Below, one piece after another: positions 1-64,000 of a DNA stretch of 64,000 bases. Each line of letters opens with the position of its first letter. Position 1 is the stretch's first letter. The notes under the pieces are model-generated. The model made no database searches. It saw only the letters and a program-made list of their open reading frames with translations, and was not told the DNA's origin. The stretch comes from Undaria pinnatifida. Its lineage: Eukaryota > Sar > Phaeophyceae > Laminariales > Alariaceae. The translations under genes were made by a program, and so were the position numbers. The stretch is from contig JABAKD010000029.1 of the NCBI GenBank assembly GCA_012845835.1, positions 4,676,000 to 4,739,999 of the forward strand, read 5' to 3'.

Positions 1-140
1 AATTTGCCCCTCCTCCTCCCAGCATCCTCTCCGGGGGTGGCAATAATCGTATACATTTTCAACGTCTTCTTCACGCCCCGATGGCGGCATCGGGGATCAT
101 CTTCCTACGTCTCTAACCCATGCACCGGTATTCCGATCAT
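1..140 (+). repeat. 140-bp direct repeat, copy 1 (truncated by window edge)
   Basis: This block is about 94% identical to 3236-3375 by eye, in the same orientation and about 3.2 kb apart. It starts at the first base of the window, so it may extend leftwards. The same reading frame is open in both copies. The second copy runs on into hAT-like coding sequence; this one runs into an unrelated frame. It could be a terminal repeat or a piece of a dispersed repeat. Confidence 0.8.
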
Positions 141-201
141 GCTAGCGTTTGACATTGTAATCAAGTCAACGGACGCTGGTGCTTGGGTTGGAAAGAGGTA
201 G

Positions 202-1431
202 AGGATAGATCTTCCTTCACTTTTGGCATTTTCCCTGGAGCAACTAGATATCATACAGGCCCACATCGACCAAAACCTAAGCGAGCAGCAAGCAGGCCAC
301 CAGCAATCCCGACATGAACAAGCCGCAACCCGAGCACGAGAGGAGCCAGCGAACATGAGTACGCCAGCACAGGACGAGGAATCCAGGAGCGGCGATGACT
401 TCGCTGACCGAATCGCGCAGGGTGTGACAAGCGCTCTCAGAGGAATCCCGGCGCAGGGGCAGCATATAGGCTATATGAGGGAAGCCACCATGACATGGAA
501 GGCCCCACAAGAATCGAAATGTGAAAGTCCGTGCCACAGCAGCAAGAACCGTGGGGGCTTGGAAAGTCTACAGGGACGCAAACCGCTACAAGGCAAGTTC
601 CCAAGGATCAGCGCCGGGCCAGGAAAGACCTAGGACCAGCGCGTTCCAGACACAGGGACGCCTTGAGAGCATGGAGGCGCTTGGGGTCTTGCTGTTTGGT
701 GGCACGAGCAGCAGCTCACAAAACAGACGTTTTGGACTGCCGGAATATTCGATGAAATAGAGGGCGACATTCTGGAGGCGAGAGATGTTGCTTTTGTTAT
801 GGGTTATTTGGATGAAGAGGAGGCGGGGGCGGCAGAACAGGAGCGTCTGCCGCCGGGGCCACCGCCCCCACCGCCACAATCGACACCGCCGCCGCATCTT
901 CTCCCGCCCGCGAAGGAAGCGAAACAGCTCCCGCTTGAACAGAACGGAGCAAAGGAGTAAGAGCGAGTTTGTTTTTGGGAAGGGCTGGGAGACGTGGATG
1001 ACGAGCAATGGTGGAACAACATGGTGATAGCTGAGCTGGGGGTGGTGGAAAAGCAGCAGCAGGGATCACAGCCGGCGGCCTGGCTTGACGAGGACGATGA
1101 TACCGGTGGAGAACAGCCGATATCGTCGTTGCCGAGGGGAGCTTTATCGGGTACACATCTGACGTTCTCGTGTCCGGCCGTCGTTGACGGTATGCACTGT
1201 CAAGCCGGCCATGCGCAACGTGGGCGGAAATTTCAGACGGTGGCGCAGGAGGGTGGAGAACAGGAGAGTCGAAGGCTTGGTGGTGGATTAGGGTTCGGAT
1301 TCTTCGTGGGGACCGAGGAGGAGTATGGACGGCGGAGAAGGCGCTGTCCCATACGAGAGCGTCTACGTGAGAAAGAGAAGACAATCGCCTGCCGCAAGAG
1401 CTCATGCTCAAAAAGGCGCGTATTGTTTTGA
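202..1431 (+). pseudogene. Interrupted reading frame, unknown protein
   Basis: One plus-strand frame is mostly open from 202 to 1431, broken by two stops between about 631 and 665 and a TAA at 958-960. The first part is rich in Gln, Glu and Arg and looks disordered. The middle (about 727-957) has an acidic stretch (FDEIEGDILEARDVAF) followed by a proline tract. The last part (961-1431) contains DDEQWW and ends in a basic, Arg-rich tail. I recognise no family. It lies between the two 140-bp direct repeats, so a decayed internal region of a mobile element is the most natural reading. Composition is richer in GC than the sequence that follows. It could also be exons of a real gene with missed introns. 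Confidence 0.3.
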
Positions 1432-3235
1432 AATATTTTTTTGTCTTGCAGATTCGGGATTTTGTTCGGTTCTTGGTTTGGTATTAAAGTTGGTATTATG
1501 AGGCATTGCTGTGTGTTCACCCCCAGTAGCTAGTAAGCATAATACTGCTGTTGTGCTCCTAAATCGGGCACTTTTACAATGGTGGCGTTACGTATTTTGG
1601 ATGTTGGGGTGCAAGAATGCAATACCTGGTATGTGAAGTTGAGATTAATTGATTGACGTACATTGCTGGTAGAATGCTTGATGAGAAATTCAATTTGAGA
1701 AAGGACATATTTGTCTTGAACAGGTAGAGTAGGTAGGTATGTATGATGAATGCTGGCTTCCAGAGTTTGTTGAAGAAGCACATGTCCTAATCACGGTGTC
1801 CTGTAATACCAACGCATGTTGAGAGCTTGGTATGGACAAAACCAGAGCGAAACTTATTGGACAAAATGTGTCTTGACTCCGGAATGGAGGAGTTATATCA
1901 TAGCTTATTTTTTTTCGTCGAAGGCAAACCTCTTGAACTTTGTTTGAATTGGAGCATGGTACTTTTGAGTTTGCAGGAATGTAGGATGGCGTGATTGTAT
2001 CAGCGCTGATTTTTTTTCTGTCAACTCTGTTGGTACAGGTCGCAAGGTATCGGGTTCGTGTCTCGTTTAGCGGACACGTCGATTCAAAATCTGTGCACTT
2101 GGACTGATGATCAGATTGATGGTGATTTACTGTAGAGTGGGGGAGATATTGGTTTTGAATTTTCGACGCTGCCATTTATTCGGGTTTCGGATTTGTGACT
2201 GGTCCATGTCCGGGGGATGTTAGATATGTGCTCGTAGAATAAGGGAACGACATTTTATTTTCGGGATAAATGTATTAGATGTAGAGGCACTCCTATCAAG
2301 GCAGACATGCAAGCAGGGGGTGTAAAATATCTAATACTTGCAGCCTGCCCGATGAGCCGTAAAGGTTTGTAATCTACGGACACATGATTCATGATTCAGG
2401 TATGTACGAGCGATATAGGACATATAGCGATAGGAGGTGTTAGGTGCTCCTACAGCAATGACGTAGGAGATATTTAATATCGTGGGTTATGGAGTGTCTG
2501 CCGTTGGAGTAGTATCTCCTACTTATGGTGTCTGGTATCGCATAAATTCCTTTTATGCTTCTAGACCTAGGTAGGGCGAGATGCACGTCAAAACGACAAT
2601 AGTATCATAAGGGGGGATGTGAGAAGTTAGGATATCATGGTTCGATTTGTGGAACCGCATTGCATCCAAAATATGTACGATGGGGTATTGTGTTCGGGGC
2701 CATTCGCCGTCTAAGGAATAGTGTGGTTGTTGGGGAGATACGCCGTCAAAGGTATTGTGTGAATCATGATAGGAACATTTATAACTGTATTGCAGTATGT
2801 GGCATGTTATGTTAGAAGGGCATGAATATTTCATCCTGCGAACTATCCATGGGGAAGCGTTCCTATGTATTTGTGTGGTACGTACGTGACCTACGGAGCC
2901 ACCAGTAGCAACATTTACTGGTGCGTGATATAAGTTGTTATTGTATGATACACGTAAGAACAGTTGCTCGTGTGCCACATACATCGTCATCGAATATATG
3001 GTACAATAAGAAACGGATTATGCACATTTGCATATATACTCTCATACGCACGTATTGGGAGACTGAAGTATGGTATGTAAGGTAGGGTCAGTATGTATGG
3101 CTTAGCCGCGTGAGTGTATTGTGTGGTACGATATAATTATCTAAGTATGGGACGAGAGCGCTTGTTGCTATTTATGGTTCGGGGACGAGGCGAGCTTGGG
3201 AGAGGGAGGGCCTCTCTTGGTCACTTCCGACTTCC
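1432..3235. other. Non-coding, AT-rich; nothing recognised
   Basis: Both strands are broken by frequent stops. I see no family motifs, RNA genes or clear repeats. Short polypyrimidine and T-runs occur, but no convincing exon is associated with them. Confidence 0.5.
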
Positions 3236-3375
3236 AATTTGCCCCTCCTCCTCCCAGCATCCTCTCCGGGGGTGGCAATAATAATATACATTTTCAAAGT
3301 CTTCTGCACGCCCCGATGGCGACATCGAGGGTCATCTTCCTACGTCTCTATCCCATGCACCGGTATTCCGATCAT
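3236..3375 (+). repeat. 140-bp direct repeat, copy 2
   Basis: Second copy of the block at 1-140, with about eight substitutions. Similarity stops after the shared ATCAT. It is followed directly by a T-rich tract ending in CAG and by hAT-like coding sequence. Confidence 0.8.
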
Positions 3376-3409
3376 TCCAATCGCTGCTGCTCTGTGTTTG
3401 TGTATTTTT

Positions 3410-4249
3410 TTCAGAATTCGCGATCTTAATGCTTCCAAGATGGCAATCGAGAAGGTTTTGCCGTTCAGCTTCTTCCCGACTGGTTCGACGTGGCGGGAGC
3501 TGATGGGGCTGCTCGCGTCCAACACGACACACTTTCCGCCGCTTTCTTGTCGGCGCATCAAAAGCACCTTCTTGTGGAGATGTACGTCGCTACAAAAGCC
3601 AGTGGTTCATGGCAGAATGGCGGCACTTTTGGTTTTGTGGTTGTGTCCTCATTGTACATACACATTGTTGGGGTCTCTTCTCTCCTCTTTCTTGTATCTT
3701 CAAAACCAATAATATACATAGAAATCGGTCAATTTCTTTTTACCCATAAAAACCCAGCACACCCAGTGTCCGTGCCGATTCAATTTTCTTTGTAATCTTT
3801 TGTCCTATTTATAGAGAAGAGAGCTCTTCTGCGGCCACAGAAAGATGATACTGTTCGTATGTATGCGTATAGTCTACACTCGTACGTACAACACATCTAC
3901 AAAGTCAGTTTTGATGATTAACTTTTTCGGCATATAAGTTTTAAGAAGAGACCCTTACGAATAGGTAATAACATTTTTTTGTACAGCCGATAATAATGCG
4001 TTTCGCAATTCACTACTGATCATATAGCTGGTACCAGGTATTTAATATTATCATATTCTAACTGTAGTTCAGTAATGATACATACAAGCTAAGGCATAAA
4101 CGTCGTCTTTATTTCCTCGACAACTGCCGCCGTCTTCGCAGGTGGTTGTCGGTAACATGCAGGAGGAGATCAAGAAGGCCACGCTCGCCATCATCCACTA
4201 CGGGCTGGACCTGTGGACTTGCAAGGTCGCTGGTCGACATGGGATTTAA
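3410..4249 (+). pseudogene. hAT-family transposase remnant (two exon-like pieces)
   Basis: Two separated coding pieces resemble the N-terminal half of hAT transposases, which cut and paste DNA with an RNase H-like core. The first (about 3413-3640) follows a T-rich CAG acceptor-like site and reads KVLPFSFFPTGSTWRELM and then PPLSCRRI; this matches the usual 'PFS..E...F..L...PSRRT' layout. Its frame then shifts to LVEMYVATKAS. The second (4142-4249) follows another CAG acceptor and reads IIHYGLDLWTCKVAGR, like the 'D.WTS' strand that opens the hAT catalytic domain, then stops. The zinc finger, the later catalytic residues and the dimerisation domain are absent. Truncated and frameshifted; the family call is from motif memory only. 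Confidence 0.4.
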
Positions 4250-5218
4250 CGAGGCCTGAATAAGGCTGGGGGGCGGGAGGGGCTGGGGCTACTGTTGATA
4301 TTAACTTGGAGCAGTAGCATCTGTTCGTGTTTAATTCGCCTCCAAGCGAAACTGCTGTTCTTGCTGCAGCTATACACTATACTACCGTAAATTGGTATTC
4401 GCGTGTTTTTTTTTTTAGTTTTGTTGGTGGGATACAGTACGAAGTAACGTTTGCGTTTGTTGTTGTAAGCTCAAAAAAGTTGGAATTCAGTGGGCCTCCT
4501 TGTATAGTAGTTGGAACCCGTTGGGCCTTTTTGTAGAGTTTTTTATATGATAATGTATATGGAGCCTGGCCTCTCACGGAGTCCTGGTGTCGCAGTGGAG
4601 AGGGCGGTCCCGGAGGCCTGGTGCTCGTCGCAGATCGGAAGTCGAAGCGGAGAGGGCGTCGCAGAGCTGAAGTCGCAGCGGAGAGGGCGTCGAGGTGATG
4701 AGGTCCCTTGACGATGGTCTTCACAGCGGACACACGCTGTAACCTTTCTTTCTTAGATATATCAAGGAGATGCTAAAGCTAGAGTGACGGTGGCCTTATG
4801 CCCTCTCGTCATGCAGCGGGATCATCGTTCGGTGGCTGACCTTCTGGGGACGGGTCAACGCCGTCTATGACGGGTGACACCGCTCGCGACCCAGGATCGT
4901 ACATTGCCTGACTGGTGACGTGCCCTCTCGAGCATACGTGTACGAGATCTACGATAGGTATCTACGACCCTGTCTTCCACATCATCCCCCTCTGTATTCG
5001 CTGGAAGCCCATCTTAGCTAGGGATGGTATTGTAGCGGTCATTGGGGGGATGACAATTTTAGGAAACGGGGAGTCGATTTGTCGGATCGAGACACAGAAG
5101 CTGCTATATGCGTGCATCCACTCCTTATAACTGACGTGTTTAGTAAACACGGGTGTGAAACACCGGTCCAGCAAAGATGTTTACATTTTCGAGCTTGCAT
5201 GCTGACAGCGTATACAGG
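4250..5218. other. Intergenic; short GC-rich internal repeats, no gene
   Basis: About 4590-4700 holds imperfect repeats of GCGGAGAGGGCGTCG. A short open frame at 4915-5130 shows no family similarity. Nothing else is recognised up to the left edge of the Copia-1 3' LTR. Confidence 0.4.
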
Positions 5219-5223
5219 AGTTG

Positions 5224-5719
5224 TGTGTAGTAGGTAGGTACGTGTGGCGCCCCGGTGGTGGTGTAGGTGAAGAAAGAAGGCCGAATAGCCGGTGATCGGT
5301 AAGCACGAACTACTAACTAAGGCGGGTGTGATAACTCGATTCACGTGTGTGGTGGAGCGTGATAGCTCAGGTGTGATAACCCAGAAATGGAACTCGGAAC
5401 TGTGGCGTGGTAGCCGGGATGTAAATACACAGGCGTGGTAGCCGTGCAGTGGTGAAGGCGTGATAGCCCGTGCAGTATAGATGGGGGCGTGGTAGCCCTT
5501 GGCGTGGTAGCCGTAAAAGAAGACACATAATACACAAGATGAAGGCATGAATAGAGTCGAAAAGTTAAGTGATATTATTCGGGCAAATAAAAACCCACAA
5601 CACAAAATCCCATTGTGGAAATCCATCCCGCACATATACGAAACCCCAATAAATTTCCGGATCCATTTTTCCGACGGATTCTTGTTTGCAATCTGGCAAT
5701 GGAGTGAGTACGTCCGACA
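5224..5719 (-). repeat. Copia-1 3' LTR
   Basis: The minus-strand copy begins TGTCGGACG and ends ...ACACA. It is homologous along its length to 44266-44769 on the plus strand. Similarity stops at both proposed ends, which fits LTR borders. Between about 5320 and 5515 the motif GGCTAYCACGCC (read on the minus strand) recurs many times with variation. Confidence 0.8.
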
Positions 5720-5733
5720 GCCCCTCCACTCGC
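5720..5733 (-). promoter_or_regulatory. Polypurine tract of Copia-1
   Basis: The minus strand reads GCGAGTGGAGGGGC immediately before the TG that opens the 3' LTR, the position where plus-strand DNA synthesis is primed in LTR retrotransposons. Its location supports the LTR border. Confidence 0.6.
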
Positions 5734-6030
5734 AACATTGATATGCATTATCCAGACAACGTTGTAAAACGTACATTCCCAAATACCAAAATACTGCAGA
5801 GGTTTCTTTACTCAAGTCCGGAACACAAACAAAAACGTTGCATTTGCAAAAACACTCAAATCCATTCTCATCGCATCCATGGCCATAAAAAGTCAAACAC
5901 GTTTCACTATTTTCCATCGATCACTATGAATGCAAGTCCTTGAACCCTAATTCCCATACATCAGAAAACAAAACAAAGAAACACATGAGAATTGAAAATT
6001 CAGAAAGTCAAACACTATCGGAGAGAGAAA
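5734..6030 (-). other. Copia-1 3' untranslated region
   Basis: About 300 bp between the RNase H stop codon and the polypurine tract. It has no counterpart at the 5' LTR, which is why I place the LTR start at TGTCGG and not directly after pol. Confidence 0.55.
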
Positions 6031-8108
6031 TCACATCAAATTCATCACTATCCCCCGGTGAAATTCAAACTCCCCCTCAGGTAACGCCTTGGTGAGAAGG
6101 TCAGCATGCTGGTACTGCGACGCTACGTGGATGATTTTGATCTCCTTCCTTTCTACCAGTTCCCTCAAAAAGTGGTGCCTCACGTCAATGTGCTTCGAGT
6201 TCGAGTTCGAAATCGGGTGCTTTGCGATTTGGATGGCACCCTCGTTATCATCACAAATGGCTATGCACGGCATCCTTGCCTTCGGCAACATAATACACCA
6301 AACCTGCCTCAAAAACAAAATCTCCTTCCCCATGTTCGACATAGCCACATACTCCGCCTGAGTAGTCGAGAGAGTCACCCACTTCTGCGTCTTGGAGTGC
6401 CACGACACAGGCCTCCCCGCACACATCACTACCCCGCCGACACGCTTCTCCTGTCCGTACTGCGCGAAGCATAGTCGGCATCTGCGAACGAAATCAAACT
6501 AATTCCCGTCAACGTCCTCTTTTGAAAGGAACTCTCAAAATAGCTCGCCCTCATTGCATACCCTAGTACACTACGTGCCGCTTTCCAGTGGATCAGGTTC
6601 GGTGCGCTGCAATACCTTGCTACTGCCCTCACTGAATTCGCGATATCCGGCCTGGTCAACAAGGCAATTCACAGAGGCGGAACGATCTACTATCGGAAAG
6701 GAAACAGAACATTCGGCTCGTCAACATCAAGATCCCAAAGCCTCCAAATTGTAGATATCGGGACAGCGTTGCCCCATTCCACACCATACTTCTCTCCCAA
6801 TTCTTCCGTGTACGTCTGTTGCGAAATAGTCTCTCTGTCTCTATCGTAATAGCACCCCCAGTACCACTTGAGCTCGCCCAACTACTTAACTGGAACGAGA
6901 CGTCCGAGATTCTTACCGAACTGATCACACCTTCCTTTCTTTTCCACGGCAAAAAAATCATCAACATGCACCACTAGGTGCATCGCTACTTCCCCCCCTT
7001 CAACCAAACGAAAAACACACGAATCAGTTAAGCGCTGCACAAACCCCAAAGCCAAAATACACTTCCTCAGCAATGCATACTACTGCCTGGATGCCTGTCT
7101 CAAACCATAAAGACTCTTGCTCAACTTCACAACCTTCCCTGACAACGAACCACACCCTTCTGGCAATCGCATGGAGACATCGTCGGCAAGAACTACCCTC
7201 ACAAAAGCCTGGTTTATATCGAAATGACACAACTCTAGGTCATGCTCACACGCCAACGCAGCCAACAAACGGACACTGGACGAAGCAACAGTAGGCGCGT
7301 ACAAATTTCCAAAGTCAACGTACCCTCTCTGCATGTCACCCCTAGCTGCAAGTCTTGCCTTCGCTTTCGTAGACCAACCGAATTGATCGACCTTTCAATC
7401 AAAAATGAGCTTGCTACTGATCACGTTGTCTATTCGTTGCTACTCGTCAACCATTTCGAACGCCTCTGCTTCAAGTAAACCGAACTCTTCACGCTTAGCC
7501 GCGTCCATGAACTGTACGCCATGCTCATCGTCAGGCGCCTCCCTGAACGTCTTGGGTACGCGGGGATCCTTTGCGTGGCAGAGGGGCACGTCGGGCCGCA
7601 GGTGAGGGGCGCATCTTGCGAAGAGCTGCGTCGACATACTCCCGCGTGGCGAGGCGCGACACAAACCCGAGCGGCACTCCCCGCCCGGACGGCCCAAGCG
7701 ACCAATAGCTACCCCCGCCTCCCCCGCGCCCGTGGTCTCGTATGACGGTGCGCCTTTGCTCTCCTCCACGCCCCCCGACCCCGCATGCTGCTTGCCTCCG
7801 CCCCCCAGCTAACCAGATGCGTCCCCCTGCAGGAGCACTCGTTACGCGTTCAGGGCCCCTCGGTTGGCCAGCAGCGACAGCAGCACATCCTCTCCCGCAT
7901 GAGATAGGAGTCCTACCCCGTGGTCGAACGACGTCGCCTCCGGCAGCGGCGTAGAGACGGCATCTTCCGGCACGCCTGAAAGATGACGCCCCTCCGACCT
8001 GGTCCTTCCCGGCACGCGCTTGTCGCCCCTCTCGCCCAGCATCCTCGTTGCGTGGGGGGTGAGGGGCGAGGAATATTCTGCGACGACCAGCGGCGGCTGT
8101 CTCCTCCT
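6031..8108 (-). pseudogene. pol: Copia-1 pol: linker end, reverse transcriptase and RNase H
   Basis: This is the 3' half of a Copia polyprotein, which copies element RNA into DNA. Near 7600 the start of the RT domain reads DPRVPKTFREA. Around 7200 comes HFDINQAFV, the first catalytic-aspartate motif of Copia RT. The second motif is HVDDFF (about 6950-6970), replacing the usual YVDD. RNase H follows at 6031-6480 with VSWHSKTQ, AEYVAMSNMGKE, CDDNEGAI and KHIDVRHHFLRE, ending in the typical 'AD.LTKALP' tail. Stops (for example after ASRQ near 7081, and near 6880) and frame changes (near 6690 and 6430) break it. Upstream, the same frame continues with little interruption into the proline-rich array. 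Confidence 0.9.
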
Positions 8109-8229
8109 CTACGTCCGCGGGGCCGGTGTCGCCGCCGGTGATGGTGATGACGATGTCATCGAGGCAGCGTTCTCGATGGAAGAGGGAGACCACTCCGGCA
8201 TCGGCGAACATGCGGCAGGCGGTGTGTGA
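8109..8229 (-). other. Ser/Pro-rich edge of the Copia-1 linker
   Basis: Short non-amplified stretch between the array and the RT-proximal linker. In the pol frame it encodes a Ser/Pro/Ala-rich sequence that ends at a stop at 8109. Confidence 0.5.
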
Positions 8230-11200
8230 ACGCTGGGTGAGTATTCAGGCGGCGGACCGGCAGTGACGGGCGGCATACCAGTCGGTCCGGGCAGTGGCGA
8301 GGTGTGAGCGCTGGGTGAGTGCGCGGGCGGGAAATCGGCAGCGACGAGCGGCATACCAGTCGGTCCGGGCAGTGGCGAGGTGTGAGCGCTGGGTGAGTGC
8401 GCGGGCGGCGGACCGGCAGCGGCGGGCGGCATAGCTGTCGGTCCGGGCAGCGGCGAGGTGGCTGCTGAAGACGGCGTACCGACAGAGGCGGGCGGCTTCG
8501 AGCGAAGGGGGTGAGAGCTGGATGAGTGCGCGGGCATCGGACCGGCAGTGGCGGGCACCATACCGGTCGGTCCGGGCGGTGGCGAGGTGTGAGCGCTGGG
8601 TGAGTGCGCGGGCGGGAGACCGGCAGCGACGGGCGGCATACCAGTCGGTCCGGGCAGTGGCGAGGTGTGAGCGCTGGGTGAGTGCGCGGGCGGCGGACCG
8701 GCAGCGGCGGGCGACATAGCAGTCGGTCCGGGCGGCAGCAAGGTGTGAGCGCTGGGTTAATGCGCGGACGGCGATGATGACGATTGCAGCGGTGGTGGCG
8801 GCCAGGTGGCGGCTGAAGACGGCGTACCGGCAGAGGCGGGTGGCTTCGAGCGAAGGGTGTGATCGCTGGGGGAGTGCGCAGGCGGCGGACCGGCAGTGGT
8901 GGGCACCATACCGGTCGGTCCGGGCGGTGGCGAGGCGTGAGCGCTGGGGGAGTGCGCGGGCGGTGGACCGGCAGTGGCGGGCGGCACACCAGTCGGTCCG
9001 TGCGGTGGCGAAGTTTGAGCGCTGGGTGAGTGCGCGGGCGGCGGACCGGCAGCGGCGGGCGGCATAGCTGTCGGTCCGGGCAGCGGCGAGGTGGCTGCTG
9101 CAGACGGCGTACCGACAGAGGCGGGCGGCTTCGAGCGAAGGGGGTGAGAGCTGGATGAGTGCGCGGGCATCGGACCGGCAGTGGCGGGCACCATACCGGT
9201 CGGTCCGGGCGGTGGCGAGGTGTGAGCGCTGGGTGAGTGCGCGGGCGGGAGACCGGCAGCGGCGGGCGGCATACCAGTCGGTCCGGGCAGTGGCGAGGTG
9301 TGAGCGCTGGGTGAGTGCGCGGGCGGCGGACCGGCAGCGGCGGGCGACATAGCAGTCGGTCCGGGCGGCAGCAAGGTGTGAGCGCTGGGTTAATGCGCGG
9401 ACGGCGATGATGACGATTGCAGCGGTGGTGGCGGCCAGGTGGCTGCTGAAGACGGCGTACCGGCAGAGGCGGGTGGCTTCGAGCGAAGGGTGTGATCGCT
9501 GGGGGAGTGCGCAGGCGGCGGACCGGCAGTGGTGGGCACCATACCGGTCGGTCCGGGCGGTGGCGAGGCGTGAGCGCTGGGGGAGTGCGCGGGCGGTGGA
9601 CCGGCAGTGGCGGGCGGCACACCAGTCGGTCCGTGCGGTGGCGAGGTTTGAGCGCTGGGTGCGTGCGCGGGCGGCGGACCGGCAGCGACGGGCGGCATAG
9701 CTGTCGGTCCGGGCAGCGGCGAGGTGGCTGCTGCAGACGGCGTACCGACAGAGGCGGGCGGCTTCGAGCGAAGGGGGTGAGAGCTGGATGAGTGCGCGGG
9801 CATCGGACCGGCAGTGGCGGGCACCATACCGGTCGGTCCGGGCGGTGGCGTGGTGTGAGCGCTGGGTGAGTGCGCGAGCGGGAGACCGGCAGCGGCGGGC
9901 GGCATACCAGTCGGTCCGGGCAGTGGCGAGGTGTGAGCGCTGGGTGAGTGCGCGGGCGGCGGACCGGCAGCGGCGGGCGACATAGCAGTCGGTCCGGGCG
10001 GCAGCAAGGTGTGAGCGCTGGGTTAATGCGCGGACGGCGATGATGACGATTGCAGCGGTGGTGGCGGCCAGGTCGCTGCTGAAGACGGCGTACCGGCAGA
10101 GGCGGGTGGCTTCGAGCGAAGGGTGTGATCGCTGGGGGAGTGCGCAGGCGGCGGACCGGCAGTGGCGGGCACCATACCGGTCGGTCCGGGCGGTGGCAAG
10201 GTGTGAGCGCTGGGGGAGTGCGCGGGCGGTGGACCGGCAGTGGCGGGCGGCACCCCAAGCGGTCCGGGTGGTGGCGAGGTGTGAGCGCTGGGTGAGTGCG
10301 CGGGCGGCGGACCGGCAGCGGCGGGCGGCATAGCTGTCGGTCTGGGCAGCGGCGAGGTGTGAGCGCTGGGTGAGTGCGCGGGAGGCGGACGGGCACCGGC
10401 GGGCGGCATAGCAGTCGGTCCGGGCGGCGGCGAGGTGGCTGCTGCAGACGGCGTACCGACAGAGGCGGGCGGCTTTGAGCGAAGGGTGTGAGCGCGGGAT
10501 GAGTGCGCGGGCGGCGGACCGGCAGTGGCGGGCACCATACTGGTCGGTCCGGGCTGTGGCGAGGTGTGAGCGCTGGGTGAGTGCGCGGGCATCGGACCGG
10601 CAGTGGCGGGCACCATACCGGTCGGTCCGGGCGGTGGCGAGGTGTGAGCGCTGGGTGAGTGCGCGGGCGGGAGACCGGCAGCGGCGGGCGGCATACCAGT
10701 CGGTCCGGGCAGTGGCGAGGTGTGAGCGCTGGGTGAGTGCGCGGGCGGCGGACCGGCAGCGGCGGGCGACATAGCAGTCGGTCCGGGCGGCAGCAAGGTG
10801 TGAGCGCTGGGTTAATGCGCGGACGGCGATGATGACGATTGCAGCGGTGGTGGCGGCCAGGTGGCTGCTGAAGACGGCGTACCGGCAGAGGCGGGTGGCT
10901 TCGAGCGAAGGGTGTGATCGCTGGGGGAGTGCGCAGGCGGCGGACCGGCAGTGGTGGGCACCATACCGGTCGGTCCGGGCGGTGGCGAGGCGTGAGCGCT
11001 GGGGGAGTGCGCGGGCGGTGGACCGGCAGTGGCGGGCGGCACACCAGTCGGTCCGTGCGGTGGCGAGGTTTGAGCGCTGGGTGCGTGCGCGGGCGGCGGA
11101 CCGGCAGCGACGGGCGGCATAGCTGTCGGTCCGGGCAGCGGCGAGGTGGCTGCTGCAGACGGCGTACCGACAGAGGCGGGCGGCTTCGAGCGAAGGGGGT

Positions 11201-14200
11201 GAGAGCTGGATGAGTGCGCGGGCATCGGACCGGCAGTGGCGGGCACCATACCGGTCGGTCCGGGCGGTGGCGTGGTGTGAGCGCTGGGTGAGTGCGCGGG
11301 CGGGAGACCGGCAGCGGCGGGCGGCATACCAGTCGGTCCGGGCAGTGGCGAGGTGTGAGCGCTGGGTGAGTGCGCGGGCGGCGGACCGGCAGCGGCGGGC
11401 GACATAGCAGTCGGTCCGGGCGGCAGCAAGGTGTGAGCGCTGGGTTAATGCGCGGACGGCGATGATGACGATTGCAGCGGTGGTGGCGGCCAGGTCGCTG
11501 CTGAAGACGGCGTACCGGCAGAGGCGGGTGGCTTCGAGCGAAGGGTGTGATCGCTGGGGGAGTGCGCAGGCGGCGGACCGGCAGTGGCGGGCACCATACC
11601 GGTCGGTCCGGGCGGTGGCAAGGTGTGAGCGCTGGGGGAGTGCGCGGGCGGTGGACCGGCAGTGGCGGGCGGCACCCCAAGCGGTCCGGGTGGTGGCGAG
11701 GTGTGAGCGCTGGGTGAGTGCGCGGGCGGCGGACCGGCAGCGGCGGGCGGCATAGCTGTCGGTCTTGGCAGCGGCGAGGTGTGAGCGCTGGGTGAGTGCG
11801 CGGGAGGCGGACGGGCACCGGCGGGCGGCATAGCAGTCGGTCCGGGCGGCGGCGAGGTGGCTGCTGCAGACGGCGTACCGACAGAGGCGGGCGGCTTTGA
11901 GCGAAGGGTGTGAGCGCGGGATGAGTGCGCGGGCGGCGGACCGGCAGTGGCGGGCACCATACTGGTCGGTCCGGGCTGTGGCGAGGTGTGAGCGCTGGGT
12001 GAGTGCGCGCGTGGCGGACCGGCAGTGGCTGGCGGCATCACAGTCGGTCCGAACGGTGGCGAGGTGTGAGCGCTGGGTGAGTGCGCGGGCGGGAGACCGG
12101 CAGCGGCGGGCGGCATACCAGTCGGTCCGGGCAGTGGCGAGGTGTGAGCGCTGGGTGAGTGCGCGGGCGGCGGACCGGCAGCGGCGGGCGACATAGCAGT
12201 CGGTCCGGGCGGCAGCAAGGTGTGAGCGCTGGGTTAATGCGCGGACGGCGATGATGACGATTGCAGCGGTGGTGGCGGCCAGGTGGCTGCTGAAGACGGC
12301 GTACCGGCAGAGGCGGGTGGCTTCGAGCGAAGGGTGTGATCGCTGGGGGAGTGCGCAGGCGGCGGACCGGCAGTGGTGGGCACCATACCGGTCGGTCCGG
12401 GCGGTGGCGAGGCGTGAGCGCTGGGGGAGTGCGCGGGCGGTGGACCGGCAGTGGCGGGCGGCACACCAGTCGGTCCGTGCGGTGGCGAAGTTTGAGCGCT
12501 GGGTGAGTGCGCGGGCGGCGGACCGGCAGCGGCGGGCGGCATAGCTGTCGGTCCGGGCAGCGGCGAGGTGGCTGCTGCAGACGGCGTACCGACAGAGGCG
12601 GGCGGCTTCGAGCGAAGGGGGTGAGAGCTGGATGAGTGCGCGGGCATCGGACCGGCAGTGGCGGGCACCATACCGGTCGGTCCGGGCGGTGGCGAGGTGT
12701 GAGCGCTGGGTGAGTGCGCGGGCGGGAGACCGGCAGCGGCGGGCGGCATACCAGTCGGTCCGGGCAGTGGCGAGGTGTGAGCGCTGGGTGAGTGCGCGGG
12801 CGGCGGACCGGCAGCGGCGGGCGACATAGCAGTCGGTCCGGGCGGCAGCAAGGTGTGAGCGCTGGGTTAATGCGCGGACGGCGATGATGACGATTGCAGC
12901 GGTGGTGGCGGCCAGGTGGCTGCTGAAGACGGCGTACCGGCAGAGGCGGGTGGCTTCGAGCGAAGGGTGTGATCGCTGGGGGAGTGCGCAGGCGGCGGAC
13001 CGGCAGTGGTGGGCACCATACCGGTCGGTCCGGGCGGTGGCGAGGCGTGAGCGCTGGGGGAGTGCGCGGGCGGTGGACCGGCAGTGGCGGGCGGCACACC
13101 AGTCGGTCCGTGCGGTGGCGAGGTTTGAGCGCTGGGTGCGTGCGCGGGCGGCGGACCGGCAGCGACGGGCGGCATAGCTGTCGGTCCGGGCAGCGGCGAG
13201 GTGGCTGCTGCAGACGGCGTACCGACAGAGGCGGGCGGCTTCGAGCGAAGGGGGTGAGAGCTGGATGAGTGCGCGGGCATCGGACCGGCAGTGGCGGGCA
13301 CCATACCGGTCGGTCCGGGCGGTGGCGTGGTGTGAGCGCTGGGTGAGTGCGCGGGCGGGAGACCGGCAGCGGCGGGCGGCATACCAGTCGGTCCGGGCAG
13401 TGGCGAGGTGTGAGCGCTGGGTGAGTGCGCGGGCGGCGGACCGGCAGCGGCGGGCGACATAGCAGTCGGTCCGGGCGGCAGCAAGGTGTGAGCGCTGGGT
13501 TAATGCGCGGACGGCGATGATGACGATTGCAGCGGTGGTGGCGGCCAGGTCGCTGCTGAAGACGGCGTACCGGCAGAGGCGGGTGGCTTCGAGCGAAGGG
13601 TGTGATCGCTGGGGGAGTGCGCAGGCGGCGGACCGGCAGTGGCGGGCACCATACCGGTCGGTCCGGGCGGTGGCAAGGTGTGAGCGCTGGGGGAGTGCGC
13701 GGGCGGTGGACCGGCAGTGGCGGGCGGCACCCCAAGCGGTCCGGGTGGTGGCGAGGTGTGAGCGCTGGGTGAGTGCGCGGGCGGCGGACCGGCAGCGGCG
13801 GGCGGCATAGCTGTCGGTCTGGGCAGCGGCGAGGTGTGAGCGCTGGGTGAGTGCGCGGGAGGCGGACGGGCACCGGCGGGCGGCATAGCAGTCGGTCCGG
13901 GCGGCGGCGAGGTGGCTGCTGCAGACGGCGTACCGACAGAGGCGGGCGGCTTTGATCGAAGGGTGTGAGCGCGGGATGAGTGTGCGGGCGGCGGACCGGC
14001 AGTGGCGGGCACCATACTGGTCGGTCCGGGCTGTGGCGAGGTGTGAGCGCTGGGTGAGTGCGCGGGTGGCGGACCGGCAGTGGCTGGCGGCATCACAGTC
14101 GGTCCGAGCGGTGGCGAGGTGTGAGCGCTGGGTGAGTGCGCGGGCGGGAGACCGGCAGCGGCGGGCGGCATACCAGTCGGTCCGGGCAGTGGCGAGGTGT

Positions 14201-17200
14201 GAGCGCTGGGTGAGTGCGCGGGCGGCGGACCGGCAGCGGCGGGCGACATAGCAGTCGGTCCGGGCGGCAGCAAGGTGTGAGCGCTGGGTTAATGCGCGGA
14301 CGGCGATGATGACGATTGCAGCGGTGGTGGCGGCCAGGTGGCTGCTGAAGACGGCGTACCGGCAGAGGCGGGTGGCTTCGAGCGAAGGGTGTGATCGCTG
14401 GGGGAGTGCGCAGGCGGCGGACCGGCAGTGGTGGGCACCATACCGGTCGGTCCGGGCGGTGGCGAGGCGTGAGCGCTGGGGGAGTGCGCGGGCGGTGGAC
14501 CGGCAGTGGCGGGCGGCACACCAGTCGGTCCGTGCGGTGGCGAAGTTTGAGCGCTGGGTGAGTGCGCGGGCGGCGGACCGGCAGCGGCGGGCGGCATAGC
14601 TGTCGGTCCGGGCAGCGGCGAGGTGGCTGCTGCAGACGGCGTACCGACAGAGGCGGGCGGCTTCGAGCGAAGGGGGTGAGAGCTGGATGAGTGCGCGGGC
14701 ATCGGACCGGCAGTGGCGGGCACCATACCGGTCGGTCCGGGCGGTGGCGAGGTGTGAGCGCTGGGTGAGTGCGCGGGCGGGAGACCGGCAGCGGCGGGCG
14801 GCATACCAGTCGGTCCGGGCAGTGGCGAGGTGTGAGCGCTGGGTGAGTGCGCGGGCGGCGGACCGGCAGCGGCGGGCGACATAGCAGTCGGTCCGGGCGG
14901 CAGCAAGGTGTGAGCGCTGGGTTAATGCGCGGACGGCGATGATGACGATTGCAGCGGTGGTGGCGGCCAGGTGGCTGCTGAAGACGGCGTACCGGCAGAG
15001 GCGGGTGGCTTCGAGCGAAGGGTGTGATCGCTGGGGGAGTGCGCAGGCGGCGGACCGGCAGTGGTGGGCACCATACCGGTCGGTCCGGGCGGTGGCGAGG
15101 CGTGAGCGCTGGGGGAGTGCGCGGGCGGTGGACCGGCAGTGGCGGGCGGCACACCAGTCGGTCCGTGCGGTGGCGAGGTTTGAGCGCTGGGTGCGTGCGC
15201 GGGCGGCGGACCGGCAGCGACGGGCGGCATAGCTGTCGGTCCGGGCAGCGGCGAGGTGGCTGCTGCAGACGGCGTACCGACAGAGGCGGGCGGCTTCGAG
15301 CGAAGGGGGTGAGAGCTGGATGAGTGCGCGGGCATCGGACCGGCAGTGGCGGGCACCATACCGGTCGGTCCGGGCGGTGGCGTGGTGTGAGCGCTGGGTG
15401 AGTGCGCGGGCGGGAGACCGGCAGCGGCGGGCGGCATACCAGTCGGTCCGGGCAGTGGCGAGGTGTGAGCGCTGGGTGAGTGCGCGGGCGGCGGACCGGC
15501 AGCGGCGGGCGACATAGCAGTCGGTCCGGGCGGCAGCAAGGTGTGAGCGCTGGGTTAATGCGCGGACGGCGATGATGACGATTGCAGCGGTGGTGGCGGC
15601 CAGGTCGCTGCTGAAGACGGCGTACCGGCAGAGGCGGGTGGCTTCGAGCGAAGGGTGTGATCGCTGGGGGAGTGCGCAGGCGGCGGACCGGCAGTGGCGG
15701 GCACCATACCGGTCGGTCCGGGCGGTGGCAAGGTGTGAGCGCTGGGGGAGTGCGCGGGCGGTGGACCGGCAGTGGCGGGCGGCACCCCAAGCGGTCCGGG
15801 TGGTGGCGAGGTGTGAGCGCTGGGTGAGTGCGCGGGCGGCGGACCGGCAGCGGCGGGCGGCATAGCTGTCGGTCTGGGCAGCGGCGAGGTGTGAGCGCTG
15901 GGTGAGTGCGCGGGAGGCGGACGGGCACCGGCGGGCGGCATAGCAGTCGGTCCGGGCGGCGGCGAGGTGGCTGCTGCAGACGGCGTACCGACAGAGGCGG
16001 GCGGCTTTGGGCGAAGGGTGTGAGCGCGGGATGAGTGTGCGGGCGGCGGACCGGCAGTGGCGGGCACCATACTGGTCGGTCCGGGCTGTGGCGAGGTGTG
16101 AGCGCTGGGTGAGTGCGCGGGTGGCGGACCGGCAGTGGCTGGCGGCATCACAGTCGGTCCGAGCGGTGGCGAGGTGTGAGCGCTGGGTGAGTGCGCGGGC
16201 GGGAGACCGGCAGCGGCGGGCGGCATACCAGTCGGTCCGGGCAGTGGCGAGGTGTGAGCGCTGGGTGAGTGCGCGGGCGGCGGACCGGCAGCGGCGGGCG
16301 ACATAGCAGTCGGTCCGGGCGGCAGCAAGGTGTGAGCGCTGGGTTAATGCGCGGACGGCGATGATGACGATTGCAGCGGTGGTGGCGGCCAGGTGGCTGC
16401 TGAAGACGGCGTACCGGCAGAGGCGGGTGGCTTCGAGCGAAGGGTGTGATCGCTGGGGGAGTGCGCAGGCGGCGGACCGGCAGTGGTGGGCACCATACCG
16501 GTCGGTCCGGGCGGTGGCGAGGCGTGAGCGCTGGGGGAGTGCGCGGGCGGTGGACCGGCAGTGGCGGGCGGCACACCAGTCGGTCCGTGCGGTGGCGAGG
16601 TTTGAGCGCTGGGTGAGTGCGCGGGCGGCGGACCGGCAGCGACGGGCGGCATAGCTGTCGGTCCGGGCAGCGGCGAGGTGGCTGCTGCAGACGGCGTACC
16701 GACAGAGGCGGGCGGCTTCGAGCGAAGGGGGTGAGAGCTGGATGAGTGCGCGGGCATCGGACCGGCAGTGGCGGGCACCATACCGGTCGGTCCGGGCGGT
16801 GGCGTGGTGTGAGCGCTGGGTGAGTGCGCGGACGGGAGACCGGCAGCGGCGGGCGGCATACCAGTCGGTCCGGGCAGTGGCGAGGTGTGAGCGCTGGGTG
16901 AGTGCGTGGGCGGCGGACCGGCAGCGGCGGGCGACATAGCAGTCGGTCCGGGCGGCAGCAAGGTGTGAGCGCTGGGTTAATGCGCGGACGGCGATGATGA
17001 CGATTGCAGCGGTGGTGGCGGCCAGGTCGCTGCTGAAGACGGCGTACCGGCAGAGGCGGGTAGCTTCGAGCGAAGGGTGTGATCGCTGGGGGAGTGCGCA
17101 GGCGGCGGACCGGCAGTGGCGGGCACCATACCGGTCGGTCCGGGCGGTGGCAAGGTGTGAGCGCTGGGGGAGTGCGCGGGCGGTGGACCGGCAGTGGCGG

Positions 17201-19160
17201 GCGGCACCCCAAGCGGTCCGGGTGGTGGCGAGGTGTGAGCGCTGGGTGAGTGCGCGGGCGGCGGACCGGCAGCGGCGGGCGGCATAGCTGTCGGTCTGGG
17301 CAGCGGCGAGGTGTGAGCGCTGGGTGAGTGCGCGGGAGGCGGACGGGCACCGGCGGGCGGCATAGCAGTCGGTCCGGGCGGCGGCGAGGTGGCTGCTGCA
17401 GACGGCGTACCGACAGAGGCGGGCGGCTTTGAGCGAAGGGTGTGAGCGCGGGATGAGTGCGCGGGCGGCGGACCGGCAGTGGCGGGCACCATACTGGTCG
17501 GTCCGGGCTGTGGCGAGGTGTGAGCGCTGGGTGAGTGCGCGGGTGGCGGACCGGCAGTGGCTGGCGGCATCACAGTCGGTCCGAGCGGTGGCGAGGTGTG
17601 AGCGCTGGGTGAGTGCGCGGGCGGGAGACCGGCAGCGGCGGGCGGCATACCAGTCGGTCCGGGCAGTGGCGAGGTGTGAGCGCTGGGTGAGTGCGCGGGC
17701 GGCGGACCGGCAGCGGCGGATGACATAGCAGTCGGTCCGGGCGGCAGCAAGGTGTGAGCGCTGGGTTAATGCGCGGACGGCGATGATGACGATTGCAGCG
17801 GTGGTGGCGGCCAGGTGGCTGCTGAAGACGGCGTACCGGCAGAGGCGGGTGGCTTCGAGCGAAGGGTGTGATCGCTGGGGGAGTGCGCAGGCGGCGGACC
17901 GGCAGTGGTGGGCACCATACCGGTCGGTCCGGGCGGTGGCGAGGCGTGAGCGCTGGGGGAGTGCGCGGGCGGTGGACCGGCAGTGGCGGGCGGCACACCA
18001 GTCAGTCCGTGCGGTGGCGAGGTTCGAGCGCTGGGTGAGTGCGCGGGCGGCGGACCGGCAGCGGCGGGCGGCATAGCTGTCGGTCCGGGCAGCGGCGAGG
18101 TGGCTGCTGCAGACGGCGTACCGACAGAGGCGGGCGGCTTCGAGCGAAGGGGGTGAGAGCTGGATGAGTGCGCGGGCATCGGACCGGCAGTGGCGGGCAC
18201 CATACCGGTCGGTCCGGGCGGTGGCGTGGTGTGAGCGCTGGGTGAGTGCGCGGGCGGGAGACCGGCAGCGGCGGGCGGCATACCAGTCGGTCCGGGCAGT
18301 GGCGAGGTGTGAGCGCTGGGTGAGTGCGCGGGCGGCGGACCGGCAGCGGCGGGCGACATAGCAGTCGGTCCGGGCGGCAGCAAGGTGTGAGCGCTGGGTT
18401 AATGCGCGGACGGCGATGATGACGATTGCAGCGGTGGTGGCGGCCAGGTCGCTGCTGAAGACGGCGTACCGGCAGAGGCGGGTGGCTTCGAGCGAAGGGT
18501 GTGATCGCTGGTGGAGTGCGCAGGCGGCGGAATGGCAGTGGCGGGCACCATACCGGTCGGTCCGGGCGGTGGCAAGGTGTGAGCGCTGGGGGAGTGCGCG
18601 GGCGGTGGACCGGCAGTGGCGGGCGGCACCCCAAGCGGTCCGGGTGGTGGCGAGGTGTGAGCGCTGGGTGAGTGCGCGGGCGGCGGACCGGCAGCGGCGG
18701 GCGGCATAGCTGTCGGTCTGGGCAGCGGCGAGGTGTGAGCGCTGGGTGAGTGCGCGGGAGGCGGACGGGCACCGGCGGGCGGCATAGCAGTCGGTCCGGG
18801 CGGCGGCGAGGTGGCTGCTGCAGACGGCGTACCGACAGAGGCGGGCGGCTTTGAGCGAAGGGTGTGAGCGCGGGATGAGTGCGCGGGCGGCGGACCGGCA
18901 GTGGCGGGCACCATACTGGTCGGTCCGGGCTGTGGCGAGGTGTGAGCGCTGGGTGAGTGCGCGGGTGGCGGACCGGCAGTGGCTGGCGGCATCACGGTCG
19001 GTCCGAGCGGTGGCGAGGTTTGAGCGCTGGGTGAGTGCGCGGGCGGCGGACCGGCAGCGGCGGGCGGCATACCAGTCGGTCCGGGCGGCGGCGAGGTGGC
19101 TGCTGCAGACGGCGTACCGGCAGCGGCGGGCGGCGGCAAGGTGGCGGCGGCAGGGTGGGT
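8230..19160 (-). repeat. 11-kb higher-order tandem array inside Copia-1 pol linker
   Basis: The basic unit is 78 bp (26 codons on the minus strand: PPPAHSPSAHTSP then LPGPTGMPPAAAG in the pol frame). Units are grouped into higher-order repeats marked by TTAATGCGCGGACGGCGATG. Markers sit at about 8757, 9390, 10023, 10812, 11445, 12234, 12867, 13500, 14289, 14922, 15555, 16344, 16977, 17766 and 18399, so the spacing is either 633 or 789 bp; the difference is exactly two 78-bp units. Short-short-long blocks give a 2055-bp super-period and short-long blocks 1422 bp. Copies are nearly identical by eye, implying recent amplification or homogenisation. All lengths are multiples of three. The pol frame meets the same TAA in every unit; another minus-strand frame stays open for about 3650 codons. 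Confidence 0.95.
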
Positions 19161-19268
19161 ACCGGCAACGACGGGCTGCGTCGAGAGAGGCAATCCCGAA
19201 TGACACCCCCGGCGGCGTAGGCAGTGCTGGCGCGGGAGGGGCAGTACTGAACCCCCCCCCCCCCCCTC
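19161..19268 (-). other. Linker start with poly-C tract
   Basis: Transition from the array to the integrase tail. A run of C's (about 19252-19266 on the plus strand) follows the stop that closes the integrase-side frame. Confidence 0.5.
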
Positions 19269-19438
19269 CTCACTGTGGCAGCGGCGCCAATGTAACGTCG
19301 CTATGGTAGCATGATCGCCCAGTGTCTGCCCTGAGTACCTTCACACAGCAGTGGACACGGTTGTCGCCCGCGTTGAGGAAGTAGCACGGCACTGCCTTGT
19401 CTTCCAGCTTCGACCTCCTTTCCCGGTACATGAAATCG
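19269..19438 (-). pseudogene. pol: Copia-1 integrase C-terminal end (distal to transposon insertion)
   Basis: The minus strand reads YDFMYRERRSKLEDKAVPCY and, after about 20 codons, RADTGRSCYHSDVTL. This corresponds to the Copia segment 'KRSKLD.KA..C.FLGY....R.W....G....SRDV.F' that links integrase to the RT linker. It continues the frame of the integrase part beyond 20797 once the intervening transposon is ignored, apart from a one-base shift. It leads into the proline-rich array. Confidence 0.75.
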
Positions 19439-19654
19439 TACTGTTAGGCCTGGGACTGGCAAAATTTTAGACGTAGAATTTGGAAAAAAAATGTCCCATG
19501 GTCGTTCTCTGGGAAAAAAACTCTTTAGGAAATCAACCAATCAGCGATGGGGGGAAAGGCCCCACATCACCTGCAAAAAATTATTCGTGAAAACAAAGCC
19601 TGTGCCGCTTGCTGCTGTTCTGCGGCAAAAAAAGTTTGAGCGTGTATAGAAAAA

Positions 19655-19715
19655 AATAGCTGCTGCTTCTGCTGCTGCTGCTGCTTGCTGCTGCTGCTGC
19701 TGCTGCTGCTGCCCG
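19655..19715 (+). repeat. CTG trinucleotide microsatellite
   Basis: An imperfect (CTG)n run with a few interruptions, inside the DNA transposon. Confidence 0.9.
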
Positions 19716-19761
19716 AGGTGCTGCTCTACCCCCCGCGTGTAGCAGCGTACTCAAGGGACAG

Positions 19762-20235
19762 CTAGCTTAGGCGGAACACATCTTCTGGGGGACCCTCCGG
19801 CAAGATGGTGATATTATGCAGCAGCAGTGCCGTAGTTTTTCCTTTTTTGCGAACCTCCAGCGTCTTTCCCAACTCTATCTCGCGTGCCTCCGATGCAGCA
19901 CGCTTCACCTCTAGCTCGTGGGAAAGTTGCTGCTGTGCGTGTAGCTCGACTCGGGTTTGGGCCAAGGCTGCATCTGACTCGTGTCGGAGGTCCTGCTCCA
20001 GGTTGAGTTTGCCTTTCTCCTCGGACAACTGTTGAGAGACATCTTGCAGCAAAGACTTTGCCTCAGCGGCCTCGACCCGGCTCTCGTCGCGCTGCTTCAC
20101 GACCCGGTCACGGATGCCCTCGGCCGCCTCAACACCGCCGCGCTGGATGGCAAGCGCCCGGCGTGCAGCCACGCCCGCGTCTGCCGTCGTGGTCCCGGTA
20201 CGCGCCCGATAAGCCTCCTTGACCTTTGCAAAAAA
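19762..20235 (-). pseudogene. Coiled-coil exon-like fragment carried by the transposon
   Basis: An open minus-strand frame of about 155 codons with strong coiled-coil character: charged heptads rich in Glu, Ala, Leu, Lys and Arg, such as RVEAAEAKSLLQDVSQQLSE and LSHELEVKRAASEAREIEL. It ends with PPEDVFRLS. There is no ATG in the frame. Upstream is a T-run followed by GCAAAG, which could be a splice acceptor, though AAG is atypical. No transposase motif is present. It looks like an exon of a host coiled-coil gene captured by the element, or a short element-encoded protein. The parent gene is not identifiable by eye. Confidence 0.45.
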
Positions 20236-20776
20236 AAAAAAACTCCTTTCGGTCCCGTGCCTTCAGGTTTTTTCGAGTTGCCCATGGCTAATTTTGCACG
20301 ATCACTCTGCCAGAATATGACCCAATGGGGCCAACTTTGTTTGCGAATTTCTCGCCGGCTATTTACTCGATTTAAGAGCGGATTGCTTTGCTGTCTCCTC
20401 CAAGTCCCGGCGGAGGGAAATACGGGTATTTTACCAATACCCAGTTGCATTAGTTCGACCCCATTGAGCAAGAGACGAATACAAGCAGAAAACACGAGTT
20501 TTCCCGCACATTTCCGTCCGATTAGACTTCAAAATACAACGGAAAATTCAGAATAATCCGTATTCCCCTCCGTTTACACTGATTCCACGTGTCTGTTGAA
20601 TTTCAGGATCCAACTCGCCTCCTGTGTTGCGTATTTTGTGATACCCTGTCAAACATTATTTTAGTCTAAAACCAAGTAAAAACAGTGTTTGCAATTTTTT
20701 TCTTCGAGACATTTTTTCGGATTTTTTGGTGGTTTTCGCCGAATAGACCTGCCATTTGTTTGGGTCAAATCGACGT
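20236..20776. other. Transposon interior, non-coding
   Basis: AT-rich interior next to the right terminal inverted repeat. I see no coding or regulatory signal in it. Confidence 0.5.
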
Positions 20777-20797
20777 CCAGTCCCAGACCTAACTGTA

Positions 20798-21600
20798 AAC
20801 ACGGCACCACCAAGAAAGCACCCTTCTTGCCGGTGAACAGCTCCTGCGGCGCCGCGCGACCGGAGTTTGAAGGGGAAGCAGCCGGGTTGAGCTACTGCGC
20901 GGCATCTTTCGCTGATTTCACCCAGAGCGTGTCCCCGCGAGCATCCAACCCGCGAACACACGAGAACCCCCCCAGCCCCAAGCGTCATTCCGCGGCGCGG
21001 CGAGATGCCATGACAATTTTGTTGCAACGCTAGATTGCATTCTCCACTACCCCATTGTATTGCTGCGCTCCGGGGGGTGAGTGCTGCACGGTGATTCCCA
21101 TGGTAGAGCAGAAGTCACGGATGTCCTTGCTGGTCCAGAGCAAATCACAGACGCCACAAACACTCCGTATCCTCGTCTCCGCCTTGTGGGCGAAGTCGAC
21201 GATACACCGCCGGAAGACGGCCACGGCTTCCGCCTTCGACGTAGGGCGTACTTCGCGATGTAGCCTGTTGTAGCATCGACAGCATGGAACATGTAGTGGT
21301 TGCCGCCTATGGTGGGGTGTACGTGCCGCACATGTCGATATGTAGGAGATCGCCAGGCGCCTCCCCCGCTCGTTCCTCGCTTCGCCTGGGCACGTCCTCT
21401 CGCGTCCCCCTGGCCCGTATGCACATAGTACAGGGTTCCATCCGTCCGGTGAGGGTGATCCCCCGCTGCCGAGCAGATAACCTCAAAATAGGTTTGGACA
21501 AGTGGCCGGCGCGGTCATGGAACACCTTGATATCGACTCGCTTGCGATCGTTGCCAACATGGGGAGGGTTTTCCCGGGGCCAAATATGGCCAATGCACAC
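20798..21600 (-). pseudogene. pol: Copia-1 integrase core
   Basis: Integrase inserts element DNA into the host genome. On the minus strand the zinc-binding pre-integrase portion is seen as FHDRAGHL followed by CTMC (an HHCC-like arrangement, about 21430-21560). The catalytic core opens with LLHIDMCG (first Asp) and continues with GGNHYMFHAVDATTGY. The second Asp region is degraded (about 21130-21170). The third catalytic residue lies in QQYNGVVENAI (about 21030-21065), corresponding to 'NGVAER'. Further on, LWVKSAKDAAQ and QELFTGKK match the integrase C-terminal region and end at the DNA transposon. Several frameshifts and at least three stops interrupt it. Confidence 0.88.
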
Positions 21601-22639
21601 TCATCACTCTCTCTATCTTGCATCATAAGGTCGAAAATGTCCCATTCTACGGCATACGTCTCAGTCTTCACGTCAGAAATGCTCTGGGGTCGATAAATCC
21701 ATGCCGTACTTGAAGCACACGGAGTGGGGTGGGATAATGCAGTCTCAAACTCAAGCTCCAACTCCATGGGGGAAGCCATCACAACGCTCAAAGGTTGTAC
21801 GAGGTTGTTTCCACTACGAAAAACCGGGGAGGACATGCAGGCAGCAGACACGAATGCACTCTCACGCGAAGCACCAACTGCACCAACTGGCATCGGTGGG
21901 TTGCAAGCAGAAGACTCGGGGGCACTCTCATTCGCTACATCCACTGGCAACGGAGGAGGGGGGAGTCGGGTAGCGTAAAGGGAGTCGTTTGGCGATCCCC
22001 GAATAAGGCGGATCCTTCCCGCTTGTGTACCAGTGGGGTTTACAGAACAGGAGGTTACGTGTGCCACCTTCCAAATCGAGAAAATGTTAAAGCCAAGCCA
22101 CGGAGTGCGAACCACATCTTGCACACACACCACAACGCCCTCCGGGATTCCGTGTTTATCTAATGGGTGAAAACCTGAATGGACGTTCCCGATTGCCTCT
22201 ACTCTGATCAACCCTGAATCGCCTATCTGTATGTACCGGTCGGTGGGGTGGCGAATGTTGTTCATGCCCCCTTTGTTGTTGGTCATCAAGACACTTGATT
22301 CTGAGTCCGCATCCCATTCTTCGCTACCATACGGCCTAGGTTGCCCCGGGGTGAACCGAAGGGTGCTAGCAACACGTGTAATCAACGGTGGCTCAACACG
22401 TCCTACAACGCTACCACGCACCACACCATTACGATCTACAACAACAGAATCGCTGGACTCAGACTTGCCTATTTTCACACTACGTGCGATGACGAGCTGC
22501 AGAGGAGCTCCGCTGGCTCGAGCTGCGCCGGGAGTCGGAGAAGAGAGAGTTGCAGTAGAAGAGATAGACGTGGCAGGAGGCGTGCCCTTTTGCTGTTCTT
22601 GGTGTTGTAGGAATGCTGGTGATCTGGGGTATGGGGAGC
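21601..22639 (-). pseudogene. pol: Copia-1 protease and flanking polyprotein
   Basis: An open minus-strand frame (start of block near 22639, stop at 21483) contains a degraded aspartic protease. WDADSESS stands where the active site WILDSGAS is expected, so the DSGA motif is altered to DSES; it is followed by MTNN and, later, VQDVVRTPWLGFNIFSI, the usual 'L.DVL.VPGL..NLFS' strand. Upstream (22340-22639) the sequence is rich in Ser, Thr and Pro, typical of the gag-protease spacer. Downstream, a divergent stretch leads into the pre-integrase. The block ends abruptly at 22639, where the neighbouring gag sequence is inverted. Confidence 0.8.
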
Positions 22640-23025
22640 GCGACCAAACGTACACCTACTGCGCGCACCACAGCGAGGGGCAAGGCCACAACACCCCCGA
22701 ATGCATCGTCATGCGTCGAGAATTCGACATATACTGCGCACGGCGACTTCCATAAATACCTGCAGACGCGGGGACTCGGGCGGTACGCCGGACGCGGAGG
22801 AGGGCGCGAGGCGGAAGGTAAATATCGACAGCAACCGTACCCAAACGACTCGGGTGCGCGTTGGAGTCGGGGCCACCCGCCGGAGCAGCAGAGAACGCCG
22901 CCGCCAGGACACGGGCCCGGGCCTCGCGGGTATGTGAACCGCTTCCCCGGAGGACGTGGCCACGAGAACCGGCGTCATCCTTCGGCCGGGCGCGGCCGAG
23001 GCCGGGGCGAGTGCTTCGGGCAGAT
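22640..23025 (+). pseudogene. gag: Copia-1 gag C-terminal piece with zinc knuckle, inverted in place
   Basis: The plus strand reads DQTYTYCAHHSEGQGHNTPE and then C, a C-x2-H-x5-GH-x4-C knuckle that binds RNA in capsid proteins, then MRREFDIYCA. After a one-base shift, a Gly/Arg-rich tail follows (GRYAGRGGGREAEG, RGYVNRFPGGRGHE, SAGRGRGRGE). Orientation is opposite to the adjacent protease block. It is the missing C-terminal partner of the gag N-terminal piece ending at 45807: both meet at a shared GCGACC. The right edge abuts satellite DNA. Together this marks rearrangement breakpoints. Confidence 0.7.
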
Positions 23026-25401
23026 GCATATCATATCGTCCCGGACCATTCATACCCATTGGGTACTGTTTCATCAAAATGACCATCACGCCTGTTGGAT
23101 CTCCAGGTATGTCGAAAACGTTACTGAATCCAAAACCACATACGGTAAAGGAAAACGAATACCACACACCTTACATAGAACATGTGAAGAAACTATTAAT
23201 ATTAATAGTTAAAAAGCCAGCCAACAAAAATGCTTCACTCAACCACGGCTAACGATCCTATCCGAACACACGTCGAGCAACAGGCCCACGAACTGCCCCG
23301 ACCCCAAACCCACTACACCTAGGTACGACGAACCAACATACACCCGCTACAACATCTCATAATATAGCATATCGTCCCGGACCATTCATACCTATTGGTT
23401 ACCGTTCCATCAAAATAAAGGTTACGCCTGTTGAATGTCAAGGTATCCAAACTCAATATGCCGAATCCAAATTCACATAAAGAAAAGAAAGGCCGCATGC
23501 CACACACCATATTTAGAACAAGCAAAAAAACTAGTCTCCAAGCCACACTGAAAAAATGCTTCACTTACCGACGGCCAACGATCCTATCCTAACACACATC
23601 GAACAACAAGCCCACGAACTGCCCCGGTCTTAAACTCACTGCACAAAGGTACGACAAACCAACATACACCCACTACCCCATCTCACATCATATAATATCG
23701 TCCCGCGGAATATCATATACCCACTACACCTTCTCACATCATATAACATCGTCCCGGACCATTCATACTCATTGGGTACCGTTCCATCAAAATGACGGCT
23801 ACGTCAGTTGGATGTCAAGGTACTCAAGTCGTAGTGCCGAATCGAATTCACATACATACGATAAAGAATGACCGCATTCTACACACCATGCGTGGAACAA
23901 ATGAAACAACGAGTGTCCGAGCCAGCCAGCCAGAATGCATCACTTACCGACGGCCAACGACCCTATCCGAATACACGTCGAACAGCAGGCCAAAGGACTG
24001 TCCCGACCCCAAACCCACTACACCTAGGTACGACGAACCAACATATACCCACTACCCCATCTCATACCGTATCGTATCGTCCCGGACAATTGATACCCAT
24101 TGGGTGCTGTTTCAATAAAATGACTATTACTCCTGTTGGGTACCAAGGTATCCAAAAAAAAAATACAAAATCCAAAACCACACACGGTAAAGAAGAACCG
24201 CATTCCACATACCTTCTTTAGAACAAGTGAAACAACTAGTCTGTAAGCCAGCCAGCAAAAATACTTCACTCACCGACGGCTGAAGATCCTATCCGAACAC
24301 ATATCGAATAACAGGCTCACGAACTGCCCCGACCCTAAAAGCACTAGTCTACACCTAGGTACGACGAACCAACATATACCCACTACACCACCTCATATAA
24401 TATCATATCGTCCCGGACCATTCATACCCATTGGGTACGATTCCATCAAGATGACGGTTACGCCTATTGGTTCTCAAGGTATCCAAAGTCAATATACCTA
24501 ATCCAAACCAACATACGGTAAAGAAGACCGCATTCCACACCCCATACTTAGAACAAGTGATAAAACGAGTGTCTAAGCCAGCCAGCCAAAATGCTTCACT
24601 TACCGACGGCCAACGATCACATCTGAACACACGTCGAACAGCAGGCCCACGAACTGCCCCGACCCCAAAATCACTAAACCTAGATACGACGAACCAACAT
24701 ATATCCACTATCTCATATCATATCATATCATATCGTCCCGGACCATTCATACCTATTGATTGGGTACCGTTCCATCGAAATGACGGTATCATAAAGTTTT
24801 GTATATCAAGGTATCATCAAAACTTATACCTGGTACAGAACACAAAACCTCACACGGTAAAATATTGCAGCATTCCACATACAGTACTTAGAACAAGTGA
24901 AAAATATTGTCTACAAGTCAGCCGGCGAAAATGCTTGCTTTACCGACAGCTAACGATCTTCTTCCAACACACAACGAACACCAGGCCCACGAACTACCCC
25001 GCCCCTAAAACCACTACAAATAGGTACCTACAACCAACATATACCCACCACCCATCGTATATCGTATCGTATCGTCTATGACCAATCATACCCGTTGGGT
25101 ACCGTCCTTTCGAAATGACGGTTGCGTCAATTGGACGTTAAGCTATCCAAACCAAACATTTACCGAATCCAAAACCACATAGGGTGAAGAAAAACCGCAT
25201 TCCACACACTATACTTTGAAGAAGTGTAAAAATTAGTGTCCAAGCCAGCCAGCAAAAATTCGTCCGTTACCCACCGCTAACGACCCTTTCCGAACGCACA
25301 CATAACAGCATCTTTCCGAAATGCCCCGACCCCAAAACAAGTACACCTAGATACGACGAACCAACGTATACCCACTACCCCATGTTATTATACCATATCA
25401 T
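23026..25401 (+). repeat. 325-bp satellite array, plus orientation (about 7 monomers)
   Basis: Tandem, diverged monomers of about 325-330 bp. Diagnostic pieces are TCGTCCCGGACCATTCATAC, CCCATTGGGTACCGTT, CGCCTGTTGGAT, GAACAAGTGAAACAACTAG, CCGACGGCCAACGATCC, ACTGCCCCGACCCCAAA and TAGGTACGACGAACCAACAT. Monomer joints hold a variable short (TATCA)n run. The array starts in mid-monomer at the gag breakpoint and is interrupted at 25402 by Copia-2. Confidence 0.95.
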
Positions 25402-25833
25402 TGTGAATAGCCTGTGAACACAATAGTTGTGTGGAGGCTCTTTCATCTATGCGAAGAGATGCAGAGGTGGCACCGAATTGTCTGTTAAGATCACTTGTGA
25501 TAAGAAAGAAAAGGGATAGTTTGGAAAGGGCGCTTGAGGCTAAAGAGCGAAGAAGATAAAGAAGAAGAAGGGAAAGAAGGAAGAGAAGGGAGAGTGGTCA
25601 TGGTGGGTTGCATCACTACTTGATCATCACGGAACAATGCCCGTAGTCGGTAGAATACCGGGACAACGGGACAACCTTAACATACTCAAATCTACGTTTA
25701 CATCTAAGTGCCACCGAAGATTTAACATAAGATTCAACGTAAGATTCAGGTGCATATCATATTCGTGCGAATAAACTGCTTGAATAGACTGAGCATTAAC
25801 TTAGCTTTGAATCTAAGGTTCATCCTCTCAACA
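25402..25833 (-). repeat. Copia-2 3' LTR
   Basis: Homologous to 29756-30173 with scattered substitutions and indels. The minus strand starts TGTTGAGAGG and ends GGCTATTCACA. A GGGGGCG purine tract lies just before it (plus 25834-25840). Confidence 0.93.
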
Positions 25834-27379
25834 CGCCCCCATAATGCAAAGTCAGATCGCTGCCTCATACGTAAAAATCAAATTCGTAAAAATCAAAAAC
25901 AATGGGTCACATATTCTGTCCTGTGTATCAACCGCGGCAATATGGATGTATCCATGTTATTCACACATTTACCAAAAAAAATCCTCACAAAGAAACATAC
26001 GCACAAAAATCTATGCTTGGTGTAATTAGCAGCGATAAATACCCTAGAAGATAAAACGCAAAGATACGTCTACTAGGTTTTAAGCACGCTTACTGAATTG
26101 CACCAAATAGATAAAAAATATAAAACAAATAAAGAGAATTGTGGAAAAGTGTCCATCACGACAAAATGAAACATTCTCGTTATTCAATTTTGTTTTTGTG
26201 TACTCACGTATTTCCGTACTAAAAAATAAGAAACAGATAGAATTACGAATACTGATCGTACTGTAATAGACCATAATGGGTAAAGTCATAGTCCATCAAC
26301 GAGCTATATCTTGAAAAAGAAAAATCAAACAAACAAACAAAGGTCACTCTGCTGTGAATTTACCACGTCACATCAATATGATCCTAGGATACGCAAAGTA
26401 CAATAGACTGTCTGATACTAATCGTACGCTGAAGAGCACAATATTTACAGTCTTTGTGAGCCTTTACTCCATAATGCTGGAATATATACTCGTACGCATT
26501 TTCGGTAGAACATAGCATATTGCTGTACGATCGTTTACTTAAGTTCATACGACTCATAGTTCCACCTTTACTTACGTTACTGGAGAGCAGTTGTAACTTT
26601 CTTTATACAAATAACTGCTGCACGAAGTAATTTTCCCTACTTTAATATCAATTTCAACCCGTGTCACCGATCCAAGCTGAAAATGCTAAAGAAGAGCTGG
26701 GAAACAGATAAGGGAAAATGTTGTGATGCGATGTGTACGTCGGCTTTGTTATTCCCCGGCCCATTGCAGTATTGTAGCTGAATTATAATAAGATAATCGT
26801 TTCGTCGGTACATTGCCTATTTGGTTGTGCGGAACGCGTTTCTCTGTCCTCGGTACATCACGGTTTGTTGGTGATTGAAAATGCCGATAGCACAGAGCAG
26901 AATTAGATTTCTTCTCTCTTATGAAACGCCGCAATCTTGTATCGAACTCCATAAAGCATGCTTTTGTCGATCATGGAGGTTGCCTGAGATAGTGTACAAA
27001 GTAGTCGCGATTGTCAAAGGCGGTCTTGCGAGCCGGAGTTGTAGTTGCGATTCAGGGTGTCGGAGCTTAAAAGGAGTTCTCCGTGCTAAAGTCGTTGATC
27101 TTCGAGCAGAGGTCGCTGACGGATTGCATTCTTCCGCTTGTGGTGAGGCCATAGGTTGCGCGTAGGAATTGGGTACCGAAATAGATACTGGATGTTTTTT
27201 TTTATCCATTCCAACAGCCCTTGTTACTATGAAACGGTCTCGAACTGCTGTTTCGGAAATCCTTGGTGTTGTAGGGCCAGCTGACGCGCTCTTACTTGAG
27301 AAGTAGCCGAGTCTGCTGTTGGTAGAACGGAAGGCGGCTCTTCGACGAAGGAGGCTTCTTCTACCCTGCTGTGATGGTC
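25834..27379 (-). other. Copia-2 3' interior, non-coding or too decayed
   Basis: AT-rich sequence with many stops. A 96-codon minus-strand frame (26919-27209) is Ser/Thr/Arg-rich like a Copia linker but has no diagnostic motif. The reverse transcriptase and RNase H expected here are not visible on either strand. Confidence 0.5.
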
Positions 27380-27620
27380 GGTATATTTCGCATGTACGCG
27401 TATCCTAGCAGGTTAGTACTCACCAGTTTTATACGTTCGCTGGAAAGGTTAGGCCGCAATGTCTTACGGTGTTTCTGTTTAGTGCTCTTTTTGAATTTGC
27501 ACGTATCGCATGCCGATAAAGTGGCTGAAAAAATTTCCTACACTCTGGGATATTGTTCCCCCTGACCATCACCTGCCCATTGGGATGACCCACCCTCCTG
27601 TGCCCGATGTTAGCTGGAAA
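27380..27620 (-). pseudogene. pol: Copia-2 pre-integrase and start of integrase
   Basis: Minus-strand pieces read RRVGHPNGQVMVR (the 'H..LGH' part) and then, in a shifted frame, CDTCKFKKSTKQKHRKT, which is the second Cys pair of the Copia pre-integrase zinc site. VSTNLLGYAY may be the start of the integrase core ('V.TDLLG'). Stops and frameshifts are frequent and the rest of integrase is lost. Confidence 0.65.
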
Positions 27621-27642
27621 GGTTTCAGGCGGGGAAGTAGCT

Positions 27643-28122
27643 TCAGTAGCAGTTGAAGCGTGAATAGCGAGGACGGTTCCGGTTTAAAAATGTTTTGCCA
27701 AAAATGGTCGGAAACGCTGTCTCAGGTGTTCGGCTCGTAGCATCAGTGGTGAGGTCGAGATGATGCAGAGAAGAGCAGTGGCTGTCTTTGCGTAGGGGTA
27801 TAGCAAATGCACCCATGTCCAGATACGAATTCGTGGCGATGATCATAGTGACCCCTCTCGTAGCTGCTAACCCCCCAAAAAATAGGTACCTGTCTAGCCC
27901 AGGTACGACCGCGACAGGAAGCTGCACCGAGTGCTTAGAGCCTACATGGTCCAACACTTGGACGAACAGAACCCCTTGACCAACGCCATAAAGGCGATGG
28001 TATCGCGCTACGTTGATTGGTACGGCAGGGTCCAGCTGTGCGTAGTGGTTCATTTTAAGTTCAATGCCCGGTAGAAACTGACCGTCGATGAAGTGGCTAG
28101 AAGCTCCGCTGTCCGCAGTCAT
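27643..28122 (-). pseudogene. pol: Copia-2 aspartic protease
   Basis: An open frame of about 160 codons starts MTADSGASSHFID, an intact Copia protease active site (DSGAS.H). Further on, PVAVVPGLDRYLFFGGLAA matches the 'VPGL..NLFS' strand that completes the fold. The protease would cut the polyprotein into mature parts. The frame closes at 27643 before the integrase. Among the Copia pieces in this window it is the best preserved enzyme domain. Confidence 0.82.
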
Positions 28123-29607
28123 GGAGAAGTCGACGGGCTGCGCATGTTGATAGGAGGTGCAGCGATGAAAGAATAGCCTATACCAGCTGGACGTGAGGAT
28201 GGACAGGGAGGAGTCGCGAAGGACGTACAGGTAGCTGCTGTAGTCGCAGGCGCAGTAGTGGATGGAGCATGTATCCCTGGGACGTAAGCTTCCATTTGTG
28301 TTGTTGAAGTTGGAGTTGTGGCGGTGTTGGTAAGAGCACTGTGATTGTTATTATGCCGACCATTTTGCTGACCAAGACGAGGGCGACTTGTTACGTTGTC
28401 GTCCCGCATTTGAGACCGACAGTCGCCATTATCGTGGCGATCGGTATTATGCATTGAATTTGTTGGAGGTGTTGGGGGAGGTTTTGTCCACGGCATCGTT
28501 CCCTTGCGTTTAACGCAATTTTGGAATCGATGGCCTGGCTTTTTGCAGTGTGAACGTGTCACTAATGCTGAGGGTGTTGACGTGACTACCATAGCAGACT
28601 CACGCCCCTTCGCTTTTCTCGAAGGCCCGTTTCGCAAAGCTCTATTTTCGTTCATATTGCGCATTGTTATCACAGCTCAGTTGAGTATGAAGTCATCATC
28701 TTCTGCGGCGCTATATATTATTTGCAGGTGCTCATCCGTGAGTCCTTTCCGCACTATGTCCAATGTGCTGTCATCGTTGAATGCCTCTCCCATGTCAACC
28801 AATTCATCCAGTAAATAGTATACTTCATTGATAAATATGCCTGGGTCTTGCCCATCCGTCATGACCATATGAGTTAGTTGTTGTTTGAGTAAACGTCTAC
28901 GTTGGCCGGTGGAATTTTGATATTTTCTAATCATACCATCCCAAGCATCCTTCCCATTCGCAAGTTTACTAGTTTCGGGTTGAATTGTAGAAGAAAGCTG
29001 GCCGCAGCTCCCGATGTGCTTAGGAAAAAGAAGTCGAACAGAAGACGATTGTCGCAGTGCCAGTGCTTGATGTCTTCCAAATTCGAGATGTTGTCATCCG
29101 TGGCCCATAAAGCTGATGTTGCGGCTGGGAGTGTAGAATTCCTGAAGATGAAGGTAGCAGATGCGCCGTGTGCACGGGAGTACTCCCTGCACTCAGCTGT
29201 AGATTTTCTGCTACTCCAACCGGGGGTGTTTCCCCGGACTGAGTGTCCGTTTCGTCAGCGGCCTGGCTGCGAGTTACAGCTCGTGAGGGCCTACCTCTTA
29301 TAGAAGATGGACAAAGTCTGATTTGTTTGGGCTCGGGGCAAAGACGCCCTTCCAGGATATCAGAGATCCCGGCGTGACGCATACTTATCACAGGCTCAAA
29401 CGTGCGTTTCCATACGTCGAACGTAAGCCCATTATACTTGCTGAGAGCTCTAACGAGCTTGTCTACCGCATCACCTTTTTTCGTGGACTCTTCCATGGTC
29501 GTGCTGATGCTGACGCTGATGCTGATCGCTGATGCTGATGCTGCTCGCTGATGCTGATGGCTGATGCTGATGCTTCTCGCAGATGCTGATGTTGGTGATG
29601 ATGCCAA
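28119..29607 (-). pseudogene. gag: Copia-2 gag
   Basis: The N-terminal part (29020-29607) has a Ser-rich leader encoded by a GATGCT microsatellite, then LSKYNGLTFDVWKRTFEPVI and DILEGR, the usual Copia gag start ('L.G.NF..WK......L'). The central UBN2-like domain is at 28677-29000 (KLANGKDAWDGMIRKYQNST, DPGIFINEVYYLLDEL, DIVRKGLTDEHLQII). The C-terminal frame (28119-28673) contains SHCKKPGHRFQNCVKRK, a zinc knuckle whose first Cys appears lost, then a Thr/Pro/Asn-rich tail. Gag forms the virus-like particle. Stops between the three blocks make it a pseudogene. Confidence 0.85.
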
Positions 29608-29645
29608 TTGTGCTCGCTGATGCTGATGCTGATGCTGATGTTGTA
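29490..29645 (+). repeat. GATGCT-type microsatellite within Copia-2 gag leader
   Basis: Imperfect repeats of GCTGATGCT. On the minus strand they encode Ser-Ile-Ser and His-Gln runs at the N-terminus of gag. Confidence 0.9.
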
Positions 29646-29739
29646 GCCGGCTTATTGGAGGTTTGTATCAAACTTCCCGGTAAGATGTGACAAACTTCAA
29701 TGAGATGTCGCTTGGTGCCGATCGATGTTTATATCGAAG

Positions 29740-29755
29740 GTCGAGGCTCATAACC
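29740..29755 (-). promoter_or_regulatory. Possible tRNA primer-binding site of Copia-2
   Basis: Directly after the 5' LTR the minus strand reads GGTTATGAGCCTCGA. It resembles the Met-tRNA-type site (TGGTATCAGAGC) common in Copia elements, with mismatches. Confidence 0.35.
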
Positions 29756-30173
29756 TGTGAATAGCCTGGTTGTGTGCAGCCTCTGTTTTCTATGCGAAGA
29801 GATGCAGAGGTGGCACCGAAGTGTTTGTTAAGGTCACTTGTGATAAGAAGAAAATGGATACTTTGGAAAGTGCGCTTGAGGCCAAATAGAGAAGAAGAAG
29901 AAGAAGAAGGGAAAGAAGGGAGAGAAGGGACAGTGATCATGGTGGGTTGCATCACCGCTTGATCATCACGGAACAATGCCCGTAGTCCGGTAGAATACGG
30001 GGATAGCGGGACAACCTTAACATACTCAAATCTACGTTTACATCTATGTTGCACTGAAGATTCAACGTGAAAATTAACGCAAGGTTCAACTGCATATCAT
30101 ATTCGTGCGAATAGACTGCTCGAATAGACTGTGCGTTAACTTAGATTTTAAACCAAGGTTCATACTCTCAACA
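29756..30173 (-). repeat. Copia-2 5' LTR
   Basis: Partner of 25402-25833. It contains a GAA/GAAG-rich purine stretch on the plus strand (about 29880-29930) and a conserved GATCATCACGGAACAATGCC. Confidence 0.93.
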
Positions 30174-30550
30174 ATCATATCCTCCTGGACCATATACACC
30201 CATGGGGTACTGCTTCATCAACACGGCTATTACACCTGTTGGATCTCAAAGTTTTCAAAAAAGAGGTACCGAATCCAACACCACATACGGTGAAGGAAAA
30301 CCGCATTCCACACACGATACTTAGAACAAGTGAAAAAACTAGTGTCCAAGCTAGCCAGCCAAAATGCTTCACTTACCGATGGCCACCGATCGTATCTGAA
30401 CACATATCGAACAGCAGGCTCACTAACTGTTCCGCCCCAAAATCACTACACCTAGGTACGACGAACCAACATATAACGACTACGCCATACCGTATCATAT
30501 CATAGCTTGCTGGACCATTGATATCCATTCGGTACTGTTTCATCAAAATA
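30174..30550 (+). repeat. Satellite array continued after Copia-2
   Basis: Slightly more than one monomer in plus orientation, in phase with the part left of Copia-2. It ends abruptly at the MITE; the sequence right of the MITE is not satellite. Confidence 0.9.
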
Positions 30551-31033
30551 GGGCCTCACCCATTATGCGGGCATAGTTATTGACAAATTTGGCTCTAGAG
30601 GCGATAGGAAAAGACATGAGTTAAATTTTGGGCCAGGGGGTGACAAAACAGGCGAAATGTAGAGCAATACGGTGGCAAATCAAGCGAAGTGTAGCATAGC
30701 GTGCCTATGCCACACTAGTTTAGGCATCGGGTGGGTTCACAGCTGGGGAACGATTCTCAATTAGCGTTGGGAGTCGCGAGCCGGGCCTCATACGTAAACA
30801 CACCAACATCGATTGACTTTAGCGGTGAAAATTTAGCGTAATCTGCTGCTTGCTGCGTACAAGTCTTTCGCTGTTGTCCGCATTCATAACGGAAAAAAAT
30901 ATACAAAAAAATAGCGCCTGGTTGCCAAACCTTTGGCATAATTGGGAAAAGTGGCGATAGTTTGCATATTGGGGCACTAGCCACCCCGAAAAGAGGGCCA
31001 AAAAAACAAACAAACGCATAATGGGTCAGGCCC
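30551..31033. mobile_element. TA-flanked MITE, 483 bp
   Basis: Terminal inverted repeats GGGCCTCACCCATTATGCG (30551-30569) and its complement at 31015-31033 match at 18 of 19 positions. TA flanks both ends (30549-30550, 31034-31035). There is no coding capacity. This size and structure fit a mariner/Stowaway-type miniature element. Confidence 0.78.
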
Positions 31034-31035
31034 TA

Positions 31036-31867
31036 CCGTGTATATATCTAAGGGTGGCTGTCGCTAATAAGGATTTACATGTCCTTGAACCATACCCATG
31101 GTTCTTCTCTGCCAAAAACAAAATATTTTGCTTGGTCGAGACTCGCGTGCATGCTGCGCTCGGGATGCCTGCCACCCTCACCGCGCTCGGCGCCCGCTTC
31201 CAGGCTTTCCCCGCTCTATGTTCCTGTGACGTCCGTCTCCCGCGCGGATAAGTGCAAGTCGTGCCCTGTGGCGCTCGTTTCAACACTCGGCTGCTCCCGG
31301 CCTCTACCCACCAGCCTCTTCCTGCTGGCATCCGCTCTGTTCAGAAATATTTTACCGGGATGGAAGGGCTCCGCATAGGTGCCGCCATACGCCGGCACCC
31401 ATGCTCCGGAAAGGGCAGGGCAACACTTCAATTTGTTCGATTCAACCCTTCCTTGGTAGAGTAAAAAAATTACCCACACACAATCATTGTTTGCGCGTAC
31501 AGTATGTAAGTAAGGTAATGCCAACGGTTCGATATAGACTAACAATCACAACAATGTACTGTAATTAATAGCTAGCATTTTAACAGCGAATCCGATTCGA
31601 GTTTCATTCATCAGATTTCGATCGGATAAATCCGAGCAAACACCCCCTGACCCTTTAGTCTGGCGACGAAACATCTCGGGTGTGTTTCTTATTATAGGTT
31701 TACACGATCAAGCAGCCGGGGGCAGTAAGGTGACTGACCATGTCCGCTGCGAATGATTAGAGAAGTTGTACATGGACCATTGCTTTCCAAAACAGTCTGA
31801 TTTACCCCCTTGAAGGATTTATTGTTTCCACGCACATATAGAGCTGCCCCAAGCGCACGCCTCCCCT
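31036..31867. other. Unassigned; GC-rich frame with one stop
   Basis: A plus-strand frame from 31021 to 31464 has a single internal TAA near 31249 and a Cys/Arg/Pro-rich product without recognisable motifs. The overlapping frames are equally open because the stretch is GC-rich, so coding is not supported. The rest is non-coding. Confidence 0.3.
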
Positions 31868-32226
31868 CCCCCCCCCCTACCCCCGATCCCCTTTTGATCG
31901 AAACCAGCCCCCCACGTCCTTAACAAGTCTGCCCTCCCTCCGCCGGTTATTCGACTCACAGGTTTCACTTAATAAACTGATGCATTTCCTTCTACAGCTA
32001 GCTGTCAGATGTTGTCCCTTCAGAAATGGGTTTTATAGTTTCCGCGCACAGACTGCCTAACATCACCCTGTTGACCCTGATAGCTACACTGTAGTTGCAA
32101 GGGGAGTCGCCGACCTATATCCTTAATGAGGACACACAACTCGTAATACGCGCGATCGGAGTATCACACACAGCTTGCAAATATGAGTTTCGACATAATA
32201 TTCGATATCACAGCTGGAATGTATTC
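31868..32226 (+). repeat. C/G-tract interspersed repeat, copy 1
   Basis: Shares TGTCAGATTTTGTCCC-type sequence, GTTGACCCTGATAGCTACAC, CCTATATCCTTAATGAGGAC and GAGTTTCGAC with the other copies. It starts at a C-run and ends at CAGCTGGAATGTATTCATA. Confidence 0.85.
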
Positions 32227-32227
32227 A

Positions 32228-32540
32228 TATATATCCCCCCCCCGCGCCCCCCTCCAAACCCGCTCGCTTTTGATCAAAACCAGGCCCCCGCTTTCCCTTC
32301 ACAGCTGTCAGATTTTGTCCCCCTCAGAAACGGGTTTTATAGTTTCCGCGCACAGACTGACTAAAATCATCCTGTTGACCCTGATAGCTACACTGTAGTT
32401 GTAAGGGGAGTCGCCGACCTATATCCTTAATGAGGACACACAACTCGTATGCGCGCGATCGGAGTATCACACACAGCTTGCAAAGATGAGTTTCGACGAA
32501 ATCTTCGATCTCACAGCTGGAGTGTATTTAAATTTTTATA
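32228..32540 (+). repeat. C/G-tract interspersed repeat, copy 2
   Basis: Starts at a C-rich tract and ends at GCTGGAGTGTATTTAAATTT, the same terminal position as copy 1, with a shorter upstream part. Confidence 0.85.
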
Positions 32541-32757
32541 ATATATTTCGACGAAATCTTTGATTTCGACGAAATCTTCGATCTCACAGCTGAATTCAAT
32601 CAGGGTCAACAGGATGATTTTAGTCAGTCTGTGCGCGGAAACTATAAACCCGTTTCTGAGGGGGACAAAATCTGACAGCTGTGAAGGGAAAGGGGGGCCT
32701 GGTTTTGATCAAAAGCGAGCGGGTTTGGAGGGGGGCGGGGGGGGGGGGGGGGAGGGG
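32541..32757 (-). repeat. C/G-tract interspersed repeat, inverted partial copy
   Basis: After a duplicated TTTCGACGAAATC stretch, the family continues in the opposite orientation and ends in a long G-run (about 32735-32753). Together with copy 2 it forms an imperfect inverted repeat. Confidence 0.8.
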
Positions 32758-33119
32758 CAATTATAATATGTAATAATACAACAGCAGTCATTTCAGATGA
32801 AATCGATCGGCGCAACTTGCTTGGGTATCGTATTGTTCCAGCAGCAGTAACACACCTCATTTCTATTCTTTTTCCCATCCCACTCAGTGTGATTATCGCA
32901 TTATTCTCGCCCTCCCAGTAATATAACTTTGATCCGGGGTCTTATAGCGGGATCCCCTTCCCCATCCCACTACGGTACCTGCCCTAACTTTTATCGCGAG
33001 GAGATTTCAGCATCAAACTCCCTGTTCGATTCGCGTCGATTTGTACCTATCTACGCTGATAGGATATTTCCCCAATTAATTAGTTTATCTTTTATCTCCC
33101 ATATATTTCAAAAACCTGA
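32758..33119. other. Non-coding, nothing recognised
   Basis: Mixed-composition sequence between the C/G-tract repeats and the tRNA-like repeat. No frame or motif stands out. Confidence 0.4.
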
Positions 33120-33300
33120 AGCCAACAAAGCCCACAACGGTGGTTATATAACTCAAGGACCAACGCTAGTATTAATAGTAGTAATAGCAGAAGTATTAGA
33201 AGTAGTAGTTGTGGTATTTGTAGCAATAGAAGTATAGGTATAAGTAGTAGCAATAGTAGTAGCAGTGGTGATATTAGTAGTAGTAGTCGTAGTAGTAGTC

Positions 33301-33331
<31 letters not shown>

Positions 33332-34180
33332 CAGTAGAAGTAGTAGCAGTAGTAGCAGTAGTAATAGTAGTAGTGGCAGTAGTAGTAGTAATAGTAGTAG
33401 TAGTAGTAGCAGTAGTAGTAGTAGAAGTAGCATTAGCAGTAGTAGTAGCCGTAGTAGTAGCAGTAGTAGTAGTAATAAAAGCATTATTAGTAGTGTTCAA
33501 GTGTAACACCACTAGACCACCGGGACGACCGGCTCTATATCACTCACTGCCCCGGTGGCGTATCAGGTTACATCTTCGAACCTGGCATAGGCCAGCTTCG
33601 TGATTTTGAATCCGCCCGAGTGCGCACTCGTATAATTTGTCGTCTTTGTGCACTAATTGACTTGCGGAAAGCGCGAGAGCGTGAGTTAGCAACACTCGAT
33701 GAAAAATCGACGACAAGTGGGTGCTGAACCCTAAGCGTGAAACAAATCGAAGGCAATATCCGGGGGGGGGAAGCGAGAGACGACACCTATGACCACGGCT
33801 TGCATGTTCAGAAGCTGAAAAGTAGCGGTGTGAAAAAAACAACAACCTAGAAGAGATGATCAATCAGCAATCAGCGGCATAAAGGTGAACCTCAAGTACG
33901 AAGCAACACAAACTTGTTTCTCAATTACGTACCAACACACGACCGCTTGAACTTGCACGGCAAAATACCACAGCAACGGAGTGAGGGACCACAGCATCAG
34001 CAAAGCACTCCATCCCGCTGCCTGCTCGCCACCACCTACAAGTGGCGCAGCTTAACAAAAGGAGGAACTTGTAAAATACAACCCTCGAGGCCCCGGGGAC
34101 GAAGCCACTCGCAATGGTGCTTGCTGTGTGGCTCTTCCTGGTGTAGTAATTGTAGTCACTACGATCTCTTCCTCGTTTAG
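33120..34180 (+). repeat. tRNA-like (SINE-like) tandem repeat unit 1
   Basis: First of three related units; the marker CACAACGGTGG is at about 33134, 34258 and 35090. This unit is lengthened by an AGT microsatellite. At 33549-33615 it contains a tRNA-like stretch: an A-box-like TGGCGTATCAGG and, about 40 bases on, a B-box-like TTTTGAATCCGCC. The tRNA fold itself is not closed: the acceptor ends do not pair. This suggests a pol III-type SINE head. Confidence 0.6.
33165..33490 (+). repeat. AGT trinucleotide microsatellite (about 325 bp)
   Basis: Long imperfect (AGT)n run with GCAGT and AATAGT variants. It yields spurious poly-Val and poly-Leu reading frames. Confidence 0.95.
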
Positions 34181-35030
34181 TCATGCGTGCGCTTCAGCAG
34201 TTCGTTGATCCATTTCTTTTCCACATATTTCTGCAACTAAATATAGCTAACAAAGCTCACAACGGTGGTCATTTAACTCAAGGGCCAACGCTAGTATTGA
34301 TAGCAGTAGTAGTATTCGAGTGTAACACCACTAGCCTACCGGGGCGACCGGCTCTATATCACTCACTGCCCCGGTGGCGTATCAGGTTACATCCTCGAGC
34401 GCGGTATAGGTCAGCTTCGTCAGTTCGAATGCCCCTAAGTGCGTACTAGTATAATTCGTCGTCTTGTGCACGAATTGACTTACTTGCGGAAAGCGCGAGA
34501 GCGTGAGTTAGCAAAACTCGACGAAACATCGACGACCAGAGGGTGCTGAACCCTTTGCGCCAAAACAAATTGACGGCAATAACCTGAGGGGGGGGGGGGA
34601 AGGACGACACCAGGTCATGTGACCACGGGTTGTATATCCAGAAGCAGGAAAGTAGAGGTGTGAAAAAAAAAAAAAATGCTCAGAAGAGACGACCAATCAG
34701 CAATCAGCAGCAAAAAGGAGCACGTCAAGTACGAAGCAACACAAACTTGTTTCTCAGTTACGTACTAACACACGACCGCTTGAACTTGCCCGGCAAACGA
34801 CCACAGCAACGGAGTGAGGAACCACAGCATCAGCAAAGCACGCCATCCCACTGCCTACTCACCACCACCTTCGAGTGGCGCAGCTTAACAAGAGGAGGAA
34901 CTTGTATAATACAACCCTCGAGGCCCCGGGGACGAAGCCACTCGCAATGGTGCCTGCTGTGTGGCTCTTCCTGGTGCAGTAATCGTAGTCACTACTATCT
35001 CTTCCTCGTTTAGTCACGCGTGCGCTTCAG
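34181..35030 (+). repeat. tRNA-like (SINE-like) tandem repeat unit 2
   Basis: Second unit without the long microsatellite. Its A-box-like TGGCGTATCAGG begins near 34376 and its B-box-like CAGTTCGAATGCCCC near 34421. Flanking segments such as CTCGAGGCCCCGGGGACGAA are shared with unit 1. Confidence 0.65.
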
Positions 35031-35370
35031 CAGTTCGTTGATCCATTTCTTTCCCATATATTTCTGCAACTAAATATAGCCAACCGAGCTCACAACGGTG
35101 GTCATTTAGCTCAAGGACCAACGCTGGTATTGATGGTAGTCATATTCTAGTGTAACCCCACTAGAACACCGGGGCGACCGGCTCTATATCACTCACTGCC
35201 GCGGTGACGTATCAGGTTATATCCTCGAGCCTGGTACAGGTAGGTATAGATCAGCTTCGTGAGTTCGAATACCCCCGAGTGCGTACTCGTGTAATTTTTC
35301 GTTTTGTTGTGCACTAATTGACGTGCGGACAGCGCAAGAGCGTAAGTTAGCAACACTCAATGACAGTTGG
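35031..35370 (+). repeat. tRNA-like (SINE-like) tandem repeat unit 3, partial
   Basis: Third unit, with A-box-like TGACGTATCAGG (near 35206) and B-box-like GAGTTCGAATACCCCC (near 35260). Similarity to units 1 and 2 fades near 35370. Confidence 0.6.
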
Positions 35371-36060
35371 ACGATCAATGTAACTTGTAATATAACACGC
35401 GCTCAAGCCCTGCAGACGTCAAGCAAAACAAACGCTCGAGGGAATACCACCGCAAAATTCAATACTTCAGCAACTAGCTACCGTTTGGAAATGATGCCAA
35501 TTTAGAAACCATCTATGTAGAACCTGAAGACGTTGAGATACAACCGAAGTCGCAAGATTATCTTCTCAAAATACAATATTTTAGCAACTTCTCCCTTGTC
35601 TCGCTCATCATCCACCCGCGTTCACGTCGAGGTGCCCAACGGATAAGGAAGGACGAGGGGCGTTGGAGCCTCCCCGCGAAGACTTTTGCCCCTCGGAACC
35701 GCCCCCGAGGACTTTGCACGTGTTTTATTCGTTCAAGCCCTGCAGACGTCATGAAAACCAAACAAACGCTCAAGCCCCGCACACGTCAAGCAAAACAAAC
35801 GCGCGAGAGTATGCCACCGCAAAATTCAAAAAATTACAATAGCAACTAACTACGGTTTGGAAATGATGCCAATTTTGCAAATCATCAAGGCGCTGCAGAC
35901 ATTAAGATACAACCAAAATCTTCGGAATTCCTCCTCGACAAGCGGTATTTTTGCAACTTCTCGCTTGGCTCGCTCGGCATGCGTCCGCGTTCACGTCGAT
36001 GCGGGGAACGGACACAGCAGGACGAGGGGCGTTAGAGCCGCCCCCCGAAGGCGGCGCTCG
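35371..36060 (+). repeat. Two-copy tandem duplication, about 370-bp period
   Basis: Segments at about 35400-35690 and 35775-36050 share CAAGCCCTGCAGACGTCA, TTGGAAATGATGCCAATTT, CGCGTTCACGTCGA and GGACGAGGGGCGTT. No coding frame spans them. Confidence 0.75.
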
Positions 36061-36290
36061 AACGAAGCTATTTGACCCAGAATTCCAGTTCCGTGAATCG
36101 CATGCTTAGGCCGAGACGAACAAACCTTCTCACCGAATCCCCGAAATAAATGATTTTATAAATATTATCACGTTGTTTACTACATCTAACTGGGTTGCAT
36201 ACTACACCTAACATCAATCCTTTTACAATAATACACATTACCAGGCGGGTGATATAAAGAAGTGTCTTCTTGGTGCAACCGTCACATTCG
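36061..36290. other. Non-coding, nothing recognised
   Basis: AT-rich stretch between the tandem duplication and the palindromic C/G-tract region. Confidence 0.4.
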
Positions 36291-37590
36291 TCCCCTTTAA
36301 GGGTTTATAGTTTCTGCGCACATATAGAAATGCCCCCCCCCGATCCCTCTTGTTCAAACGCCCAACCTAAAATCAAAACCAACCGGAGCAGTAAACACTA
36401 CCAGCCAGCTGATATCATCTAATTACCCATCTAGCCATCCATGCCGTAGCTGCAACTCATCTCCGCCCTCCGCACCCCCCACCCCTGTTTGTTCCCCGCC
36501 CAGTTCGTTCAAACGCCACTTGCAATTGAACTCGGCCAGAGTAATAACACTTCTAAGCGACTGGTATCACGTCAATATATTTCTAGTCATCCATGACGTA
36601 GCTTTCAATCGCCCCCCCTCCCCCCCTCCAACGCCCCCTCCTTCCCCACACCCCGCACGATCGCCTAGACCTAGCACCGCGCGTACAGCAACCCCCTACA
36701 TATATGATTAATGCGCGCGATCGGAGGATCACACAAAATGTGGCGAAGATCAGTGTCGACCAAATCCTTGATCTCATAGCTGGAGTGTATTTTAATATTA
36801 TATGTGACCTAAACCTCTTGAAAACCCTTCCCCCCCCCCTTTCACCCCCCGCCATTTTTTTTTTTTTTTCTCTCCTCGCTTCCTCTTGCTTAAACGCCCC
36901 ATCTAATATCGAAATCCGGAAATCCGCCAGAGAATGAACACTTCCACGCCCTGAATATCGCCTCGTTATCGTTTCAGAGCCGTCTATGCCGCTGCTGCAT
37001 TTCCCACCCACTACCGCCCCCAACGCCCCCTCCTTCCCCACCACCCGCACCATCGCCTAGACCTAGCACCACGCGTATAGCAAAACCCTACATCTATGCG
37101 ACCTAAAGTCCTCCCCCCCCGCCCCCCGCCCCCCCCCGGCACATCCCCTCCCCCCTCCCCCACAAGAAGGATTTATAGTTTCCACGCACAAATTGACCTG
37201 CCCCATCTCCCCCCTCCCCCCCTCTCCCCCCCTCCCGCCCTCTTTTTGATCAAAATCAGGTGCCCACGTCTCTCAAAACTCCGCCCTCCCCTCGCCGGTT
37301 ATTCGACTTACAGTATTCGCTTGATAAACAGATGCATTTCATTCCGCAGCTGTCAGATTTTGTCCCTCTCAGAAACGGGTTTTGTAGTTTCAGCGCACGG
37401 ACTGACTAACATCACCCTGTTGACCCTGATAGCTACACTGTAGTGTTGCAAGGGGAGTCGATGACCTATATCCTTAATGAGGACACACAACCCGTAATAC
37501 GCGCGATCGGAGTATCACACACAGCTTACAAAGATGAGTTTCGACAAAATATTCGATCTCACAGTTGGAGTCTATTTCATAGTGTATAAT
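36291..37590 (+). repeat. C/G-tract element, left arm of a 2.6-kb imperfect palindrome
   Basis: C-rich on this strand. In order it has modules with TCGCCTAGACCTAGCACC, ATGTGACCTAAACCTC, repeated C-runs and then the shared block ending ACAGTTGGAGTCTATTTCAT. The same modules recur in reverse order on the other strand at 37598-38880. The two copies meet head to head near 37592 with about a dozen bases between. Confidence 0.8.
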
Positions 37591-38880
37591 ATATTTCAAG
37601 AAATGAAAATACATTCCAGCTGTGAGATCGAATATTTTGTCGAAACTCATCATTGTAAGCTGTGTGTGATACTCCGACCGCGCGTATTACGGGTTGTGTG
37701 TCCTCATTAAGGATATAGGTCGGCGACTCCCCTTACAACTACAGTGTAGCTATCAGGGTCAACAGGGTGATATTAGTCAGTCTGTGCGCGGAAACTAGGA
37801 AACCCGTGTCTGAGGGGAACAAAATCTGACAGCTGAGGAGGGAAATGCATCAGTTTATCAAGGGAATCCTGTGAGTCCAATAACCGGTGAGGGGGGTCGG
37901 AGTTTTGAAGGACGTGGGGGCCTGATTTTGATCAAAAGCGAACAGGGTTAGAGGGGGGGGACTGCGGGGGGGGGGGACTGGGGGGGGGGGGGACCGGAGG
38001 GGGCGGGGGGGGGCGGGGGGGGGGGGAGGCGGACGGGCGGGCAATTTGTGCGTGGAAGCTATGAATCCTTTAAGGGGATAAATCTGACGGTTTTGGAAAA
38101 AAAAAAAAAATGCACCAGTTTATCATAGGGGGGGGTTGGGGCGGGGGTTGGGCGGGTGGGGCAGCTCAATCTGTGCGTGGAAACTTTTTTTTTCTAGGGG
38201 ATAAGTGTGACGGTTTCGGAAATATTGCATCAGTTTATCATGTATATCCTGGGGTAAGTCGTACAATCAGTGAGTAGAAGGCGGAGTGTTCGAGGGGGTG
38301 GGGGTGGGATGGGGTGGGGGGGTGGGGGGGTGGGGCGTGGGGGCGGGGGGGGGGGGGGGGCTTTGGGTGGCATATATGTAGGGGTTTGTTATACGTGTGG
38401 TCCTAGGTCTAGGCGATGGTGCGGGGGGGGGGGAGAAGGGGACGTTCGGGGCGGGCGGGGGGGGGGGACAGCGGCATGGATGGCTCTAGAAAGATAATGA
38501 GGTGATATCCAGTGCGTGAAGTGTTTATTAATTTGGCGGATTTCAATATTAGGTGGGGCGTTTGAGCAAGGGAGGGCAGGAATGGGGGGGGGGAAGAATT
38601 TTTGAGGAGGTTTAGGTCACATATAATATTCAAATACACTCCGGCTGTGGGATCAAAGATATGTAGGGGCTTGTTATACGCGTGGTCTAGGTCTAGGCGA
38701 TCGTGCGGGTGGTGGGAAAAGAGGGGGCGTTGGAGGGGAGGTTGAGGGGGGTGGGGGAAAAGAATGAAAACTACGTCATGGATGGTCAGCAAGATAATGA
38801 CGCGGTATCAACTGCGTAGAGGTGTTTATTGCTCTGGCCGATTTCGATTGTAAGTGGGGCGATGGAACAAACTAGGCGGA
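37591..38880 (-). repeat. C/G-tract element, right arm of the palindrome
   Basis: Mirror image of 36291-37590. It begins AAATGAAAATACATTCCAGC and carries long G-runs (about 37948-38030, 38320-38362, 38424-38468). Module order is the same as in the single copy at 50348-51445, so each arm is a copy of one element. Confidence 0.8.
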
Positions 38881-38903
38881 ATATATATATATATATATAT
38901 ATG
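38880..38903. repeat. AT dinucleotide microsatellite
   Basis: Perfect (AT)n run followed by GTGTG. Confidence 0.9.
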
Positions 38904-39770
38904 TGTGCGTTTTTGTTCAAATGAAAACGGCTTCTTACCGTCGGACACGTGTAGTTACCCCGTACGAGAAAAATACACACACCGGGTCAACCACGTTCAC
39001 ATACACTTTCGCTCCTGCCTCGACGAGCCGCTGTCCGGGCGGCAGGATAGCGCAGGCCGGTTTGACCTTGTCTGCACCCGTGCCCACGCACCCGCGTCGA
39101 GATCAGGGGCCGAAACGGCCCAGGGCGGCGCGCCCCCAAACCCCACACTAATCCGATTAACATGTGTACTGCCGCTACTACTGCTGTATCTTGCTGCTAC
39201 ACTGCCGCTGCTGTTGTGCTGCTGCTGAGGTCAATTTTGTCCGGGCAGTTGCTGCTACAACTGCTGTGCTGCTCCTGAGGTTAGCTGAGTAGCGGGCCGT
39301 TTGTTTTCGAAAAAAACAACAACGAAGAATTAAAAAATAGAAAAAAGTTCATCACAATACTTGCATCAAAATTGGACCAACATATTAGGGTGTTCCAAGT
39401 GACCTGTTCGTGTCAGGGAGGCGGAACGCAATCTCTTGCCAAATGGAGCAAGCCACGCGACGTCTAATGCACCGAGTGCCGACACGGAGCTCGGCCGAGA
39501 TCCACACGTGCTTTATAATGTACCCATGGCAGGCTAGCTAGCCCCGCGGATGAAAATGAGAGAAGAAACACTCGCTCGCCGGAGAGCAGCGAGCCGAAAA
39601 ATAACGAAGACAATATTTTTCATGTACATATAGACTCCACCGATTTGTCGCCATTGTATTTTGAAAAAAATCCTTCTCAACACGTTGGCTGTGGCTGAAA
39701 AAAATAGGGTCGATACCCATCTTTGCAAGCTGCGTGATACACCCTTATTCATTTCAGGATCTACTACTGT
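38904..39770. other. Unassigned; short CTG-rich segment
   Basis: A GC-rich stretch (38940-39140) with no family motif is followed by CTG/CTA-rich sequence (39168-39280) and AT-rich DNA. A short piece near 39720 (CCATCTTTGCAAGCTG) resembles the C/G-tract repeat. Confidence 0.4.
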
Positions 39771-39799
39771 CATCATCATGCTACCTGTAGCTGCTTCCG

Positions 39800-40205
39800 G
39801 CCCATGAGGCACACACATCCACCGCCCACTCAGTTTGGATCCATCAACCAGCTAGCGAATGCAATGCCTGCTCCGATGGATTATGTCCCGACTGGTGGAC
39901 CACCACCTCTTTCTATTCCTGCGACGCCTACACCAGCAGCAGCAGCACCTGACCTGCTGCTGCGATACCCGCACCTGCTATAACAGCTGCTGCAGCGCCT
40001 GCACCTGCTCACGGTCCTTCACTCGAAGACAACAAACATAACGCTCTCCAAGTACTTATCGTTTCTATTGGTGGCGGCTTCCCATGCGACTGCAGCAGCA
40101 AGCTTCATGCTTGGTCCGACGCAGATATACACATTATCCTGTTTTTCGAGCATTTCACCGCAGTGGGAACGTCGTTAAAGGGCACTCATCGACATATTTA
40201 ATATG
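39800..40205 (+). pseudogene. Pro/Ala-rich reading frame, unknown
   Basis: Two overlapping plus-strand frames read as one broken product: RHTHPPPTQFGSINQLANAM, GGPPPLSIPATPTPAAAAP, then after a frame change IPAPAITAAAAPAPAHGPSL, DNKHNALQVLIVSIGG and KLHAWSDADIHIILFFEHF, ending at a stop near 40201. The low-complexity middle with more ordered ends suggests a decayed real coding sequence. I cannot assign a family. It is followed immediately by the telomere-like tract. Confidence 0.3.
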
Positions 40206-40206
40206 G

Positions 40207-40262
40207 AGTTAGGGTTAGGGTTAGGTGTTTGGTATGGGTTAGGGTTACGGTTAAAGGGTTAG
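40207..40262 (+). repeat. Interstitial telomere-like tract
   Basis: Degenerate TTAGGG repeats: three consecutive GTTAGG units, then GGGTTAGGGTTACGGTTA and AGGGTTAG. Too short and too degenerate to be a chromosome end. Confidence 0.75.
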
Positions 40263-40355
40263 TTCCATCCTTTGTGAACAATAATGTATGACACCCGTTC
40301 GAAGATGACACCCCCAAAGGTGAATGTCACTGCAAGGTTTGGCCAAACGATGGCC

Positions 40356-40612
40356 CCTGGCTGGCCCTTCTTCGCCAAGTGTTACCGGCGGTTCAGTCTA
40401 GGCCGAACAATTGCGAGAACGTCAAATAATTGCTGCCTGATGCGCCGAGAAGGCACGAAGTGTCCCCTGTGCATTTACAATGGTACGAGGGCTTTGATAA
40501 GACATTGCAGAAGGATCACGACCCAGGGTGAAAGTGGGTGGTCGTCGCGCGCAGCAGATCAGCATAGATAGGCAACGAGCAAGCGTGCGGAGGGTCTCGT
40601 CGAGGAATCAAG
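40356..40612 (+). repeat. 257-bp direct repeat, copy 1 (coding-like)
   Basis: Matches 42008-42262 at an offset of 1652 bp. One frame reads WLALLRQVLPAVQSRPNNCE and SPVHLQWYEGFDKTLQKDHD, broken by stops. The same frame is conserved in copy 2, which suggests an ancestral coding segment. The family is unknown. Confidence 0.75.
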
Positions 40613-42007
40613 GTTCGGCCAAAAGATAGCCCCTGGGCCGCACAAAAAAAAATCCTGAACATCTACCTCCAGTTTTTGCATTTGATCGGCAGGGAGGGGG
40701 GGGGGGGGGGTCTGCCAGCACACTTGATCCTATATAAAGGACTATGCAAGTCTAATTCCTATATAAAGAACCATGCAACACTAATTCCTATATAAAACAA
40801 AGTGACTTGGCCATAGACTAGGCACTGGGTGCCACCCACGGCGGAAAATGGGTTTAGTCGAACAAGAGGCGAACCCTCGGCAACGTAGGTGTGAGGTCAG
40901 TGATACTTGGTGCCACTACTGTACGGGCGTAGTACATCGTCCTCGAGACGCCGCCGACACCACGAGATCGAACCGGGCCAGTACACAAGCTTGCACAAGC
41001 CGACACAACAAGCTAAATAAACGAAAACGAAGAAGAGCCTTGCGGGGAGGGGGCGGGGGCGGCCGAGGGTTCGGCTGGCGGGGCTGCCTCAAATGTGATT
41101 TAGGCGTAAGCAGTCTTGGCCGGGTTAGGTATAAGAAAAGATCGTGGGAGCAAGTAGAGTGAGACGAGGAGAGAGGAGAGCCCTGCTTCGGGCGGGAGAG
41201 CTGATGCGAGCAGTTTCTGCAAACACCTGAAGGTGTCCGTCTATGATCGCAGGGAATATTATTATTGTTGCACGGCCGAAATCGGCCATTTTTTCATGTT
41301 TCTCCAACGGCCGATCTTGGCCGTTCGGGCAAAAAGGGGGAGGGGGGGGAAGCTTGGAGGGGAGGCGGGGGAGCAACGACAAATAGCAAGCAAGATCATC
41401 TGCTTCACAACTACCACCGTGTTGTACTGTCTGTCTGTGGCGTCCATTTAATCCAAGTTTGATACAACATGTGTGAGGCGATCCAGACTACGGTAGGGGG
41501 GTCCGCTTTTGCGCCTTTTATTTCCGTGGCCAGGGGTCACTCGCGCGAGTAACCCCTTTGTTCCTATGCGAATTCACGTATTCTTCACGTTTTACATTGG
41601 CGAAATTAATTCGCAATGCAAAGGTGATCTAAGCTGCGCCGAAACAAGTGCTTAAACCATCTTCATCTGTGGGGTACAGAGCCACTCGTGCGAGTGGCTT
41701 AAACACACCAGTGAAAATGGGGGTACCCCCCCTACCGTAGCCTCGGTCGGCCTTTTCCAGAAAAGCAAGATTAGAACAGGACTTGACACAGCAAAACACG
41801 CTTGTGTACAGTAACAAAACCTTGCAAAAGTCCTAACCCCCGTCGATGGTGCTCCATGGTGCTTTCTTGATGACCAAAAAGCCACAAGACGACGTTAAAC
41901 GGCCTCAACATTCGACGAAACTCAGGGAAAAAAAAACATTTTTTTCGGCGTCGGACCCGGGGGGGGGGGTAAGTAGGTGTCCGGGAGTTTTTTTTTGTGC
42001 GCCCTTG
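40613..42007. other. Unassigned; triplicated TATA-like motif and a G-rich segment
   Basis: CCTATATAAA occurs three times about 30 bp apart (near 40729, 40758, 40788), each followed by AAG.AC.ATGCAA-like sequence, so it is a small tandem repeat and not a proven promoter. A G-run lies at 40695-40711. A perfect short inverted repeat (AACGGCC...GGCCGTT) is at 41308-41327. No gene is recognised. Confidence 0.4.
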
Positions 42008-42262
42008 CCTGGCTGGCCCTGCTCCGCCAAGTGTTACCGGTGGTTCAGTCTAGGCCGAACCATTGCGAGAACGTCAAATATTTTCTGCCTGAAGCGCGGA
42101 GAAGGCACGGAGTGTCCCCTGTGCATTTACAATGGTACGAGGGCTTTAATAAGACATTGCGGAAATATCATGGGGCAGAGTGAAAGTGGGTTGTCGCCGC
42201 GAGCAGCAGATCAGCATAGGCAACGAGTCAGCGCGCGGAGGCGCTCGTCGAGGCATCAGGAG
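42008..42262 (+). repeat. 257-bp direct repeat, copy 2 (coding-like)
   Basis: Second copy of 40356-40612. The frame here (ENVKYFLPEARRRHGVS, LQWYEGFNKTLRKYHGAE) is open further than in copy 1. Confidence 0.75.
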
Positions 42263-42529
42263 GGTGGTTGTGAGGATCACGCTTCTAATTAATATGAGAA
42301 AGACGGCAACAGTTTCTTGGCTGGACACAAAATACTCTAGACGGGGATACAAGTTGTGTGCAAACGAGAATATGGCGTATAGCGTAGATCAGATGTCGTT
42401 CAGATATAAAGTCGACTAAACTTTCGTCATTTTTTTAATAGGAGTATATTTTGTACCAGGTATTATTTGTTTTGTTTCTCTATTATTATTGTTGGATTAC
42501 GATGACTGATTCTACCACCCTCAAGTTTT

Positions 42530-43190
42530 GTAGAGTTTGTGGATTCCGGGTAAGGGTATGGGGGTCTTACAGAACTTACAGAAGTTTCGGGTACGGGTAT
42601 GGAAGTGTTACAGAACTTCCAGAAGTTCCGGGTATTGTGGCACAGCCATGCAGAACTCACAGAAGTTCCGGGAGGGTACAAAACATGCTGTACCCGTACC
42701 CGGGGTATTGTGGCACGCGTCTTACAGAAGTCACAGAAGTTCCGGGTACGGGTGTAGGGGTCTTACAGAGCTTCCAGAACTCCAGGGTATGTGTATGAAA
42801 GTTTTACAAAACATCCAGAACTTCCGAGTATTGTGGCACGGGCTTACAGAACTTTCAGAAGGTCCGGGCAGGTGTAAACATGCTGTACCCATACCCCGGG
42901 TCTTTGTGGCATTGGCGTACATAACTTCCAGAAGTTCCGGGCTCGGGGTATGAGTGACATACAGAAGTTACAGAAGTTCTTGGTAGGGTTATACCCGGGG
43001 TAAATACCCCGGGTATGGCTTTGTGTGTATCCTACAGACACAACGAAAAAAGGAAGCACGGGTACGAGTATGAATGTCGTGCAAAACTCACAGTCGTTCC
43101 GGGTACGGGTAGGGTTGTACAGAACTCACAGAAGTCCCGGGTACGGGCAATTCCCGGGTAAATACCCGTGTCAAAAAGGGCAAAAAACAA
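42530..43190 (+). repeat. Minisatellite, about 41-bp unit with palindromic inserts
   Basis: Diverged repeats of TTACAGAACTTCCAGAAGTT followed by CCGGGTACGGGTATGG-type sequence. Some units carry longer inserts with self-complementary TACCCGGGGTA and ACCCGGGGTAAATACCCCGG. The array ends near CCCGGGTAAATACCCG at 43155-43170. Confidence 0.85.
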
Positions 43191-44260
43191 TAAATTGGCT
43201 GGTAAAATAAGACACAATTGTCAACGCATTTCCGATTACTGCGATTGGCATTCTGCATACACGGATGCACTCATAGGAAACAACACATATATATACGTAC
43301 CACAGTAGCCCATTTCTGTTCGTGCTTTAGTTCACAAACCCCGTTTGTGTTGTTGCTGTGTTCCACAAATTTCACGGTAAGAATCTTTCCAACTTCCCAA
43401 GCAACGACTTCCTCCGCGGTTACAGGTTTTCCTCCCAAATTGCCGTACTGTTGCTCAAGAACAAAACTTTGCAATAAGAGTAATACTACTGTATGTTGAA
43501 TACTACCAATAGGTATAATTATAGTATTAGTATGGTAAGCCCGAAAATCTTTCCAACCGACAACAAAAACAAGAAAAAAAGATACCTGGTACATTGTAAA
43601 AAAAAAAAATAATATCAATGCCGATCACAGCAACTACCATTATAGACTAATAATTACAAGTACCTAATTATAATACTTCGAGCATTATTTACTCTTATAT
43701 CAATTACCTGTTACATATTTAGACAGTAACTATTACATTCACCTAAAAGATAAATATGAACGAGCACACGATACTACTATAACAATTGCAATTATATTTG
43801 GAAGACAGGGCCGTATCGTGTCTGCCATGATCTGAGGGGCACTCTACCCGGCATTCCGGTGGGAATAGCCGGGGGCAAGGAGACGTCAAGAAAATTGTTG
43901 TACCCAACTAAGAGAGGCTGTAAGAAGCGTTACACTCCATGGTCGTGCCCGATCCTTCTTTCCAAACGGGACAAAACAGCAACACCATGGCCAAGCCACT
44001 AACAAATTTGTTCGAACACTACACACACGCCAAATGAGACCCACGCGACTCCACCCCACCTAGAACGAAGTCACATGTTGATGCACCTAGATCAACTGAG
44101 CCGACTCCGCGTGAAAATATCTAGGCGGACCCGCCCACATAAGAGAAATCACGAAACAATTTCGCTGCCCATGGTTCCAAGAATAGCAACCACGAGAGGC
44201 GCACCAGTACGTGTGGCCACACGGAATGCGTGCGTTGAGGTAATATTTGAAAACCCCATA
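43191..44260. other. AT-rich non-coding DNA
   Basis: No recognisable gene. A 115-codon minus-strand frame at 43271-43618 is unsupported. The right part (43800-44260) is the DNA that flanked Copia-1 on its 5' side before the rearrangement. Confidence 0.45.
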
Positions 44261-44265
44261 CAACC

Positions 44266-44769
44266 TGTCGGACGTACTCACTCCATTGTCAGATTGGAAA
44301 CGAGAATCCGTCGAAAAGATGGATCGGAAAATTTTGGGGGTTTCGTATATGTGCGGGATGGATTTCCACAACGGGATTTTGTATTGTTAGTTTTTATGTG
44401 CCCGAATAGTATCACTGTATTTTTCGACTCCATTTTTGCCTCTATCTTGTGTCTATTCTGTGTTTCTTCTACGGCTACAACGCTAAGGGCTACCACGCCC
44501 CATCAATAATGCAAGGGCTATCACGCCTGGCCCACTGCACGGTTACTATAATACGCCTGTGTATTTTCATCCCGGCTACCTCGCCACAGATCCGAGTTCT
44601 ATTTCTGGGTTATCACACTTGAGCTATCACCCTCCACCACACACGCAAATCGGGCTATCACACCCACCTTAGTTAGTAGTTCGTAGTGTACCGATCACCG
44701 GCTATTACGCCACCTTGCTTCTCTCCCTACACCACCACCGGGGCGTCACACGTAACAACCTACTTCACA
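44266..44769 (+). repeat. Copia-1 5' LTR (displaced)
   Basis: Starts TGTCGGACG and ends CTTCACA, in inverted orientation relative to its homologue at 5224-5719. It carries the same repeated GGCTATCACGCC-like motif. The preceding CAACC is the near-complement of AGTTG beside the 3' LTR. Confidence 0.82.
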
Positions 44770-45807
44770 CGCTAGCTACAACGATCGACATCGAACGAGT
44801 GGGTTGTGCGTTGCTACGCGCCAATGAGGAGAACCGATACAAGACCTTTGTCGGGGGAAAGGTTAAGCACCCCTCCCGCAACGGGGGAGAGGGATGCGAG
44901 TCCTCCTCCGCCAATGCACAACATCATGGAGGAGAGGACGCGAGTCCTTCCCCGCCAATGCGCAACATCATTAAACAACAGCAGCTCCATCAGCAACTTC
45001 ATCGAACATAATCGCGGACCTAGCCAACGCCCTTCGCCAAGTACTGCAGATGACCAACGAGTGAGAGCCAACCGCCCCAACAGGAGGTGCGTACGATTCT
45101 AGACCCATAGAAATTCGTCAGAAAAACGAAATGCTTGCTTGGTCTGGAAAGTTTGAGAACGGGTAAAGTGTTGCATCAGCTTGCCGTGTTTTCCGAGGTT
45201 CTGTTCTTTCCTGGGTCTCGGCTGAAAGGTTGATGGACGTATTGAAGGGAGAATCGATACCAGTAGGGCTTATGGACGTAGACCTGTCACGGCACATGAT
45301 TTACTTCGGGAAGGAGAGAGTAGATAAGTAACTCAAGCTATGGTCACGACTGATCGCAAAAATCACAGCCCAACCAGTTCAAGAAACGGTTTTTGCAGCG
45401 GGGTCACCCCAAGAAGCGTGGAGGGTGTTTGAGTCTCACTACGCTGTCAAAGTGAACATGAGAGGGAATTAGAAGAGAGTGAGTGGAATGAACTGAGGCA
45501 GAAGGAGGGAGAGAACATCATGTCGTTTTACGGTAGGGCAAAAGCCATAAGGATGAAGCTAGAATTATACGGAGATAAGCGACCAGACGCATCTATGCGC
45601 AAACATATTGCCCGTAGAATGATCCCAACTTTCAGGCTATGTAGTGACCACGTGCTTCTCTTTCCCGATCTTTCGAGTCGTACCTCGGGAAATATGCTCA
45701 GGAGAGCTGCTCACGAGCTGGAGCGCAATGATATATTGGGAGATCAGGAAAAGAGAGAGTGGAGACAAGGCATGCACTGACCGCAGCCGACGTGGGTCGG
45801 GGCGACC
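44770..45807 (+). pseudogene. gag: Copia-1 gag N-terminal and UBN2-like part (displaced)
   Basis: After a 5' leader, broken coding sequence is seen from about 45085. Pieces include LWSRLIAKITAQPVQETVFA, GSPQEAWRVFESHYAVK, NIMSFYGRAKAIRMKLEL and LRRAAHELERNDILGDQEK, matching the Copia gag order of 'W..L..I......V....S..E.W..L...Y' and later helices. Stops fall near 45329 and 45469, with a frameshift near the end. The piece stops at GGGGCGACC (to 45807); the zinc-knuckle continuation lies at 22640. To the right is satellite in minus orientation. Gag would form the particle shell. Confidence 0.8.
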
Positions 45808-47483
45808 GGGGTGGTACATGTTGGTTCGTCGTACCTAGTGTAGTGGGTTTGGGGTCGGGGCAGATCGTGGGCCTGCTGTTTATTGTGTGTTCGGACAAAT
45901 TCATGGCAATCGGTAGGTGAAGCATTTTGGCTGCCTGGCCTGGAGACCAATGTTTTCGCTTGTTCTAAGTATTAATAATTGGGTGTGGAATGCGGTCTTT
46001 TATACCGTACGTGGTTTTGGATTCGGTATCTTGAGTTTGGATACCTTGAGAACGAACAGGCGTAACCGTCATTTAGATGGACCAGTGGCCAATGGGTATG
46101 AACGGTCCGGGACGATATGATACGATATGAGATGGTGTAGTAGATATACGTTGTTAGTTAGTCGTACTTGGGTGTAGTGGGTTTGGGGTCGGGGCAGTTC
46201 GTGGGCCTGTGGTTCGATGTTGTCTCCGGGTAGGATCGCGAGTTGTTGGTGAGCGAATCTTTTTCGCTGGCTGGCTTGGAGACTAGTTTTTTCACTTGGT
46301 CTAAGCATGGTGTGTGGAATGCGGTCTTTCTTTACCGTATATGGTTTAGATTCGGTGTGTTGAGTTTGGATACCTTGACATGCAACAGGCGTAACCCCCA
46401 TTTTGATGGAACGGTATTCAATAGGTATGAAATGTCCTGAACGATATGTTATGATATGAGATGGTGTAGTGGGTATATGTTGGTTAGTCGTACTTAGGTG
46501 GAGTGTTTGTAGTGTCGGGGCAGTTCGTGGGCCTGCTGTTTAATGTGTGTTGGGATAAGATCGTTGGCCGTCGGCAAATGAACTGTTTGTCTGTCTGGCT
46601 TGGAGACAACTTTTTTCACTTGTTCTGAGTATGGTGTGTGGAAGGCTGTTTCCTTTACCGTATGTGGTTCGATTCGGTATTATAGTTTTTTTTGGATACC
46701 CTGACATCCAACAGTCGTAACCTCCTTTTCGATGGAAAGGTACCCAATGGGTATGAATGGTCCTGGGATATATGACATGATATAAGATGGGGTAGTGGGT
46801 ATACGTTGGTTCGTCGTATCTAGGTGTGGTGGTTTTGGTGTCGGAGCAGTTCGCTATCCTGTTGTTCGCTGTGTGTTCGGATATAATCGGTGGTAGTCGT
46901 ACCTAGGTGTAGTGGGTTCGCGGTCGGGGCAGTTCGTGGTCCTGCTCTTCAATGTGCGTTCGGATAGGATCGTTGGCCGTCGGTAAGTGACGCATTTCGT
47001 GTGGCTTGGTTGGAGACTAATTGTTTCACTTGTTCCAAGTGTGGTAACCGAAATGCGGTTTTTCTTGACCGTATGTGGTTTGGGGTTCGATATCTTTTTG
47101 TTGGATACCTTGAGATCCAACAGGGGCAATCATTTCTTTTTTCGAACACTACTCAATGGGTATGAACTGTCCGGGACGATATGATGTGATACGGTATAGC
47201 TTAGTGGGTATGTTTGTTGGTCGTACTTAGGAGTAGTGGTTTAGGATTGGGGCAGTTCGTGGGCCTGCTGTTCGATGTGTGCTCGTGTAAGATCGTTGAC
47301 CGTCGGTATATGAAGCACTTTGGGTCGCAGGCAGGGAAACTAGTTTTTCCACTTGTTGTTCTAAGTATGGTATGTGGAATGCGGTCCTTCTCTACTGTAG
47401 GTGGGTTTGGATTCGGTATCGGTTTGTTGCATACCTTGACATCCAACATGCGTATCCGTCGATACGATGGAACGGTACCTAAT
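45808..47483 (-). repeat. 325-bp satellite array, minus orientation, part 1
   Basis: Same monomer family as 23026-25401, opposite orientation. Landmarks on this strand are GGTTCGTCGTACCTAGGTGT, GGGGCAGTTCGTGGGCCTGC and AATGGGTATGAATGGTCCGG. The first monomer is cut at the gag breakpoint. Confidence 0.95.
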
Positions 47484-48377
47484 TGTTAAGATGCGGCCGC
47501 GAAAGTCCTGTAGTTTTCCGAATTTGAGATCATTTGGATGGGTTTCGTATGATAAGTTTGGCGTTGTTTATTCGGGAATTTTGATAAATAGATCGGAGAC
47601 ACGTGCCTCCGATCTCAGAAGCTATCCGGGGCTCTGGTGGAATCGATTATTGCTACGTCTCTACGAAGGTAAAAAAGGTGAGTGCTTTCCGAGGACCTGC
47701 TCAGTGACAAACCTGCAGCGGGCGCTCTGTGCCTGCACCCTAAAACCTTCCAAATGACGTCATCGGTAGTACCTGTTTAATGATTGGTTTGCCGTGGAGA
47801 CTTTCCTGCTCCCCCCGCTACACCGGCAGTATGCGACAGGTTTTAGAGCCATTTCTGCCCCCCCCCCCCGCCACACAGGCGGCACGCGGCAGTATTTTGA
47901 TGGGTGACTTTTTCCTTGTTGTAGGGACTGCGTTTCCTTCAAATGCTTTTCTTTGCGTGTTCTCCGCTCCATAGCCAGACCGTTAGAGGTTTGGGAATGG
48001 GGTTTGAGGAGCCGCATCCTGGACTCATGGTCTAGTTCGTAGAACCGGAGTTTCCCCGATTCTCCCATATTTCTGCATATGCGGCTAATCAGGGTGGGCT
48101 CGTGTTAAGATACGGCCTCGAAAGGCCTGTAATTATCAGAACTTGAGATCATTTCGATGTATTTCGTGTGAAAAGGTTGTCGTTGTATATTCGGGAAAGA
48201 CAGGAAATACATCGGAGGAACGTGCCCCCGATGTCAGAAGCTATCCGGGGCCCTGGTGGAATCGAATAAAGCTACGTCCCTACGAAGACAAAGAAAATGA
48301 GTACTTTCCCAGGACCTTCTCATTTGGGCGATCTGCAGGGGGCACGGTGTTCTCAGCCTATGACCCCACGTAAGATG
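47484..48377 (+). mobile_element. Short LTR-pair element (TRIM-like), about 0.9 kb
   Basis: Two direct repeats of about 260 bp (47484 to about 47744, 48103 to about 48365), both starting TGTTAAGAT, enclose about 360 bp of non-coding DNA with a C-run. Shared pieces are CAGAAGCTATCCGGGG and CTGGTGGAATCGA. The element interrupts a satellite monomer that resumes directly on the right (GGGTATGAATGGTC). The outer target duplication is not clear. Terminal repeats this short around a tiny interior fit a TRIM-type non-autonomous retrotransposon. Confidence 0.65.
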
Positions 48378-50347
48378 GGTATGAATGGTCGGAGACGATA
48401 TGATAAATATAAGATAAGATAGGGGGTATATGTTGGTTCGTCGTACTTAGGTGTAGCACTTTTGTGAGTCGGGTAGTTAGTGGGCCCGCTGTTCGATGCG
48501 TGTACGGGTAAGGTCGTTCGCCGTCGGTGAGTAAAGTATTTTGGCTGGATGGCTTGGAAACTGTTTTTTTACTCGTTCTAAGTACGGTAGTATGTAGAAT
48601 GCGGTCTTTCTTTACCGTACGTTGTTTTTGATTGGTTTCTTTTTGTTGGATACCTTGAAATCCAACAGTGACGTAACCGTCTTTTTGATGTAACGGCACC
48701 CAACAGGTATGAATGGCACAGGACGATATGATATGATGTGACATGGGTTAGTGAGTATATGTTGGTCTGTCGTACCTAGGTGTAGCAGGTTTGGGGTCGG
48801 GGCAGTTCGTTATCCTGTTGTTCGATGTGTGTTCGGGTATGATCGTTGGCCGTAGGTAAGCGAAATATTTTGGCTTGCTGGCTAAGAGAATACATTTTGC
48901 ACTAGTTATAAGTAAGGCGTGTGGCATGCGGTCTTTCTCTACCATACGTGGTATTGGATTTGGTATTTTGTGCTTGGATACATTGAGATCCAACACGCGT
49001 AACCGTGATTTCGATGGAACGGTACCCAATAGGATCTACGGCCCGGGAAGATGTGATATGATATGAGATGGAGTAGTGGGTATATGTTGGTTGGTCGTAC
49101 ATAGGTGTAGTGGTTTTGTGGTAGGGGCAGTTCGTGGACCTGTTGTTCGTTGTTTGGTTGGATAGGATCATAGGCCGTAGGTAAGTGAAGAATTTGGCTA
49201 CCTGGATTAGTATAGTTTGTTTACCTGTTCCAAGTTTGGTGTGTGGAATGGGGTCTTGCTTTACCGTTTGCTGTTTTGTTTTATACCTTGATATCCAACA
49301 GGCGTGACCGTCATTTCGATAGAATGGCACCCAACGGGTATGAATGGTCAGGGACTATGTTATATGACATGATATTGGGTAGTGGGTTTACGTTGGTTCG
49401 TCGTGCATTGGTTTAGTGCGTTTGGGGTCCGGGCAATTCGTGGGCCTGCTGTTCGATGTTCGTTCGGATACAATCGTTGGCCGTGGGAAAGCGAGGCATT
49501 TTGGCTGTCTGTCTTGCAGACTAGTTTTTTCACTTGTTCTAAGTTTCGTGTGTGGAATACGCTTTTCTTTCTCGTATGTGGTTTTGTATTCGGTATGTTG
49601 AGTTTGGATACCTTGAGATCCAATAGGCGTAACCGCCATTTTGGTGGAACTGTACGCAATGGGTATGAATGGTCCGGGACGATATGATATGATGCGGTAT
49701 GGCGTAGTGAGTGGGTATATGTTGGTTCGCCGAGCCTATGTGTAGTGTCTTGGGGTCAGGGCAGTTCTCGGGCCTGCCCCTTGATGTGTGTTCGAATAAG
49801 ATTGTTGGCCGTCGGTAAGTGAAGCATTTTGGATTGGTGTCTTGGAGATAAGTTTTCTCACTTGTTCTGAGTACGGTATGTGGAATGCGGTCTTATTTCA
49901 CCGTATTTGGGTTCGGATTCGGTACATCTTTTTTTGATACCTTGAGGTCCAACACACGTAACCGTCATTTTGATGAAACAGTTCCCAATGGGTATGAATT
50001 GCCTGGGATGGTATGACACGATCTGAAATGCGGTCGTAGATGCATGTTAGTTCGTCGGACCTAGGTGTAGTAGATTTGGGGTCGGGGTGATTCGTGGGCC
50101 AACTGTTCGATGTGTTCCTGCATAAGATAGGTAGTCGTCGGTGGGTGAAGAATTTTCGCGGACTGGCTTTGAGACTAGAAGGTTTACTTGTTTTAAGTGT
50201 GATATGTTGAATACGGTCTTTCTTTGTTTACCGTATGTGGTTTGGCTTCAGTATCCTGTTTTTGATTACCTTGAGATCCAACAGGCATAACAGTCATTTT
50301 GTTGGAACGGTATCAAATGGGTATGAATGGTCCGGGACAATATTATT
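48378..50347 (-). repeat. Satellite array, part 2
   Basis: About six diverged monomers between the TRIM-like element and the C/G-tract insertion. Confidence 0.95.
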
Positions 50348-51445
50348 CTAAAAAATGAAAATACACTCCAGCTGTGAGATCGAAGATTTCGTCGAAACTC
50401 ATCTTTGCAAGCTGTCTGTGATACTCCGACCGCGCGCATTACGAGTTGTGTGTCATCATTAAGGATATAGGTCGGCGACTCCCCTTACAACTACAGTCTA
50501 GCTATCAGGGTCAACAGGATGATTTTAGTCAGTCTGTGCGTGGAAACTATAAAAACCGTGTCTGAGGGGGACAAAATCTGACAGCTGTGAAGGGAAAGGG
50601 GGCCTAGTTTTCATCAAAAGTAAGCGGGTTTAGAGGGGGGCGGGGGGGGGGGGGGGGGGGGTTGGGGCGGGGGGGGGGGGGGTGGCGGGGGGGGCAGCTC
50701 AATATGTGCCTGGAAATTATACATTATTTTGAGGGGATAAATGTGACGGTTTTGGCAATAATACATCAGTTTATCATGTATATCCTGGGGTAAGTCGTAC
50801 AATCAGTGAGTAAAGAGAGGGTGGAGTGTTCGAGGGGGTGGGGTTGAGATGGGTTGGGGGGGAAGGTGGGGGGTGGGGGCGAAGGGGGGGCGGGGGAGGG
50901 TGGGGGAGGGGGAAGGGCTTTAGGTGAGGGGTTTGTTATACGTGTGGTGCTAGGTCTAGGCGATGGTGCGGGTGATGGGAAAGAAGGGGGCGTTCGAGGC
51001 GGGGGGGGGGGGGGGGGAGACAGCGGCATGGATGGCTCTCGAAAGATAATGAGGTGATATCCTGTGCGTGAAGTGTTTATTAATGTGGCGGATTTCGATA
51101 TTTGGTGGGGCGTTTGAGTAAGGGAGAGCAAGAGGTGGTGGGGGGGGGGGGGGGTGCGATTTTTTAGGAGGTTTAGGTCACAAATAATATTCAAATACAC
51201 TTCGGCTGTGAGATCAAAGATATGTAGCAGCTTGTTGTACGCGTGGCGCTAGGTCTAGGCGATCGTGCAGGTGGTCGGAAAAGAGGGGGCGTTGGAGGGG
51301 GGGGGGCGGATGGAGGGGGGGGGGGTAGGAAGGGCTTTAGGTGAGGGGTTTGTTTTACGTGTGGTGCTAGGTCTAGGTGATGGTGCGGGTGATGGGGAAG
51401 AAGGGGGCGTTCGAGGCGGGGGTGGGGGGGGGGGGAAACAGCGGT
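50348..51445 (-). mobile_element. C/G-tract element inserted in the satellite, 1.1 kb
   Basis: Begins TAAAAAATGAAAATACACTC and has the module order of 37598-38880: shared block, G-run, TGTGACGGTTTTGG block, G-rich TAGGTCTAGGCGATGGTGCG block, ATGGATGGCTCT block, GGAGGTTTAGGTCAC block. TATTATT flanks both sides (50341-50347, 51446-51452), a possible 7-bp target duplication, although it is low-complexity. Internal G-runs reach more than ten bases. No coding sequence. Confidence 0.65.
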
Positions 51446-54400
51446 ATTATTATTGTATGATACGAGATGGGGTCGTAGATGTATGTTGTGTCGTCGTACT
51501 CATGTGCATTGGTTTTGGGGTGGGGGCAGTTCGTGGGCCTGCTATTCTACGTGTTGTCGGATAGTATCGTTGGCCGTTTGGAAGTGAAGCAATTTATCTG
51601 GCTGGCTTGGAAAATAGTATTTCGCTTGTTTTTTAGAATGGTATGAGGATTACGGTCTTCTTCGCCGTATGTCGTTTTGGATCGCTTATCTTCTTCGATA
51701 CCTTTTAGATCCAACAGACGTAACCCTCACCTTGTTGGGAAGAAACTTAATGGGTATGGATGGTCCCGCACGATATGATTTGATATGAGATGGGGTAGTG
51801 GGTGTTTGCTTTTGGTTCGTCGTACCTGGGTGTATTGCGTTTGGGGTCTCGACGGTTCGTGGCTCTGCTGTTCAATGTGTGTTCCAATGGGATTGTTGGC
51901 CGTCGGTGACTGCAGTGTTTTGCCTAGCTGGCTCAGACACTAGTTGTTTAACTTGTTCTAAGCATAGTGTGTGGAATACACCTTTATTTCTGGTATGTGG
52001 TTTTGTATTCAGAATTTGATTTTACATACTTTTAGATCCAACAGACGTAACCCTCATTTTGATATCACGATACCCAATGGGTATGAACGGTCCGGGACGA
52101 TATGATATGATATGGGATGGGGTAGTTGATGTATGATGGTTCGTTGTACCTAGGTGTGGTGGTTTTGCCGTCGGGGCCGTTCGTGGACCTGCTGTGTTCT
52201 ATGTGGGTTCGGAGAGGATCATTAGTTGTTTGTAAGTGAAGCATTTTGGCTGGCTGCCTCGGACACTCGTTGTTTTACTTCTTCTAAGTGCGTACAGTAA
52301 TTCTTTACCATATGGGGTTTTGGATTCGGTGTCGTCTTCTTGCATACCTTGATATTCAACAGTAGAAACCGTCATTTTTTCGGGACAGTACCCAATGGGA
52401 AGGAATGGTCCAGGAAGATACGATGATATATATATGGGATGGGGTAGTGGGTGTATGTTGGTTCGTCGTACCTAGATGTAGTGGGTTGGGTGTCGAGGCA
52501 GTTCGTGGGCCTGCTGTATGATGTGTTTTCGAAGAGGGTCGTTCGCCGTCGGTAAGTGAAGCATTTATCTGGCTGGTTAAAAGACTAGCTTTTGACTCGT
52601 TTAGAGTATATGATGTAGAGTACGGTCTCTCTTTACCATATGTGAGTTTGGATTCGGCATCTTTTTTTTCTACCATTAGGCGTAACCTTTATTTTGTTGG
52701 GACGGTACCCGATCGGTATGAATGGTACGGGACGATATCATATGGTGTGAGATGCGGTAGTGGGTGTATGTTGGTTCGGCGTATCTGTATGTAGTTGTTT
52801 CGGCGTTGGGGCAGTTCGTGGGCCTGCTCATTGATGTGTGTTCGGAGAGGATTGTTGGCTGTCTGTAGGTGAAGCAAATTTTTGCTGGCTGGCTTGGACA
52901 CTAGTATTTCACTTGTTCTAAGTAGGGTATGAGGAATACAGTATTTCTTCACCTATGTGGTGTTGAATTTGGCGTTTTTTAATAAATTTATTTTATATAA
53001 CAGGCGTATCCGTCATTTTTTCTGACGGTACCCAGTGGGTATGAATGGTCCGGGATGATATGATACGATATGGGGTGGGGTAGTGGGCGTATGTTGGTTC
53101 GTCGTACCTAGGCGGAGTGGATTTGGGGTCAGGACGGATTTTTGGCCTGCTTTTCGATGTGTGTTCGGACAGGATCGTTGGCCGTCGGTAAGTGCAGCAT
53201 TTTTTCTGGCTGGCTTGGAAACTAGTATTTTACTTGTACTAAGTATAGTATGTAGAATACGGTCTTTCTTTACAGTAGATGGTTCTGGATTCGGTATCTT
53301 TTTTTGGATATCTTTCAGATCCAACACGCGTAACGGTCATGATGCTGGGACGGTACCTGATTGGTACAATTGGTCCGGGACGATATGATTTGGTAGAGAT
53401 GCTGTAGTTGGTGTCTGTTGGCTTTTCGTGCCTAGGTGTAGTGGGTTTAGGGTCGGGGCAGTTCATGGGCCTTTCCTTTACGTGTGTTCGGAGAGGATCC
53501 TCCGCCGTCTGAAAGTGCACCAGATTGTCTGGCTGGCTTGAAGACCTATATTTCACTTGTTGTTGTTATATTAAGCATGGTGGGTATGTGGAATACGGCC
53601 TTTCCTTACCAGTGTGGTTTTGGATTCGGCATCTTTTTTTTTGGATGCCTTTTATATCCAACAGGCGTAACCGTCATTTTGTTGGGAAGGTACCCAATAG
53701 GTGTAAATGGTTCGGGACGATATGGTATAATATAAGTTGCGGTAGTGGGTTTATGTTGGTTCGTCGCATCTATGTGTAGTTGTTTCGGCGTGTCGGGGCA
53801 GTTCGTGGGCCTGCTCATTGGTGTGTGTTCGGAAGAGATTGTTGGCCGTTTGTAGGTGAAGCAATTTTGCCGACTGGCTTGGACACTAGTAGTTCACTTG
53901 TTTTAAGTAGGGTATGAGGAATACAGTCTTTCTTCACCCGTGTGGTGTTGAATATATTTGGCGTTTTTTTTAAAATTAATTTTAGATCCAACAACAGGCG
54001 TATCCGTCATTTTATCTGACGGTACCCAGTGGGTATGAATGGTCCGGGACGATATGATACGATATGAGGTGTGGTAGTGGGCGTATGTTGGTTTGTCGTA
54101 CCTAGGCGGAGTGGATTTGGAGTCAGGACGATTCGTAGGCCTACTGTTCGATGTGTGTTCGGATAGGATCGTTGGCCGTCGGTAAGTGCAGCATTTTGGC
54201 TGGCTGGCTTGAAAACTATTTTTTTTCACTAGTTGCTCTCAGTGTAGTATGTGGAACACGGTCTGTATTTGTCGTGTGTTGGTTTGGATTCGGTATCTTC
54301 TTTCTGCACACCGTTTAGATCCAACAGGCGTAATGTTTATTTTCAGCACGGTAACCAATGAATGGGTATGAATAGTACGGGACGATACAATATATATGGT

Positions 54401-54559
54401 ATATGATGCGCAAATGGGTGTATGTTGGCTGGTGTTACCGTTTTGCAGCGGGTTTGGCATCGGGGCAAATCGGGGGTCCGTTGTTCGATGTGTTTTCGAA
54501 GAGGATCGTTGGCCGTCTGCACGTAAAGCAATTTTGCTGCCTGGCTCGGAGACTATTAT
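51446..54559 (-). repeat. Satellite array, part 3
   Basis: About nine or ten diverged monomers of about 325 bp. Confidence 0.93.
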
Positions 54560-54675
54560 TTTATAAAAAATGAAAATACACTCCAGCTGTGAGATCGAAG
54601 ATTTCGTCGAAACTCATCTTTGCAAGCTGTGTGTGATACTCCGATCGCGCGTATTACGAGTTGTGTATCCTCATT
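54560..54675 (-). repeat. Short C/G-tract element fragment in the satellite
   Basis: AAAAAATGAAAATACACTCC starts it at the same terminal position as the copy at 50348. It is cut after CCTCATTAT, only about 115 bp long. Confidence 0.75.
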
Positions 54676-57600
54676 ATATCATTTGTTTTATATATGGTAT
54701 AGTCTAAGGAATACGGATTTTAATCACAGTATGCTGTTTTGTATTCGGCATCTTTTTTTTTGCATGGCTTATATATCCAACAGGCGTAACCGTGATTTTG
54801 TTGGGAAGGTACCCAATGGATGTAAATGGTTCGGGACGATATGATATGAGATGAGATGCGGTAATGGGTGTGTGTTGGTTCGTCGTATCTATCTATGTGT
54901 AGCTGTTTCGGCGTCGGGGCAGTTCGTGGGCCTGCTCATTGATGTGTGTTCGGAGAGGGTTGTTAGCCGTCTTCAGGTGAAGCAATTTTGCTGGCCGGCT
55001 TGGACAAACTAGTATTCCACTTGTTTTAAGTATGGTATGAGGCATACTGTATTTCTCTAGTCTACAGAAAGTATGGTTTTGTATTCGGTATTTTTTCTTC
55101 ATATTTCACATCCAACAGGCGTAACCGTCATTGTGTTGGGACGGTTTCTAATAGGTATGGATGGTCCCGGACGAAATTTAATGATACGGGATGGGGTAGT
55201 GGGTGTATATTGTTTTGTCGGGCTTAGATGTAAAAATGAATATGGGGTCAGGACGGTTCGTGGGCGTGCTGTTTGATGTGTGTTCGGAGAGGATCGTTCG
55301 CCGTTGGTAAGTACAGCATTGTGGCTGGCTGGCTTGGATACTATTTGTTTCACTTGTATTAGGTATGGTTCGTGGAACACCGTATTTATTTTTCAGGTGT
55401 GGTCTTGGATTCGGTACCTTTTTTCTTATACGTTTTAGATTCAACAGGCGTAACGGTCATATTACTGGGACGGTACCCAATGTGCATGAATGGTCCAGGA
55501 CGATATGATATGATTGTGAGATGGGGTAGTCTGTGTACGTTGGTTCGTTGTACCTTTGCGCAGTGATTCCGGCGTCGGGGCAGTTCGCGGGTCTGCTCTA
55601 TGATGTGTGTTCGGAGAGAATCGGTACCCGACTGAAAGTGCACCGTTTTGCCTGGCTGTCTTGGAAACAAGTTTATACTTGTTGGAAATGAGTACGGTAA
55701 TTATTTACCGTATGAGGTTTTTGATTCGGTATCTTCTGTCTGCGTACTTTGAGATACAACAGGTGTACAGCCGTTATTTTGTCGGGACGGTACCCAATCG
55801 GTATGAATGGTCCGGGACGATATGATATTATATGATATAGGGTAGTGGGTGTATGTTGGTCAGTCGTATCTATGTGCAGTGGTTTTGGGGTCGGGGCAGT
55901 TCGTGGGCCTGATCATTGACGTGTATCGATGGCCGTCTGTATGTGAAGCAATTTAGCTGGCTGACTTACAGAACAGGTTTTTGCTTGTCATAGTCTATAT
56001 GGTGTGTGGAATTCGGCCTTGTTTTACCCTATCTATGTGGTTTCGGGTTCGGCATCTTTTTCATTTGTTGCTTTTATATCCAGCAGGCGTAACCCCCATT
56101 ATATTTGAACGGTACTCAATGGGTGTGAATGGTTCGGGACGGTATGATATTGTATGAGGTGGGGTAGTGGGTGTATGTTGCTTCGTTGTCCCTAGGTGTG
56201 GAGGGTTTGGGGTCGAGGTATTTCGTTGGCCTGCTCTTTAATGTGTGGTCGAAGAGGATCCTTGGCCGTCAGGAAGTGAAGCATATTAGATGGCTATCTC
56301 GGACACTAGTGTTTCACTTGTTCTGCGTGTAGTATATGGAGTACGTTCATTGTGTACCGTATGTATGTGATTTTGGATTCGGTATATTCTGTCTGCATGC
56401 CTTGAGATCCAACAGCCATAACCGTCATTATTTGTCGGAACCATACCCAATGGGTATGCATAACCGGAGACGATAGGATAAGATATGAGTTGGGGTAGTG
56501 GGCGTATGTTGGTTCGTCGTATTTATGTGTAGTGGCTTTTGGCGTCGGGGCAGTCCGTTGGCCTGCTGTTCGATGTGTGTTCGGAGAGGATCGTTCGCGG
56601 TCGCTGTGTGAAGCAATTTGTCTGACTGGCTTGGAAACTAGTATTTCACTTGTTCTAAATATATTATGTGGAATACGGTCTTTCTTTACCGCATATGGTT
56701 TTGGATTCGGTATCTTTATTTTGTTTACCTTTCAGATCCAACATACGCAACCGTCATTATGCTGGGACCGTACCCAATTGGTACGATTGGTCCGGGACGA
56801 TATGATATGATGGAAATGCAGTTGTTGGTGTCTGTTGATTTGTCGTGCCTATTTAGGTGTAGTGGTTTTGGGGTCGGGGCAGTTCGTGAGTCTTTTTTTA
56901 TGTGCGTTCGGAGAGGATCGTTCGCCGTCTGAAAGTGCAGCATATTGACAGGCTGGCTTGAAAAACTATATTTCATTCGTTAACAAAGCAAGGTATGGGG
57001 AGTGCGGCCTTTCTTTATCCTGTGTGGTTTTGGATTCGGCATCTATTTTTTTTCATATCTTATATATCCAACAGGCGTAACCGTCATTTTGTTGGGAAGG
57101 TACCCAATGGGTGTAAATGGTTCGGGACGATATGATATGATATGAGATGCGGTAGTGGGTGTATGTTGCTTCGTCGTATCTATGTGTAGAGTTCGTGGGC
57201 CTGCTCTTTAATGTGTCGTCGAAGAGGATCGTTGGCCGCCAGAAAGTGAAGCATTTTTTATGGCTGTCTTGGAGACTAGTATTTCACCTTTTTTAAGTGT
57301 GGAATGTGGAGTACGGTCATTCTTTACCGTACCGTACGTGATTTTGGATTCGGCATCGTCTTTCTGCATACCTTGAGATACAAAAGGGGTAACCGTCATT
57401 TTGTTGAAACGGTACCAATCGGTATGAAGAGCCTGGGACAATAGGATGATATATGGGATGGGGTAGTGGGTGTATGTTGGTTCGTCGTATTTATGTGCAG
57501 TATAGTGATTTTGGCGTCGGGGCAGTTCGTGGGCCTGCTGTTCGATGTGCGTTCGGAGAGGATGGTTGTCGGTCGCTATGTGAAGCAATTTGGCAGGCTG

Positions 57601-58150
57601 TCTCGGAAACTAGTATTTCTCTTGTTTCAAGTATGGTATGCAGAATACGGTCTTTCTTTCCCGTATATGGTTTTGGATTCGGTATCTATTTTTTTTTACC
57701 TGTTACATCCAACAGGCGCAACCGTCATAGTGTTGGGACGGTACCCAATCGGTACGATTGGTCCGGGACGATGATATGTGATATGAGATGGAGTAGTTGG
57801 TGTATGTTGGTTCTTTGTTCCTAGGTGTAGTGGGTTCGAGGTCGAGGCAGTTCGTGGGCCTTTCCTTTATGTGTGTTCGGAGAGGATCCTTCGCCGTCTG
57901 AAAGTGCAACATATTGGCTGGCTGGCTTGGAGACTTGTATTCCACATGTTTTAAGCATGGAATGAGGAATACCGTCTTTCTTTACCTCATGTGGTTTGGG
58001 ATTCGGTATCTTTTTTTTGGATGCCTTTTACATCCATCAGGCGTAACCGTCATTTGTTGGAACGGTATCCAATGGGTATGAATCGTCTGGGACGATACGA
58101 TATGAGATGGGGTAGTGGGTGTATGTTGGTTTGTTGTAGCTATAGTAGGA
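54676..58150 (-). repeat. Satellite array, part 4 (right end)
   Basis: About ten more monomers. The last recognisable piece is GTAGTGGGTGTATGTTGGTT at 58110-58129; the array stops before 58150. Confidence 0.93.
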
Positions 58151-61100
58151 ACTGGCGGGCGTGTAACAGCACAGCAAATAAAACATTAGTCGGTGCAACG
58201 CGGGAATTCCGCACCCTTTGCGTGAGAAAACATGATCAGACGTACCGGGCGGTTGTACTTTTTCTGCGCGTGGCCGTAGTCGTATGAATACACCCCCTCG
58301 CGTTCCAACTATGCTGGGACAGAGAACGTCGGGTTTCACCAACCAGACAGACATTGCTTGCACAAAGCGCGCAGCGTCGTGTGATGTTCATCGGGTCGCA
58401 TGCAGGGTGAACTTCATCCTTCCAAGAACCGCTTGTAAGCCGGACTTCGGCACCTTGTGCCTACGTTGTTGCGTACGGTTGACAGCCCCAACGATTTACT
58501 TTTTTTTCTGGTGTGGCCACTCCAGACACAGCAATGGGTACTACTTTATAACTGCCTGTGGGTGCCTAACCATATTCACACTACGTGATGCGACCATTCG
58601 TCTTGTGCGGAGGTTATCCCGTACAAAATAATCCACCTCGATAACAATCGTGGTGACCGCCAAAAACAAAACAATAAAAGGATAACCTGGTAGTCTAGCT
58701 CACCCAGTGACTTGCGTGCCCGGGGAGGCGGGCGGAAGGAATGCACCTGTTACCGCTGCTTCTCCAGAAGGTTGCTGGGGATTAATTTAAAGCCTCCTAT
58801 CAGTTGACTTGGAGAGTAAACGTGATGGTTCGAAAATAGAAATATATTGTATAAAATATATATGCCACGATATAGATCTTTCAATGTACACTTTTGCCCC
58901 AATAGTCGCCCATACCTGGCAGGAACGATCGTCGTTAACACATGGCAGCGTACAAACCCGTCATGCCCAGCGATGTTTGCACAAAGCACAGCCTACAGAT
59001 TCCGCATAACAGTTTACGTTGTTTTGTTGCAGCCGATGCACGCGTTTTGGAGTCGTGTGCCTTCTTATTGTTTGGCGTCTGTTTCAAACCAAAAGGTAAC
59101 TAGCGACGCCCTTAGCTCAAGGAATTCATCAACATACTATCTTGCACTGCAGTTGTAGTTTTCTGGTTCGGCTCGACATATATATATATATACACACACA
59201 CATATGTTCCTATCCTTAGAGGTGGTTCATCGGAATGACGTATACCCCTGATTGCTTGGGTCCGTTCCGGGATGGTACGTTAAGCTCTCTTCCCGTTGGG
59301 ATCCATGTCGTGATTCCCTGGCCTAGCAAGTGACGATGGCGACAACTGGTCCTATTTACCCTCTAGATAGCACGCACACGTGCACCACAGAAAGTTGGAA
59401 ACCCAAGCACGGACGTAAACTTGTTCGCCTATCTCAATTTTGATAAGTTTACCATCATTTTTCAGCAGGCGATAGTGCCTAACTGAATGGCATACCGCCG
59501 CCATCACGCGATGAAAGGCGTCATGCAAGCAGCAGTAATGTTATAAAACGTACACGATACCCAAAGCAACTCGTAGAAACACACCACTCAATACATTCCC
59601 AGCAGGGTTTGCTGGTGTAGGGCAACAATTTGTTGCATGGCGGAAACTGTCGTAAACGCACAGTTATGAAGGCGGTAGACTCTGGCACCCGTGGCTCTGC
59701 GCTGGTGACATAATACGCCCTAAGACAGGCGACTCTACCGTGGTGGCGGTCGTTCAATGACCGTTCTGATGGTGCCCCGTCGCGTCTTCCGCTCCCGGTC
59801 CCTCTATTCAAATGTCCAAGGCATTGTGTTTATCCTGGTTCTGCAGTGGTGGAGAGGACGATATAAGCACACATTGCGGTACCACCGACGACTGTGGGGT
59901 AGAGATGGAGGCTACCTCCGAAAAACATTCATCGTCAGATCACTTACACGTAGAGGGAGATGGAATTTAAACCTCTTGGATGTAGATGAGCACCCACCAT
60001 TCTCCGAAAAGCGTGAATCGGGCAAAGGGCGCGGGGGCAGAACTGAAAAATAACGCACCGGGGAAGGCTATCGCGGGTTTCAGGAGCAAAGCGAAGTCTT
60101 GTAAGAAAAAAAGCGCGCTGGCACAGAAGAACGTCCGTGGTCGTGTTTGCGTTGCGTCGTTGCAGATGGTTAGCATACTTTGGTCTTTCTGTTCCTTCGC
60201 CTCTATACAGGTGAGCCGAATTCCGTACGGTAAACAGGGTTAATACCAGCTCAGAATGCTCTCTCCTCGCCAGGGCTACAGACCGGAAGAAACAGCCCGA
60301 TACATTTGCAGTCTCATCTTTGCGTATCCTGCGCAAATGCCATTTTGTGTACCGGACGTTCGTACACCCGGTTACGCGTACGAGTTGGCTCGCAATTACT
60401 TGGCGGGCACGGTACACATGACATCTTATGTTTCCTGGATTGCATCCTGCCGCACGTTGGGCGCAGGTGTAATATATTGGAAAACACAACCAACCTTATT
60501 TGAATAGTGAAAGGATTTTTAAACCCAAAATGGCCGGGGCGGCAATAAATATTTATGTTTTGTACCTATGACACGATTGGGCTACTCAAAAATGAAGATA
60601 GAGCAATTGAGGAGTTCTCAAGTGAGGAACGTTAGAACCGCAACGCCTCCCTGTTGCGTACCGACCATCCGTCTCGTCCGTTTTGTAACGTGACTCAGAA
60701 TGCGTTCGTATATGTCGGTGTTCTTGGTACCGGGCGCACCGAATGCGCACTTGCCGCTGTTGTCTTGTAGCGCAGTTTCAGGATCCCGTCGTTTTTGCTT
60801 CAGAGTCGTTCTCTTGCTCCCCGCCAATTTTACATGAATATTATTTTTTGAAACCATTTCACGGCCGTATCCCCCTAAACTCGGTGTCCCTTGCCGCCCC
60901 GGCATCATCGTTCGATGGAGCTGTGCAAACAAAAAAATATGGGAAGATACTAGACTATACTCATAGCATCCTCTTCCTTAAGTCTAGCAGCCATGCACCA
61001 TGTATTGAAAAAACACGCTGAATGTTTGGGGAAGCAATTTTAGAACAGTGCTTCAGCTTGTTTCGCTCAATCATAGCCGTTGCGCTCGTACCACGCAAGT

Positions 61101-61580
61101 CGCCTGTCGTACACAGAGAATTTTTTCTCGAAATTGCTTGAAACTGCCTTTACTCGCTACTTTTAGTACGACGCGCACTTAGTTTGTTGATCACGCGTTG
61201 TGTGGTGTGCATGATTATGCCTTCACGCCCCGACGACGGCAGGTATCTCACCTCGCAACAAACCAAGTGTTCCTTTCTTGACACATATCGCGTTCTTGCT
61301 GCTCCCCAGTTCTTGTTCTCTGGGTTCATTAAGGTGTACACGGTGTGGTTTCTCACTATTCTCTACAACGGTGGGTAGGATTGGTAAGCACTTCAGATTG
61401 GGAAGGTTAGATTGCATTATTAACTTTTCCATGCTGTCCGAAGAGTGTAAGAAATTGCATCAAACGCAGATTTTTCATTAAAACCCGGCCTTTACTGACC
61501 CCTTCTTCCCGCTTCCGTTTCCCAAACCTTCCTATAAAGACCGGCCAACTGCCTTTAAACGTGATGCCCATGACGTTGAC
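58151..61580. other. Unique-looking DNA without a recognised gene
   Basis: Composition is more balanced than in the satellite. Open frames of 80-180 codons occur (58284-58631 plus, 59944-60489 minus, 60618-60932 minus) but overlap frames on the other strand and show no family motifs. A (TA)n(CA)n microsatellite lies at 59178-59205. Confidence 0.4.
59178..59205. repeat. TA/CA dinucleotide microsatellite
   Basis: A TA run passing directly into a CA run. Confidence 0.9.
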
Positions 61581-61585
61581 GCCCA

Positions 61586-61595
61586 AGGTATAAAA
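61586..61595 (+). promoter_or_regulatory. Possible TATA box
   Basis: GGTATAAAAGCC lies in a mixed-composition context, about 180 bp before a plus-strand ATG (61768) that opens the frame with the 15-bp repeats. No transcript evidence; chance occurrence is quite possible. Confidence 0.2.
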
Positions 61596-61819
61596 GCCAT
61601 ACAGTGCGGCACGTGTTCGTGTGATGCGTTTCGTGTTGACTGATATCGTACAAGCAAGAGTTAGACCGGGTTTTTTCTATCGGACGAGGGCGGCGCGAGG
61701 GAGGATTTTGCTATCGATTTATCTCCATGAATAACGTTGGTTAATCGTGTCGTTCTACGGTATTACCATGCTTTCGAGTGATCGCCAAGGTAACGTCCGA
61801 CCCTACACAGAGCAGGGGA

Positions 61820-61888
61820 TGGTGGCGACTAAGACGGTGGCGACTAAGACGGTGGCGACTAAGACGGTGGCGACTAAGACGGTGGCGA
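61820..61888 (+). repeat. 15-bp tandem repeat, about four copies
   Basis: Unit GGTGGCGACTAAGAC, in frame with a short plus-strand open frame (ATG 61768, stop 62011-62013), giving a Val-Ala-Thr-Lys-Thr repeat. The frame has no recognisable domain. Confidence 0.9.
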
Positions 61889-62130
61889 TCACGAAAAGGG
61901 TAGTCGACTACGCCGATAACATGGTGCCGAAGATGGTTGTCATAAGGTCGACGGCAATGGTGGTGATGACTACGACGTTGACGATACCGACGAAAGTTAG
62001 GATGATACTGTGACGACGATGATGATGTCGACGGCTATCATGACGATAATAGCATTTGTGAATTTATGGATGCCGCGCACGATCTCCGTGTCTACGACCC
62101 CCCTAGCCGCGCGTAAATATAATCCCCTCA

Positions 62131-62430
62131 AGTTATTCTTGTGAGCGGGGTGACTCTATTAGTGTTCGAGATATTCGCCATACCGACGCTCATACCGTGG
62201 TTGAGAATTACGTTGTTGTAGAGGCTGCGGTCGGTGATCCAAGTCTCGATGTACGCCATATTCCCTCTGCCCTGTTTCGTCAACCTGGGCGGGTATCCGA
62301 TCACAGCTACCGTGACGACTGTTATTATCCTGTACGATGTGTGCGTCAATGCTCTGTGTCTATACTGGAAAAAATGGCGGTCAAGATTACCACTTACCGC
62401 CTGTTATTGTTGTAGTTGTGTAATATATTG
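62131..62430 (+). pseudogene. Hydrophobic reading frame with one stop, unknown
   Basis: A plus-strand frame encodes two strongly hydrophobic stretches separated by a TAG near 62218: ILVSGVTLLVFEIFAIPTLI, and after the stop YAIFPLPCFVNLGGY and TVTTVIILYDVCVNALCLYW followed by KKWRS. It could be a remnant of a membrane protein. The opposite strand is also open here, so support is weak. Confidence 0.2.
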
Positions 62431-64000
62431 ACGAACACCATCGCCAGTTAGTTATCAGTCAGCGATGCCTGAAAGCTCCTCTCTTACCGGTGCACCTGCA
62501 AGACATTTTGCCAATTGGGTAGGTCGATTCTTTGCGAAACCGTTGCACATGCATCGCCGAGTTGATCGAATTCGGAGCGGGCTAGCTGTATTTCGACATG
62601 CCTGAAAGCCAATCAAAACTTCGTCATCGCGAGGTTGGGCGGTCCGTTTGGCGTGGAATATTTTCCCGTGTGTATGCCAAATACAAAATGGGCTATCTGC
62701 AGTGCATTCATATAGGTTACGTTGGTTATCAATGAAAACCCCGTGCTTCATGTTGATGCAGATGTCCCTCTTATGGACGATCACCCTTTGGGATTGACAA
62801 GTAGTATGTGGCGACAACTACTGCGAATATCCCATAAATAAAATACACGAAGTGTCCACGACTATGTGACACCAGAACGTGCAAAATGCGTGTTAGCGAA
62901 GAAGTACAGGCGCAACATCTGTACAAGTCATTGAATTGTCAACTCGGTTTGAAGGCATTCGACATAGATGCACGCTAACCTAGATGGAATCTGCGTGGTA
63001 ACTATTTTGCAGTTCAAAAGCGTTTGATTGAGTGGATTGTCTGATCGGCAACCAGTTGCCCGCGCTGATGTTTCGGCTCTCCAACTCTGCCCTGCATCGC
63101 TTTGCCACCACGAGCAGTTCTACATCGGTGTCTCGTGGGCCCTCAACTACTTCATACGGCCGGACCGACGCGGGGAGCTAAACGACATTCCAATGGCGAT
63201 AGACTGTTTCACGAGGTTGTTTTCTCCCGTGGTGTGTTTGCCGCTGTAGGCCTACACCGTAAACGGGAACCACACCCCTTCGATCACCATCTTGTATTTT
63301 CCTCCTCGCGGGGGATAGGCTGAGTGTCCCTTAGCAGGGCTGGAGTAGAATCTAAGATGTGGACGGGCGGCATAAGGCAGTCATCTATGATGAAGAAGTA
63401 GACGTGCAGTTAACATGTTTCGCAGTGCTTTCAAACCGTGAATCGTGCCACAGGATAATAAAAACATGGAAAATGGGTACCGCATAATGTGTGAGCTTCT
63501 CAGCGCATTGTGTTCAGGGGCTCAGAAACGAGCATAAGTGCCGCACTGAGGCGTAGGCTTCGCTTGGGTTACTGTTTGTGCTACCGGTGATACTCGGGTT
63601 CGGGTCCGCGTGGGTTATGGACTCGTGCTGTGATAAAGAGAGAACCCCCGGTTCGACAAAGTGCTCACCATGAGCATCTCCGGCGAGTGGCTGTGTACCT
63701 AAAAAAAACACAAAATCGAGTAGACCTTTTGTTAAGGCAGGAAACAAATTACTCCATGGCGACGCTTACCGCCCAAACGAAAGACTTGAACCCATAGAAA
63801 ATACCAATGGGTGGGCATCTGCGCGAGCCAAAAGGGCGATGTTGTATCGGACGCATGCCACGGTGGAGGTGTACGATGTTTTGTTTGTCGCTCTTGAGTT
63901 TAGAAGCTCTATGCCTATACCCCTTCCATCAACTGATGGTGAGACGAAAATAAAGTGCTCACCGACGATAAACCTTATGGCTAAGAAATAGGCTACAACG
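62431..64000. other. No gene recognised
   Basis: A 120-codon minus-strand frame (62455-62817) and a 73-codon plus-strand frame (63028-63249) are present but show no motif. The rest is broken in all frames. Confidence 0.35.

Follow-up and report, generated by a model that had tools for sequence, protein, structure and literature searches.

Inversions accompanied by the loss of sequence have been described in the mouse, where Yalcin et al. (2012; PMC3439969) recognized a type of structural variant, H5 or 'Del(s)+Inv', in which an inversion co-occurs with one or more deletions. Micro-deletions and microhomologies of a few bases are present at some breakpoints of the complex mouse variants, which are described there as possibly being the progeny of one process (PMC3439969). 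In Drosophila, the transposable element Galileo is reported to have generated inversions by ectopic recombination (PMC2775673).

The window, a 64,000-nucleotide stretch of DNA from the kelp Undaria pinnatifida that was analysed at its full length, holds a rearrangement that adds one more case to the complex inversions with deletion, a class already described. As in mouse H5, an inverted piece directly abuts lost sequence and the microhomology comes to a few bases (PMC3439969). Several features set the window apart from H5: there are two adjacent inverted pieces, of 22.8 kb and 419 bp, with a common breakpoint; the host is a kelp; and the order of its pieces is taken from a single assembly, whereas the mouse variants came from a comparison of strains (PMC3439969). 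The presence of a transposable element at an inversion breakpoint recalls Galileo (PMC2775673), but nothing in the window points to recombination between two copies of the element, which was cut internally. Taken as a whole, the best explanation, which we hold to be highly probable, is the insertion of a Copia element followed by one balanced three-break event that was closed by end joining.

The Copia element and its surroundings

Long terminal repeats (LTRs) of the form TG...CA, a 5-bp target-site duplication and the RVT_2 domain define Copia. In the brown alga Ectocarpus there are 35 Copia families (PMC12477816). The family found in the window is Copia-like in its TG...CA LTRs, its 5-bp duplication and, in sibling copies, its RVT_2 domain, a likeness at the level of the class. 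The window copy departs from the Ectocarpus elements in being degenerate, split by an inversion and host to an 11-kb minisatellite. Judged by its sequence, the element is a Ty1/copia-like LTR retrotransposon of a many-copy family, represented in the window by a degenerate copy. The paired LTRs, the 5' one at 44266..44769 (plus strand) and the 3' one at 5224..5719 (minus strand), both read TGTCGG...CACA. Their limits and the length of the duplication were fixed from sibling copies: the ends of ten were fetched, seven had both ends within the fetched stretch, and by eye five of these seven carried perfect duplications and two had none that matched.

The coding regions of the element were assigned largely through its relatives. 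A degenerate reverse transcriptase and RNase H region (5760..8200, minus strand), the RNase H part recognized by eye only, is homologous to sibling stretches that match Pfam PF07727, RVT_2, at 9.5e-36 (L043) and 1.7e-24 (L047); the window's own frame has 24 stops, and the Copia type of its reverse transcriptase is assigned via these siblings. The protease/beta-barrel and presumed integrase region of pol lies at 21030..22608 (minus strand), where the single Pfam match obtained for seven of the window's own frames was a weak Pol_BBD (0.002, below the cut-off), a domain that is stronger in sibling L004 (1.3e-10). For the integrase, 21030-21514 had no Pfam hit, and sibling L014 gave only gag_pre-integrs below the cut-off. 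The positions of gag, Pol_BBD and reverse transcriptase fit the order gag-PR-INT-RT-RH, with the integrase presumed and without a Pfam match. Between the reverse transcriptase and integrase regions stands a GC-rich minisatellite (8224..19134, minus strand) with a 78-bp subunit and larger units of 633 and 789 bp; it is outside the inversion, and a related minisatellite occurs in 11 of the 39 sibling gag stretches.

The gag gene is in two pieces. The 5' leader and N-terminal part (gag-N) occupy 44901..45814 on the plus strand, 44901 being the start of the query that was used and not a gene start. The C-terminal part (gag-C), 419 bp at 22609..23027, was delimited by family alignment and has, by eye, a CxxHx5Hx4C-like knuckle; it is also on the plus strand and thus inverted relative to pol. 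The element is flanked by the two halves of an interspersed host repeat, the left-hand half at 43816..44265 (plus strand) and the right-hand half at 4553..5223 (minus strand). The 5' copy of the target-site duplication, CAACC, is at 44261-44265 and the 3' copy, CAACT in the orientation of the element, at 5219-5223, so that four of the five bases agree.

A satellite with a monomer of about 325 bp forms two arrays. Repeat analysis and self-comparison of the window placed the left array at 23028..25401 (plus strand), and self-comparison showed it to continue at 30174..30553 (plus strand) beyond a second LTR element nested within it (25402..30173, minus strand; LTRs at 25402-25833 and 29756-30173; perfect 5-bp duplication ATCAT). 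The right array, also found by self-comparison, runs opposite to the left at 45815..58138 (minus strand) and is interrupted by other repeats. Divergence between paired LTRs (Kimura two-parameter, K2P) is 0.126 for the Copia element and 0.117 for the nested one.

The order in the window is protease (minus), gag-C (plus), satellite (plus), and further on 5' LTR with gag-N (plus), then satellite (minus), and the strands and succession given for these pieces by a first-pass annotation were borne out by sequence comparison. The same annotation had proposed a dot plot of 22-46 kb; the self-comparison that was run showed the two LTRs of the Copia element in opposite orientation, the satellite blocks likewise inverted, and zero N. 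It also showed gag-C, gag-N and protease once each within the window, so the rearrangement is balanced, with no duplicated piece. Three ancestral contiguities are broken, in gag, at the insertion site in the host repeat and in the satellite, and there are three new joins, in which all ends are reused.

Ancestral order in the family, the host repeat and the satellite

A single genome suffices for reading the rearrangement, since an ancestral reference is available in each of three places: the element family, the host repeat and the satellite. Searches for the family and the host repeat were run on the assembly of 511,146,479 bases in 68 contigs. With gag-C as query, at least 42 matches were obtained (40 of 126 candidates were scored), one being the window itself and the other 41 falling in 39 places, and the stretches around all 39 were compared with the gag-N, gag-C and protease pieces of the window. 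Every one of the 39 copies has gag-N (ending at the counterpart of 45814) followed by gag-C (starting at that of 22609) in one orientation, and the inverted gag-C of the window is shared by none of them. A single base separates the two in 35 copies, and the remaining values are -4 (two copies), 2 (one copy) and 249 (one copy); pieces 22 kb apart in the window are therefore direct neighbours in the family, and only one base between them was lost.

In 37 of the 39 copies, protease comes after gag-C and points the way that un-inverting the window predicts. Of the two exceptions, L063 lacks a protease match within the stretch compared, and L003, which is not counted among the 37, is rearranged in a compound manner: its gag-C is followed at once by an inverted protease piece and then by a forward one. 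Between gag-C and protease, these copies carry a spacer with a median length of 202 bp (range 155 to 436; 37 copies). When the spacers of eight copies were used to search the window for these roughly 202 bp, only short, chance-level matches were found (best E 0.003). The inversion proposed in the first-pass annotation, which had suggested alignment to an intact Copia-1 copy, was thus favoured by comparison with the family, as un-inverting the window restores the family's order.

The host repeat gave a second line of evidence. A search with the 5' flank found at least 39 other places (40 of 304 candidates were scored), and 11 of these were fetched. In all 11, the sequence matching 43816-44264 continues unbroken, at CATACAACT, into the reverse complement of 5223 to about 4553, and the empty sites read CAACT. 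The Copia element therefore sits in a repeat whose halves now lie 39 kb apart and face opposite directions. The empty insertion site is support for the inversion that is independent of gag and the satellite, and with gag collinear in 39 of 39 copies and the site empty in 11 of 11 fetched repeats, the rearrangement is beyond chance. This empty-site test was not among the proposals of the first-pass annotation. Divergence of the LTRs, also considered as proof that the two are a pair, was not decisive, as a K2P of 0.126 is about the level seen between copies (85-90% identity), and the target-site duplication and empty site were used instead.

In the satellite, 219 self-matches were divided by position: the 63 between left and right arrays are without exception inverted, and the 156 that fall within one array (6 left-left, 150 right-right) are without exception direct. 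At the scars, both satellite ends break off inside the monomer's GATAT tract. Measured from GATATGAT to GTGGG, the spacing is 18 bp in 13 of 19 monomers of the right array and in 5 of 6 of the left, and 13 to 22 bp in the others; of the usual 18 bp, 2-3 remain at the two ends, so that about 15 bp were lost and the monomer phase fits. The earlier reading, that the two ends rejoin in correct phase, stood as to phase and opposite orientation, with the qualification that these 15 bp or so are missing at the join. Similarity between satellite monomers did not decay with distance (0.795 near, 0.781 far), and the former adjacency of the ends is accordingly argued from phase and orientation only. The empty site, gag collinearity and satellite phase together support the inversion model, with its scars corrected as follows.

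Scars, losses and the course of events

The exact scars were placed by aligning the window with 11 family copies, and shared bases were read by eye. At J1 (22608..22609), protease meets gag-C at the end that once faced gag-N, with no shared base; at J2 (23027..23028), 419 bp away, the pol-side end of gag-C is joined to the satellite with one shared base (C); and at J3 (45814..45815), gag-N is joined to the satellite with four, GTGG (45811-45814). The losses amount to 1 bp in gag, about 202 bp between gag-C and protease, and about 15 bp in the satellite. In most of the 11 aligned copies the gag join reads GGCGACCGGGGTGGGAGGAATGCTGG, or differs from it by one or two bases, and the window retains GGCGACCGGGGTGG on one gag piece and AGGAATGCTGG on the other, the join being ...GGGGTGG, one lost base, then AGGAATG....

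The number of breakpoints in the first-pass annotation, three, was right, while their exact positions had to be moved to those above. Its first scar, 22639/22640, was wrong, the family carrying 22609-22639 between gag-N and the gag-C start that had been assumed. It also had the gag pieces meet at a common GCGACC, which was ruled out: the word GCGACC occurs twice in the gag of the family, at a distance of some 40 bases, and the match was a coincidence between these two. The loss of about 202 bp between gag-C and protease had been missed.

These observations show the following course of events. A Ty1/copia-like element inserted into an older interspersed repeat, some 14 kb, in the un-inverted order, from the near end of the satellite. 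As the three scars record, the chromosome was later broken within gag, at a second point about 420 bp away on the side of protease, and in a GATAT tract of satellite sequence. The 22.8-kb piece, which carries gag-N and the 5' LTR together with one half of the host repeat and some of the satellite, was rejoined upside down, and the 419-bp gag-C piece was turned over and rejoined in its old place; end joining would have closed the breaks. The pieces occur singly in the window, and three former adjacencies have given way to three new joins with small losses, as one end-joined three-break event would leave. From the sharing of scars we infer a single event repaired by end joining rather than a series. 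In this way the sequence of a brown alga documents a three-break rearrangement rather completely.

Microinversions are known in other genomes, and two successive inversions, one of the 419-bp gag-C piece and one of the 22.8-kb piece at a different time, would each be simple. We allow this series a modest outside chance. In either order, the second inversion must have broken at the scar of the first almost to the base, with one base lost between gag-N and gag-C, and the scar alignments with the 11 copies contain no remnant of an intermediate join.

Gametophytes are haploid. The Undaria pinnatifida assembly was made from a male gametophyte clone, M23, by PacBio sequencing with Falcon, Arrow and Pilon, followed by Hi-C scaffolding (PMC7058681). 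An error of assembly, in which reads from different repeat copies were misjoined and no inversion exists in the alga, would draw on the position of all three scars within repeats and on a PacBio subread N50 of 11,463 bp (PMC7058681) that falls below the 22.8-kb piece; the present order is, moreover, read from one assembly of one strain. A k-mer survey gave 0.48% heterozygosity despite the haploid source (PMC7058681), a point against the best explanation. The source was nevertheless a gametophyte clone (PMC7058681), and the absence of N from the window means that none of the joins falls at a marked scaffold gap. The gag pieces, 22 kb apart, fit within one base, the disrupted host repeat is represented by its two halves, J1 and J2 would both fit one read, and a misjoin between copies would not normally make a small reversed piece. 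Misassembly is therefore unlikely, and we leave it a small probability.

Similarly slim is the chance that gag-C was inverted before insertion, by a template switch during reverse transcription, and that a later plain inversion cut beside it. Inverted internal pieces do occur in 2 of the 39 other copies: L021 has a 148-bp inverted duplicate inside the element, and the inverted protease piece of L003 starts at the end of gag-C. The L021 piece is, however, a duplication, whereas the piece in the window was moved with nothing duplicated there; the absence of an inverted gag-C from all 39 copies also speaks against this course, which again needs reuse of a scar almost to the base. Non-allelic homologous recombination between inverted repeats is scarcely credible, as the satellite copies that now flank part of the segment in inverted orientation ran in the same direction in the un-inverted order, the ancestral piece has no long inverted repeat at both ends, and what the scars connect is gag with satellite and gag with protease, over no more than four shared bases.

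Inverted pieces in the family and wider use

The single three-break event remains the preferred reading, and the three-way test applied here, of family copies, empty site and satellite phase, could be used genome-wide to catalogue inversions without a second strain. As for the family itself, the two other copies with inverted internal pieces count, insofar as they point to a copying mechanism for the 419-bp piece, against the best explanation. The Copia family may be prone to compound inverted pieces such as that of L003. An inverted-piece junction lies near the 3' end of gag-C in both the window (23027) and L003 (23016 in window numbering). That such pieces recur in the family with one junction at or near this end is a doubtful proposition, to which we give little weight; if true, the GC-rich stretch that codes for RGRGRG would be a hotspot of breakage or template switching, and the large inversion its most extreme product.

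The minisatellite of the split Copia copy and its relatives

In the split Copia copy, the degenerate Ty1/copia-like element cut by the inversion, a GC-rich minisatellite of 11 kb (8224-19134, minus strand) separates the RT region from the presumed integrase region. It is built of 78-bp subunits with a higher-order periodicity of 633 and 789 bp, and a stop-free run of 3674 codons is found on the minus strand at the same place (8245-19269). In two sibling copies with longer pol stretches, this part of the element leaves no room for such an array, since the landmarks on either side are about 1.7 kb apart as compared with 13 kb in the window.

A related minisatellite was found 3' of the gag C-terminal part in 11 of the 39 sibling gag stretches compared (L005, L007, L008, L015, L016, L017, L019, L027, L061, L063 and L069). 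None of the ten sibling 3' stretches gave a match to it. In 10 of these 11 siblings, the protease match ahead of the minisatellite was limited to a short piece ending near window position 22467, so a minisatellite downstream of the gag C-terminal part may be the mark of a deleted, non-autonomous Copia subfamily.

Rearranged sibling copies

One sibling, L003, carries a compound rearrangement (170-2563, element orientation) in which an inverted LTR piece is followed by gag, an inverted protease piece and then a forward protease piece. The inverted protease piece abuts the end of the gag C-terminal part at a junction equivalent to window position 23016. Another, L021, has a 148-bp inverted duplicate (2337-2484) of its own protease region; this duplicate could have arisen by a template switch.

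Other repeats and mobile elements

The pol region of the split copy also holds a probable DNA transposon (about 19439-20797), recognised by eye, whose terminal inverted repeats are some 21 bp long (TACWGTTAGGYCTGGGACTGG). A second LTR element of about 4.8 kb (25402-30173) is nested in the satellite, with a perfect target site duplication, ATCAT, and a K2P distance of 0.117 between its LTRs. The interspersed host repeat that received the Copia insertion, of which about 1.1 kb is seen (43816-44265 and 4553-5223), has 304 candidate places genome-wide, 40 of which were scored. Comparison of the window with itself revealed a cluster of G/C-tract-rich repeats at 31784-38870, whose members include inverted copies of one another, and these repeats recur within the right satellite array at 50340-51440 and 54557-54676.
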